DNA of 64,000 bases, from positions 159,987-223,986 of the forward strand of contig JAWPHD010003255.1 of the NCBI GenBank assembly GCA_037043455.1, given 5' to 3'. The position numbers and the translations under genes are program-made. Shown here piece after piece: positions 1 through 64,000 of the stretch; within the stretch, counting starts at the first letter, position 1, and every line of letters begins with the position of its first letter. Source of the DNA: Cyrtodaria siliqua (taxonomy: Eukaryota; Mollusca; Bivalvia; Adapedonta; Hiatellidae). The notes beneath the pieces were generated by a model that saw only the letters and a list, made by a program, of their open reading frames with translations, was not told the origin of the DNA and searched no databases.

Positions 1-240
1 AAAAGCGTGAAATGCACAACTAGACATCTTACCGATGCTTCTTGCCAAGTTTCGTCAAAATCCAACAAGGCGTTTAGGAGGAGTAGCGCCGACAAAAATT
101 AAAAAAAAAATGTTTTAGGGGCTGTAACTTCATCAAAAATCAACGAACCGGAAAAAAATGCAATAGGCACAGCAATGCTTTCTGCTAACACGGCGTTAAC
201 ACCAAAAAAAAAAAATGAAATAAGAAAAAAAAAAAATGAA
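1..240 (+). repeat. Tandem-type monomer F (partial, runs off window start)
   Basis: The stretch contains the phrases ACTAGACATCTTACCGATGC and AATCCAACAAGGCGTTTAGG. Both recur at 1,310-1,560 and 5,520-5,755, so this is one unit of a dispersed repeat family. The small reading frames over it are interrupted and differ between copies, so I see no gene. The 5' end is outside the window. Confidence 0.8.
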
Positions 241-245
241 ATAAG

Positions 246-276
<31 letters not shown>

Positions 277-335
277 ATATATATATATATCCATTAAAAA
301 CAAACAAAAAAATATATACTAATAATAATAAAAAA
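200..335. repeat. A-rich low-complexity tract
   Basis: Runs of A, including one of about 30 bases, followed by (TA)n. The same A-rich spacer sits between monomer types at 3,830-3,910 and 54,620-54,880, so it is a recurring part of the repeat family rather than random sequence. Confidence 0.85.
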
Positions 336-344
336 AAGGCAAAA

Positions 345-565
345 CATCTGGTAAAGTTTGGTAAATATCAGATGAAAAATGAAAGCCCTATCGTATTAAC
401 GAGGCAAAATATAGCATTTTTAACTAAATCAAGGGCCATAACTCCGCTGTTACTGGTCTGATCTGGCTGGTTTTTAAACTTATCCGAGCTTTCATTGATA
501 TTACCAACCTTTAAAATTGGTAAAGATCGGATGAAAAATGAAGGCCCTATTGTCTTATCGAGACA
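345..565 (+). repeat. Type-B monomers (~161 bp)
   Basis: Contains GGTAAAGTTTGGTAAATATC, GGCAAAATATAGCATTTTTA and GGGCCATAACTCCGCTG, the marks of the 161-bp monomer that is tandemly repeated at 12,130-13,610. It is broken at its right end by the tail of a LINE fragment. Confidence 0.85.
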
Positions 566-1115
566 ATGAATGAATGAATGAATGGTGTTTTACGGCACGT
601 CGACACATAAATAGGTCATATTGTGCGCAAAAATTTATGAAAAAATGAAGTATTAATTAAAAATTAATGTAAATATATAAAGATAAAACTATTAAAAAAT
701 AAGGGATGATAAGGTGTAATATAAACAATGTATGTAAACCAACAAATGCCCGTCAACGGGTATATAAACAAGTAAATATATATAAGAACACATTACAATG
801 ATTTATATAGTCTGACCTCTTTTAGGAAATCTAAAACAAGACTAAAATCTACAGTATCAAATAACATTCTGGTAATTGCTCACCTTGTATTAAATATGAA
901 TGAGTATAACGTGTATGCCCTATCCTGCACCGGGCTAGGATAACTTCCTCTCGACGAATGGGTCTAGTAGAAGAATGCCATTCTCCGAGTAACGGTTTAA
1001 TTGAATGGAGTTTATTGTTAACTGACAAATCCAAAGCGGTTTGCCAAGAGTTACGAATATATGTGTTAATACAACATTTAAAATCAGTATAAGATAATTA
1101 ACAACTCCTGCATAA
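566..1115 (-). pseudogene. 5'-truncated non-LTR retrotransposon, 3' end of ORF2
   Basis: On the minus strand a frame from about 1,115 down to 849 reads as the RNase H-like C-terminal region of a Jockey/I-group LINE. Diagnostic words are NKLHSIKPLLGEW, RREEVILARCRIGHTR and THSYLIQGE, matching the familiar pattern of such elements in molluscs and arthropods. Downstream in element orientation there is AT-rich 3' UTR and then a tail at 566-640, where TATGACCT and CGACGTGCCGTAAAACACC lead into (ATTC)n. The reverse transcriptase and everything 5' of it are missing, and no frame continues upstream, so this is a dead insertion truncated during reverse transcription. It interrupts a type-B monomer. 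The exact LINE clade is not resolved. Confidence 0.75.
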
Positions 1116-1189
1116 AATGAGCAACGTTGACCGAAATCAAACTTGACCTGTATTTTATAATTACACAGCTACACACCAAATATTAATTA

Positions 1190-1307
1190 CAAACATGGAC
1201 CCTTTCAAAAGTTATTGAGGGGAAACCAATTCGGACGGAAGGGAAGGACGGGACGGATGGACAGGGGTAACACTTAATGCCCCTTTCGGCATTCTCGGGG
1301 GCATAAA
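1190..1307 (+). repeat. 3' end of a capped repeat element (GGGGGCATAAAAA end)
   Basis: The segment has a GGAC/GGAAGG-rich stretch and then ACACTTAATGCCCC, with GGGGGCATAAAAA at the end. This is the same terminal arrangement as the short elements at 32,158, 33,485, 36,256, 39,026 and 41,120. The 5' cap is not visible here, so the copy is partial. Confidence 0.6.
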
Positions 1308-1560
1308 AATGTCAAAATGCCATGACTCCGTCATAAATCAGCAAACTGGAACAAAAGCGCAATATGCACAACTAGACATCTTACCGATGCTTCCTGCCAA
1401 ATTTCGTCGAAATCCAACAAGGCATTTAGGAGGAGTAGCGCCAACAAAAAAAATTAAAAAAAAATGTCAAGGGGCAGTAACTCCCATCAAAAATCAACGA
1501 ACCGGGAAAAAATGCAATAGGCACAGCAATGCTTTCTGTTAACAAGGCGTTAACACCAAA
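1308..1560 (+). repeat. Type-F monomer
   Basis: Second copy of the unit at position 1, now with its beginning (GCCATGACTCCGTCATAAAT). A 77-codon frame crosses it, but the other copies break that frame. No coding signal. Confidence 0.8.
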
Positions 1561-1585
1561 AAAAAAAGTGAAATAAGAAAATTAA

Positions 1586-1689
1586 AACAAGAAATCCGTG
1601 GATTCACATGTCTCGCCTAACGGGGGCTGGACTTAAAAATAAAACGGTCAATGATGCTTAAATGAAAGTTTGTAAACATTTTAGTAACT
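1586..1689 (+). repeat. 5' cap of capped family 2
   Basis: AACAAG, then hairpin AATCC-GT-GGATT, then GTCTCGCCT (1,610-1,618). It matches the cap at 5,035-5,092 almost base for base. The outer copy is interrupted at 1,690 by another element. A degenerate matching end (GCTTCGAAAAGGC) lies near 4,853-4,866, so the whole outer copy may span 1,586-4,866. Confidence 0.65.
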
Positions 1690-3821
1690 AACAAGAGGTC
1701 AATGAGCTTGAAGCTCTACTGATAGGTTTTTGACAGCTAGACCAGCATTCCTGTGAAGTTTCATGAAAATAGTTTCAGAGGAGTAGTCGCTACAAGTTTT
1801 CATTATATAACTCTATGTAAACAAAGATGGCGACTGGCGGCCATGTTAGACGTCAAATCAAAATAATTTTTGACAAGGATCAACATCATGTCATACTGAT
1901 AATTTTAGGAAAATACGCATATCAATATCACTTATAGTTTTCAAGAAGTAGTCGCTACAAACTTGTTTTTTCAAAAGCTATTTTTAGCTGTGGCGGCCAT
2001 CTTGAATTTCCGGCCGACCTGAAGTTTTGCTAAGATCAATAAGACATCAAGAGCAACATTCATGTGAAGTTTCATGAAAATCCGTAAAGTAGTTTCAGAG
2101 GAGTAGTCGCTACAAGTTTTCATTATATAACTCTATGTAAACAAAGATGGCCGCTGGCAGCCATGTTTAACGTCGAATCAAAATAATTTTCAACAAGGAT
2201 CAACATCATGTCATACTGATCATTTTAGGAAAAGACGCATATCAATATCACTTATAGTTTTCAAGAAGTAGTCTCTACCAACTTTTTTTAAAAAATATGT
2301 TTTGAGCCATGGTGGCCATTTTGAATTTCCAGCTGACCTAAATAAATTCTGGGATCAATAAGACATCAAGAGCAACATTCCTGTGAAGTTTCATAAAAAT
2401 TTGTCAAGACAGTTTCAGAGGAGTAGTCGCTACAAGTTTTTACTATATAAATCTATGTAAACAAAGATGTCCTCTAGCGGCCATGTTTAAAGGGCATCAG
2501 GATTATTCTAGAAAAATCTTAAATTATAAAAATGTTCCATTTCATGATTAAACACTTATATCAATCAAAATATGCTGTTAGAACCATGTTGTTAATGTCT
2601 AAACTTTGAATACACCATATAGCTAGGACGGAATCAGACGTAAAATGCTGAAATTAACCATGGTGCGTCACCTAGGATAGCACATATTACTGTGCTAAAT
2701 CAATTTCCTTGCAAAACAGGGATCATTTTTAGGCTCATTCATTATGTTTTGGCCATGTAGAATAGAAAATGTTAATATGTGTCAGTTTTAATTCGGACAC
2801 TTAGACCCCCATGAAAAGCCTGATGTACTCCCTTTAAAGTTGCATTGAAATAAATTAATTTCAACAAGGATCAAGATCATGTCATGCTGATCAGTTTAGA
2901 AAATGTCCCATATCAATATCACTTACGGTTTTCAAGAAGTAGTCGCTACAAATTTTAAATCTATCTTAGCCGTGGTGGCCATCTTGAATTTCCGGCCGAC
3001 CTGAAATTTTGCTAGGATCAATTAGACATCAAGAGCAACATTCCTGTGAAGTTTCATGAATATCCATAGAGTCGTTTCAGAGAAGTAGTCGCTACAAGTT
3101 TTCATTATATAATTCTATGTAAACAAAGATGGCCAATGGCAGCCATTTAATGTTGTATCAAAATAATTTTCGACAAGGATCAATATAATTCCATACTGAT
3201 CATTTTAGAATTCCCATATCACTTATAGTTTTCCAGAAGTACTCGCTACAAACATTTGTGAAAATCTATTTTTATCTGTGGTGGCCATCTTGAATTTCCG
3301 ACCAACCTGAAATGTTGCTAGGATCATTAAAACATCAAGAGCAACATTCCTGTGAAGTCTCATAGAAATCCGTTGAGTAGTTTCAGAGAAGTAGTCACTA
3401 CAAGTTTTTACTAGATAACTCTATGTAAACAAAGATGGCCGCTGGCAGCCATATTTAACGTCGAATCAAAACGATTTTCGACAAGGACCAAAACCATGTC
3501 TTGCTGATCATTTTAGTAAAAGTCCCATATCAATATCACTTAGAGTTTTCAAGAAGTAGTCGCTACAAACATGTTTTTTAAAAATCTATTTTTAGATTTG
3601 GTGGCCATATTGGATTTCACTTCAACGTGAAATTTTGCTAGGATCAACTAGACTTCATGGGCAACATTTCTGTAGTTTCATGAAAATTCATTCAGTAGTT
3701 TCAGAGGAGTAGTCGCTACAAAAAAAGTTTACGGACACACAGACAGACGGACAGACGGACGGACGACGGACACCGCACCATGGCATAAGCTCTGCTGATC
3801 TCTGATCAGTAGAGCTAAAAA
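1690..3821 (+). mobile_element. Capped family 1b element with ~310-bp type-D tandem core
   Basis: The 5' end is ACAAGAGGTCAAT, then hairpin GAGCT-TGA-AGCTC, then AGCTCTACTGAT at 1,712-1,723. The 3' end is ATCAGTAGAGCT at 3,805-3,816 followed by AAAAATAAAA, a perfect 12-bp inverted repeat about 2.1 kb apart. The 3' half also sits in a hairpin (GCTGATC-TCT-GATCAGT). The core is six to seven diverged ~310-bp monomers marked by AGTAGTCGCTACAAG (about 1,780, 2,105, 2,413, 3,085, 3,393 and 3,705), each with TATGTAAACAAAGATG. A GGACGGACGGACGACGG tract precedes the 3' end. No coding capacity. The empty site seen at 5,125-5,160 supports insertion as a unit. Type: probably a non-autonomous rolling-circle-like element, not proven. 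Confidence 0.7.
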
Positions 3822-3829
3822 TAAAAATT

Positions 3830-4132
3830 AAAACAAAACAAAAAAATATATACCGGTATATAATATATCTATTAAAAAAAAAAAAAAAAAAAAAAAATAT
3901 ACTAATAATAAAAAAAAAAGGCAAAACATATGGTAAAGTTTGGTAAAGATCAGATGAAAAATGAAAGCCCTATCATATTAACAAGGCAAAATATAGCATT
4001 CTTAAGTAAATCAAGGGCCATAACTCCGCTTTTATTGGTCAGATCTGGTCCGAACTTGTGCGAGCTTTCACTGATATTAACAATCTGGTAAAGTTTGGAA
4101 AAATGAAGGCCTTTGGCCAGTAGAGCTAAAAA
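3830..4132 (+). repeat. A-rich spacer, type-B monomers and family 1 3' cap
   Basis: A-rich/TA-rich tract, one type-B monomer plus part of a second, then GGCCTTTGGCCAGTAGAGCTAAAAAT. The same order is seen at 54,880-55,105, so this is part of a composite repeat present at least twice in the window. Confidence 0.75.
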
Positions 4133-4139
4133 TCATCAG

Positions 4140-4866
4140 CTCCAAAAAGTAGGTCAAGGTCATAGATGAAACCCAGGCATCCAAAAAAAAGGTGCACTAC
4201 CGAAGACACAACAATGTCAAAATGGAATATATTTCTTCCAAAGATTAAGCTATAAATTAGGTTTAAAACATCTAGTGCATAATTCTAGTTCATGAGAAAG
4301 TGATGTGAATGTAACAATTAAAGTTATCTACCCTTTGCTTGGATGGTGAAGGTCACATCCACATTTGCTTTGTCACGTTGCAATGTACCACTCAAGATAG
4401 AAATATAAGTAAAGTTTGTAAGATCTTAGTGCATACAGTTTATGAAAAAGTGACCTAAAAGCCAAAGTTGAAGATAAAAATTATAAGGTTATCTGCCCTT
4501 GCTTCGAGGGTCAAGGTCACTTCCACATTTGCTTTGTCACGTTGCAATGTACCACTCAAGATACAACTATAAGCAAAGTTTTAAAGGTCTAGTGCATACA
4601 GTTTGTGAAAAAGAGACCTAAACGCAAAAGTTGAACCTAACAATTATTAAGTTATCTGCCCTTCGCTTGGAGGGTCAAGGTCACTTCCACATTTGCTTTG
4701 TAACGTTGCCATGTACCATCAAAGATACAACTATAAGCAAAGTTTGAAAGGTCCACACTAGTGCATACAGTTTGTGAGAAAATGACCTAAACGCAAAACT
4801 TGAATGTTGACACGACCGCCGCCGCCGAAAAAGCAACACCTGTCTCTTTTTTGCTTCGAAAAGGCT
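4140..4866 (+). repeat. Type-E monomers (~165 bp) ending in GCC-rich family 2 terminus
   Basis: Four diverged units marked by GGTCAAGGTCACTTCCACAT, TGTACCACTCAAGATAC and GTGCATACAGTTTGTGA. They end in CCGCCGCCG, AAAAAGCAACACC and GCTTCGAAAAGGC. Equivalent arrays with the same end occur at 6,070-6,500, 9,180-9,670 and 55,290-56,645. Confidence 0.75.
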
Positions 4867-5315
4867 TTCATTCTGATCGAGACAAATATCTTGTCAATAA
4901 CGACTGTAAAAACATTCAAATCACCTGTCACCAATGGTACCATAAGTTCATACATTAAAGGTATTGTCTACTGGTGTGTTAGCTGTTTGGTTCAGTATAT
5001 TAACAACCTGGTCAAGTTTGGTAAAGATCGGATGAACAAGAAATCCGTGGATTCACATGTCTCGCCTAACGGGGGCTGGACTTAAAAATAAAAAGGTCAA
5101 TGATGCTAAAATAAAAGTTTGTAAACATTTTAGTAACTAAAAACAATCGAGTTTGCCGTTTGCTGAGATGACATTTAAGTGCATTTGTTAAAAAACAAAA
5201 TGCCATTCTATTAAAAACAAGGGGCCCAAGAGGGCCTGTCAATGCTCTACTGGCTAAAATGGCTCTTATATCAAGGGTTGTCGACATAAAATTCCCATCA
5301 GTAGTTTTTTTTTTG

Positions 5316-5352
5316 TTGTGGGGGGGAGGTGTGGGGGGGGGGGGGGGGGGGG
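5316..5352 (+). repeat. Poly-G tract
   Basis: Two G runs joined by AGGTGT, the longer about 22 bases. Length is likely unstable and the base count uncertain. Could form a G-quadruplex, but there is no promoter or other functional context. Confidence 0.85.
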
Positions 5353-5751
5353 TTATATTTACATTCTAAACAAATATGGTAAAAGATCAGATAAAAAAAT
5401 GAAGATTTAACAAAGGAAAATACAATATAGCAGTTTTCAACAAATCAAGGGCCATAACCTGTCATTACTAGCTAGATCTAGCTGGATTTCGAACCTGTCC
5501 AAAATTTCATTAATATACCATGCTTTAAAAACAACTAGACATCATACTGAGGTTTCCTGCCAAATTTTGTAGAAATCCAACAAGCCGTTTAGGAGGAGTA
5601 GCGCCGACAAGAAATTTAAATTAAAAATGTCAAAGTGCCATAACTCCGTTATAAATCAGCAAACTGGAACAAAAGCGCGAAATGCACAACTAGACATCTT
5701 ACCGATGCTTCCTGGCAAGTTTCGTCGAAATCCAACAAGGCGTTTAGGAGG

Positions 5752-5835
5752 AATCAATGAATCAATGAATAAATGGTATTTTACGGCACGTCGACACATA
5801 AATAGGTCATATTGTGCGCAAAAATTGATGATAAA
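5752..5835 (-). repeat. Second copy of the LINE 3' tail
   Basis: Shares GGTATTTTACGGCACGTCGA and CATATTGTGCGCAAAAATT with 580-645, in the same orientation. Only the last ~80 bp of the LINE are present, as expected for extreme 5' truncation. Confidence 0.7.
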
Positions 5836-5987
5836 TGAAGAAAAAAATGAAGGCCTTTGGCCAGTAGAGCTAAAAGTTTTAAATTGGGGTTCCGGGTGTC
5901 TGACCATAGTAGCGGTTTCAAACTGTCTCGTGGTAGTGACATGCCCAGTTAGTACACTAGCCACGGTTTTTTTTTTCCATTGGTGGA

Positions 5988-6087
5988 GGAAGACCCCAGG
6001 TGCCCCTCCGGGCAATTTTCGTGCATGGGTGAGCACCTGGGTAGAACCACCGACGTTCTGCAAGCCAGCTGGATAGCTTCCTCACAT
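5988..6087 (-). repeat. Internal fragment of the tRNA-Ser SINE
   Basis: GGAAGACCCCAGGTGCCCCT through GGATAGCTTCCTCACATA match the middle of the SINEs at 9,826, 14,464, 15,531 and 60,938. The tRNA-like head and the tail are both absent. Confidence 0.75.
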
Positions 6088-6510
6088 ACAGTTCGTGAAA
6101 AAGTGACCTAAACGCCAAAGTTGAAGGTAAAAATTATAATGTTATTGCCCTTGCTTGTAGGGTCAAGGTCACTTCCACATTTTGCTTTCTCACGTTGCGA
6201 TGTACCACTCAAGATACATCTATAAGCAAAGTTTTAAAGGTCTAGTGCATACAGTTTGTGAAAAAGCGACCTAAACGCAAAAGTTGAACCTAAAAATTAG
6301 TAAGTTATCTGCCCTTTGCTTGGAGGGTCAAGGTCACTTCCACATTTGCTTTGTCACGTTGCCATGTACCACCCATGATACAACTATAAGCAAAGTTTGA
6401 AAGGCCTAGTGCATACAGTTTGTGAGAAAATGACCTAAATGCAAAACTTGAATGTTGCCGCCACCGCCGGAAAAGCAACACCTATGTCTCTTGTTTTCTT
6501 CGAAAAGGCG

Positions 6511-6820
6511 TGGCGCAGTCGGTAGCACGGCGGATTTGTAACAGGAGGCCCCGGGTTCAATCCTCCGTGGTGCCACTGAGTTACGTCGGTGTGTTCTTGG
6601 GCAAGACACTTTCCCTTAGCCTCATCCGTCGGTTGGGGACGTAAACCGGGCGGTCCCGTGTATAGGTCTATCCTCCGAGCACGTTAAAGAACCATAGGAA
6701 TCTATTCGATAATAAGAGTAGGGCAGGTTCCCGGATTCCTATGTATCCTTCCCCTATCTCTGGGGCGGCTCTAAATAACCTATACTGTGTTGATGAGCCG
6801 TTAACATTCAATTCATTCAA
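6511..6820 (+). mobile_element. tRNA-derived SINE with conserved central domain, complete, with TSD
   Basis: The head carries an A-box (TGGCGCAGTCGG, 6,511-6,522) and a B-box (GGTTCAATCC, 6,554-6,563), the internal RNA polymerase III promoter elements. The central part (CTTGGGCAAGACACTTTCCC, GAGCACGTTAAAGAACC) is of the type conserved across metazoan SINEs. The tail is CATTCAATTCATTCAA. A 14-bp target-site duplication (TCTTCGAAAAGGCG) lies at 6,497-6,510 and 6,821-6,834. It inserted into the end of the family 2 element. A 5'-truncated relative is at 20,478-20,701. Confidence 0.85.
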
Positions 6821-6884
6821 TCTTCGAAAAGGCGAGACACAAATGAATGCCCTTTCATCATATATTGCAAATCAAAACCCTTAA

Positions 6885-7050
6885 AATGCCATGAAAATGC
6901 CAATAAAATCACCAAACACATTAAATATAGCCATTAATTCTTGTTTTGAATATTTAATGGCAACTCTGTTCTGTACCATTAATAAAAAAATAATGGTCAT
7001 TAATATTAAATTATTGGCCATTAATAGGTAACTGAACCATTATTGATACC
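6885..7050. repeat. CCATTA/TAATGG-rich cluster
   Basis: Many CCATTA and TAATGG words within about 160 bp, for example CCATTAATAGG, ATTTAATGGC and AATGGTCATTAAT. A larger cluster of the same kind lies at 8,396-8,815. The period is irregular, so this is not a simple tandem repeat. Confidence 0.6.
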
Positions 7051-8395
7051 ATTCCGTTATCTAGATCTGTGCATCCGTCTGTTATTTGATGTTGTTAGCA
7101 CTCAAGTACATTCAATTTGCATCTAATCTTAATCAAACAATGAAAACCACTACATATCGGTTAAGAAACACTGTAGAGTTATGGACCTTGTTTCATGAAA
7201 AAATGTTATGTGTTTGCCTTAACACTTCAGCACCTTTATCTCAGCTTTACTAAATTTGGTCAGAATCTTTATATTAAGGTCAAAAAAAAAAATAGGTGTG
7301 TTTCCAAATGCATGCTCTATAAAAATAGGGGAGGTCGGAAGGCATTTCTTTTTGGAGCAAGATATTGTGAGATTCTACATGTATTTATCTCATAAACCCC
7401 ATACAAGTTGATGATACAACTAAAAGATTCTCTGTGATGTCAATTTACCTCGATATATTGTGATAAATCATTGTTCAGAACAATTTTTTTTTTTAAATGT
7501 TTTATTATAAAAAAAAAATTATAAAAAGTTTTAGGGTCAGCCCCTTAAAAATAGGTTCAGTCGGGCCACCGGAAACACAGGTTTTTTTCTTTTGGCCTAA
7601 TGCAAAGTGATATTCCAAAACCACATAATACATGTATCATAAAAAATATAACACCCAAGTTGAGCACAGATGGTATACAATATGTCTATTGCAAACATGC
7701 TTCATTTTTGCTCGGCGAACACTAGCTCCTTAATTTTTCATCTGATCTTTACAAAACTTACTGGGAATGTTTATCTTAATAACCACTTTGACATGTATTT
7801 GAACCAACTAGATTGCACTCAAATGATCTAGTGAAAACATTTTATCTGATTATGTCCATATTATTCCAGCCAATAGAGCAATATGGGTCCTCTTGTTGTA
7901 TGCATAAATCTGTCTATAAACCATTAGAGAAATTGTTTGGTGGTCTGTCCTGATTCATCCGGGGCATTTATGATCAGTTTCTTTAAATTTTGTATTTTAG
8001 CTCTCTGAATAACAGTTTAAGTGTTTTGTATTTCTTCATATTCTATATTTATTAATAAAGATATTTTCATTCCATGAACGTTTAAATGCTATTTTTGTCC
8101 TCTACACATGTTTTTTTTAAAGCTCATATGACATCCAAGGCTCAGTGTATTGTGATCACTTTGCCAGTTATCTGAAAAATGATCACACAGTATTAAAGCT
8201 TAAAGTACAGAAAATGTACGTACATGCTGTACGGTACTGTACATGTACCTCCATTTTTAGCTCTACTGGCATATAAATACAAAGAGTTATCTTTATGAAC
8301 GGTAGCTACGCAACACCCGTCTATCATGTGTACATGTAAATAATAATGGCCCTTACTTTTATCAATGCGAACAGTATTTAAATTAATGATCACTT
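7050..8395. other. AT-rich stretch without recognisable gene
   Basis: No long frame, tRNA-like or transposon protein signal. On the minus strand a degenerate capped-repeat 5' end is seen near 7,860-7,890 (AACAAGAGGACCC, then TGCTCTATTGGC). A family 1 3' end in reverse (TTTTTAGCTCTACTGGC) lies near 8,257-8,273. Confidence 0.5.
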
Positions 8396-8815
8396 TTATT
8401 TGAAAGTAATGGCCACTATTCACCAGAGGTGTTGCTCAGTAATGACCATTATTATCAGTTTAGTAATGGCCATTATTTTAACTACTTCAAGGTCATTATT
8501 TTGTACTGACCCATTAAAAAACATCCCAATATTTTAATGGCACCATGAGTTATGGCACTTTCCCATTAATTGTGTAGTTTTTAATGGGTGCATATAATAG
8601 CCATCATCTTCCCTCTGTTCATTTCATGGACATTAGTTTATATGAGGCTGGTGCCATTATTTAAAGTAATGGGCATTACACTGTTGGATGCCATTAATAT
8701 TACAGCCATTAAAAGTGCCATAAATAATGGGGCCACTTATATGAAATATACAGTATTAACTTCCATTAAAAACAATATTATTAATGGGAATTTTAATGGC
8801 ATTGTGGTCATGGGT
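8396..8815. repeat. Dense CCATTA/TAATGG cluster
   Basis: About twenty copies of CCATTA or its complement in roughly 420 bp, in both orientations, with many overlapping inverted pairs (e.g. TAATGGCCATTA). Flanking sequence lacks this bias. A 77-codon frame crosses it but has no recognisable protein feature. Confidence 0.65.
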
Positions 8816-8825
8816 AAGTAATCAT

Positions 8826-9670
8826 TTTCAGTAGTGATAATGAGGCAAAATACATCATTTTTAACTAAATCAAGGGCTATAACTCTGGTGTTACTGGTCT
8901 GATCTGGCTGGATTTTGAACTTGTCTGAGCATTCATTGATATAAACAATTTGTGCAAGTTTGGTAAAGATCAAATAATAGATGAAGGTGCTAGAGTGGTC
9001 ACAAGGCAGACAAGACAAAATATGTCAATTTACGTTAAATCAATGGCAACAACTCCGGTGTTATTGGTCCGATCTGGTTTGTTTTCGAACTCGTCCAAGC
9101 TTTCATTGATATTTACAATCTGGTGAAGTTTGGTACAGATCGGGTAAAACTTGAAGGTTCTAGAGTGTTGATATCAAAAAGTCACATCTACATCTACTAC
9201 GTCACGTAGCGATGTACTACCCAAGATGCAACTATAACCAAAGTTTGAAAGGTCATGAGAAAGTGATCTAAACACAAAAGTTGAATGTAAAATTATTAAG
9301 TTATCTGCCTTTTGCTTGGAGGGTGAAGGTCACGTGACCCACATCTACTATGTCATGTAGTGATGTACTACCAAAAATGCAACTATAACCAAAGTTTGAA
9401 AGATCTAGTGCATACAGTTCCTGAGAAATTGATCTAAATGCAAAAGTTGAATGTAAGATTATTAAGGTATCTGCCCTTTGCTTGATGGGTGAAGGTCACA
9501 TCTGCATCTACTATGTCAAGTAGCGATGTACTACCCAAGATGCAACTATAACCAACGTTTGAAAGGTCTAGTGCATACAGTTTGCGAGAAATTGATCTAA
9601 ACGCAAAACTTGAATGTTGTCGCCGCCGCGCCGGAAAAGCAACACCTATGTCTCTTTTTTTCTTCGAAAA
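8826..9670 (+). repeat. Type-B then type-E monomers with family 2 end
   Basis: Two type-B units (TTTTTAACTAAATCAAGGGC near 8,858), then three type-E units, then CCGCCGCGCCGGAAAAGCAACACC and CTTCGAAAAGGCG. The same composite order as 3,910-4,866. Confidence 0.7.
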
Positions 9671-9733
9671 GGCGATATGAAAATATTGATAAAAAATGAT
9701 TTCAGTAAAATAAAAAAATATATATATAATTAT

Positions 9734-10273
9734 ACTCAGCTGCAAAAGAAAGTAGCCAATGAGTTTTGTTTAGATTTAATTGTATAAAGTATTTTTAGAA
9801 TTAATTGACAAATTCCAAAATGAATTGAATTGAATTGAATTGGATTTATAGTCGCACCAACAGCTAAGGTCATATGGCGACTTTCCAGCTTCAACTGGTG
9901 GAGGAAGACCCCAGGTGCCCCTCCGGGCAATTTTCGTGCACGGGCGGGCACGCACCTGGGTAGAACCACCGACGTCCCGCAAGCCAGCTGGATAGCTTCC
10001 TCACATAAAGATTCCTAGGCCCCTGAGGGATCGAACCTACAGCGGTGAGGGGCAAGTGATTGCAAGTCAGAGACTCTAACCACTCGGCCACGGACGCCCC
10101 AATTCCAAAATGAATATGCCATGTTTGGTACCAAAGTTTTTATCATTCCATTGCCAATCTCATGTTGTCCTTTGTTTTTCAATAGGCTGAATCATTAAGG
10201 GAATGTTGCTTGATAAAGAGGATAGGGTGTATAGTAAAACTTTCAAAGTGGCTACTTTCTTTTGCAGCTGAGT
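9734..10273. mobile_element. Tc1/mariner-like MITE with 25-bp perfect TIRs, split by a SINE
   Basis: Left terminus at 9,734-9,758 (ACTCAGCTGCAAAAGAAAGT...) and right terminus at 10,249-10,273 are perfect 25-bp inverted copies, each flanked by TA-rich sequence consistent with a TA duplication. Removing the SINE and one target copy leaves about 250 bp. No transposase frame, so non-autonomous. Confidence 0.85.
9826..10100 (-). mobile_element. tRNA-Ser-derived SINE with 15-bp TSD
   Basis: On the minus strand the element starts GGGGCGTCCGTGGCCGAGTG (A-box TGGCCGAGTGG), continues with B-box GGTTCGATCCC, and ends CCAATTCAATTCAATTC. The head resembles a serine tRNA, a class with a long variable arm. 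Target duplication AATTCCAAAATGAAT lies at 9,811-9,825 and 10,101-10,115. A four-base GCAC duplication enlarges the internal GGGCGGGCAC motif relative to other copies. Inserted inside the MITE at 9,734-10,273. Confidence 0.9.
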
Positions 10274-10279
10274 ATATAT

Positions 10280-10763
10280 ATAAACATGGTGGGTAAAAAA
10301 AACAAATAGTAACCAGAAGGGTTTTCCACAGAACACTTGTGTTGCCTACTGTGCGCTTATTTCATCAAGTACAATCTATCAAGTTTGAAAACAGGGGATA
10401 ATCCTTAATGAATTATGGAGATTTTTTTCTAAATTGTTAATGTTTACGATAATGGGCGCAACTCGGAATTGGATAATTGATGAGGAACTGTATAAAGAAA
10501 TATAAAAAGATCGGACAGGGAAATTAGCATTCAAGGAGAACAGTCAACCACAAAACACAGAAACAAACACGCAAAAAGACAAACAAGAAGGCAAAAGTAA
10601 TAATAAATGCAAACGCCATCACAAACACAAAAGGGTTGACAATAGGGCTACCGCCTTGGAACGGTCAGTGGCAAAGCAGACCTCTGGGAGTTCAAACCGG
10701 TTCTAGGGTGCACCAAACCTCACACTTACCCTACTGTCATCCTATTAAAACAGGACAGTGTAA
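10280..10763. other. Unassigned AT-rich sequence
   Basis: No recognisable gene, repeat cap or transposon terminus. A short frame beginning at 10,636 runs into the following repeat cap, so it is not a gene. Confidence 0.5.
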
Positions 10764-11072
10764 AACAAGAGGCCCAAGAGGGCCTGTGGACGCTCTACTG
10801 GCTAACATGGCTCTTATAACATCAATGAAGCGAGTGACTGCCATTTACGTTTTTTTGAAAGTTTTGGGCAAAAAACAACTTCTTGACTAAATCAAGGGCC
10901 ATAACTCAAGAATCTGGTAAAGTTTAGTAAAGATCAGATGAACAGTGAAGGCCCTACCATATCAACGAGGCAAAATAAAGCATTTTTAACTAAATCAAGA
11001 GCCATAACAAAAATGAAAAAAATTAAAAAAATATATCAATAAAAAACAAAACAAAACAAAAAAAAAACAAAA
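10764..11072 (+). repeat. Truncated family 1 element
   Basis: 5' cap AACAAGAGGCCCAAGAGGGC with GCTCTACTGGC just downstream, then two partial type-B monomers and an A-rich run. It is directly followed by a second full cap at 11,073, so two family 1 5' ends are only ~310 bp apart. Confidence 0.7.
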
Positions 11073-12129
11073 ACAAGAGGCCCAAGAGGGCCTGTGGACG
11101 CTCTACTGGCTCTTGATAAGGTTTATGTATAAGGGGCCATAACTCTTTCAAATATTGTTCAACCAGAACATGGTGAAGATATACGCAACTTGGCTTGGTA
11201 CTGATTGTCCCTGACAAGTTTCGCTGAAATCCAGCAAGAGGTTCAGGAGAACTACTCTGTACAAAGTTAGTGTATTAAAACCTTTAAGGAGTCATAACTC
11301 TGCCAAAATTCATTCAACTAAAACACGGCAATGACAGGTGCAACTAGGCTTGGTACTGATCATCCCCATCAAGAGTCGTTGAAATGCAGCAAGGAGTTCA
11401 GAAGAGACTAATCTGGACAACGTTTGGCTATTAAAACCTTTAAAGGGCCATAAATCTGCCAAAAATCATTCAACCCGAATATGGCGATCATATGCACAAC
11501 TAGGCTTGATACTCATCATCCTTTTCAAGTTTCGTTAAAATCCAGTCAGGGATTCAGGAGAACTAGCCCGGAAAATATTTGTGTATCAAAAAGCCCGAAA
11601 AAATCTGTTAACCGGAATGCCACGATGACATGCACAACTATGCTTGCTGCTGATCATCCCTGTAAAGTTTCGTTGAAATGTGGGGAGGCGTTCAGGAGAA
11701 CTAGTCCAGACAAAGTTTGTGTATCAAAACCTTTAAAGGGCTATAACTCTGCCAAAAAATCATTCAACCGGAGCACGGCAATGATTTGCACAACTAGACC
11801 TGATACTGATCATCCTTGTCAAGTTTCGTTAAAATCCAGACAGGGGTTCAGGAGAACTAGCCCGAAAAATGTTTGTGTATCAGAAACCTTTAAAGGGCCA
11901 TAACTCCACCAAAAATCTGTTAACTGGAACGCGACGATGATATGCACAACTATGCTTGGTGCTGATCATCCCTGTAAAGTTTGGTTGAAATGTGAGGAGA
12001 CGTTCAGGAGAACTAGTCCGAAGTTTGTGTATTAAAACCTTTAAAGGGACATAACTCCGTCAAAATCATTCAACCAGAACACGGTGACGACATGTACAAC
12101 TAGGCTTGGTACTGATCATTCTTGAAAAG

Positions 12130-13610
12130 TTTCACTGAAATCGGGCCAAATGAAGGCCCTTTCTTCTTAATGAGGCCAAAATATAGCATATTTCAGAAAA
12201 TCAAAGGCCATAACTTCGGTGTAAATGGTCCAATCTGGCTGGTATTGAAATTTGTTGGAGCTTTCATTGATAGTAACAATCTGGTAAAGTTTGGTAAATA
12301 TCAGATGAAAAATGAATGCCCTATCGTATTGACGAGGCAAAATATAGCATCTTTAACTAAATCAAGGGCCATAACTCCGGTGTAAATGGTCCAATCTGGC
12401 TGGTATTGAAATTTGTTGGAACTTTCATTGATAGTAACAATCTGGTAAAGTTTGGTAAAGATCGGATGAAAAATGAAAGCCCTATCGTATTAACGAGGCA
12501 AAATATAGCATATTTTACTAAATCAAGGGCCATAACTCCGCTGTTCTGGTCTGATCTCGTTGGTTTTCAAATCTGTCCGAGCTTTTATTTATATTAACAA
12601 TCTGGTAAAGATTGGTAAAGATCGGACGAAAAACGAAGGCCCTATCGTAATATAGCATTTTTAACTAAATCAAGGGCCAGAGCTCCACTGTTGCTGGTCC
12701 GATCTGGCTGGTTTTCGAACTTGTCCAAGCTTTCATTGATATTAACAATCTGGCAATGTTTGGTAAAGATCGGATGAAAAATAAAGACCCTATCGTCTTA
12801 ACGAGGTAAACTATAGCCTTTTTAACTAAATCAAGGGCCATAACTCCGCTGTTACTGGTCTGATCTGGCTGGTGTTCGAACTTGACCGAGCTTTCATCGC
12901 CATTAACAATCTGTAAAAGTTTGGTAAAGATCGGATGAAAAATGAAGGCCCTATCTTCTTAACGAGGCAAAATATAGCATTTTGAACTAAATCAAGGGCC
13001 ATAACTCCGCTGTTACTGGTCCGATATGTATGGTTTTCTAACTTGTCCGAGCTTTCATTGATATTAACAAGTTGATAAAGTTTGGTAAAGATCGGATGAA
13101 CAATGAAGCCCCTATCGTCATAACGAGGCAAAATATAGCATTTTTAACTAAATCAAGGGCCGTAACTTCGTTGTTACTTGTCCGATATGGCTGGTTTTCG
13201 AACTTGTTCGAGCTTTCAACGACATTAACAATTTGATAAAGTTTGGTAAAGATCGGATGAACAATGAAGCCCCCATCGTCTTAACGAGGCAAAATACAGC
13301 ATTTTTAACTAAATCAAGGGCCATAACTCCGCTGCTACTAGTCCGATATGGCTGGTTTTCGAACTTGTCCGAGCTATCATTGATATTAACAATCTGATAA
13401 AGTTTGGTAAAGATTGGATGAAAAATGAAGGCCCTATCATCTTAACGAGGCAAGATATAGCATTTTTAACTAAATCAAGGGCCATAACTCTGCTGTTACT
13501 GGTCCGATCTGGCTGGTTTTCAAACTTGTCCGAGCTTTCATTGATATTAACAATCTGTTTAAGTTTGGTAAAGATCGGATGAAAAATGAAGGCCCTATTG
13601 TCTTAACGAG
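12130..13610 (+). repeat. Type-B tandem array, period ~161 bp
   Basis: Starts of GGGCCATAACTC (or variants) fall at about 12,366, 12,528, 12,674, 12,835, 12,996, 13,158, 13,318 and 13,481, giving a period of 160-162 with one 146-bp unit. Monomers carry TTGATATTAACAATCTG and GGTAAAGATCGGATGAAAAA. No frame stays open across the array. Confidence 0.9.
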
Positions 13611-13619
13611 ACAAAAGTT

Positions 13620-13685
13620 AACAGACGACGGACGACGGACGGACGACGGACGACAGACGACAGACGACGGACGACGGACAACACA
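13620..13685 (+). repeat. GACGACGGAC minisatellite
   Basis: Short purine-rich repeat of GACGACGGAC/GACAGAC just before the family 1 3' cap. The same position holds GGACAGACGGAC repeats in the elements ending at 3,821 and 54,549, so it is a regular part of the element architecture. Confidence 0.85.
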
Positions 13686-13730
13686 CCATCCCATAAGCTC
13701 TGCTGGCCGTTGGCCAGTAGAGCTAAAAAT

Positions 13731-14446
13731 CCCCGCCATGATCTTATCTCTAACCAACAAGACAGCATCAATAGGCAATATAAGTAAAACACAAATATGC
13801 TCGTATAAATATAATACAAAAAAACAATAGCCTAGAAAGCCACAATGAAGGCACTCAATGATTTGGCAGAAGCCAGAGCAACAAGAGAATAAACCATTAA
13901 GGGCACGACAAGAAAGATCATAGACAAACATCAAATGCCACCGTCTCAATGGGCTTTAGGTAGGCGTCATTATAGGGTCCACAGCCTGTCCGGTCATCGT
14001 ACAATTAAAGAGGAAAGCATAGTGGCGAACTGTAAAAGGGTCCACCACCAAGCATGCAGTATGTTGCAAAATGATAGGGGCATAACCTCTTTTGATAAAC
14101 TTTTTAACAAGTTTAACAAAGATAGTATGAAAGTGATCATGACCAAGAATCTTACGAAGTTTATAAATCACATCACAATAGAAGTCAGGTTGTGAGTTAC
14201 ATGACCATAGGTCAATATTTTGCCAAGTTAGGTTGCAGGTTAAAGTTTTATGAAAAGGGGCATAACTTTGCCAAAATGCAAGTTAGAATTATTGGTCATG
14301 GGTAAAAACACTCCTTCGGGTAAGATAAATAAATCTAGCAATCACTTTCGAGCAAGGACTGTCAAAATCTGCAATTTTAAGGGTTTGACCATTTTTAGTA
14401 ATGGTGGTCATCTTGAATGTCATGCTGACCTAATTTAATTTTCTTT
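13731..14446. other. Unassigned intergenic sequence
   Basis: No gene seen. Phrases such as GGGGCATAACTTTGCCAAAAT and GGTGGTCATCTTGAATGTCA suggest one more degenerate monomer family near 14,250-14,440. Confidence 0.45.
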
Positions 14447-14463
14447 GAATCCCATTGGAATTG

Positions 14464-14728
14464 AATTGAATTGGATTTTATAGTCGCACCAACAGCTAAG
14501 GTCATATGGCGACTTTCCAGCTTTCACTGGTGGAGGAAGACCCCAGGTGCCCCTCCGGGCAATTTTCGTGCACGGGCGGGCACCTGGGTAGAACCACCGA
14601 CGTTCCGCAAGCCAGCTGGATAGCTTCCTCACATAAAGATTCCTAAGCCCCAGAGGGATCGAACCTACAGCAGTGAGGGGCAAGTGATTTCAAGTCAGAG
14701 ACGTTAACCACTCGGCCACGTACGCCCC
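14464..14728 (-). mobile_element. tRNA-Ser-derived SINE with 17-bp TSD
   Basis: Same family and orientation as 9,826-10,100. Target duplication GAATCCCATTGGAATTG at 14,447-14,463 and 14,729-14,745. The A-box region reads TGGCCGAGTGG on the minus strand and the tail is CCAATTCAATTC. Tail and duplication overlap slightly in AATTG, so the boundary is uncertain by a few bases. Confidence 0.9.
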
Positions 14729-14745
14729 GAATCCCATTGGAATTG

Positions 14746-15465
14746 CATTGCTTAAACATTAAAGCAACCGAGGAGAAAAACTGATTAGGACTGCAGTTTT
14801 TACATTTAGTTACAATTCATAAAATATCAGGATATATGTAAAAGCGTTTCGATTGTCAAATAGACATTAATACCCTGCAAAAGATGTTCCCTGTTTCAAT
14901 CACACACATAAACACACAAAAACTATGGACAGACTAAACACAATGCCATGTCATAATACGTGCCTATGGGCACATACAAATGAAGGTTCTAGTGTTAACA
15001 AGGCAAAATATAGAATTTTTCAACAAAACAGGGGCCATAACTCTGTTGTTTAATATCCGATATTGGTTGTTTTATAAACTGTCTGAGTTTTCATTGATAT
15101 ATTAAGGACTCTTGATAAAGTTTGGTAAAGATCAATATAATACTAAGTGTTAACAGCAAAAAGTTAACAGTCGACGACTATGGACATAAGCTCATCCGGA
15201 AAGTAGGTCAAGAGTGAGCAAGAGGACAATGTTGAAAGAATGTGTAGCTTAAATTGAATCTTTCAATGAGAAGTATGTTGAAGCAAATAGTGTTACAGAA
15301 ACAGAGCTAAACACATGTTAAAAAATTCAAAACACATCCAATCAGGTCAATGCGTCGAGATTTTCACTAAAGCTACTTGACGAAATGTTCCTTAAAAGCC
15401 CGAAAAAACTAAGTTTTTGAAGTGTATATAGATAAAAGAATAATTTGTTTGTCATATATGTTTTT
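14746..15465. other. Mostly unassigned, one degenerate type-B monomer
   Basis: A decayed type-B-like unit lies near 14,985-15,150 (AAGGCAAAATATAGAATTTT, GGGGCCATAACTCTGTTG). The rest shows no gene, cap or terminus. Confidence 0.5.
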
Positions 15466-16135
15466 AATTGAATTAGGGTTTTAAGGCGCACCAACACATG
15501 AAAGGTTATATGGCGCCTAACGGGAATGAATTGAATTGAATTGAATTGGATTTTATAGTCGCACCAACAGCTAAGGTCATATGGCGACTTTCCAGCTTCC
15601 ACTGGTGGAGGAAGACCCCAGGTGCCCCTCCGGGCAATTTTCGTGCACGGGCGGGCACCTGGGTAGAACCACCGACGTTCCGCAAGCCAGCTGGATAGCT
15701 TCCTCACATAAAGATTCCTAGGCCCCTGAGGGATCGAACCTACAGCGGTGAGGGGCAAGTGATTGCAAGTCAGAGACTCTAACCACTCGGCCCAGACGCC
15801 CCTAACGGGAATGAACATGCCAGGCTCATCCTAATTGTACATCGAGATAAAATATGGAGAACGGGCCTAGAGCCTTCTCACCCTGAACTGCAGAGTTGCT
15901 GCAAATTCTATTGTAAACACTCTATTTACGCTGGAGCCACGTTATAGTTTTTCTGCCACTGCTCTAGTGATATGAGCGAGACGGCACCTGAAACAATGCA
16001 GGGGTCATGATGACCTTTAATGAGCATGAACAAAAAATGATAAAATCAACATGAATTTGGGGGGATTCTATCCCTCTGCCTTCCCCTCCAACGGGATCTG
16101 CAGTGGCCCTATTCTTTGCCCAGTAACCAAAAATT
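15466..16135 (-). mobile_element. Retroelement family R2 (LINE-like tail), split by a SINE
   Basis: On the minus strand the head near 16,135 contains GGGCAAAGAATAGGGCCACT, also present at 30,898 and 49,350. The 3' tail is GGCGCCATATAACCTTTCAT, then GTTGGTGCGCCTTAAAACCC. The body has TTCATGCTCATTAAAGGTC. No coding frame. Copies: 29,945-30,046 (tail only), 30,603-30,898 and 49,324-50,514. Its last ~45 bp resemble both the tRNA-Ser SINE tail and the LINE tail at 566-640. Confidence 0.7.
15531..15800 (-). mobile_element. tRNA-Ser-derived SINE nested in R2, with TSD
   Basis: Target duplication TAACGGGAATGAA (13 bp, or 15 with ambiguous CC) at 15,518-15,530 and 15,803-15,815, inside the R2 element whose sequence continues on both sides. 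A small deletion in the head (CGGCCCAGACG instead of CGGCCACGGACG) removes part of the tRNA-like 5' end but leaves A-box and B-box mostly intact. Confidence 0.88.
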
Positions 16136-16139
16136 TTAA

Positions 16140-17585
16140 AATCATGCAATAACATCATACCATCAGCCTCACCTATACCACAATTTACATTGATATAGTT
16201 TGTAAGAAAAGCTGCTAACCTTTCTCTGAGGCTCGGCATAACATTCGGGAGGTATCTTTGCTATTCAAACCAGCTGGGTTCATTCGCCATCTAACGTCTG
16301 GTAGGAGAACCAATCAAGCGCAATAAAAACATCTGTGGCTTCATCTAGGAAAGTCAATTTATAGACCTAAGTTACTTCTAGAAGGTATATTATGTAAAGC
16401 TTAGATAATATGTATAAATAAAAAGTTTTAATAGTGAAAATATATGAAATATCTTAGGAACTGAAACATTAAATGCATTCAGATGCATGAACGATATTGT
16501 GACCAAGGCCATTAATGATATTATGATGATCATTGTCAAGATTTTCAGTAAACTTGCTTGAACAAAATCCCGAAGTTGAGATGACCACTATTTGGTGCAT
16601 AATACATTAAAGAGTGTGTAAATTTTAATTTTAATATTAAATTGAATTTAAAGTCCACTCCATCTAATGTCTACTGGCAGAGGTGTTTGTTCTGCTTCTC
16701 ATTTCTGCGGATTCATCTACAAAAGAAAACATATCTTTTTAAAATATTTTAACAGCTAATATAAATATTTTCACCAAGTTTGAAGATCTGATAAAAAAAA
16801 TAATGTAGCATTGTTTTATTAAAACAAGGGCTGTAGCTCTGCTGTTTAATATCAAATATTGAGCAGAAACCTACTTCTGACCTTGTTTTATCAGTTGAGG
16901 GAAATTATTACTCCTGCACACCTCTACATGCTGACGATCAGATACATAAAGTTTGGAGAGAAAAGTATTTTTAGGTGTAAAAGAATAAGAGATGCAAGAA
17001 ACATTAACAGACTTTGTGATTTAAAAGTACAAAAGGATCCACAACTCCACCAGAAATGTCAAAATCAAACACAGAAGATAAATAAACTTGCTGGTGATTA
17101 TGTCCACAGTTGTGCTAGGCTATGATGTCTTGCAGTTTTATGAGAATAGGACATGCGTGAAAAACATTACAAGATGTCGCAATTAAAATACATAAGGCGG
17201 AAATTGTTGAATTCCAACTATGTCAGTATATATACAAACCTCTTTTTGCTGGTCATAATATCCACATCGTTTTTCGATGGTAGGTCTAACAGTTGAAGAA
17301 AAGGAAGAGAAGCAAGAAAAACATTAACGTTGTCATTTTAATTACTAACGTAATGTTCAGACTGATGCACAGGCAAATCAGAGATGTCTCTGAATTTATC
17401 TTCCCTGCTGTGGTATGTTAATTGTCTGGGTAAAAGTATAAACAGAAAAGTAAAGACAGAAGAACAAACAAACATTATTTTTCTTGGGGGAGATGGTTTA
17501 AAGATAAGCTCATTATAAGAGTTGGTCATTGATGAGAAATGAGGAAAAGAAAAAGAGTAACAAAACAAAACTTTTAAAAAAAATG
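16140..17585. other. Unassigned AT-rich DNA
   Basis: No frame longer than about 90 codons has a recognisable domain, and no repeat caps, TIRs or tRNA boxes are visible. A degenerate type-B-like phrase (ACAAGGGCTGTAGCTCTGCTG) occurs near 16,825. Confidence 0.5.
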
Positions 17586-17614
17586 CTGGGAAGTGGGGAC
17601 AAACATGGATGAGG

Positions 17615-17735
17615 CCCTCGGGAATGCATGTGTATGTGTGTGTGCGTGTGTGTGTGGTGGGGGTTTACAGGTCGTCTGGATGAGACATGTATTTGGGGGG
17701 GTGGGGGAGGGGGGAAAGAGGGGTGGCGGTTTGCA
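17615..17735. repeat. (TG)n and G-rich tract
   Basis: A TGTGTGTGCGTGTGTGTGTG-like microsatellite followed by G runs (about 17,694-17,730). Simple-sequence DNA; the G-rich part could adopt a quadruplex. Confidence 0.8.
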
Positions 17736-18687
17736 GTTCGTCTAGATGTGCCATCACTCAAAGCATGTGACACAAAATCGGCCTTATGATATAATAAGAA
17801 GAATATGACATTGATGACCTTGAAGATACAGACCTAATAAGATGAGAAAATTATTTGAATAAGTTACTTTGAATTCCTTTCATGGATGCAAGAGTTCTGG
17901 TGCAGGCACAACAAATTGGGCCTTACTGTAGACATTTAAGAAGTGAATGGCCTCCAGAGAACTTACAATAATATCTCAATAGCAAAACAGCAATTTGTGT
18001 AGATTGTTTCATAATTATTCACTAGATCTGTAGGAATTGCATCGCATGTTCATGGAATACTGCAGCATCTGACATCACATGAATTATTACCATATAATTA
18101 GAGCCATTCTTTAAATTAGTTAAGAAGAGGGTATGCTGTTATTGGAATCATTTTAACATTGTCAATTGGGAGTAATATTAATGTTATTCAAAATCTTTAT
18201 TCAAGTATAGCAACAACACAAAAATATTGACATGGGTGCTAAGAGTGGCAATAAAATGGGCCTAAATATAGACATACAGGAAGTGAACGTCCTTCAGAGT
18301 GGCCTTGACCTTAAAGATACTGACATGAGTGTTGAGTTATGCACATTGTCTTGTCAGATCAGTAAATATGTCAAACATATTTTGAAATCTCTCCATGCAT
18401 GAAAGAGTTATTAAGTGGTCATGAAAAGGACATTACTATAGGCATAAAAGAAGTGAATGACCTTCAGAGTGACCTTGACCTTGAAGATACTGACATGGGG
18501 TTGGATTTGGCACATTTTCTTGATGAAATGAGTAAATGTCCTACCTTATTCTGACATCCTTCCAAGAGTTCTGGAGTGGGCACGGAATTTGCCTTACTAT
18601 AGACATATAAGAGTGAATGGCCTTCAGAGTGACCTTGACCTTGAAGATACTGATATGGGTGTTGGGCTCTGCACATTTTTGATGAGA

Positions 18688-19045
18688 GATTGACCTTCTT
18701 GGGACACCTTTGGCATTCTAATCTTCTGATTCCTGATTGGCTAAGACGACTTCGAGCTGGCAATCGGATTGACCTAGTCACAATTCTGCAGGCAATCTGA
18801 TTGGCCATAATCTTAAACAGCAATTTTAAACTTCTTAGAGAAAAACTTAATCATCAACAGACTCCACAGACTATCTGCGTTGGAATTCTTCGCTCTTCAA
18901 CTCTACTGCTGCAGATCTACACTAAGCCGCTTTGGACGAGGGATGCTTGCTTCTACTCCCGGACTCTCCCACATCCATAATCTTCTTCAGAAAAGCTCGC
19001 CAAAAGGCCTAGTGCCATAGGGCGAGGGTAAACAAAAACTTTGCC
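18688..19045. mobile_element. 358-bp insertion in a monomer, 9-bp flanking repeat
   Basis: The monomer breaks at TTGATGAGA (18,679-18,687) and resumes with the same TTGATGAGA (19,046-19,054). The insert is more GC-rich than its surroundings, unlike anything else in the window, with ATTGG motifs near 18,755 and 18,797. It lacks evident terminal inverted repeats. Could be a short retroposon or a captured genomic fragment. Confidence 0.6.
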
Positions 19046-20415
19046 TTGATGAGATGAGCAATCCCTTCCTGCACAAAGTACTATTAGAGCAGACAAGAAA
19101 TGGGTCTTACTATCATGACCTTCTGAGAACTTACAATAATGTCTCAGTAGCAAAACAGCAATTTGTGTAGCTTGTGAGGTAAATATTCACTAGACCTGTA
19201 GGACCTCACATGTTCGTGGAATACTGCAGTGCGAATTATTACCATATAATTTGCTTCATTGTCTGATAGTTTATAAGAGGGTATGCTGTTATTGGAATCA
19301 TTTTAACATTGTCAATTGGAGCAATATTAATGTTATTCAAAATCTTTAAGTATAGCAACAACACAAAAAATATTGATAGCAGCTTTTGTTTCAGCTTTTG
19401 TTTCAACTGATCAGACTAAAATACTGACATGGGTGCTAGGTTCTGCATATCACCCTGATGAGATGAGTAAATATGTCAAGTTATTTTGAAATCTGTCTAT
19501 GGATACAAGAGTTCTGGAGTACAAAATGGACCTTACTATTGGCATACATGAAGTGAACATCCTTCAGTGGCACTGAACTTAAAGACACTAACATGAGAGT
19601 TGGGTTCTGCACATTGTCTTGATCAGATCAGTAAACATGCCAACATATTTTGAAATCCCTCCATGCATGCGAGAGTTATTAAATGGTCATGAAAAGGACC
19701 TTACAATAGAAGGCATAAAAGAAGTGTATGACCTTCAGAGTGACCTTGACCTTGAAGATACTGACATGGGGTTGGACTTGGCACATTGTCTTGATGAGAT
19801 GAGTAAATGTGCTACCTTATTCTGGTCATGAAAAGGACCTTACTATAGGCATAAAAGAAGTTTATGACCTTCAGAGTGACCTTGACCTTGAAGATACTGA
19901 CATGGGGTTGGACTTGGCACATTGTCTTCATGAGTAAATTTGCTACTTTATTTTGAAATCCTTCCATGGATGTGACATTTCTGGAGTGTGCACGAAATGG
20001 GTCTTACTATAGACATATAAGAAGTGAATGGCCTTCAGAGTGACCTTGACGTTTACGATACTGACAATGGTGTTCTGTTAGGCACATAATGCCTTGATGA
20101 GATGAGTAAATGTGCCTAGTTGTTTTGAGTTATGAAATGGACACAAACTTGGCCTTACTATAGACAAATAAGAGGTGAATGGCCTTCAGAGTGACCTTGG
20201 CCTTGAAGATACTGACATGGGTGTTAGGCTCTGCAGTCTTAATGAGAAGAGCAAACCATCTATGCATGAAGTACTATTAGAGCAGATGAGAAATGGGCCT
20301 TACAATAGACATATAAGAAGTGAATGACCTTCAGAAAGCTTACAATAATGTCTAGATAGCAAAACAGCAATTTGTGAAGATTGTGTGGTAATTATTCACT
20401 AGGTCTGTAGTACCT

Positions 20416-21380
20416 AAAAGAGTATGAGAGTGGACCTTTGGAAACGGCAGAACCTGACATATACAAAATATTGCAGTCGGTGTGTTCTTGGGCAAGACAC
20501 TTTCCCTTAGCCTCGTCCATCGGATGGGGACGTAAACGGGCGGTCCAGTGTATCGGTCTATCCTCCGAGCACGTTAAAGAACCATAGGAATAAGAGTAGG
20601 GCAGGTTCCTGGATTCCTATGTATCCTTCCCCTCTCTCTGGGGCGGCTCTAAATAACCTAGACTGTGTTGATGAGCAGTTTAACAACATTCAATTCAATT
20701 AATTGAGACTGTTCATGAACGGTAGTGAAATATGCTAGCTACCGCTCACGCCCTCTAGCCCCGGGTTGAGGAGAACTCAATATTCATAAAATCAATAGTA
20801 CACAATTTTAACCATCCCGAAGATGGCATGCATATGGCAGTGAACATGGAGTATATTTCTTCCCCATGTCGTACGGTGTATGGTCCCAGTATCTAATATA
20901 AAATTAAATGCCCCGAAGAGCGAAATAAACATAATGGAATTTAGTTGGGAGCAGCAGTTATGAAGCCTGCGTATCACAAGTAACAGCCAAAAGACTAAAT
21001 TAAAAAGCAGACAACATATCCTATGAGTGGGTAAACAATACCCAGAGCCTTTTATCGGCCGGAGTAGTGGAACCACCCAATCAAAAATTAAGTAAGAAAA
21101 CAAAAGAAATTGAAAATGTACCACCAATAACTAAATATAAGTATCGGGCTCAGCGATCTCCAAAGATCGAATGAATAAAAGTCCTGATTGCAAGCGCGGG
21201 CAGACGTTTTACTGCCGCCACACTGCACAAGCAACGCCACTGTGCTATATAAAAGAGTATGAGAGTGGACCTTTGGAAAGGGCCGAACATGACATATACG
21301 AAATATTGCAGTCTCGGTTTGATTGAGACTGTTCATGAACAGTAGTGAAATATGCTAGCTACCGCTCACGCCCTCTAGCC
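20416..21380. mobile_element. Element with ~125-bp terminal direct repeats (TRIM-like)
   Basis: The left repeat is 20,416-20,477 plus 20,702-20,760 and the right repeat is 21,251-21,380. Both start AAAAGAGTATGAGAGTGG and end CACGCCCTCTAGCC. The left copy is split by a SINE fragment. About 490 bp lie between them with no coding frame. Flanks are the two halves of a module X copy (GTAGTACCT | ACATGTTCG), which shows that the block inserted as a unit. No clear target duplication, primer-binding site or TG...CA ends, so an LTR origin is not established. Confidence 0.6.
20478..20701 (+). mobile_element. 5'-truncated copy of the conserved-domain SINE
   Basis: Matches 6,574-6,820 (TTCTTGGGCAAGACACTTTC, GAGCACGTTAAAGAACC, GGGGCGGCTCTAAATAACCT) but lacks the tRNA-like head with A- and B-boxes. 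Inserted in the left terminal repeat of the element above, so it is younger than that element. Confidence 0.8.
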
Positions 21381-21536
21381 ACATGTTCGTGAAATACTGT
21401 AGTGTCTCCTATCGCATGAATTATTACCATATAATTCAAGCCATTCTTTGATAGTTTATAGGAGGGTATGCTGTTATTGGAATCATTTTAACATTGTCAA
21501 TTGGAGCATTAATAATGTTATTCAAAACTGAGAATG

Positions 21537-21832
21537 TGTCCATGGGACACGGATGTCCTCATTAAAAACAATCAACGTAAAACAAAGAAAAAAAAAGGGC
21601 CACAATTCCAGTAATACAAGGTCGATATTGATGCAGAATATACAGGCACATCTTGAAATCATAGGTAAGCATCCTGTAAAGTTTTGAAACAATCAGTTCA
21701 GAAGTGTGGGAGGAGGAGGTGAGAAGTGTGGGAGGAGATAGTCACACAACCTTTTCGGGATGGACACTCGTACATACGTCTGGATGACCGGACGGCCTCA
21801 CTTCCCTCACCATTCAGTGATGGGGGCATAAA
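21537..21832 (+). mobile_element. Capped family 4 element in field II
   Basis: 5' end GTGTCCATGGGACACGGATG, a self-complementary hairpin, and 3' end GATGGGGGCATAAAAA. The IR word has drifted here. Flanks read ATGTTATTCAAAACT and TTATTCAAGTCTAGC, an interrupted module X, so its site differs from the family 4 copies in field III. Confidence 0.6.
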
Positions 21833-22997
21833 AATTATTCAAGTCTAGCAACAACACAAAATATATCGTTAGACAGATAACTAAAGAAAACACAGCTTTT
21901 TTAATAGAACAGACAATTATGCTTTTTTTAAAAGACTGACATGGGTGTTTGGTTCTGCATATCGACCTGATGAGATCAGTAAAATTGTGCCAAGTTATTT
22001 TCAAATCACTCCGCAGTGTTGTAAATCGGGCACAAAATGGCCCGGCCTTACTATAGGTATATAAGAAGTGAATGACCTTTAAAGTGAACTTGACTGTAAA
22101 TATATTGACATGAATGCTGGGTTCTGCACATAGTCTTGATGAAATGAGTAAATGATACAAGTTATTTTCAAATCACTCCATGCAGGCAAGTCATACAGGC
22201 AAGTGTTGTAAATCAGACACAAAATGACCCGGCCTTCCTATAGGCATATAAAAAAAAGAATGGCATTCAGAGTGACATTGGCTTTAAAGATAATTACATG
22301 AGTGTTTGGTTCTGCACATTGCCTTCATCAGAGCAGTAAATATGCCAAAATATTTTTACATCCGTCTATGCATACTAGAGTAATGAAGAGGACAAGAAAT
22401 GGGCCTTACTATAGGCATATCAGAAGTGAAGAGACTTAAATGACCTTGACATTGAAGATACGGACATGGGTGTCAAATTCTACACATTGTCTTGATGATA
22501 TTAATAAATGTGTCTAGTTATTTTGCAATTCCTCCATGCATGTAAGAGTTATTAAGTGGTCAAGAAATGGACCTTACTATAGGCATAAAAGAAGTGAATG
22601 GCCTTCAGAGTGACCTTGAATTTGAAGATACTGACATGAGTGTTGTGTCTGCACATTGTCTGGATGAGATGAGTAAATGTGCAAAAATTATTTCAAAATC
22701 CCTCAATGCGTGCAAGAGTTATTAAGTAGACATGATATGCACCTTACTATAGACAAATTATAAGAAGTGAATACTTTTAGGGTGATTTTGTCTTTGAAGA
22801 ATATGGGGATGGATTTAGCACACTGTCTTGATGAGATAAGGAAATCTGCCATATTTTTTTGAAATCCCTCAATATATGCCAGCATTATGAAGAGGAGACA
22901 AAATCCGAAGTGAATGGCCTTCAGAGTGACCCTGACCTTGAAGATACCGACATGGGTGTTGGACTCTGCAGTCTTGATGATATGATGAATCCCTCCA

Positions 22998-25346
22998 TGC
23001 ATGAAGTACTATTAGAGTGGACTAGAAATAAGCCTTACTATAGACATATAAGAAGTGACTGACTTTCAGGGTGACTTTGACCTTGAAGATACTGACATAG
23101 GTGTTGGGCTCTGCACAGTCTTGATGAGATGAGCAATCCCTCCATGCATGAAGTAATATTAGAGCAGACGAGAAATGGGCCTTACTATAGACATATAAGA
23201 AGTGACTGACCTTCAGGGTGACTTTGACCTTGAAAATACTGACATAGGTGTTGGGCTCTGCACAGATTTGATGAGATGAGCAATCCCTCCATGCATGAAG
23301 TAATATTAGAGTGGACTAGAAATAAGCCTTACTATAGACATATAAGAAGTGACTGACCTTCAGGGTGACTTTGACCTTGAAGATACTGACATAGGTGTTG
23401 GGCTCTGCACAGTCTTGATAGGATGAGCAATCCCTCCTGGCATGAAGTAAAATTAGAGCAGATGAGAAATGGGCCTTACTATAGACATATAAGAAGTGAA
23501 TGACCTTCAGGGTGACCTTATCATTGAAGATACTGACATGGGTGTAGAGTTCTGCAGTCTTGATGATATGATCAATCCCTCCATGCATGAATTACTATTA
23601 GAGTGGACTAGAAATAAGCCTTACTATAGACATATAAGAAGTGATTGACTTTCAGGGTTACTTTGACCTTGAAGATACTGACATAGGTGTTGGGCTCTGC
23701 ACAGTCTTGATGAGATGAGCAATCCCTCCATGCATGAAGTTATATTAGAGCAGACGAGAAATGGGCCTTACTATCGACATATAAGAAGTGAATGACCTTG
23801 AGGGTGACTTTGACCTTGAAAATACTGACATAGGTGTTGGACACTGCACAGTCTTGATGAGATGAGCAATCCCTCCATGCATGAAGTAATATTAGAGTGG
23901 ACTAGAAATAAGCCTTACTATAGACATATAAGAAGTGACTGACATTCAGGGTGACTTTGACCTTGAAGATACTGACATAGGTGTTAGGCTCTGCACAGTC
24001 TTGATGAGATGATCAATCCCTCCTTGCATGAAGTAAAATTAGAGCAGACGAGAAATAGGCCTTACTATAGACATATAAGAAGTGAATGACCTTCAGGGTG
24101 ACCTTATCATTGAAGATACTGACATGGGTGTAGAGTTCTGCAGTCTTGATGATATGATCAATCCCTCCATGCATGAAGTACTATTAGAGTGGACTAGAAA
24201 TAAGCCTTACTATAGACATATTAGAAGTGATTGACTTTCAGGGTGACTTTGACCTTGAAGATACTGACATAGGTGTTGGGCTCTGCACAGTCTTGATGAG
24301 ATGAGCAATCCCTCCATGCATGAAGTTATATTAGAGCAGACGAGAAATGGGCCTTACTATAGACATATAAGAAGTGACTGACCTTCAGGGTGACTTTGAC
24401 CTTGAAAATACTGACATAGGTGTTGGGCTCTGCACAGTCTTGATGAGACGAGCAATCCCTCCATGCATGAAGTAATATTAGAGTGGACTAGAAATAAGCC
24501 TTACTATAGACATATAAGAAGTGACTGACCTTCAGGGTGACTTTGACCTTGAAGATACTGACATAGGTGATGGGCTCTGCACAGTCTGGATGAGATGAGC
24601 AATCCCTCCTTGCATGAAGTAAAATTAGAGCAGACGAGAAATGGGCCTTACTATAGACATATAAGAAGTGAATGACCTTCAGGGTGATCTTATCATTGAA
24701 GATACTGACATGGGTGTAGAGTTCTGCAGTCTTGATGATATGATCAATCCCTCCATGCATGAAGTACTTTTAGAGTGGACTAGAAATAAGCCTTACTATA
24801 GACATATAAGAAGTGACTGGCTTTCAGGGTGACTTTGACCTTGAAGATACTGACATAGGTGTTGGGCTCTGCACAGTCTTGATGATATGAGCAACCCCTC
24901 CATGCATGAAGTAATATTAGAGCAGACGAGAAATGGGCCTTACTATCGACATATAAGAAGTGACTGACCTTCAGGGTGACTTTGACCTTGAAAATACTGA
25001 CATAGGTGTTGGGCTCTGCACAGTCTTGATGAGATGAGCAATCCCTCCATGCATGAAGTAATATTAGAGTGGACTAGAAATAAGCCTTACTATAGATATA
25101 TAAGAAGTGACTGACCTTCAGGGTGACTTTGACCTTGAATATACTGACATAGGTGTTGGGCTCTGCACAGTCTTGATGAGATGAGCAATCCCTCCGTGCA
25201 TGAAGTAAAATTAGAGCAGACGAGAAATGGGCCTTACTATAGACATATAAGAAGTGAATGCCCTTCAGGGTGACCTTATCATTGAAGATACTGACATGGG
25301 TGTAGAGTTCTGCAGTCTTGATGAGATGAGTAATACCTTGATGCAT
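22998..25346. repeat. Higher-order satellite: four copies of a ~586-bp, four-monomer unit
   Basis: The basic monomer is ~147 bp: CCTTACTATAGACATATAAG recurs at about 23,033, 23,180, 23,327 and 23,473. Within each unit the monomers alternate between GAGTGGACTAGAAATAAGCC and GAGCAGACGAGAAATGGGCC. The fourth has a diagnostic variant (ACCTTATCATTGAAGATACT and GTTCTGCAGTCTTGATGATA). The variant recurs at ~586-bp spacing, so units run roughly 23,003-23,588, 23,589-24,174, 24,175-24,760 and 24,761-25,346. Copies are nearly identical, indicating recent amplification by unequal exchange. Confidence 0.9.
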
Positions 25347-26817
25347 GCAATACAAGACGAGAAATAGGCCTTATATAGACACTTAAGAAGTGAACGACCT
25401 TTAGAGAACTTACAATAATGTCTCAATAGTAAAACAGCAATTTGTGTAGAGTGTGTGGTAATTATTCACTAGATCTGTAGGACCCGAGTCACATATTTGT
25501 CCAATACTGCAGCGCCTGACATCGCGTAAATTATTACAATATAATTAGAGCCATTGTTTGATAGTTTATAAGAGGTATTCTGTTCATGGAATAATTTTAA
25601 CATTGCCTAATGGAGCAATATAAATGTTATTCAAAATCTTTATTCGTCTAGTAACACCACAAAAAATACTGTAAGACAGAATTTACAAAATTTAAGTAAA
25701 GAAAACAGTTGTTTTTTTCAGTTGATCAGAATAAAATACTGACATGGGTGCTAAGGTTCTGCATATCATCCTGATGAGATGAGTAAATGTGCCAAGTTAT
25801 TTCAAAATACTTCTATGGATACAAGTAACAAGAGTTCTGGAGTGGGCAAAAAATGGGATTTATTTTATTTAGATGAATAAATGGGCTATTAAGTGGTCAT
25901 GAAAATGACCTTACTATAGGCATAAAAGAAGTGAATGACCTTCAGAAAGACCTTGACCTTGAAGATAATGACATGGGTTTGGATTTGGCTCATTGTTTTG
26001 ATGAGATAAGTAAATGTGCTACGCTATTCTGAAATCCTTCCATGAATGCAAAAGTTCTGCAGCGGGTACGAAACAGAGCCTTACTATTGACATATAAGAT
26101 ATAGACTGAACTTACAATAATGTCTCGATAACAAAACAGCAATTTGTTCAGATTGTTTCGTGAAATACTGCATCATCTGACATCGAGTGAATTAGTATTA
26201 TATCATTCAAGATATTGTTTTTTAGTGTATAAGAGGGTATTCTGTTATCGAAAGATAATGACAATGCTGTTTGGTTAGGCAATTAGTGAATGGCCTTCAG
26301 AGTGACCTTGACCTTGAAGATACTGACATGGTTGTCAAGTTTTGCAAATCATCTTGATGAGAACAATAAATGTGCATAGTTATTATGAAATCCCTTCATG
26401 CATGCAAGAGTTATGAAGTGGACATGGAACTGGTCTTACTATAGACATATAAGAGGTGAATGGCCTTCAGAGTGACCTTGACCTTGAAGATACTGACATG
26501 GGTGTTCGGCTCTGCACAGTCTTGATGAGATGAGCAATCCTTCCATGCATGAAGTACTATTAGAGAAGATGAGCAAATGGACCTTGTTATAGACATATAA
26601 GAAGTGAATGACCTTCAGACAATGTCTTGATAGCAAAACAGCAATTTGTGTAGATTGTGTGGTAACTATTCATTAGATCTGCAGCGTCTGACATCAAGTG
26701 AATTATTACTATATGTAATTAGAGCAATTGTTTTATAGTTTATAAGAGGGTATGCTGTTATTGGAGTCATTTTACCACCATCAATTGGAGCAAATATTAC
26801 TGTTATTCAAAACTGAA

Positions 26818-27075
26818 AATGTGTCCATGCCCCAATGAAGACAATCAATGGAAAACATAAAATTTAAAGAAAAAAAAAGGGTTTATAATCCTGGCAATAC
26901 AAGGTCGATTTTGATGCGCCATCGATATGCACATCTTGACATCATAGGTAAGCATCCTGTAAAGTTTCGAAACAATTGGTTGAAATGTGTGGGAGGAGAT
27001 AGACACACAAACTTGTCAAGACGGACAGACGGCTTAGTCAGGACATGAAATTGGTGGTGGAGGCCTAAAACTAAT
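26818..27075 (+). mobile_element. Degenerate family 4 element in field II
   Basis: Begins GTGTCCATGCCCC, contains AATACAAGGTCGATTTTGATG and GTAAGCATCCTGTAAAGTTT shared with 21,537-21,832, and ends GGAGGCCTAAAACTAA. It interrupts module X at TTATTCAAAACT. Confidence 0.55.
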
Positions 27076-29761
27076 ATACAAATCTAGCAGCACAAAAAAT
27101 ATTTGACAGATTACAATATAACTAATAAAAACACAGCTTTTTTCAATTAATCAGAAGAGCTGCTGTTTTTAAAATACCGACATGGTGTTGGGTTCCGCAC
27201 ATCGTCCTGAAGAGATGAGTATAATTATGTGCCATGTTGTTTTCAAATCACTCCATGCATGCAAGTGTTGTAAATTGGACACAAGATGGGACTATAGGCT
27301 TACAAGAAGAGCATGGCCTTCAGAGTGACCTTGTCCTTGAAGATACCGACATGGGGTTGGATTTGGCACACAGTGTCTTGATGAGATGAGTAAATGTGCT
27401 ACCTTATTCTAAAATCTTTCCAAGGACACAAAGAGTTGTGGAACAGCATGAAAAGGGCTGTACTATAGGCATATCAGAAGTAAATGGCCTTCAGAGTGAC
27501 CTTGACCTTGAAGATACTGACATGGGTGTTTGGCTCTGCACAGTCTTGATGAGATCAGCAATCCCTCCATGCATGAAGTACTATTTAAGTGGATGAGAAA
27601 TTGGCTTCACTACAGACACATCAGAAGTGAATGGCATTCAGAATGACCTTACTTTGAAGTTACTGACATGGGTGTTGGGTTCTGCATAGTCTTGATCAGA
27701 TGAGTAATCCTTCCATGCATGCAGTACTATTAGAGCGGACAAGAAATGGGCCTTACTCATTTTCAAATCACTCCAAGCATGCAAGTGTTGTAAATTGGAC
27801 AAAAGATGGGACTATAGGCTTACAAGAGAATGACCTTCAGAGTGACCTTGTCCTTGAAGATACCGACATGGGGCTGGATTTGGCACACTGTCTTGATGAG
27901 ATGAGTAAATGTGCTACCCTATTCTGAAATCTTTCCATGGATACAAAGAGTTCTAGAGCAGAATGAAAAAGGCTGTACTATAGGCATATCAGAAGTGAAT
28001 GGCCTTCAGAGTGACCTTGACCCTGAAGATACTGACATGGGTGTTCGGCTCTACAGTCTTGATCAGATCAGCAATCCCTCCATGAAGTACTATTAGAGTG
28101 GATGAGAAATGGGCCTCACTAAAGACATGAGGTGAATGGCCTTCAGAGTGACCTTGACCTTGAAGATACTGACATGGGTGTTGGGCTCTGCACAGTCTTG
28201 ATGAGATGAGCAATCCTTCCATGCATGAAGTACTATCAGAGGAGACGAGAAATGGGCCTTACTATGCATATAAGAAGTGAATGACCTTCAGACAATAATG
28301 TCTCAATAGAAAAACAGCAATTTGTGTAGATTGTGTGGTAATTATTTACTAGATCTGTAGGACCCGATTCAAATGTTTGCAGAATACTGCAGCATCTGAC
28401 ATCATGTGAATTATTACTACAGGCATATCAGAAGTGAATGACCTTCACAGTGACCTTGACCATGAAGATACTGACATGGGTGTTGGGTTCTGGACATCCT
28501 TTTGATGAGTAAATGGGCTGTGTTATTCTAAAATCACTCCTTGCCTGCAAGCGTTGTAAATCGGACACAAACTGGACTTTACTATAAGCATACAAGAAGT
28601 AGATGGCCTTTAGGGTGATCTAGCTTGACGTTGAAGATACCGACATGAGTGTTGGTTTCTGCAGATTGTCTTGATGAGACAAGTAAACGGGCTAAATTCC
28701 TCTGTAATCTCCCAATGCATGCAAGAGTTATGAAGAGGACACGAAATGGGCCTTACAGTGTAAACATACAAGAAGTGAATGGCCTTCAGGATGACCTGGA
28801 CCTTGAAGATACTGACATGGTGTCATCATCCTTATGAGATAAATAAATGTGCCTAGTTATAGCGAAATTCCTCCATGCATGCAAGAGTTGTGTAGAGGGA
28901 AAAGAAATGAGCCTTATTATAGGCATATATGAAGTAAATAAACCTGCAGGATGACCTTGACCTTGTAGATACTGACAAGGGTGTTCAATTAGGCACATTG
29001 TCTTGATGAGATGAGTAAATGTGAATAGTTATTTTGAAATCCCTTCATGCATGCAAGAGTTATGAAGTGGACACTAAATTGGTCTTGCTACATAGACATA
29101 ATAATTATACAAAGTGGACGACTTTCAGTGACTGTGAACTTACAATAATGTCTTGATAGCAAAACAGCAATGTTTGTAGACTGTAAGGTGATTTTTCACT
29201 AGATCTGCAAGACCTGAGTCACATGTTCATGGAATACTGCAGCATCTGACATCAAGTGAATTATTATTATATAAATCGAGATATTGTTTTTAGTGTATAT
29301 TAAGGGGGTATGCTGTTATTGGAATCACTTTAACATAGTCATTTGTTGCAATATGATATTATTCAAAATGGACAAAGTGATCCCTAAGTATCAGCCATTC
29401 TGAACAGGCGACACAAAATGGATATCTAATTCAATGAACACAGTTTCTTCAGTGACTAGACACAGGTGCAAAAATTGCCAATGAAGCAAAGATTTTACAC
29501 ATAAAAAGTCACAGAAGGATACCACAGCCAGAACGGATTGAGGTCATTACTCTATCCAAGAGATGCTGGGAGCATGATGTAATTAAACAGTTTGTCAATC
29601 TGATGCCTTATGAAAAATGTAACTAGAATCACTGGTGTAAAAAAGGTCAAGGTCAATCATGTTATCATGTAGAAGTTGCACAGATGTATCTGTCGAGTGT
29701 AGGAATGACTTATAAAACAGACCTAAAGAGAAACCTTAAAAGAGGTGCGTGCGAGCTACAC

Positions 29762-29895
29762 AAATGGTTGGTTGGTTGGTTGGTTGGCTGAATGGTGTTT
29801 TAAGTCATTTTCAGCACGTTAGGCTATATACGACAGTAGATGTTTTAGTAGCGGAGAGAAACCACAAACATTTCCTGTACAACCAGTACATACCT
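29762..29895 (-). repeat. Retroelement 3' tail with (AACC)n
   Basis: On the minus strand it ends GACTTAAAACACCATTCAGCC followed by repeated AACC. The sequence just before (GTTTCTCTCCGCTACTAAAA) is not found elsewhere in the window. A third tail type distantly like the LINE tail at 566-640. Confidence 0.5.
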
Positions 29896-29944
29896 CCCGC
29901 CATCCGAAAGAAATACATAAATAGAGACTAGGACAAATGATTTG

Positions 29945-30046
29945 GGGTTTTAAGGCACACCAACACAAGAAAGGTTATATGGCGCCTAACAGGAATGAAC
30001 ATGCCAGGCTCATCCTCCATGTACACCGATGATAAAATATGAATAA
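29945..30046 (-). repeat. R2 retroelement, 3' tail fragment
   Basis: Matches the R2 tail (GGCGCCATATAACCTTTCTT, GAGCCTGGCATGTTCATTCC on the minus strand). The rest of the element is absent, as expected from 5' truncation. Confidence 0.7.
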
Positions 30047-30602
30047 ATAAGTGAATGACCTTCAGAGAACTTATTTAGTGCTCTGTGGCAGTTCTAAAAA
30101 GTTGCCGCAACTACAAATCAGCAGTCCTATTACTGACTGGTCCTTTGGGATCAATGGGCCAAATCTTTGTGTCTTTAAGGTAGAATACTGCTGAAGCCCA
30201 TGCTAGTGGCCAGAAGAGGTGTTTGAAATTATATTACCACTCATAAACAGAGACAATAAAACTGAGTCCGCTATTTATCTCTCTTGTTTGTGTTTGTTGC
30301 TTCCAAGGGACCCCTTTTTCATATTTATTTAAATGTCAATCCACTATCATGGTGCAGGGCATAAGAAATTGTATTATCTGCTTATGTTACACAAGTTTAG
30401 TTAGAACAATAATATGCTCGGGCAGTGCATGCTCTTGTAAAACAGATTCCACCGCAACCCATATCCGCACCCCAATATTTTACATGTTCATGATGCACAT
30501 AAACTCCATCTAACGCTACCATATCAAGGACCTTTTAAATCTTATTAAACATTAACTATTTTTAAATCATGTAATCTTAAAAAGAAACATTAAATTTACT
30601 TG

Positions 30603-30898
30603 AATTGAATTGGGTTTTAAGGCGCACCAACATATGAAAGGTTATATGGTGCCTAACAGGAATGAACATGACAGGCTCATCCTCCATTTACATTGAGATG
30701 AAATATGGATTTTATTGTTTATTATTCTTCTGCCACTGCTGTAGTGATTTGAGCAAGATGGCACCTGAAACAATGCAGGGGTCATGTTGAAGACCTTTAA
30801 TGAGCATGAACAAAACATGATAAAATGAACATGAAGTTGTGTGTGGGGGGTGGGGGATCTCAAGTGGCCCTATTCTTTGCCCGGGTACCACACGGGGC
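30603..30898 (-). mobile_element. R2 retroelement, near-complete short copy
   Basis: On the minus strand it begins GGCCCCGTGTGGTACCCGGG, continues GCAAAGAATAGGGCCACTTG and ends AAAACCCAATTCAATTCAAG. It lacks the GCAGCAACTC...CAGTTCAGGGTGAGAAGG segment found in the copies at 15,466 and 49,324, so two length forms exist. No frame. Confidence 0.7.
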
Positions 30899-30899
30899 C

Positions 30900-31229
30900 A
30901 ATAAATTGAAGGTTAATTTTATATATGTCAAATTAATTTACATTTTGAACACTGTTTTTACCTTTTTTATAAATTTTGAACAGGTGTAGTTTTAGTTTCC
31001 ATGTTTAGTAAAAGAAAAAAATATAATCTAGTTTATAATCTATCCATAATTTCATAACCAGTCTAGATACCCATAATTTCATAACCATAATTTCATCATG
31101 TATGAAATACTTTTCATCATGTATAAAATACTCTTGTGCTTCTTTATAGAAAAACAGCATGTTTTGTATTGGTACATTTAACAAACACTAAATATTGCTA
31201 AATTTAACTTACAATTTTACTTCTAGGAA
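30900..31229. other. AT-rich unassigned sequence
   Basis: Local repeats of CCATAATTTCATAACCA and TTTCATCATGTATAAAATAC (31,040-31,135). Nothing else recognised. Confidence 0.5.
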
Positions 31230-31718
31230 AACAAGAGGCACTGCCTGTCAGTACAGATGCTCGACTTTCAAGGCCTTGTCTATTTATTGGGATATTAAGT
31301 TAAAGTGCATACTTCTGCTTAATTGCAAGACAGAATTATTGCGCTCATCTCTATGAGTTCTGACAGTGAGCACATATGTGATGTTTTACTGAATTCTTTT
31401 AGGGGGATTCCGAGACATGATGAAAACATTTTTTTTTAAAAAGACTATTATAAAGTTGACAAGCTTAAATACAAAACGTGAACCAATTTTCCAATTTTTT
31501 CTAAGTATAAAAGGGGCAATAATTTGTTATGGAATCTGGTTTGATGTCTAGAAAGATTTATAAGGAAGCCCAGAACCAGATTTGGTTGAGCTAGGACAAG
31601 GAATGTAAGAGGTGAAACTATAAACACAGTCTACATGCACAAGCTTCAGGTACAAAGGGACGCCAATGCCGCAGCCATTACATAAGCTCTCTTATTCCTC
31701 GAACAGTCAAGCTAAAGA
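31230..31718 (+). mobile_element. Capped family 3 element, short form (~490 bp)
   Basis: 5' cap AACAAG, hairpin AGGC-ACT-GCCT, then GCTCGACT at 31,259-31,266. 3' end AGTCAAGC at 31,705-31,712 (seven of eight paired), followed by TAAAG. The 3' region carries GGGACGCCAATGCCGCAGCC and ACATAAGCTCTCTTATTCCTC, also found at 48,330-48,375. Confidence 0.65.
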
Positions 31719-32157
31719 TGTATTGCTAAGCAAAACTTACAAAATTAGGAAGAAAAAACCTAGCATTTTTGTGTATTTATAAAAAGTAATGCTTCTATTG
31801 GAATCATTTAAACACCGTCTATTAATGCTATATGAGCTTACAATATTGTCTTTATAATAAAAGACAGCAATCTTTGTAATTAATACAAATATGATATATT
31901 ATTAGAATCATTTAACAATTTTTCAATTCATTCAGTATGAATGTTATTTAAAACATGTAATCAAGTCTAGGGACAACACAATAAAATTTCAGGACTGAAC
32001 TTACAATACCATCGTTATAGCAAAATAGCAGAAATTTCTGTAAATTATTCGGTAATAACTCAGTAGATCTGTAAGACCCGAGTCACAGGTTCGCGGAATA
32101 CTGCAGCATCTCACATGGCATGAATTATTACCCATAATCTGATTCATTGTTTATAAC

Positions 32158-32467
32158 TAGAAGTGTGTCCATAGGACATGGATGCCCCTGATACTTCTTC
32201 ACATATTAATAAGAAATTACCTTTCTGAAATTGTTTTCGTGATTTTTTTACTATTACAAGGGGCATAACTCTGGAATTACTGAGGCGATGGGGCTGATTA
32301 GAAAGCCTGGCTGGGACATTGTGCCTATATACAGTTTGACAAGGTTCAGAGAAAATTGGATAACAATTACCCAAGTTAGAGTCTGGACAACATTTCTGAC
32401 ACAAACGCTCGGACAGGTGTAACACTATATGCCCTTCCACCATTCTTCGAATGGCAGGGGCATAAAA
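32158..32467 (+). mobile_element. Capped family 4 element, copy 1 in field III
   Basis: Cap CTAGAAG, hairpin TGTCC-ATA-GGACA, then GGATGCCCCTGA. The end is CCATTC-TTC-GAATGG hairpin, then AGGGGCATAAAAAG. More diverged from the later copies than they are from each other. Confidence 0.75.
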
Positions 32468-33484
32468 AGTCATGCTTTTATTAGAATCATGTTTGCATTT
32501 TCAATTGAAGCAATATTAATGTTATTCAAAACCTTTAGTCACGTCTAACAACAACACAAATCAATATTGCTAGACAGATATGTACTATACTAACTCATGA
32601 AAAACAGATTTCTTCTTGTATTTATAAGAAGTTATACTTCTATTGAAATCATTTTAACACTTGTTAAAAAATACCAGATGAAATGTTCTCTAAATTATTT
32701 GTTCTGTCTTGCAACAATGGAAAAACACATTTCCTAGACTGAACTTACAATAATGTTTTTATAGCAAAACAGCAATTTGTGTAGATTGTTTGGCAACAAT
32801 TCACTAGATCTGTTAGACCCGAGTCACAGGTTTGTGGAATACTACAGTCTGACATCACGTGAATTGTTACTATAATTGGAGCCATGTCTTTTTAATTGAT
32901 AGAATATGAATGTTATTCAAAACCTTTTTTTCAAATCTAGCAACAACACACATGAATATTGCTAGACAGAACTTACAACATAACTGAAGACAATGCAGCA
33001 TTTTTTACAATTTATAAGAAGATATGCTGATATTAGAATCATTTTAACATTCAACATATTTAAGTCTACCAACAACACAAATAAATATTACTATAAATAC
33101 TAGAATTATTTTTACACTGTCAACTGTTGCACTATGAATGCAATTTGACATCTCTAGTCAAGCCTAACAACAACACAAATAAATATTACTTAACAGCATT
33201 TACAATATTGACTGAAGAAAACTGCTTTTTTTTCATAATTAACTAGTGTCAATTAATGCTATATGAATGTTGTCTAAATTGTTTGTTCTAGTCTTGCAAC
33301 AATGGAAATATACAATTCTAGGACTGAACTTACAATAACATCGTTATGGCAAAATAGTAGCATTTCTGTAAATTATTTGGTAATAACTCAGTAGATCTGT
33401 AAGATCAGAGTCACAGGTTCGCGGAATACTGCAGCATCTGACATGGCATGAATTATTACCTATAATCTGATTCATTGTTTATAA

Positions 33485-33797
33485 CTAGAAGTGTGTCCAT
33501 AGGACATGGATGCCCCTGATAGCGCTTCACATATTAATAAGAAATTACCTTTCTGAAATTGTTTTCGTGATTTTTTTACTATTACAAGGGGCATAACTCT
33601 GGAATTACTGAGGCGATGGGGCTGATTATAAAACCTTGTTGATACATGGTGCCCATATAAAATTTGACAAGGTTTAGAGAAAATTGGATAACAATTACCC
33701 AAGTTAGAGAATGGACAACCTTTTCAACACAAACACTCAGACAGGGGTAACACTATATGCCCTTCCACCATTCTTCGAATGGCAGGGGCATAAAAAG
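33485..33797 (+). mobile_element. Capped family 4 element, copy 2
   Basis: Hairpin TGTCC-ATA-GGACA at 33,494-33,506, IR word ATGCCCCT at 33,510-33,517, matching AGGGGCAT at 33,784-33,791, then AAAAAG. Flanks TTTATAA and AAGTTATGC are one module X sequence (compare TTTATAAGAAGTTATGC elsewhere). The 76-codon minus-strand frame is conserved only because the copies are amplified together. Confidence 0.8.
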
Positions 33798-36255
33798 TTA
33801 TGCTTTTATTAGAATCATTTTAACATTTTCAACTGATGCTATATTAATGTTATTCAAAACCTTTAGTCAAGTTTAACAACAACACAAATCAATATTGCTA
33901 TACAGATATGTACTATACTAACTCATGAAAAACAGATTTCTTTAGTATTTATAAGAAGTTATACTTCTACTGAAATCATTTTAACATTTGTTAAAAAATG
34001 CCAGATGAAATGTTCTCTGAATTATTTGTTCTGTCTTGCAACAATGGAAATACATATTTCCTTGACTGAACTTACAATAATGTTTTTATAGCAAAACTGC
34101 AATTTGTGTAGATTATTTGGCAGCAATTCATTAGATCTGTAAGACCCGAGTCACAGGTTTGCGGAATACTGCAGTCTGACATCACGTACATTGTTACTAT
34201 AATTGGAGCCATGTCTTTTTAATTGATAGAATATGAATGTTATTCAAAACATTTATTCAAATCTAGCAATAACACACATCAATATTGCTAGACAGAACTT
34301 ACAACATAACTGAAGAAAATGCAGCATTTTTTAAAATTTATAAGAAGCTATACTGATATTAGAATCATTTTAACATTGTCAATTGATGCAGTATGAATGC
34401 AATTCAACATATTTAAGTCTATCAACAACACAAATAAATATTACTAGACACTAAACAGTATTTGTTTGAATTGATAAAATTATGCTATTATTAGAATTAT
34501 TTTAACATTGTCAATTGTTGCGATATGAATCACAATTGCAATTTAACATCTCGATTCAAGGCTAACAACATCACAAATAAATATTACTTGACAGAATTGA
34601 CAATATTGACTTACGAAAACAGCATTTTGTTTTCATTTTATATAAAAATTAATGCCATTATTGGAATCATTTTAACATGTGTCAATAAATGATATATGAG
34701 TGTAGTCTAAATTGTTTGTTCTAGTCTTGCAACAATGGAAATACATATATCCTACACAGAACTTACAATAAGGTCTTATATACAAAACTGCAATCTGTGT
34801 AGATTGTTTGGCAACAATTCACTAGATCTGTAAGACCTAAGTCACAGGTTTGCATAATACTGCAGTCTGACATCACGTGAATTGTTACTATAATTGGAGC
34901 CATGTCTATTTAATTGATAGAATATGAATGTTATTCAAAACGTTTATTCAAATCTAGCAACAACACACATAAATATTGCTAGACAGAACTTACAACATAA
35001 CAGAAGAAAATGCAGCATTTTTTACAATTTATAAGAAGATATACTGATATTAGAATTATTTTAACATTGTCAATTGATGCAGTATGAATGCAATTCAACA
35101 TATTTAAGTGTATCAACAACACAAATAAATATTACTAGACACTAAACAGTATTTGTTTGAAATGATAAAATTATACTATTATTAGAATTATTTTAACATT
35201 GTCAATTGTTGCGATATGAATCGCAATTGAAATTTCACATCTCGATTCAAGGCTAACAACACAAATAAATATTACTTGACAGAACCTACAAAACAGCATT
35301 TTGTTTTCATTTTATATAAAAATTAATGTCATTATTGGAATCATTTTAACAATAAGTGATATATGAGTGTAGTCTAAATTATTTGTTCTAGTCTTGCAAC
35401 AATGGAAATACATATTTCCTTAGACTGAACTTACAATAAGGTCTTATGTACAAAACTGCAATTTGTGTAGATTGTTTAGTAACAATTCACTAGAACTGTA
35501 CGACCCGAGTCACAGGTTTGCAGAATACTGCAGCGTCTGACATCGCATGAATTATTACCATATAATTTGTCCATTTTTTTATTTGATAACATTTGAATTT
35601 TATTCAAAACCTTTATTCAAATATAGCAACAACACATATAAATATTGCTAGACAGAATGTACTACATTATAAAGAAAATATAGCTTTTTTTCAATTGATA
35701 ATAAGTTTGCTATTATTAGCATCATTTTAATATTGTCATTCGTTGCATGCAATCAGAATGCAATTCAACATATTTAAGTCTAGCAACAACACAAATAAAT
35801 ATTACTAGAAATAAGTATTACTAGACATAAAACATCATTTGTTTGTAGTTATAAGAAGTTATGCTATTATTAGAATTATTTTAACACTGTCAACTGTTGC
35901 AATATGAATGCAATTCGACATCTCTAGTCAAGCCTAGCAACAACACAAATAAATATTACTGGACAGCATTTACAATATTGACTGAAGAAAACTGCTTTTT
36001 TTTCAATATTAACATGTGTCAATTAATGCTATATGAATGTTGTCTAAATTGTTTGTTCTAGTCTTGCAACAACGGAAATATACAATTCCAGGATTGAACT
36101 TACAATAACATCATTATAGCAAAATAGCAGCAATTTCTGTAAATTATTTGGTAATAACTCAGTAGCTCTGTCAGATCCGAGTCACAGGCTCGCGGAATAC
36201 TGCAGCATCTGACATGGCATGAATTATTACCTATAATCTGATTCATTGTTTATAA

Positions 36256-36566
36256 CTAGAAGTGAGTCCATAGGACATGAATGCCCCTGATAGTGATTCA
36301 CATATTAATAAGAAATTACCATTGCGAAATTGTTATCGTGATTTTTTTACTATTCCAAGGGGCATAACTCTGGAATTACTGAGGCGATGGGGCTGATTAT
36401 AAAACCCGGCTGAGACATGGTGCCCATAGACAATTTGACAAGGTTTAGAGAAAATTGGATAACAATTATCCAAGTTATAGTCTGGACCCCTTTTTCAACA
36501 CAAATGCTCGGACAGGGGAAACACTATATGCCCTTCCACCATTCTTCGAATGGCAGGGGCATAAAA
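36256..36566 (+). mobile_element. Capped family 4 element, copy 3
   Basis: As copy 2, same flanks, with GAGTCCATAGGACATGAATG at the cap; the first G weakens the cap hairpin by one pair. One per 2.77-kb higher-order unit. Confidence 0.8.
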
Positions 36567-39025
36567 AGTTATGCTTTTATTAGAATCATTTTAACATTTT
36601 CAATTGATGCAATATTAATGTTATTCAAAACCTTTAGTCAAGTCTAACAACAACACAAATCAATATTGCTAAACAGATATGTACTATACCAACTCATGAA
36701 AAACAGATTTCTTCTTGTATTTATAAGAAGTTATACTTCTACAGAAATCATTTTAACATTTGTTAAAAAATGCCAGATGAAATGTTCTCTGAATTATTTG
36801 TTCTGTCTTGCAACAATGGAAATACATATTTCCTAGACTGAACTTACAATAATGTTTTTATAGCAAAACAGCAATTTGTGTAGATTATTTGGCAGCAATT
36901 CACTAGATCTATAAGACCCGAGTCACAGGTTTGTGGAATACTGCAGTCTGACATCACGTACATTGTTACTATAATTGGAGCCATGTCTTTTTAATTGATA
37001 GAATATGAATGTTATTCAAAACCTTTATTCAAATCTAGCAATAACACACATGAATATTGCTAGACAGAACTTACAACATAACTGAAGAAAATGCAGCATT
37101 TTTTAAAATTTATAAGAAGCTATACTGATATTAGAATCATTTTAACATTGTCAATTGATGCAGTATGAATGCAATTCAACATATTTAAGTGTATCAACAA
37201 CACAAATAAATATTACTAGACACTAAACAGTATTTGTTTGAATTGATAAAATTATGCTATTATTAGAATTATTTTAACATTGTCAATTGTTGCGATATGA
37301 ATCACAATTGCAATTTAACATCTCGATTCAAGGCTAACAACATCACAAATAAATATTACTTGACAGAATTTACAATATTGACTTACGAAAACAGCATTTT
37401 GTTTTCATTTTATATAAAAATTAATGCCATTATTGGAATCATTTTAACATGTGTCAATAAATGATATATGAGTGTAGTCTAAATTGTTTGTTCTAGTCTT
37501 GCAACAATGGAAATACATATTTCCTAGACTGAACTTACAATAAGGTCTTATATACAAAACTGCAATCTGTGTAGATTGTTTGACAACAATTCACTAGATC
37601 TGTAAGACCTAAGTCACAGGTTTGCATAATACTGCAGTCTGACATCACGTGAATTGTTACTATAATTGGAGCCATGTCTATTAAATTGATAGAATATGAA
37701 TGTTATTCAAAACGTTTATTCAAATCTAGCAACAACACACATAAATATTGCTAGACAGAACTTACAACATAACAGAAGAAAATGCAGCATTTTTTACAAT
37801 TTATAAGAAGATATGCTGATATTAGAATTATTTTAACATTGTCAATTGATGCAGTATGCATGCAATTCAACATATTTAAGTGTATCAACAACACAAATAA
37901 ATATTACTAGACACTAAACAGTATTTGTTTGAATTGATAAAATTATGCTATTATTAGAATTATTTTAACATTGTCAATTGTTGCGATATGAATCGCAATT
38001 GAAATTTCACATCTCGATTCAAGGCTAACAACAACACAAATAAATATTACTTGACAGAACCTACAAAACAGCATTTTGTTTTCATTTTATATAAAAATTA
38101 ATGTCATTATTGGAATCATTTTAACATGTGTCACCAATAAGTGATATATGAGTGTAGTCTAAATTATTTGTTCTAGTCTTGCAACAATGGAAATACATAT
38201 TTCCTTAGACTGAACTTACAATAAGGTCTTATGTACAAAACTGCAATTTGTGTAGATTGTTTAGTAACAATTCACTAGATCTGTAAGACCCGAGTCACAG
38301 GTTTGCAGAATACTGCAGCGTCTGACATCGCATTAATTATTACCATATAATTTGTCCAAGTTTTTATTTGATAACATATGAATGTTATTCAAAACCTTTA
38401 TTCAAATATAGCAACAACACATATAAATATTGCTAGACAGAATGTACAACATTATAAAGAAAATATAGCTTTTTTTCAATTGATAATAAGTTTGCTATTA
38501 TTAGCATCATTTTAATATTGTCATTCGTTGCATGCAATAAGAATGCAATTCAACATATTTAAGTCTAGCAACAACACAAATAAATATTACTAGAAATAAG
38601 TATTACTAGACATAAAACATCATTTGTTTGTAGTTATAAGAAGTTATGCTATTATTAGAATTATTTTAACACTGTCAACTGTTGCAATATGAATGCAATT
38701 CGACATCTCTAGTCAAGCCTAGCAACAACACAAATAAATATTACTGGACAGCATTTACAATATTGACTGAAGAAAACTGCTTTTTTTTCAATATTAACAT
38801 GTGTCAATTAATGCTATATGAATGTTGTCTAAATTGTTTGTTCTAGTCTTGCAACAACGGAAATATACAATTCCAGGATTGAACTTACAATAACATCATT
38901 ATAGCAAAATAGCAGCAATTTCTGTAACTTATTTGGTAATAACTCAGTAGCTCTGTCAGATCCGAATCACAGGTTCGCGGAATACTGCAGCATCTGACAT
39001 GGCATGAATTATTACCTATAATCTG

Positions 39026-39336
39026 ATAGAAGTGAGTCCATAGGACATGGATGCCCCTGATAGTGCTTCACATATTAATAAGAAATTGCCATTGTGAAAT
39101 TGTTATCGTGATTTTTTTACTATTCCAAGGGGCATAACTCTGGAATTACTGAGGCGATGGGGCTGATTATAAAACCTGGCTGAGACATGGTGCCCATAGA
39201 CAATTTGACAAGGTTTGGAGAAAATTGGATAACAATTACCCAAGTTATAGTCTGGACACCTTTTTCAACACAAACGCTCGGACAGGGAAAACACTATATG
39301 CCCTTCCACCATTCTTCGAATGGCAGGGGCATAAAA
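39026..39336 (+). mobile_element. Capped family 4 element, copy 4
   Basis: Same element, but the left flank has lost about 17 bp (TCTGATAGAAG in place of TCTGATTCATTGTTTATAACTAGAAG). 2,770 bp from copy 3. Confidence 0.8.
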
Positions 39337-41119
39337 AGTTATGCTTTTATTAGAATCATTTTAACATTTTCAATTGATGCAATATTAATGTTACTCAAAA
39401 CCTTTAGTCAAGTCTAACAACAACACAAATCAATATTGCTAGACAGATATGTACTATACTAACTCATGAAAAACAGATTTCTTCTTGTATTTATAAGAAG
39501 TTATACTTCTACTGAAATCATTTTAACATTTGTTAAAAAATGCCAGATGAAATGTTCTCTGAATTATTTGTTCTGTCTTGCAACAATGGAAATACATATT
39601 TCCTAGACTGAACTTACAATAAGGTCTTATGTACAAAACTGCAATTTGAGTAGATTGTTTGGCAACAATTCATTAGATCTGTAAGACCTAAGTCACAGGT
39701 TTGCGGAATACTGCAGTCTGACATCACGTGAATTGTTACTATAATTGGAGCCATGTCTTTTTAATTGATAGAATATGAATGTTATTCAAAACCTTTATTC
39801 AAATCTAGCAACAACACACATGGATATTGCTAGACAGAACTTACAACATAACTGAAGAAAATGCACATTTTTTACAATTTATAAGAAGATATGCTGATAT
39901 TAGAATTATTTTAACATTGTCAATTGATGCAGTATGAATGCAATTCAACATATTTAAGTGTATCAACAACACAAATAAATATTACTAGACACTAAACAGT
40001 ATTTGTTTGAATTGATAAAATTATACTATTATTAGAATTATTTTAACATTGTCAATTGTTGCGATATGAATCGCAATTGCAATTTCACATCTCGATTCAA
40101 GGCTAACAACAACACAAATAAATATTACTTGACAGAACCTACAAAACAGCATTTTGTTTTCATTTTATATAAAAATTAATGTCATTATTGGAATCATTTT
40201 AACATGTGTCACCAATAAGTGATATATGAGTGTAGTCTAAATTATTTGTTCTAGTCTTGCAACAATGGAAATACATATTTCCTTAGACTGAACTTACAAT
40301 AAGGTCTTATGTACAAAACTGCAATTTGTGTAGATTGTTTAGTAACAATTCACTAGATCTGTAAGACCTGAGTCACAGGTTTGCAGAATACTGCAGCGTC
40401 TGACATCGCATGAATTATTACCATATAATTTGTCCATTTTTTTATTTGATAACATATGAATGTTATTCAAAACCTTTATTCAAATATAGCAACAACACAT
40501 ATAAATATTGCTAGACAGAATGTACAACATTATAAAGAAAATTTAGTTTTTTTTCAATTGATAATAAGTTTGCTATTATTAGCATCATTTTAATATTTTC
40601 ATTCGTTGCATGCAATAAGAATGCAATTCAACATATTTAAGTCTAGCAACAACACAAATAAATATTACTAGAAATAACTATTACTAGACATAAAACATCA
40701 TTTGTTTGTAGTTATAAGAAGTTATGCTATTATTGGAATTATTTTAACACTGTCAACTGTTGCAATATGAATGCAAGTCGACATCTCTAGTCAAGCCTAG
40801 CAACAACACAAATAAATATTACTGGACAGCATTTACAATATTGACTGAAGAAAACTGCTTTTTTTTTCAATATTAACATGTGTCAATTAATGCTATATGA
40901 ATGTTGTCTAAATTGTTTGTTCTAGTCTTGCAACAATGAAAATATACAATTCCAGGATTGAACTTACAATAACATCATTATAGCAAAATAGCAGCAATTT
41001 CTGTAACTTATTTGGTAATAATTCAGTAGCTCTGTTAGATCCGAGTCACAGGTTCGCGGAATACTGCAGCATCTAACATGGCATGAATTATTACCTATAA
41101 TCTGATTCATTGTTTATAA

Positions 41120-41431
41120 CTAGAAGTGAGTCCATAGGACATGGATGCCCCTGATAGTGCTTCACATATTAATAAGAAATTACCTTTCTGAAATTGTTTT
41201 CGTGATTTTTTTACTATTCCAAGGGGCATAACTCCGGAATTACTGAGGCGATGGGGCTGATTATAAAACCCGGCTGAGACATGGTGCCCATAGACAATTT
41301 GACAAGGTTTAGAGAAAATTGGATAACAATTACCCAAGTTATAGTCTGGACACCTTTTTCAACACAAACGCTCGGACAGGGAAAACACTATATGCCCTTC
41401 CACCATTCTTCGAATGGCAGGGGCATAAAAA
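41120..41431 (+). mobile_element. Capped family 4 element, copy 5
   Basis: Full element with intact flanks, about 2,094 bp from copy 4, matching a higher-order unit that lost one module. Confidence 0.8.
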
Positions 41432-42679
41432 GTTATGCTTTTATTAGAATCATTTTAACATTTTCAATTGATGCACTATTAATGTTATTCAAAACCTTTA
41501 GTCAAGTCTAACAACAACACAAATCAATATTGCTAGACAGATATGTACTATACTAACTCATGAAAAACAGATTTCTTCTTGTATTTATAAGAAGTTATAC
41601 TTCTACTGAAATCATTTTAACATTTGTTAAAAAATGCCAGATGAAATGTTCTCTGAAGTATTTGTTCTGTCTTGCAACAATGGAAATACATATTTCCTAG
41701 ACTGAACTTACAATAATGTTTTTATAGCAAAACAGCAATTTGTATAGACTGTTTGGCAACAATTCACTAGATCTGTAAGACCCAAGTCACAGGTTTGCGG
41801 AATACTGCAGTCTGACATCACGTGAATTGTTACTATAATTGGAGCAATGTCTTTTTAATTGATAGAATATGAATGTTATTCAAAACCTTTATTCAAATCT
41901 AGCAACAACATATATGAATATTGCTAGACAGAACTTACAACATAACTGAAGAAAATGCAGCATTTTTTACAAATTATAAGAAAATATGCTGATATTAGAA
42001 TCATTTTAACATTGTCAATTGATGCAGTATGAATGCAATTCAACATATTTAAGTCTATCAACAACACAAATAAATATTACTAGACACTAAACAGTATTTC
42101 TTTGAATTAATCAAAAATTAAGCTATTATTACAATTATTTTAACATTGTCAATTGTTGCGATATGAATCGCAATTGCAATTTAACATCTCGATTCAAGGC
42201 TAACAACAACACAAATAAATATTACTTGACAGAATTTACAATATTGACCTACGAAAACAGCATTTTGTTTTCATTTTATATAAATATTAATGCCATTATT
42301 GGAATCATTTTAACATGTGTCAATAAATGTTATATATGAGTGTAGTATAAATTATTTGTTCTAGTCTTGCAACAATGGTAATACATATTTTCTAGACTGA
42401 ACTTACAATAAGGTCTTATGAACAAAACTGCAATTTGTGTCGATTGTTTAGTAACAATTCACTAGATCTATAAGACCTGAGTCACAGGTTTGCCTAATAC
42501 TGCAACGTCTGACATCGCGTGAATTATTACCATATATATATAATTTGTCCATTTTTTGATTTGATTGAATATGAATGTTATTCAAAACCTTTATTCAAAT
42601 ATAGCAACAACACATATAAATATTGCTAGACAGAATGTACAATATTATAAAGAAAACATAGCTTCTTTTTTTTTCAATT

Positions 42680-42835
42680 TATAAGAAGTTTGCTATTATT
42701 AGCATCATTTTAATAATGTATAAGAAGCTTGCTATTATTAGCATCATTTTAATAATTTATAAGAAGCTCGCTATTATTAGCATCATTTTAATAATTTATA
42801 AGAAGCTTGCTATTATTAGCATGATTTAAATATTG
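42680..42835 (+). repeat. Local 39-bp tandem expansion, four copies
   Basis: TAAGAAG followed by TTGCTATTATTAGCATCATT repeats with starts at about 42,682, 42,721, 42,760 and 42,799. Other modules carry this unit once (e.g. 38,480-38,520), so it is a local slippage or unequal-exchange event. Confidence 0.9.
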
Positions 42836-43340
42836 TCATTCGCTGCATGCAATAAGAATGCAACTCAACATATTTAAGTCTAGAAACAACACAAATAAAC
42901 ATTACTAGAAATAACTATTACTAGACATAAAACATCATTTGTTTGTAGTTATAAGAAGTTATGCTATTATTGGAATTATTTTAACACTGTCAACTGGTGC
43001 AATATGAATGCAATTCGACATCTATAGTCAAGCCTAGCAACAACACAAATAAATATTACGGGACAGCATTTACAAAAACCGCTTTTTTTTCCATTATTAA
43101 CATGTGTCAATTAATGCTAAACGAATGTTGTCTAAATTTGTTCTAGTCTTGCAACAATGGAAATATACAATTCCAGGACTAACCTTACAATAATATCGTT
43201 ATAGCAAAATAGCAGCAATTTCTGTAAATTATTCGGTAACAACTCAGCAGATCTGTAAGACCCGAGTCACAGGTTCGTGGAATACTGCAGTATCTGACAT
43301 GGCATGAATTATTACCTATAATCTGATTTATTGTTTATAA

Positions 43341-43481
43341 CTAGAAGGTTGACAAGGTTTAGAGAAAATTGGATAACAATTACCCAAGTTATAGTCTGGA
43401 CAACATTTTTGACACAAACGCTCGGACAGGTTTAACACTATATGCCCTTCCACCATTCTTCGAATGGCAGGGGCATAAAAA
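43341..43481 (+). mobile_element. Capped family 4 element, copy 6, internal deletion
   Basis: CTAGAAG joins directly to GTTGACAAGGTTTAGAGAAA, so the 5' hairpin and most of the body are gone. The 3' hairpin and AGGGGCATAAAAAG remain. Confidence 0.75.
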
Positions 43482-45766
43482 GTTATGCTTTTATTAGAAT
43501 CATTTTAGCACTTTCAATTGATGCAATATCAATGTTATTCAAAACCTTTAGTCACGTCTAACAACAACACAAATCAATATTGCTAGACAGATATGTACTT
43601 TACTAACTCATTAAAAACAGATTTCTTTTTGTATTTATAAGAAGTTATACTTATATTGAAATCATTTTAACATCTGTTAAAAAATGCCAGATGAAATGTT
43701 CTCTAAATTATTTGTTCTGTCTAATGCAACAATGGAAATACATATTTCCTAGACTGAACTTACACTAATGTTTTTATAGCAAAACATCAATTTGTGTAGA
43801 TTGTTTGGCAACAATTCACTAGATCTGTAAGACCCGAGTCACAGGTTTGTGGAATACTGCAGTCTGACATCATGTGAATTGTTACTATAATTGCATATGG
43901 AGCCATGTCTTTTTAATTGATAGAATATGAATGTTATTCAAAACCTTTATTCAAATCTAGCAACAACACACATGAATATTGCTAGACAGAACTTACAATA
44001 TAACTGAAGAAAATGCAGTGTTTTTTACAATTGATAAGCAGATATGTTGACATTAGAATCATTTTAACATTGCCAATTGATGCAGTATGAATGCAATTCA
44101 ACATATTTGTCTATCAACAACACAAATAAATATTACTAGACACTAAACAGTATTTGTTTGGATTTATAAAAAATTATACTATTATTAGAATTATTTTAAC
44201 ATTGTCAATTGTTGCGATATGAATCGCAATTGCAGTTCAACATCTTATTCAAATCTCGCAACAACATCAATAAATATTACTCAACAGAATTTACAATACT
44301 GACTTACGAAAACTGCATTTTTTTTCATTTTACATATTTAAATATTTTATATATATAAAATAGAAATGCATTTATTGGAATCATTTTAACATGTGTCCAT
44401 AGGAATAAATCTGGGCTAAATCTCAGCGATGTCTTATATTGTGTAAACCACTCAAGACGATGTCCGACATTATATACCTATACTTTTGTATAGGGACGGT
44501 GTAAGAAACTGTTTGTCCAAAATCATAATGACCGTTTCAATTTATTTAGAACATATTATCATCGAGACTGAGCCCTATAAATGTTATATTAAATGTAATT
44601 CACATTGTTCAAGTGTTGCAACAATGGAAATACACATTTCTTAGACTGCACTTACAATATGTCTTAATGAAACAAATGCAATTTTTGTAGATCGTTTGGT
44701 AAATAATTCACTAGATCTGTAAGACCTGAGTCACAGGTATGCGGAACACTGCAGCGTCTGACATTGCATGAATTATTACCTATAATTTGAGCCATTTTTT
44801 TTAATTTATAAAAAGTCATGCTGTTATTAAAATCATTTCAACAGTTTGAATTCATGCAATATGAATGTTATTCAAAATCTTTATTCAAGTCTAGCAACAA
44901 TACAAATACATATTACTAGACAGAATTTACAACAGAGAGTTAAGAAAACAGTATTTGTTAATTCATAAGAAGTTATGCTGCTATTGGAATCATTTTAACA
45001 TTTTCAACTGATTTAATATGAATATATAATTTAACATCTTTATTTAAGTCTAGTAGCTATACAAACACATATTACTAGACAGAATTTACAACAGAGAGTT
45101 AAGAAAACAGTATTTGTTAATTCGTAAGTTATGCTGCTATTGGAATCATTTTAACATTGTCAACTGATTTAATTCGAAGGTAATTCAACATCTTAATTCT
45201 AGTGTAGCAATAACAAAATCAATATGGCTACTCCTCCTGAACATCTCAACAGTTTTTGATGTAGTAGGAAATATCAGTATGAAGTCTAGTTATTATTTGG
45301 TCATGCTGTTCCAGTCCATTAACTTTTGGCAGAATTATGGCCTTTTTTCAGCTGACAGCTTACAGAGTTGGCATTCATGTTGACAGACATATTTCTAGTT
45401 TAATTTATAATACATGTTATTCTTGATATTTATTTAAGTCTAGCAATGACTTCAGTGGCCTAGATAGCATTTGCAACAGTTACTGTAATGGTATTTCATG
45501 AGCGCTCGACTTTCAAGGCTAGTCTATTTATTGAAAAAATAAGTTGAGAAAGGGGCATAATTCTGTAACGTTCATGACAGAGTTATGAAACTTGTCTGTA
45601 CGAAATGAAAATGAATACATGTGTAAAGTTTCACTGAGTTCCTTTCTGCGTTTTCTGAGATGTGAGCTTAACGTGAAAGGTAAACAGATGTGGACACTGA
45701 AGCGAGTAGAATAAAAAATGTGTGTATCTGAAACACGTCTGGAAAATTATTTCAGTAACTGACTAT

Positions 45767-45895
45767 ATTGAACTGAATGAAGTATGTGGATATGCTACTT
45801 ATCTGGAGCACTGATGAAAAGTGTTGGGTAACTGACTATATTGAACTGAGTAAAGTATGTGGATATGCTGCTTATCTGGAGCACTGATGACAAGT
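45767..45895 (+). repeat. ~62-bp tandem duplication
   Basis: AACTGACTATATTGAACTGA followed by GTATGTGGATATGCT and CTTATCTGGAGCACTGATGA occurs twice in succession with few differences. Confidence 0.85.
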
Positions 45896-46032
45896 GTATT
45901 GCTAAACAAAATGTACAATGAATTTACAATATTGACCTAGAAAATAACAAGGTATGATGCTAAGGAATCATTTTAACAGTCAATGGATGCAGTATGAATA
46001 TGCTATTAAAATCTATATTTTATAGTCAAAAG

Positions 46033-46197
46033 AACAAAAGCATGACCCCAAATGGGGCCTGTATCAATCCACTGGTTTAAGGCTGTATAGTGTCCAAAAG
46101 GTTCTAATGATAAACATTTGACACATTTGATGGAAAACATAAGCTCGTCTGGCTGAATCGCCTGGCCTTCGACCATAAGAGATTGAGCTAATAAATA
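46033..46197 (+). mobile_element. Capped family 5 element, minimal form (~165 bp)
   Basis: AACAAAAG, hairpin CCCC-AAAT-GGGG (46,046-46,057), CCTG, then TCAATC at 46,064-46,069. The 3' end is GATTGA at 46,181-46,186 followed by GCTAATAAA. The IR word is only six bases, so this family depends on the shared layout for support. Confidence 0.45.
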
Positions 46198-46889
46198 TTG
46201 CAGTCAAAATCAATGTGATTAAAACACTAAAAGTGCATATCATAGTTTATTTAAAAGATTAATCAGTTCTAACAACATATAAATAAAGACCTCGCAATAT
46301 CTCTTAAAGGGGTCCATCAGGATTTGGGGGCTAATTATCAATAGTTGTCACGTGGAGCATCTCTGCAATATCTACCCCTGATGCTCACATTGCAACAAAC
46401 TGTACTGCAACTTAGTTTAAAAAACTAACCCTGGGGCATAACCAAAGTTAGGAAATACCTTATTTGTTTAGTATAACTTCTTTCGGCTTGTTTATGTTGT
46501 TTTTATCAATTTAATATAGAAATAATGCATCTGAACAATCCTAAAAAACTACCAGTCCTGATGTTATTTCTTTAAGTTACATGATATTGATACATCAACA
46601 TTTTTAATCATAAAGGGTTTAATTTTCACGTTGGCTAAGAGTTTATATCGGCTATATAACATGAGCATGCAGTGTGAGCAGCATCGTTAGGGACTTGCAC
46701 AATGGTGGAGGGACTATTATATTTAGAGCTACACAAACACTCTGAGAACAAGAAAACTTAGTCCACACAAGGTCTGCAGAGGAATCATCTAATTTGGATT
46801 TACCAGGAAGTACAAAGTATTAGAGGTTCCTGGTGCTACCCTTAAACAATGAATATTAAAATTTACCAATATTAAAAAATAACATATAA

Positions 46890-48250
46890 AAGATGAATTT
46901 CCTTGGATCACCACAGAAATTAAACGTTTAATGAAAAGACAGACGGGCTCTACAAGAAAAAGAAGAAATTGGCAGACATTTATAGAAGCATACTGATAAA
47001 TTTAAACCTATAAATTATTAACATCTATTTCAGAGAAAACAAGGGCATATTGGTCATACATCAGAGACAATCATTCTGAAACCAGAAGGCCCAAAGAAAG
47101 GAACCTCCATCAAATGGTTTTGGACATACATCAAACAATATAGGCATACAACAGCAACATCACAGCACTTAAAGATAAGGTAAAACTAGAGACCGATCCC
47201 AGAGGTGCGTTCCCAGATACATAGAGAACAGCTCTTGTGACAACAGCCTTCAAAAAAGAACTATAGGCCCATCTCTCTGATAGGCGTGTGCTGTAAAATC
47301 CTCGCATTGTAACATGCCATGAACATGCAGCTAAACACAACAACCCCTTCTCTTGTGCAAGGGCAGATCATGTAAAACACAGCTGCTAAAATTCACAGAC
47401 AACATAACAGCAAATATGGAAAATGACAAACAGACATGCATCCTTATTATCAACTTCAATGTATTTTATAAAGTCAGCTACATCAAGCTATTGAACAAAC
47501 TCCACCACTATGTATGGAATATGAGGGAAACAAACAGATAGATAAATGCGTTTCTAACAGATCAGATCAGGTAGTTGTTGCTGGGGAATAATCGTTTGAC
47601 AAGGCCAGCATCGAATCAGGAGTACCTCAGTGATACGAATATAGTACTAGGACAGGGATAGTACTAGGACCAAGCATATTCATTTCTACATCAACGACAT
47701 ACCCACAACATTGACTTGGTAGGTGAGATGGAATATGGACTTTCACCCGGACATATGTAATGTCCTTACCATTACCAGAAAGAGAAGGATGCACATTCAA
47801 CATTTGTATGGACTAATCGACCATCAGATTCCAGTCATATGAAACCTCAACATCAGATCTGTCTAAGTCAAGGCCCAAGCAGGCAAGATGCATAAAAGCT
47901 TGAGATGGTACAAAGGCTGACAGTGCACATTGTCACCAATCGCTACGGTGATAGATCAAGCATCATTGAGAAGATACAAGACAAATTGAAAGAGCCTGGA
48001 AAATCGCAGACAGGTTTTTAGCTTAAGACTGATCATGATGTACAAGATCAATAATCAGCTAGAAGCCATTAAAAAAATAGACAGGTTCCATGCTGCTGTC
48101 TCACCAGACATGCTTCCAAAATCCTTTCAATTCCCAACATCTTGCTATGATTTATGAAAGTGGTCTTTCTTTCCCCTACAAGCAACGGTTGAAACCGGGC
48201 ATCCATCAGATAAAGTCTCAGTTCAAACTAGAGTTCAAACACTCTTTCTA
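46890..48250 (+). pseudogene. Decayed non-LTR retrotransposon, reverse transcriptase region
   Basis: Across shifting frames on the plus strand the order of LINE ORF2 landmarks is preserved. A linker with DEFPWITTEIKRLMKRQ lies near 46,890. RAYWSYIRDNHSE is near 47,045 and YRPISLIGVCCKIL near 47,265. GPSIFIFYINDIP, the RT palm region, is near 47,670. NMDFHPDICNVLTITRKR is near 47,735. SLRLIMMYKINNQLEAIKK is near 48,025 and the C-terminal WSFFP is near 48,160. Frameshifts and stops occur between all of these, and the catalytic FADD box is not visible. This fits a Jockey/CR1-like element and is certainly dead. The endonuclease domain is absent. Two short frames (47,131-47,343 and 47,353-47,541) are shadows of it. 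Confidence 0.75.
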
Positions 48251-48597
48251 AAGCTATTAAAACGTCTTTATTTTTATCTAAGAGATAGACCTGTAAACAC
48301 AGCTTACAGGCAGAACTCAATATGGACGCCGACGTGATTACATAAGCTGTATTATTCTTCTTCGAATAGTCGAGATAAAAAGTTATTTGTTATTAAAAGA
48401 ACAATTGTTTAAATGTGTCTCTTCAAATTTCTTTTTTTTTTTAAATTATGACAGGGAAACATGGCCTATGTCTGTTTTCGAAGCACTGAAAAAAACCACT
48501 TAAACATTTGTATTTATCTTCAAGTTTTTTACTTACTTGAAAAGCAGTCAACTTTCGTCAAACCTGAACAACACTACACAGCCAACTTCAGGTCTCC

Positions 48598-48662
48598 TCA
48601 ACTATAATCATCCAGCAGCTTGTACGAGTGGATGGCGGAATCCATGTAGGGTATCCGGGTAC
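48598..48662 (-). CDS. Candidate terminal coding exon, unrecognised gene
   Basis: On the minus strand an acceptor-like TTTATTTACCACAG is followed by 65 bases that read, in phase 1, TRIPYMDSAIHSYKLLDDYS and then TGA. The stretch is outside all repeats I recognise, has balanced codon use and a good polypyrimidine/CAG acceptor. I do not recognise the peptide. A possible partner first exon is at 58,425-58,493; no confident middle exon connects their phases. It could equally be a chance frame. Moderate-to-low confidence. Confidence 0.3.
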
Positions 48663-48679
48663 CTGTGGTAAATAAAGAT

Positions 48680-49308
48680 TACAGAATATACTTATTCTGA
48701 CAATATTGAAAGTATTTTCAAACGATAAAGGAGACAATTCTATATTTTCATGAGCATGGATGAAGATATTTCAGTACAACTTGTTAAAAGAGACTTTTGT
48801 GCTGAAAGGTGACAATGTTGAAGTCCAGGGGTGGCAATATCTAGAAAAAAATATTACTGTCCTTTAAACCATGAATTTATTCTCACTTGTCTATAAAATA
48901 CAAAAGGCTTAAGTTTTCTTAAAAATTCACTTGTCCATTTTCCTAAAAGCCCATCGTGTACAAGCTGTACAATGGATTTCATAACCCCAGAAGACTAGGT
49001 TGATACAGAATTAAACAAGAGAATCGGCAGAATGGATGCTCCCGAAAATGACAACTATCTACAACTTATCATATGGCCTTGTATCACCCACCAGTATTCA
49101 ACTGGCAATCCCACTAGTAGTCTTTGATAATGCTCCAGACAAGAATTACAAATATAAAATTACAAAGGGCAATAACTCAAATTTTAAGGAAGATTGGTTG
49201 TAGATCTCTGCATTTTCTCTCATGGCCCTTTACCTTTGTATGCAGTTACATTGCAGTCCCATTAGTAGTTTTTGAGTTATGCTCCGGAAAAGAATTATAA
49301 GTATAAAA
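48680..49308. other. Unassigned, with one degenerate capped-repeat start
   Basis: AACAAGAGAATCGGCAGAATGG near 49,014 looks like another 5' cap, followed by monomer-like phrases (TACAAAGGGCAATAACTC). No matching 3' end was found and no gene is visible. Confidence 0.45.
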
Positions 49309-49323
49309 TTCCAAAGGGCAATA

Positions 49324-50514
49324 GCCCCGTGTGGTTCCCGGGGGCCCCGTTTGGTCACGGGGCAAAGAATAGAGCCACTGCAGATCCCTTTCAGGGCACG
49401 AAAATTCCACTCGTCTGCTCGTATTGACTAGTGAAATTCGAATCCGTACGAGTGAAACCCATGAATCGGTCGTCCGAGAGGACAAGTAATATTTCAGTAG
49501 AAAAAAGCAACAAAGATAATAGTTCTTACATAGTTTACTAAGCGATTGATGCTGCGATTAATGTAGTAAATAGTCGCAACTCTGTTTATTCAACGATAAA
49601 ATGCTATTTAAATCCTGATATTTGGAAATTGATGCATTTCCGTTGGGACATTGTAAAATGCGGCTCCCATTCTAATTTCATGGAGCGCGAACGCTATGGT
49701 ATTTGATGTTATACAAATAACACTTTCACGGGGGAAATCTTTAAGGGCACTAGTCAGCTTTTAGGTGACTGGGGCCAGGGCCTTCAGGAAGGGGAATTGC
49801 AAAAAGTATGCTGTTTCCTGTATTGGAGTTTTCTAATAAATAAATGTTTGTTTCTTTTAAGAGGGGAAATTTTCACAGAAAAAAGGAGAAAATATATACC
49901 ATGCCAGAGAAACTGTAATGGCCATGAGCAGACTAGTGAACTATAGAATATGAATATAGTCATCTATAATACTTGTCAAGTTTTATAATTTTCGTTGATT
50001 TATATAAAGAAAAAAATAACACATTATGATGTTTCCCTTTGTTTTATTTGTATATATAATAGTGTTAAATTATGGTATCTGACTACTTTGACTCATGAAC
50101 TTTTACAATCAGAGCAGGATGAGTAAACATCCTATAAGGACGTGTAACATGTCAATGCCACTCGTCCTATAGGACAAGTATACAGTAAAATATATTTCGT
50201 CCCCAAAATTCATGTTCATTTTATCATTTTTTGTTCATGTTCATTAAAGGTCTTCATCATGATTCCTGCATTGTTTCAGATGCCATCTCGCTCACATAAA
50301 AAAGCAATGGCAGAAAAACAATAAACGTGGCTCAAGCGTAAATGGGAGTTTCTACGATAGAATTTGCAGCAACTCGGCAGTTCAGGGTGAGAAGGTTCTA
50401 GGCCAATTTTCCATATTTTATCTCGATGTATATGGAGGATGAGCCTGGCATGTTCATGCCTGTTAGGTGCCATATAACCTTTCATGTGTTGGTGCGCCTT
50501 AAAACCCAATTCAA
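49324..50514 (+). mobile_element. R2 retroelement with 15-bp TSD, enlarged by an internal insertion
   Basis: Target duplication TTCCAAAGGGCAATA at 49,309-49,323 and 50,515-50,529. The head is GCCCCGTGTGGTTCCCGGG, then GGGCAAAGAATAGAGCCACT. The tail is GTTGGTGCGCCTTAAAACCC then AATTCAA. A foreign block occupies about 49,394-50,204. The remaining R2 sequence aligns to the copies at 15,466 and 30,603. The exact duplication shows a single retrotransposition event. Confidence 0.85.
49394..50204. mobile_element. ~810-bp insertion within R2
   Basis: R2 sequence stops after GCAGATCCCTTTCA and resumes at AAAATTCATGTTCATTTT. The insert begins GGGCACGAAA and ends TTTCGTCCCC, imperfect inverted termini. 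It has ACTCGTC and GACGAGTGG-like words at both ends. No target duplication or frame is clear. An alternative is an R2 copy with a naturally longer middle. Confidence 0.45.
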
Positions 50515-51961
50515 TTCCAAAGGGCAATAACTCTACCAGTATTCTGAATTAAGATAAGAGTTACAGTTCTATTGCACTCTGCACTTCCTCTCATTACCTT
50601 CTATCATTGTGTGGCCTTTAATTGTAGTCCCCATAAGTAGTTTTGAAGTTATGCTCCAGACAAAAATTCTAAGTAAACAAGAGGCCCAAGAGGGCCTGCA
50701 GACGCTTTACTTGTATGAAGTGCTTCAAAAACATAAACATGATAGAGGCCAACCCAAGAAACATGTTTCCTATATATAACTCTTATGTAAACTTTGGGTT
50801 ATCGTGGCGGCCATTTTGAATATTTGACGACAACGAAAAACACAAACTTGATAGAGGCCAACAACAGGAACATGCATATGATATTTAACTAGAATGGAAT
50901 AAGTGGTAATATGTCGTTTGATAAATGTCCTTAAATTTGACCTAAGTTTAGCCATGGTGGCCATCATGGATGACTGGAGGCCCCAAATATGAGGGGGAGT
51001 CACTAACCCAAAGATCATTGTGATTAAGTTTCATCAAAATCCTTCAAGCACTTTCAGAAAAGAGTCATTTTTAACGTTTTCCTATATAACTCTATGTAAA
51101 CTTTGGGTCACTGTGGCGGCCATTTTGATTATTCGACGATAACAAAAAACACAAACTTGATAGAGGCTAACCCAAGGAACATGTTTATGATATTTCACAA
51201 GAATGGAATAAGTGGTTTTGGAGGAGATGTCATTTGAATTTCCTTAAATTTAACCTTAATTGTTTTAGACATGACGGCCATCTTGGATGACTTGCAGACA
51301 CAAAAAACACAAAACTGAGAGGGACTATCCCAAAGATCATTGTGATTTAAGTTTCATCAAAATCATTCAAGCACTTTCAGAGAAGAGTCATTTTTAACGT
51401 TTTTCTATATAACTCTATGTAAACTTTGGGTCACTGTGGCGGCCAGTTTGATTATTCAACGATAACAAAAAACACAAACTTGATAGAGGCTAACCAAAGG
51501 AACATGTTTATGATTTTTCACAAGAATGGAATAAGTGGTTTTGGAGGAGATGTCATTTAAATTTCCTTAAATTTAACCTTGTTTTAGACATGACGGCCAT
51601 CTTGGATGACTTGCAGACACAAAAAACACAAATCTGAGAGGGACTATCCCAAATATCATTGTGCTTAAGTTTCATCAAAATCTTTCAGGCAGTTTCATGC
51701 AGATAAGATGTAATTTTTAACCTTTTCCTATATAACTCTATGTAAACTTTGGGTCGCCGTGGTGGCCATTTTTATTATTTGACGATAACGACAAACATAA
51801 ACTTGATAGAGGCCAACCCAAGGAACATGTACATATGATATTTCCGTAGAACGGAATAAGTGGTTTCGGAGGAGATGTCGTTTGAAATTTCCTTAAATTT
51901 GACCTTATTTTAGCCATGGCGGCTATCTTGGATGACTGGCGGCCGCGAAAAACACAAATCT

Positions 51962-54374
51962 GGATTTGGACCACCATTATTTTCACATAGACCGTAATGT
52001 TAGCTCTACACAGAATAACACTTACCCTAATGCTCCGTGACACTTCAAATATCCATTAAAATGTATATACGTGATGACAAAACACAAAAATAGCAAAACA
52101 ACAATGACCATAACTGCTCTATGCACCAGCATTTGGCTCAAAATGAAACAAGATGACCTTTTTTGACAACAACAGCCGAACCACACCTCATTTTGTTGAA
52201 AATCTTACCTCATACAAGTTAGTACCACTCAGCACTCTGATGACTGATTCCTTTGCTTTTTGCACCCATATCTTCGGAAATCTATCCTCAAAACAAAAAC
52301 AGTAAATATACGTACCTCTTTTATGTACTAAATCAATTACACAGTCCCAAATAACACCACTGATCGTACTACCTTCGAGTACGACCATTTTCAACTTTTG
52401 ACCTCTCTGGTTACCGGTCCAAGTCCTATATGCCCTAGATTTGGTTTTAAAACAATTTATAATTACATGTGAGTATCAACTTACATGTCAACTTGAAAAA
52501 TCCAGAATACCATCGCCATTCATCGAAGACTGGGGAAGATATTGGTGTTCGAGTCTAGGCGCCTTCACTGCGACAACCTGTATGAACAAACTACCCGCAG
52601 TGGTGACAAGGGGTATACTGAAAATATCATAAAAAAATAATTAGTAATAATTTGGAGCCAAACTGATTTCTTATAGTCAGTAATAGTATTGGTGCTAAAC
52701 ATAAATACACATTTACACATTGCGATATGAAATTTCTAACTGAACAGCATGTTATTTGTAGACGCAGGCCCTCGTGGGTTTATTTTATATCATTTTTGAA
52801 ATTTCAATTATTATATTTTAAAAAATAAAAATCTAAAACTGTCAAAACTTAGCCTGTTGGAATCTTACAAGTATATATTAGACACAAATGACACAACATA
52901 TTCAAAATCACCAATGCTTTATTTCCTATTTCCATTTTTGGGTCATTTTGACCAAATCCGAGAAGATTCCAATATTTTCAAAGTTTAATAATATGTGTGT
53001 ACAGATTCACATATTCATGAAACCTGGCAGAAAGGTTTCACACATATCATATATTCAGAAAAAAATTATAACTGCCTTCTCACTATGGAATAAGAGAACC
53101 CATAGCCATTACAGCCGTCTCGGGATGTAATTTGTTCATGTTTTTGACCAAGTTTCTCAATTAATATAGTTTCCTTTGCACTATATAGAATTATATCAAA
53201 AGAATAAAGTAATTTCTAAAATTTCCTATAGAGCAACAGACTTACTGATCCAATAATTTCTCAAATCTTTCACTTTTGGCTTTATAAAAACATTTAACTT
53301 GAATCCCTATGTGACTAGAAAAATGGTAGTTTTTCCGAGGCTCAACCAATGTGAGCCCAACACGGTTTATTTGGTTTATACATCAGCGTATACCCAAATA
53401 TGCAATTTACTTATAATTTACACCAGCACACCTATCTGGATCATTTTAACCATAACACTCAAAGCTTGCATTTTTAAAGAAAAGAGAAATTATCAGGACA
53501 TTGACATTGAATAATGTGTTTACATGGCTCATCCAGAGCAATCTGATTGCCGTTAAAATATTTGCTTATAAAATTATAAAATTATAATGATTATTTGTTG
53601 TCGACCATTCTGGATAATACCAGGTGTGGATTTACCTCTTAAGGTCTGAAATCAGAGGAAAAAGACCCGATGCAGGGTAACAAATACCGTCATTTAATTT
53701 TTCTTGCCGGGGAGGTGGGGGAGGGTTCGAGTAAGTAAACATTTTAGATAAATACAATATGTCTGGTTGGTCAAGTAAATAAATACAGGTAGATAAAGAT
53801 GTATTCATTGCTTGTATGAGATATGAGGAGTGAGTTCTTGGTGATACTGTTTAGGTAGGAGTTCTCAAGTATATAGTTTGAATCTCATCACATACAAAAA
53901 TCTAGTATGCAAACATGTTGTGACTGCCCATACATGTATGTAGAGAAATGTGTGACGATCCGAGAAGACCAACAGAACCAACCATATGCATTTGTGCGAT
54001 AGCGCAAACCAACAGAAATCCATGTATTTAGATTGTATAGATCTCGGTTAACAAAACACTCAAAATTACCTAATATGTGTAATAAACGAAAGAATAAACA
54101 ATGACATGGATCTGAAAAAAATGCCTATTATTTGCAGAAAATGCTTCATGACTCGGACCGATGCAAAACAGCTTTCCAAGCCTCAGAAAACATACAATTT
54201 TCACATATCATGCATATGTGCATTTATTTCATAAAGATATACAATGCTAATGATGAAATATACATTTGTGAACACAAATATCAACTCATACCTGCATTAC
54301 TGGAACACTGATGGTACTACTTTCGCGTACGACCATTTTCAACTTTTGACCTCCCTGGTTACCGGTCCAAGTCC
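51962..54374 (-). mobile_element. 2.41-kb TIR element of unknown superfamily, 4-bp TSD
   Basis: A type-C monomer stops at CACAAATCT and resumes with ATCTGAGAGGGGCCC, giving duplication ATCT at 51,958-51,961 and 54,375-54,378. The insert begins GGATTTGGACC and ends GGTCCAAGTCC, 11-bp inverted termini with one mismatch. The last ~65 bp of the right end are repeated internally at about 52,362-52,426, also ending GGTCCAAGTCC. A minus-strand frame of about 94 codons starts in this internal copy (see 52,188-52,469). The rest (52,640-54,290) is AT-rich without recognisable domains. Could be a DNA transposon with a decayed or intron-containing gene, or two related elements side by side. Confidence 0.55.
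52188..52469 (-). CDS. Unrecognised ~94-codon minus-strand frame within the TIR element
   Basis: Open from about 52,469 to 52,188. It includes RTWTGNQRGQKLKMVVLEGS, a GVIWDCVIDLVHKR segment and DRFPKIWVQKAKESVIRVLS. The first internal methionine start is at 52,394. The composition is protein-like and basic, with no domain I can name. The N-terminal part is repeated at 54,375-54,290 with several substitutions that leave much of the peptide similar (GQKLKMVV, STIS shared) before a donor-like GTATGAGTT. This hints at real coding history in the mobile element. It may be a transposase remnant or chance. No ATG context or upstream exon is certain. Confidence 0.3.
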   Translation of the reverse strand, partial: HVIINCFKTKSRAYRTWTGNQRGQKLKMVVLEGSTISGVIWDCVIDLVHKRGTYIYCFCFEDRFPKIWVQKAKESVIRVLSGTNLYEVRFSTK

Positions 54375-54544
54375 ATCTGAGAGGGGCCCTCCCAAGTAAC
54401 ATTGTGATGAAGTTTCATCCAAATCCTTCAAGCGCTTTCAGAGGAGATGTCGATTTCATAAAATTGCTAACAGATGGACAGACAGACAGACGGACGACTG
54501 ACGAAAAGTGATCGCATAAGCCCTCCTGGCCTTTGGCCAGTAGA

Positions 54545-55105
54545 GCTAAAAATCAACAAACCGGAAAAAAATGCGACAGGCACAACTAGAAATTATAGCA
54601 ATGCTTCCTGCTAATACGGCGTTAACACTAAAAAAACTTGAAAAAAGTAATAAAAAAAAATAATGAAATAAAAAAAATGAAGATATTAAAAAAGAATAAT
54701 AATAAATAAAAAAATAATTGAAACAACCAATCAATCAAATAAAAAAGAATTAAAAAAAAGATAAAAAATTAATCAAAAAAATAATTTAAACCAAAAAAAA
54801 ATCTAAAAAAAAATATATGTATAACGTTATTAAAAAAAAAATTAAAGAAAAAAAATATACTAATAATAAAAAAAAAGGCAAAACATCTGGTAAAGTTTGG
54901 GTCAGATGGAAAATGAAAGCCCTATCGCATTAACGAGACAAAATATAGCATTTTTAACTAAAGCAAGGGCCATAACTCGGCTGTTACTGGTCCGATCTGG
55001 CTGGTTTTCGAACTTGTGAGAGCTTTCATTGATATTAACAATCTATTGAAGTTTGGTAAGGATCACATGAAAAATGAAGGACCTTGGCCAGTAGAGCTAA
55101 AAATC
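54545..55105 (+). repeat. Composite repeat: type-F end, A-rich spacer, type-B, family 1 end
   Basis: Same order as 130-570 and 3,830-4,132: AAAATCAACAAACCGG, CGGCGTTAACAC, long A-rich/AATAA tract (54,630-54,860), type-B monomers, then TTGGCCAGTAGAGCTAAAAATC. Confidence 0.75.
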
Positions 55106-55776
55106 ATCAGCTCCAAAAAGTAGGTCAAGGTCATAGATGAAATCCATGCATCCAAAAAGATGCACTAACCCAAGACACAACTATGTCAAAATAGAATATG
55201 TTTTCTTCCAAAGATTAAGCTATAAATTAGGTTTAAAAGATCTAGTGCATAATATAGTTCATGAGAAAGTGATGTAAATGTAACAATTAAAGTTATCTGC
55301 CCTTTGCTTGGATGGTGAAGGTCACATCCACATGTGCTTTGTCACTTGCAATGTACCACTCAAGATACAACTATAAAGTTTGAAAGCTCTTAGTGCATAC
55401 AGTTTTTGAAAAAGTGACTTAAATGTCAAAATTGAAGGTAAAAATTATAAGGTTATCTGCCCTTTGCTTGGAGGGTCAAGGCCACTTCCACATTTGCTTT
55501 GTCACGTTGCGATGTACCACTCAAGATACAACTATAAGCAAAGTTTTAAAGGTCTAGTGCATACAGTTTGTGAAAAAGTGACCTAAACGCAAAAGTTGAA
55601 CCTAAAAGTTATTAAGTTATCTGCCCTTTGCTTGGAGGGTCAAGGTCACTTCCACATTTGCTTTGTCACGTTGCGATGTACCACCCAAGATACAACTAAA
55701 AGCAAAGTTTGAAAGGTATAGTGCATAGTTTGTGAGAAAATGACCTAAACGCAAAACTTGAATGTTGACGCCGCCG
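55106..55776 (+). repeat. Type-E monomers, interrupted at the GCC-rich end
   Basis: Parallel to 4,140-4,830 almost phrase for phrase (TCATCAGCTCCAAAAAGTAG, GTGCATACAGTTTGTGAAAA). The terminal GCCGCCG is separated from its continuation (GCCGCCGGAAAAGCAACACC at 56,622-56,641) by an 845-bp insertion. Confidence 0.75.
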
Positions 55777-56621
55777 CAGGGTTTCCATTGACGCAGCTTT
55801 TCTGCATCCCTGACTCGAAAAATAAGCATGGGACTCGTAATTTACGAGTAGCTGCATCCGTTGGGACGCATATTTACATAATAGACATTCGAAGCGTGAT
55901 GGGTGATTGTAATCATTGCAAATCTTCTAAAAAGCATCAATAAACAAATGCCTAAAGATCGACACCATTTTCGCTTCCGGTAATGTTAAAGGCTCGATTT
56001 CGGGTACGGTATCGGGTTTATTTTGTTATAAACAGCAATTCGCTGTTCATTCAATATACCCCTCTAGGGCGCAATGACGTTACAGTATACAAGCTCCGCC
56101 TTCAACTAGTTTGTGTCCCCGCGCTTCATATTATCCGATTATTTCATTGCGTTACCGAGCCAGGTAAAAAATATAAAATAACGTGGCGCCCTCTTACGGC
56201 GAAAATGGCTGATCAAAACAGAAAGTGTAACAATGTCATTAATAAACAAGAGATGCTCTTTTTAAGGGCTGTCGGTTTTGCGATCATTGGTAAGTCCCGA
56301 GGGCCCACTAAGTAAGTAGCGTATCCGCAAGTGTGAGCTATGGAGTACTTCCAAGATTGAAAACACATTTTTAATAGTGTTTCATACTTTCAGCAATTAT
56401 TTTATTAATTTTTTTTTAAATGTTTTTTTTTTTTTTTGAAGAAATAAAAATTACCAGGGCGGCAGAGAAAAACTGGGGCGGTCGGGGAATCTAGCATTTA
56501 ATTTATTATGGCCTACGCAATATTTAAAAAAGGACCCCTAAAATCTGAAGCAGGACCCCCCAAAAATTCAAATGAGGGTTCCTGGGACCCTCATACTGAA
56601 AAACATAATGGAAACGCCGCT
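55777..56621. mobile_element. 845-bp hAT-like insertion carrying an exon-like segment
   Basis: Inserted in a GCC-repeat with GCCGCCG on both sides, though the repeat makes the target duplication ambiguous. Left end CAGGGTTTCCATT; right end inverted reads AGCGGCGTTTCCATT. CAGGG-type termini are usual in hAT elements. Inside, about 56,205-56,291, an ATG in good context opens MADQNRKCNNVINKQEMLFL and runs to a donor-like GGTAAGTCC. I do not recognise the peptide. It may be a captured first exon or a transposase remnant. Confidence 0.5.
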
Positions 56622-56641
56622 GCCGCCGGAAAAGCAACACC

Positions 56642-57063
56642 TTAAATGAAAGTTTGTAAACATTTTAGTAATAAAAACAATGGAGTTTGCTATTTTATCA
56701 AGGGTTGTTGACATAGAATTCCCTACAGTACTAATTCTTTTAAAACATTGCAAAAACAACAGGGATAGGATGGTCTTAGATCGCTCACCTGGTAATCATG
56801 GGCTATAAGTCTGCTGTGTCTATATTGCACCATCTATATTGCACCAATAATATACTTAAACCTATTGTAAAATATGACGAAAAAATTCAAACAATTTTTG
56901 TTATTAATTGTTTGCAAGTAGATTTAAAGTGAAAATTAAATCGAGACTTGATAAACACTTCCAGATTGCCATGTGTCATGTTAAAACAGAACAGTTTTGA
57001 AAATGTTCCAAAAATGTTTTGCTCATCATTCAATTAGTTCAACAAAATATACACTTGTATATG
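56642..57063. other. Family 2-like fragment and a degenerate cap
   Basis: GTTTGTAAACATTTTAGTAA (56,652) matches 1,670 and 5,116. A sequence like another 5' cap (GGATGGTCTTAGATCGCTCA, then CCTGGTAA) lies near 56,769-56,796. No gene. Confidence 0.45.
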
Positions 57064-57435
57064 CAGGGGCGTACCTGGGCATATGTCTATACGCCCGTGC
57101 GTATAATTCAGAGTTGGCTGTCAGAAAACATTAAAAAGCGAAAAATGCAATAAAAAATGAAGCCAAAGTGGGGTTAGGGTGAGGGGTGTATAATTTAGTA
57201 AATATTCAATAAATCAAAGAAAAAAGAATGACTCTGGAGAATTAGAATAACTTCAAAATGTGTTTTCTTAGTCGCTCAAAACTACTTTTAATATGTAGGG
57301 TTCAGTTTTTCAAAATAATTCCCGGACCCCCACCAGCGGGAGGGGAACACCCACCTCCCACCCACTCCCAAACCCTTCCCCTAGAAACAGTCTAGGTATA
57401 CCCATATACCGAAAAACACTGCAGGTACGCCCCTG
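57064..57435. mobile_element. hAT-like MITE, 372 bp
   Basis: Left end CAGGGGCGTACCTGGGCATA and right end ...CAGGTACGCCCCTG are inverted copies over at least 14 bases. No transposase. The eight flanking bases do not form a convincing target duplication, probably through divergence. A G/C-biased internal tract lies at 57,320-57,385. Confidence 0.7.
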
Positions 57436-57993
57436 ATACGTAAACACATAATTTGTCAATAAATAATTGTGGAAAGGGCTATCCCCACCAATCAGATTAT
57501 GGGGCCTGATAACACACCTATCGGAAAAAGGCCTGGGACTATTGTTTGGGGCGCTTTTTTCAGCCAACGTTTTTTCAGTATTAGCTTTAGCAATTTTAAT
57601 AATGGTTTTATAAATTATATATATATCATTGGAACTGGAATTTTTAGTGGTAGATAAAAAATACCTTTAATATTTTACAGCCTAAATGTTATTTTGGTGC
57701 ATCGAAAACCAAAAAATCCCAAATAACTTCAGTTTGCCATAATATTTTGCTATACAATTTTCAGAGCATTTTAATTTATATTTTCAACAAATTGAAATCA
57801 TTTTGGAAAGAAATTCTAAAAAAAAGTTTTCAAATTGTTGATGCAGGAGCATTTTGCATTGAAAAGGCCCTATCAAAATAGCGAAATTTTTATTTCTCAA
57901 TCGATGTTGAAAAGTAAGGTATTTTTTATATACCGCTTTAGCTTTGGCTGAAATAATCACCACGAACAATACTCCTTTTCAGAAAAAAAAAAG

Positions 57994-58132
57994 CAGTGGC
58001 GTAGCTGCACTAAGGCACTGCATGCAGATTATTCTGGGAAATCTCGAAAATGCACCAGAATGCGCCAGAAACACTCTACTTACCTGCAGTGCTCAGAAAT
58101 TAAACGGGCTTCAAAAAGGCCAGCTACGCCCG
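57994..58132. mobile_element. Short hAT-like MITE remnant
   Basis: CAGTGGCGTAGCTG on the left and CAGCTACGCC on the right are inverted; the last bases on the right have drifted. About 140 bp, no frame of note. Confidence 0.55.
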
Positions 58133-58424
58133 TTAAAGTAGATTAATTTAAACTTGCAATAAAACTGAAGGTAGTGGGGCTGAAGTAGTCTGTTGGCTCC
58201 TAGCCATAAAAAGTAGCTTGCTGAAATATCTCATTAAAACTGTCTGATTTTAAAAGGGCATACTGGACAAAAAAATGGCATGGCCGCATGTCCTGGAAAC
58301 TTCATCACCTCACACGTTCGAACCCCAATTGTATCCTGTAACCATACTACGCTACTGCCAATGCATGAACATGTTTTTGCGCTAAAATAAACAGCCAAAT
58401 GATAATAACAAATAAATGTCTCAC

Positions 58425-58493
58425 CTTGAGAACCAAGATACGAGCCCAGTCAGCAAGCCGACGCATCACAACACTGGCAAGGCAGGAAAGCAT
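58425..58493 (-). CDS. Candidate first coding exon, unrecognised gene
   Basis: On the minus strand an ATG at 58,493 opens 23 codons, MLSCLASVVMRRLADWARIL and three more, ending exactly at AAG|GTGAGACATT, a good donor. The peptide is hydrophobic then basic, as in a signal or mitochondrial presequence. The stretch is outside recognised repeats and has GC content above its surroundings. A TGACGTAA word lies about 170 bp upstream (near 58,662). A plausible last exon is 48598-48662, but the phases need an intermediate exon that I cannot place safely. I do not recognise the gene. Confidence 0.3.
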
Positions 58494-58758
58494 GACTAGA
58501 TGAATTACATATTAGATGAATTAAATATTAAACTAAGTATTTAATAAATTAATACAAGCATATAAATACTAAACACAGCACAACTTGCAAATCTCGAACG
58601 TCAAAATCTCAGAACAGCTCAGGTTGGGGTGAACGAAACTCAAATCGCACACAGTACTCGAAAGTGACGTAATAAACTTTTCCGCCTGAAAAACCACTCA
58701 CCGTGTATACCCGGTAACAGCGCATGTATATCGGTAACGGGATGCCTTAACGGGGCTT

Positions 58759-60120
58759 TTATGTAAGCACGATTGTGTTTGTTCTTCTTCTACTTCCTAT
58801 ACTGAGCATCGATTGTTTGGGAGCTATGACTAGACATGATGTTAAGGAGTTCCAGAGCCGGATTCCTGATGGGAAGAAAGAGTCATTACATGTATTCATT
58901 GACTCTATTGAAGGCAATGTGTGTGTATATAAAACCCTGGTTGAAGGGGATAAGAGCTCCGGTTGAATGTCCTCTAGTGTAAGCTCCTGTCGGATGGAGG
59001 TATGGTGCTGCTGGCACTTCAACATACAGGTGTACAGTCCGGTACAACATAGCTCGAAGCTATTTAAGGGACACACGGTAATCTTGACGTTTTTATCAAG
59101 CATTATATTAAACATGGTGTATTAATCCAGTATCATTTTAACTTGAAACCTGCATGCATAAATTAAAAAAAGTGTTTTTAGTTTTTATTTGTTTTTCGTT
59201 TTTCTACAATATGTTTAAATATATTATTGGTGCATTATTGGTGTAATCAACAGCTAGACATATGCAAAACTATTTGCTTTATACTATTCCTATAATAAAT
59301 ATTAATGATTGAACAAATGCAAATTATGAGGAAAAACTAACGGGACGTCGCAAGTTTTAAGAAAATCAAGATTGCCATATGTCCCTTTAAATTCCCATCC
59401 CAAATGCTAAATCATTGTGGTGACACTGCTGGTTCGCCGATAGTCGCCAGTGGCAAACCGAGCTGCCCTGCGTTGTACTGCTTCGCGCTGGGCAATGTTT
59501 GATTTGTTAAATACTAAATCCCATACAGTCAACGCATACTCCCAACTCTGGACGTACTTATGATTTGTAGCACGTTGAATCTACTCGTTTGGGGCACGTG
59601 GACAGGTTTCTACGAAGAAAGGCTGTGTTGTTGTTTGCCTTCTGTGTAACAGAGTTTATATGACTGTTCCATGATAAATTGGATACATCCAATGGATAGT
59701 CCCAAGTACCTGGCTTTGGATTCAGTTCTTGATCATGGATGGAATATATGGCTGGGATAATCCGTCTCTTAATTAATTTTAACCGGATGACCTCGCACTT
59801 GTCGGGATTAAAGTCTATCAGCCATTCCTTTTCCCATTGTTGTAAACGGTCCAGGTTTGCATGCAGTAGCTCTGCGTCCTTGTCCGAGTTGATACCTCTG
59901 TCCAGTAAGCCGTCCTCAGCAAACAGGCTAACTTGAGAATAGACGCTCGACGACAAGACGTCGAGGTAGCCTAAGAACAGCAGGGGACCCATGACCGTTC
60001 CTTTGGGGACGCCTGAAGTGACGGGGGCTGACGCAGATGATCGGCCTTCGAGCACACACTTATCAAGACACCAGAATGTGTGACAAGAATGGTCAAAGAC
60101 CAGTAACAACGACACATGGC
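58759..60120 (-). pseudogene. Decayed non-LTR retrotransposon (RT and C-terminal part), split by a MITE
   Basis: Minus-strand landmarks in order: VTSGVPKGTVMGPLLFLGYL near 60,035; FAEDGLLDRGI, a degraded FADD catalytic box, near 59,935; WEKEWLIDFNPDKCEVIRL near 59,840; WNSHINSVTQKANNNTAFLR near 59,670; AVQRRAARFATGDYRRTSSV near 59,450; then LGWE at 59,395. A 319-bp MITE interrupts here, and on its other side (below 59,064) the expected next region resumes, ending with FFPSGIRLWNSL near 58,850. A 185-codon frame remains open in the RT part, but stops and a frameshift elsewhere and the altered catalytic motif show it is dead. 5' truncated: endonuclease and RT motifs before the SGVPKG region are missing. 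Jockey/CR1-like. Confidence 0.85.
59068..59386. mobile_element. TTAA-flanked MITE (piggyBac-like), 319 bp, inside the LINE
   Basis: TTAA at 59,064-59,067 and 59,387-59,390. Left end GGGACACACGGTAATCTTGA, right end inverted AGGGACATATGGCAATCTTG, imperfect TIRs. Its excision restores continuity of the LINE homology, confirming it as a later insertion. A related single end is at 61,272-61,337. Confidence 0.8.
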
Positions 60121-60305
60121 AATTATACCAACCCGTAGGCCACAGAGTGTCTACAAGTACTGCTTATACCGCCGAACTAAACGCGAGTGGAATGTTCTGC
60201 CTACCCATCAACTACATAGAAGACTTCACAGTTGCCATAGAAGGCTTCTTTTTCCGAGCATAGTTAAAGCATTATGCAAACACAAGTTCATTTGACATAT
60301 CTGAG
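60121..60305. other. Unassigned sequence upstream of the LINE fragment
   Basis: No feature recognised; the LINE homology fades near 60,120. Confidence 0.4.
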
Positions 60306-60307
60306 CT

Positions 60308-60465
60308 AAATTGCCTCCGTGGTCGAGAGAGTAAAAACGGTGAGTTTGAAACTTCTCGCCTCTCACGGCTTTGGGATCGAATCCCACTGGGATCTAGACT
60401 TGTGAGTAAGAAAGAGTCGATTCTTACGGATGGCAGGAGATATACTGGTTCTACCCGGAAAAAAA
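60308..60465 (+). mobile_element. tRNA-derived SINE, third family
   Basis: Head GCCTCCGTGGTCGAGAGAGT (A-box-like TGGTCGAGAGAG) and B-box-like GGGATCGAATCCC (60,373-60,385). Then TTACGGATGGCAGGAGATAT and CTGGTTCTACCCGG. The last words echo the body of the tRNA-Ser SINE (GATGGTTCTACCCAGG). No tail or target duplication could be fixed. Confidence 0.55.
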
Positions 60466-60684
60466 AATAGTGGTTGTACTACCACCAACACTAAAAATCG
60501 TACGTCACACATAGCCTATATTATTAAACATCATCCAAACTAAACGAAACCCATCTAATGCGACAGTTAGGGTTGTACACGGTGTGCGTCACACCAGATG
60601 ATTTCCGACGTGCTGCGTGATTATTTACTGTACACTGTGTGTGTAAGTTTACCAAGTGCAACACACACATCAAACTGATAGAAA

Positions 60685-60775
60685 CGGGGGTGGGGGGCGG
60701 GGGCGGGGCGGGGGCGGGTGGGGGGGGGGGGCGGAGTGCGTGGGGGCAGGGAGAGGGGAGGAGCGGGAGAGAATG
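60685..60775 (+). repeat. G-rich tract
   Basis: Many G runs of three to eleven bases (GGGGGTGGGGGGCGGGGGCG and onwards). Strong quadruplex potential on the plus strand. Reading frames on the minus strand here are just proline-rich translations of the tract. Confidence 0.85.
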
Positions 60776-60937
60776 CATGTACACTATGTGTGAAATGTAA
60801 GTTAATCAGACTTACACAACTCAAATAGATTCAAAGGGGTGGGGGAAGTTAGATGAATTTAAATTTATTATCATTATATTTTTATGTCTACTCGAGTAGG
60901 GCATTTGCAAACTAGGTAGTAGGGACAAACACTATTA

Positions 60938-61208
60938 GGGGGGTCCGTGGCCGAGTGGTTAGAGTCTCTGACTTGCAATCACTTGCCCCTCACCGCTGTA
61001 GGTTCGATCCCTCAGGGGCCTAGGAATCTTTATGTGAGGAAGCTATCCAGCTGGCTTGCGGAACGTCGATGGTTCTACCCAGGTGCCCGCCCGTGCACGA
61101 AAATTGCCTGGAGGGGCACCTGGGGTCTTCCTCCACCAGAGGAAGCTGGAAAGTCGCCATATGACCTTAGCTGTTGGTGCGACTATAAAATCCAATTCAA
61201 TTCAATTC
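60938..61208 (+). mobile_element. tRNA-Ser-derived SINE, best copy, with 11-12-bp TSD
   Basis: A-box TGGCCGAGTGG at 60,948-60,958, B-box GGTTCGATCCC at 61,001-61,011, body to GGAAAGTCGCCATATGACCT, tail CCAATTCAATTCAATTC. Flanking duplication (C)AAACACTATTA at 60,926-60,937 and 61,208-61,219. The continuous 95-codon frame (MAEWLESLTC...) is only a translation of the SINE, repeated in the other copies. Confidence 0.92.
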
Positions 61209-61271
61209 AAACACTATTAAGAAATCAATGTTAAAGATGTAAAATCACATTGTCATCACAAGACAAGTTAT

Positions 61272-61337
61272 GTAGAAAAACTAACGGGACACCGTGTGTT
61301 TTTAAAAAAATCAAGATTGCCATGTGTCCCTTTAATA
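61272..61337. repeat. Single end of the TTAA-type MITE
   Basis: AAAAACTAACGGGAC and AATCAAGATTGCCATGTGTCC then CTTTAA match 59,330-59,390. The opposite end was not found, so the copy is truncated. Confidence 0.65.
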
Positions 61338-61339
61338 AT

Positions 61340-62389
61340 CTTAGAAAATCGATTAAAGACGGATGATTGAAGAAAATATATCTCGTGAATTGTGTAGCGA
61401 CCCTTAATACACCTCTTTATAAAATACAAGGAAGCAAAGCGTCAGTTTCAAGTCCGGAGTATGAACATTGAATGTTTTTGCAGTCTTTGCACGAGCTTTT
61501 GCATTTATCTATAATCCAATACAATCAATGCAACATAGCTGCCCTGAAGCGTCGATGCGTAAGGGGTCATTAAGCGCACAAGCAATATTCACTCATTTTT
61601 CGTTTGGGACCCTTTTTTTTATCTCCCAAAAATATTTCTGATTTTTTTTTTAATTTGTTGAACACATATATTTGGAAATTTGGGTCAACGTGTGCGCCTC
61701 TGTATAACGCGTTCCAGCTTAAGGACTCACACCACTATTATCTCCCTTGAATACTCGTGCCCTACAGATGAAGGAGGTAGATAAAAAAAAACAAGTTCGC
61801 TTTTCTACATTTTACAGGATACATCGATTTATCTTTACCAGGTTCTAAATCTACAGCATTTTAGGAAGAGATCCCAGAAAAATGCATGTTGATATAAGAT
61901 TTCTAGCTAATTCCGCCTCATTTTACACATCATGGGTCTAATCTCTACGGGGTTGTATTTTTGTCTAAACTTTGATAGGTGTCACGCAAGTATGAAATTA
62001 AAAAAAGTTCAATCTGGTAAATATTCGTTAAAAGTTAATAGCATGCAGATATTGGATCAATGAAGAATTTAAGCATAAATACATGTTGCAAAATCTTTTT
62101 TATCTCTATGCCACGAACAAAAACATTACAATGGTACCCTATGGAAAATTAATTGTGGTGTGAGACGTGAAAGGGGCACACGACATCTTCGATAATTTAT
62201 CAAGCGTTAATGGATTTGCGTGTACGCCCGCGTGCTCGTGTGTGCTCTTGTATGCTAGTGCGCGTATGTGTGCGTCATGCGTGTATGCGTGTGTGTGTGT
62301 GGTTCTAAGGTGTATAGTCCCTCCGCATAAATACCATGCGAAGTATCCCTCACGATAAATTACAGTAGATATTTTGGACTGAAAGCATG
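61340..62389. other. Unassigned AT-rich sequence with TG-rich tract
   Basis: No frame, repeat cap or tRNA box recognised. A degenerate TG/CG-rich simple repeat lies at about 62,215-62,305. Confidence 0.5.
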
Positions 62390-62393
62390 TTAA

Positions 62394-62940
62394 AGGGAAT
62401 GTAGCAACATAACCAAACCATCTTTATTATTGAGAGTTTTGAAAAAAAAATAATAAAGGTGAAAGAATTATCAAAATCGGATGATAAACAAAGAAGATAT
62501 GGTCATTTGAAGGTTCTGTTGAAATGGATATGGAAGCCGCAATTTTTAGAGCTACGTTACAGTTCTAAATGACCATATAGCCTATGGAATATTTATAAAT
62601 ATCAATATTTACTGATTTATTAAAAAACAAAACAGTAACTGTATGAAAAATATGTATACTTAACGGCAATAATGCTTTATATGATCAGTAAAGGATTTTG
62701 CATTCATTCGCAGTGATTTTCTTTGCTTTTAATGATATTTATCAATATTCCATATATGGTCATTTGGAACTGTGACGTCATAGTTCTCAAAATGGCGGCT
62801 CCCATGTCCGTTTTAGAACAACTTTAAAATGGTCATATCTTTTTTGTTAATCATCCGATTTTGACAATTCTTTCACCTTTTCCCATGTTTTTCAGAACTC
62901 TCAATAACAGAGTGTGTTTGGCTGTGTCGCTACATTCCCT
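62394..62940. mobile_element. Long-armed TTAA MITE (547 bp)
   Basis: TTAA at 62,390-62,393 and 62,941-62,944. Ends AGGGAATGTAGC and GCTACATTCCCT. Arms of roughly 220 bp each are inverted diverged copies (left ATTATTGAGAGTTTTGAAAA, CAAAATCGGATGAT, AAATGACCATATA; right the complements). The right arm has a perfect TGACGTCA at 62,773-62,780. No transposase; piggyBac-like by its TTAA duplication. Confidence 0.85.
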
Positions 62941-62944
62941 TTAA

Positions 62945-64000
62945 GGATATATAGGTCATGGGATATACTATGTATTATTTTTTCTATATCTAATGCTTGT
63001 CTATCAAGCGTGTATGTATGCATATGTGTGTGTGTGTGTGTGAGCGCGTGCGTGCGTGTGTAAATGGTCGGCTTAAAACGTCCTTTACGCCCACCTTAAT
63101 TAATATGTGTATAGTTTAATTGGTAATTAATTTAGATTTTGGTCGATGTAATTTCCATTTAGGGTAAATAGTTTTGTTCACTAGAACAACATGGACATAA
63201 TCTGTCCTTCAAAATAATTGTGGCTTCTAACAGAGCAAGAGTGCCGTTGTCCCTTTAATTCTTCTCACATTGCGATGTTGAATGGGACATTCATTCATTT
63301 ATAATAGTTTTGGTAAGTAATACACTGCTACAATGTGACTAGGTGATATATGGGTTAATGGGACATTAATGGGCTGTGTCGATAATTACTGTTCCATTTA
63401 TGACTCTTGTAATACACAGCTATGTCCGTGATATATGGTCAACCTCCCGTTGCGTCGATAATTACTGTTACGCAATTAACTGATTCTACAAATTTGCATA
63501 TTAGATTTCATAGATATCGTTTATTCAGAATTTCCAATAGGCCATGAGACCTGTGAGGATACAACATGGTATACATACTTACAATTGATACAACAAATGG
63601 TGCAGTACTCAAGTACAATTATTATTGTTTTTGTCATGTCAGTGTCATATAATCAGAACAATAGTTATCGTAGTATTTGTGTGGAGAAGGTGACACATAT
63701 GTCAATCATAATTTAGTATTACTGATGAAAATATTCCAAACATTTAGACTGTTAATACAATTAACTGGATTAAGATGCATTTGAAATTATTATTGTTGTT
63801 TCACATTTCATATTAGTTATGTAAACTTGAAACTTTTCATTGGAAGTTGTGTTTAACTGAATATTTAATTTTTCCTTATCTCAAAAGCTTTAAAAACGAA
63901 AACACTAAGGCATTTAATAATTTTTTCGTTTTGACTTTGCATAAGTGCTAACAATTTAAACATACTTGGCCTTTTCCAATAATAGTTCTGTATATATGCT
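62945..64000. other. Unassigned sequence, one TG microsatellite
   Basis: (TG)n at about 63,022-63,060. GTCGATAATTACTGTT occurs twice (63,377 and 63,454). A lone GTCCCTTTAA (63,249) resembles the TTAA-MITE ends. No gene recognised. Confidence 0.5.

What the first reader, a model, noticed from the sequence alone, without database searches (positions are those of the whole stretch)
1690..54549. Six or more repeat families share one structural end-grammar with covarying inverted words
Different families have different sequences but the same layout: AACAAG-like start, a short perfect hairpin, a family-specific word W, a tandem or short core, then usually a second hairpin, reverse-complement W and TAAAA. 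Examples: family 1 (11,073-13,730) hairpin AGGCCC/GGGCCT, W GCTCTACTGGC. Family 1b (1,690-3,821) hairpin GAGCT/AGCTC, W AGCTCTACTGAT. Family 2 (5,035-6,845) hairpin AATCC/GGATT, W GTCTCGCCT. Family 3 (31,230-31,718) hairpin AGGC/GCCT, W GCTCGACT. Family 4 (33,485-33,797) hairpin TGTCC/GGACA, W ATGCCCCT. Family 5 (46,033-46,197) hairpin CCCC/GGGG, W TCAATC. Families 1 and 1b differ by GGC versus GAT at the 5' word and GCC versus ATC at the 3' word, a compensatory change. Pairing rather than sequence seems to be kept, suggesting that end-to-end pairing matters for mobilisation. Non-autonomous Helentron/HINE elements are known to have subterminal inverted repeats, a 3' hairpin and satellite cores; the 5' hairpin and the covariation across families are what I have not seen described.
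Basis: partly seen in the sequence, partly recalled or inferred. Interest (0 to 1): 0.88.

Follow-up and report, generated by a model that had tools for sequence, protein, structure and literature searches.

The report
Known rolling-circle transposon ends, read backwards

Summary
The shared end layout is real, but it is the published Helitron2/HINE layout read on the wrong strand.

W/W' matching is family-specific: 5 of 362,880 permutations reach the observed match over nine elements. Six are strong (1, 1b, 2, 4, a new 1c, an autonomous element); families 3, 5 and a 21.5-kb element are at background. Exact 3'-cap matches genome-wide: 17,059 (family 1) and 35,226 (1b), backward controls 0. An autonomous Rep element has the same grammar with another word; 19 of 23 of its 3' caps lie 2.9-21 kb downstream of a Rep hit. 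The window families' own partner was not found.

Both-end hairpins, compensatory changes and end-to-end pairing are in Bao & Jurka 2013; the bivalve HINE version in Vojvoda Zeljko 2020. New members of a known kind.

The parts
11073..11093 (-). Family 1, true 3' terminus: CTTGT end (rc of ACAAG) and palindrome AGGCCC-AAGA-GGGCCT
   Evidence: 17,059 exact genome matches of the cap pattern, control 0
11100..11110 (-).
11130..13616 (-). Family 1 central tandem repeats (units of 156-161 bp in three adjoining arrays)
13621..13680 (-). Family 1 microsatellite (GTC-rich on the true strand) between array and 5' end
13696..13724 (-). Family 1, true 5' terminus: inverted copy AGCTCTGCTGGCC, loop GTT, 5' subterminal repeat GGCCAGTAGAGCT (as read on +), followed by AAAA
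10765..10802 (-). Another family 1 3' cap upstream of the 11,073 element
1691..1723 (-). Family 1b 3' cap: mutated palindrome AGGTCAATGAGCTT (genome consensus AGGTCAATGACCTT) and subterminal repeat AGCTCTACTGAT (1712-1723)
3788..3816 (-). Family 1b 5' end: AGCTCTGCTGATC-TCT-GATCAGTAGAGCT
5036..5067 (-). Family 2 3' cap: ACAAG, AATCC-GT-GGATT, W GTCTCGCCT
1587..1618 (-). Second, identical family 2 3' cap
6486..6838 (-). Family 2 5' end: inverted copy GTCTC... (from 6486) and W' AGGCGAGAC (6830-6838), split by an insert between two copies of CTTCGAAAAGGCG
5217..5872 (-). Family 1 copy lying between the two family 2 caps; its 5' end lacks the inverted arm and keeps only GGCC-TTT-GGCC before AGTAGAGC
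31231..31717 (-). Family 3, looks like a decayed relative of family 1c (W GCTCGACT / AGTCaAGCT); own W/W' score at background
33487..33795 (-). Family 4 element; W ATGCCCCTG (33510-33518), W' CAGGGGCAT (33783-33791), palindrome TGTCC-ATA-GGACA (33494-33506)
21530..21833 (-). Family 4-like element (palindrome GTGTCC-ATG-GGACAC); W/W' at background
46034..46195 (-).
50677..54551 (-). Family 1 caps, probably one element, around 323-bp repeats; its 3' subterminal repeat has diverged

Best explanation
The repeats are non-autonomous rolling-circle transposons of the Helitron2/Helentron type (HINEs), inserted at T^T, with their true 5'-to-3' direction on the minus strand of the window. Inferred mechanism: a Rep/helicase from autonomous elements nicks at the 5' end and displaces a single strand. 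At the 5' end the subterminal repeat pairs locally with its inverted copy. When the 3' end is reached, its subterminal repeat can pair with the 5' one instead, open the 5' hairpin and, with the 3' palindrome, mark where to stop. Each family keeps its own word because both ends must match, so words change together when a new family is founded. Shown here: layout, boundaries, copy number, between-family co-variation, an autonomous element with the same grammar. Inferred: which enzyme moves which family, and the pairing switch (the model of Bao & Jurka).
For: Own-family W/W' matching is reached by 5 of 362,880 permutations of nine elements; in four subsets of four less related elements the true pairing is the best of 24. 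All 24 non-nested L/R cap pairs of the AGCTC group under 5 kb carry corresponding words, one of them (GAAT/GATC) one base off. Boundaries fit T^T, empty-site reading in L021. Cap matches 17,059 and 35,226, controls 0. Autonomous element: PF14214 and DUF6570; 5' end T^TATTAGTGCCCGCC-ATGA-GGCGGGCACT in two copies; 3' end GCGGGCACT + TTGATGC/GCATCAA + CTTGTT; 19 of 23 such caps on the same strand downstream of Rep hits. DNA folding, true strand: end-to-end duplex stronger than the local 5' hairpin in four of five families and level in the fifth.
Against: No autonomous element with the window families' own words was found. Families 3, 5 and the 21.5-kb element do not pass the matching test. Within families palindrome changes are mostly uncompensated. 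2 of 18 family-1 pairs lack the inverted arm, so a full 5' hairpin may be dispensable. In two-strand folding the autonomous element keeps its local hairpin on both strands, and family 1 does on the complement strand. Two of 29 copies have 10-11-bp flanking repeats, unusual for this kind.
Confidence: 0.92

Rival explanations
1. They are MITEs of a cut-and-paste transposon with imperfect terminal inverted repeats.
For: Inverted repeats near both ends; bivalve 'pearl' elements were called MITEs in an earlier paper (PMC5139131, passages).
Against: The repeats are asymmetric (one terminal, one inside a palindrome); flanking duplications seen in 2 of 29 only; an autonomous Rep element in the genome has the same kind of ends.
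Confidence: 0.03
2. The caps are incidental features of satellite or segmental repeats that spread by unequal exchange, not by transposition.
For: Family 4 caps recur locally; three 1b 3' caps stand 120 bp apart at C2:1,156,719-1,156,959.
Against: Sharp boundaries with differing flanks on different contigs; tens of thousands of matches, nearly equal on both strands.
Confidence: 0.02
3. Canonical Helitron1 elements.
For: Rep proteins with PF14214 are present; 671 first-look candidates, 150 scored.
Against: No TC...CTRR ends (rule stated); hairpins at both ends; T^T rather than A^T insertion (A^T is recalled).
Confidence: 0.02

Closest known systems
Helitron2 (Bao & Jurka 2013, PMC3627910; passages seen)
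   Same: Asymmetric terminal inverted repeats of 8-15 bp; 5' repeat in a 5' hairpin; 3' repeat immediately before a 3' hairpin; compensatory changes between two related elements; insertion after T-runs; proposed end-to-end pairing that destroys the 5' hairpin.
   Different: Other species and words; here several families and an autonomous element in one genome, with whole-genome counts of two cap types.
Cg_HINE elements of Crassostrea gigas (Vojvoda Zeljko 2020, PMC7492417; abstract, sections 7-9 and part 1 of section 10 read)
   Same: 5' subTIR + complementary IR, GTCC/GTCY microsatellite, tandem repeats of 140-180 bp, 3' subTIR, palindrome, TT target, several unrelated families with one layout, element-specific changes in subTIR, IR and stems.
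   Different: Other genome; no sequence comparison with Cg_HINE was made here. That paper could not relate Cg_HINE to autonomous elements; here an autonomous element with the same grammar, but another word, was found.
DINE-1/HINE and EN-encoding Helentrons (Thomas 2014, PMC4067079; passages seen)
   Same: subTIRs, IR, 3' stem loop, microsatellite, central repeats, TT insertion; families defined by at least 11 bp of identical subTIR.
   Different: Autonomous Helentrons there carry an endonuclease; 1 of 91 relatives of the autonomous protein here lists PF14529/PF03372, and its own C-terminal part was not read.

Membership tests
Helitron2 / HINE | Asymmetric subterminal inverted repeats, family-specific | tested here: met
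   Families 1, 1b, 1c, 2, 4 and the autonomous element; not above background in 3, 5 and the 21.5-kb element
Helitron2 / HINE | 3' palindrome next to the 3' repeat | tested here: met
   Nine caps with 5-8-bp perfect stems, 1b taken as genome consensus; single 5-bp stems are not significant alone
Helitron2 / HINE | 5' repeat folds with an inverted copy downstream | tested here: met
   Families 1, 1b, 1c, 4 and the autonomous element; arm missing in 2 of 18 family-1 pairs; family 2 arm is separated by an insert; not tested well for 3 and 5
Helitron2 / HINE | Insertion at TT without target duplication | tested here: met
   A/A at 28 and 29 of 29 boundaries; 2 of 29 with 10-11-bp flanking repeats
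Helitron2 / HINE | Autonomous Rep/helicase partner with the same ends | tested here: inconclusive
   Autonomous element with the same grammar but a different word; none with the words of families 1-5 found
EN-encoding Helentron | Endonuclease domain in the autonomous partner | tested here: inconclusive
   Absent from the 1,161 aa scanned, last part of the frame not fetched; 1 of 91 relatives has EN domains
Helitron1 | 5'-TC ... CTRR-3' ends, single 3' hairpin | tested here: not met
   True-strand ends T^TAGCTC.../...CTTGT^T, hairpins at both ends
MITE of a DDE transposon | Constant target site duplication | tested here: not met
   27 of 29 without one by the test used

The most novel reading that the evidence does not exclude
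The inverted copy beside the 5' repeat is tuned so that the local hairpin never beats the end-to-end duplex (true strand: family 1 -11.5 vs -15.7; 1b -9.2 vs -14.2; 1c -4.2 vs -19.8; 4 -10.4 vs -13.0; autonomous -14.3 vs -14.5 kcal/mol). The 5' hairpin would be a metastable stop switch that the arriving 3' end can open, and three sites (5' repeat, inverted copy, 3' repeat) must change together to found a new family. Against it: the autonomous element has a perfect inverted copy and only ties, and copies without the arm exist. Odds lowered from 0.2 to 0.15 on rechecking the two-strand folds.
Probability: 0.15. Interest if true: 0.6.

Novelty: new member of a known kind. Interest (0 to 1): 0.3.

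Why it matters
It settles what the repeats most likely are and which way they run, shows that two cap types alone give over 52,000 exact matches in one 2.88-Gb genome, and points to a genome with many nearly identical autonomous copies sharing the same end grammar, a good place to test the 2013 end-pairing model.

Tried and rejected
Looked for related DNA in bacterial and viral collections: genome contigs gave 2 hits (Streptomyces, a gammaproteobacterial MAG), taken as chance and dropped; viral contigs 0 for four patterns. A generic grammar scan of the window gave 17 raw hits on + (collapsing to a few family 1/1b elements, one unrelated) and 2 on -, against 0-6 in 20 Markov controls and 1 and 1 in the reversed window; it did not recover families 2-5. 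Rfam and tRNA scans: nothing. Hairpins after a T-run within 1.5 kb of 30 Rep hits: none; upstream of other autonomous groups (L061, L062, L065-L068): none convincing. A first pattern for the autonomous 3' end was mistyped and gave 0 (corrected). Planned counts of caps without the inverted arm, of intact family-1 5' ends, of chimeric caps, and a survey of 5'-end hairpin variants did not complete.

Full report
What was claimed. Six repeat families share a layout: AACAAG, hairpin, word W, core, second hairpin, reverse-complement W, TAAAA.

What is there. The window lies in an unnamed 2.88-Gb genome of 26,948 contigs, at C3255:159,987-223,986. I take it for a bivalve by its 160-bp repeats and end words (recalled likeness; the only named mollusc among the relatives of the autonomous protein is an Ostrea edulis protein, 64% identical over half the query).

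Orientation. Read as the reverse complement, family 1 is: T-run, AGCTCTACTGGCC, loop, GGCCAGCAGAGCT, GTC-rich microsatellite, 156-161-bp tandem repeats, GCCAGTAGAGC, palindrome AGGCCCTCTTGGGCCT, CTTGT. That is the order printed for Cg_HINE elements: 5' subTIR, complementary IR, GTCC/GTCY microsatellite, tandem repeats, 3' subTIR, palindrome, TT target (PMC7492417).

Boundaries. Twenty of the 41 listed family-1 matches were fetched with flanks. In 29 copies bounded by L and R caps in the window and these loci (27 distinct right ends) the base before ACAAG is A in 28 and the base after GAGCTA is A in 29; these A's may be element or target. In L021 the element sits in a 160-bp unit, and the flanks read on without gain or loss as the uninterrupted repeat GGATGA|AAAATGAAGG, the exact point within the A-run being open. 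This fits insertion at T^T on the true strand. Two of 29 (L020, L030) have 10- and 11-bp flanking direct repeats.

Do W and W' belong together? For nine elements (1, 1b, 1c from L023, 2, 3, 4, a 21.5-kb relative, 5, and the autonomous element) every left end was scored against every right end. The own-pair sum is 82; 5 of 362,880 permutations reach it; in four subsets of four less related elements the true pairing is the best of 24. Own scores, in that order: 11, 12, 15, 10, 5, 9, 5, 6, 9. So six are convincing and three (3, the 21.5-kb element, 5) are not. In the AGCTC group, 35 L caps gave 24 non-nested pairs under 5 kb, all with corresponding words (18 GGC, 5 GAT-type of which one is a base off, 1 ATTC). 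These copies are related and stand for three families.

The palindromes. Family 1b in the genome reads ACAAGAGGTCAATGACCTTGAAGCTCTACTGAT (70 of 98 rows printed with letters, counted by eye; 35,226 exact pattern matches, control 0). Family 1 has 17,059 matches; a few places are counted twice by the variable gap. Between families the palindromes differ and still pair: AGGCCC/GGGCCT, AGGTC/GACCT, GCTGT/ACAGC, AATCC/GGATT, AGGCA/TGCCT, TGTCC/GGACA, CCCCA/TGGGG, AGGGCCAT/ATGGCCCT in L028, TTGATGC/GCATCAA in the autonomous element. But a 5-bp stem after ACAAG is common by chance (17 of 162; control words 2-13%), so weight rests on the set, not on one stem. Within families, the deviating copies entered show 48 one-sided changes (37 breaking the pair, 11 wobble), 2 two-sided changes to a standard pair and 3 to none: no sign that pairing is kept after insertion.

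Autonomous element. PF14214 gives 671 first-look candidates, 150 scored, with open frames up to 3,385 aa. One group (1,774-aa frame; two copies 99.9% identical over 2.8 kb) starts T^TATTAGTGCCCGCC-ATGA-GGCGGGCACT at a sharp boundary in both. A 3' cap AGCGGGCACT-TGATGC-TTT-GCATCAA-ATTTTTCTTGTT follows in the C310 copy. The core of that cap occurs 23 times in the genome, control 0; 19 of 23 lie on the same strand downstream of a Rep hit: 11 at 13.2-15.3 kb, 6 at 2.9-6.5 kb, 2 at 19.7-21.3 kb; for 4 caps no Rep hit was seen on the contig. With the 5' boundary of the C360 copy this gives about 18 kb for the full element (inferred). C310 departs from four other copies inside the 3' part and looks shortened. 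The part of the frame read has DUF6570 and Helitron_like_N; of 91 relatives most list Rep and PIF1-type helicase domains and one lists endonuclease domains. This fits Helitron2 better than endonuclease-bearing Helentrons, but the end of the frame was not read. Its words score at background with the window families, so the partner of families 1-5 is not identified.

Mechanism. Bao & Jurka proposed that pairing of the two end repeats destroys the 5' hairpin and sets the endpoint, and noted compensatory changes in two related elements. DNA folding here fits in part: on the true strand the end-to-end duplex is stronger than the local 5' hairpin in families 1, 1b, 1c and 4 and level in the autonomous element. 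When both ends are folded together the duplex wins in those four, but the autonomous element keeps its local hairpin on both strands, and family 1 does on the complement strand. The cost of closing a kilobase loop is ignored. Against a strict need for the hairpin, 2 of 18 family-1 pairs (L013 and window 5,217) lack the inverted arm; at 4,115 and 5,859 only GGCC/GGCC is left, and at 55,086 that is further altered to GGACC.

Literature. Searches returned the key papers; those did not. What I saw of each paper is stated in Closest known systems. In the passages seen I met no statement on the strength of the 5' hairpin relative to the end-to-end duplex, which is no claim that none exists.

Verdict. 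Real, well supported and ordinary in kind: new families of a described layout, with a correction of strand, of the 1b hairpin and of the standing of families 3 and 5.

Noticed in passing
G000:C310, C360, C2284 and others: A young autonomous Helitron2-like element of about 18 kb (inferred) with a 1,774-aa Rep frame in many near-identical copies; C310 is rearranged or shortened in its 3' part, and short Rep-to-cap spacings suggest the same for C4505, C5576, C7157, C11258 and C14084 (not read).
   Followed up: partly
window 6498-6834: A SINE-looking insert (tRNA-like by eye; ARAGORN reports no tRNA) lies in the family 2 5' end between two copies of CTTCGAAAAGGCG, which occurs once at the uninterrupted end at 9,662; part of it recurs at 20,476.
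   Followed up: partly
window 32,165-43,481: Family 4 caps recur at 1.3-2.8-kb spacing with similar surroundings, so they look duplicated with their neighbourhood rather than inserted one by one.
   Followed up: partly
L020:301, L030:301: Two family 1 copies have 10-11-bp flanking direct repeats (AAAACACTAA, GGGTAGATCTA), like the rare duplications reported for a Chlamydomonas Helitron2.
   Followed up: no
G000:C2:1,156,719 / 1,156,839 / 1,156,959: Three family 1b 3' caps at exact 120-bp spacing: a small tandem array of transposon ends.
   Followed up: no
L023 (- strand) 3716-5675; L028:1710 and 1763: Further families with the same grammar: 1c (W AGCTCGACTATTC, 15-bp perfect end match) and a cap ACAAGAGGGCCATGATGGCCCTATATCGCTCACC.
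   Followed up: partly
window 4115, 5859, 55086: Family 1 5' ends in which the inverted arm is replaced by the end of a 160-bp repeat; 4115 and 55086 share their outer flank.
   Followed up: partly
window, whole: The caps found have one orientation apart from two weak or isolated matches, perhaps because insertions nest in A-rich tracts of one strand and some copies were duplicated together.
   Followed up: no
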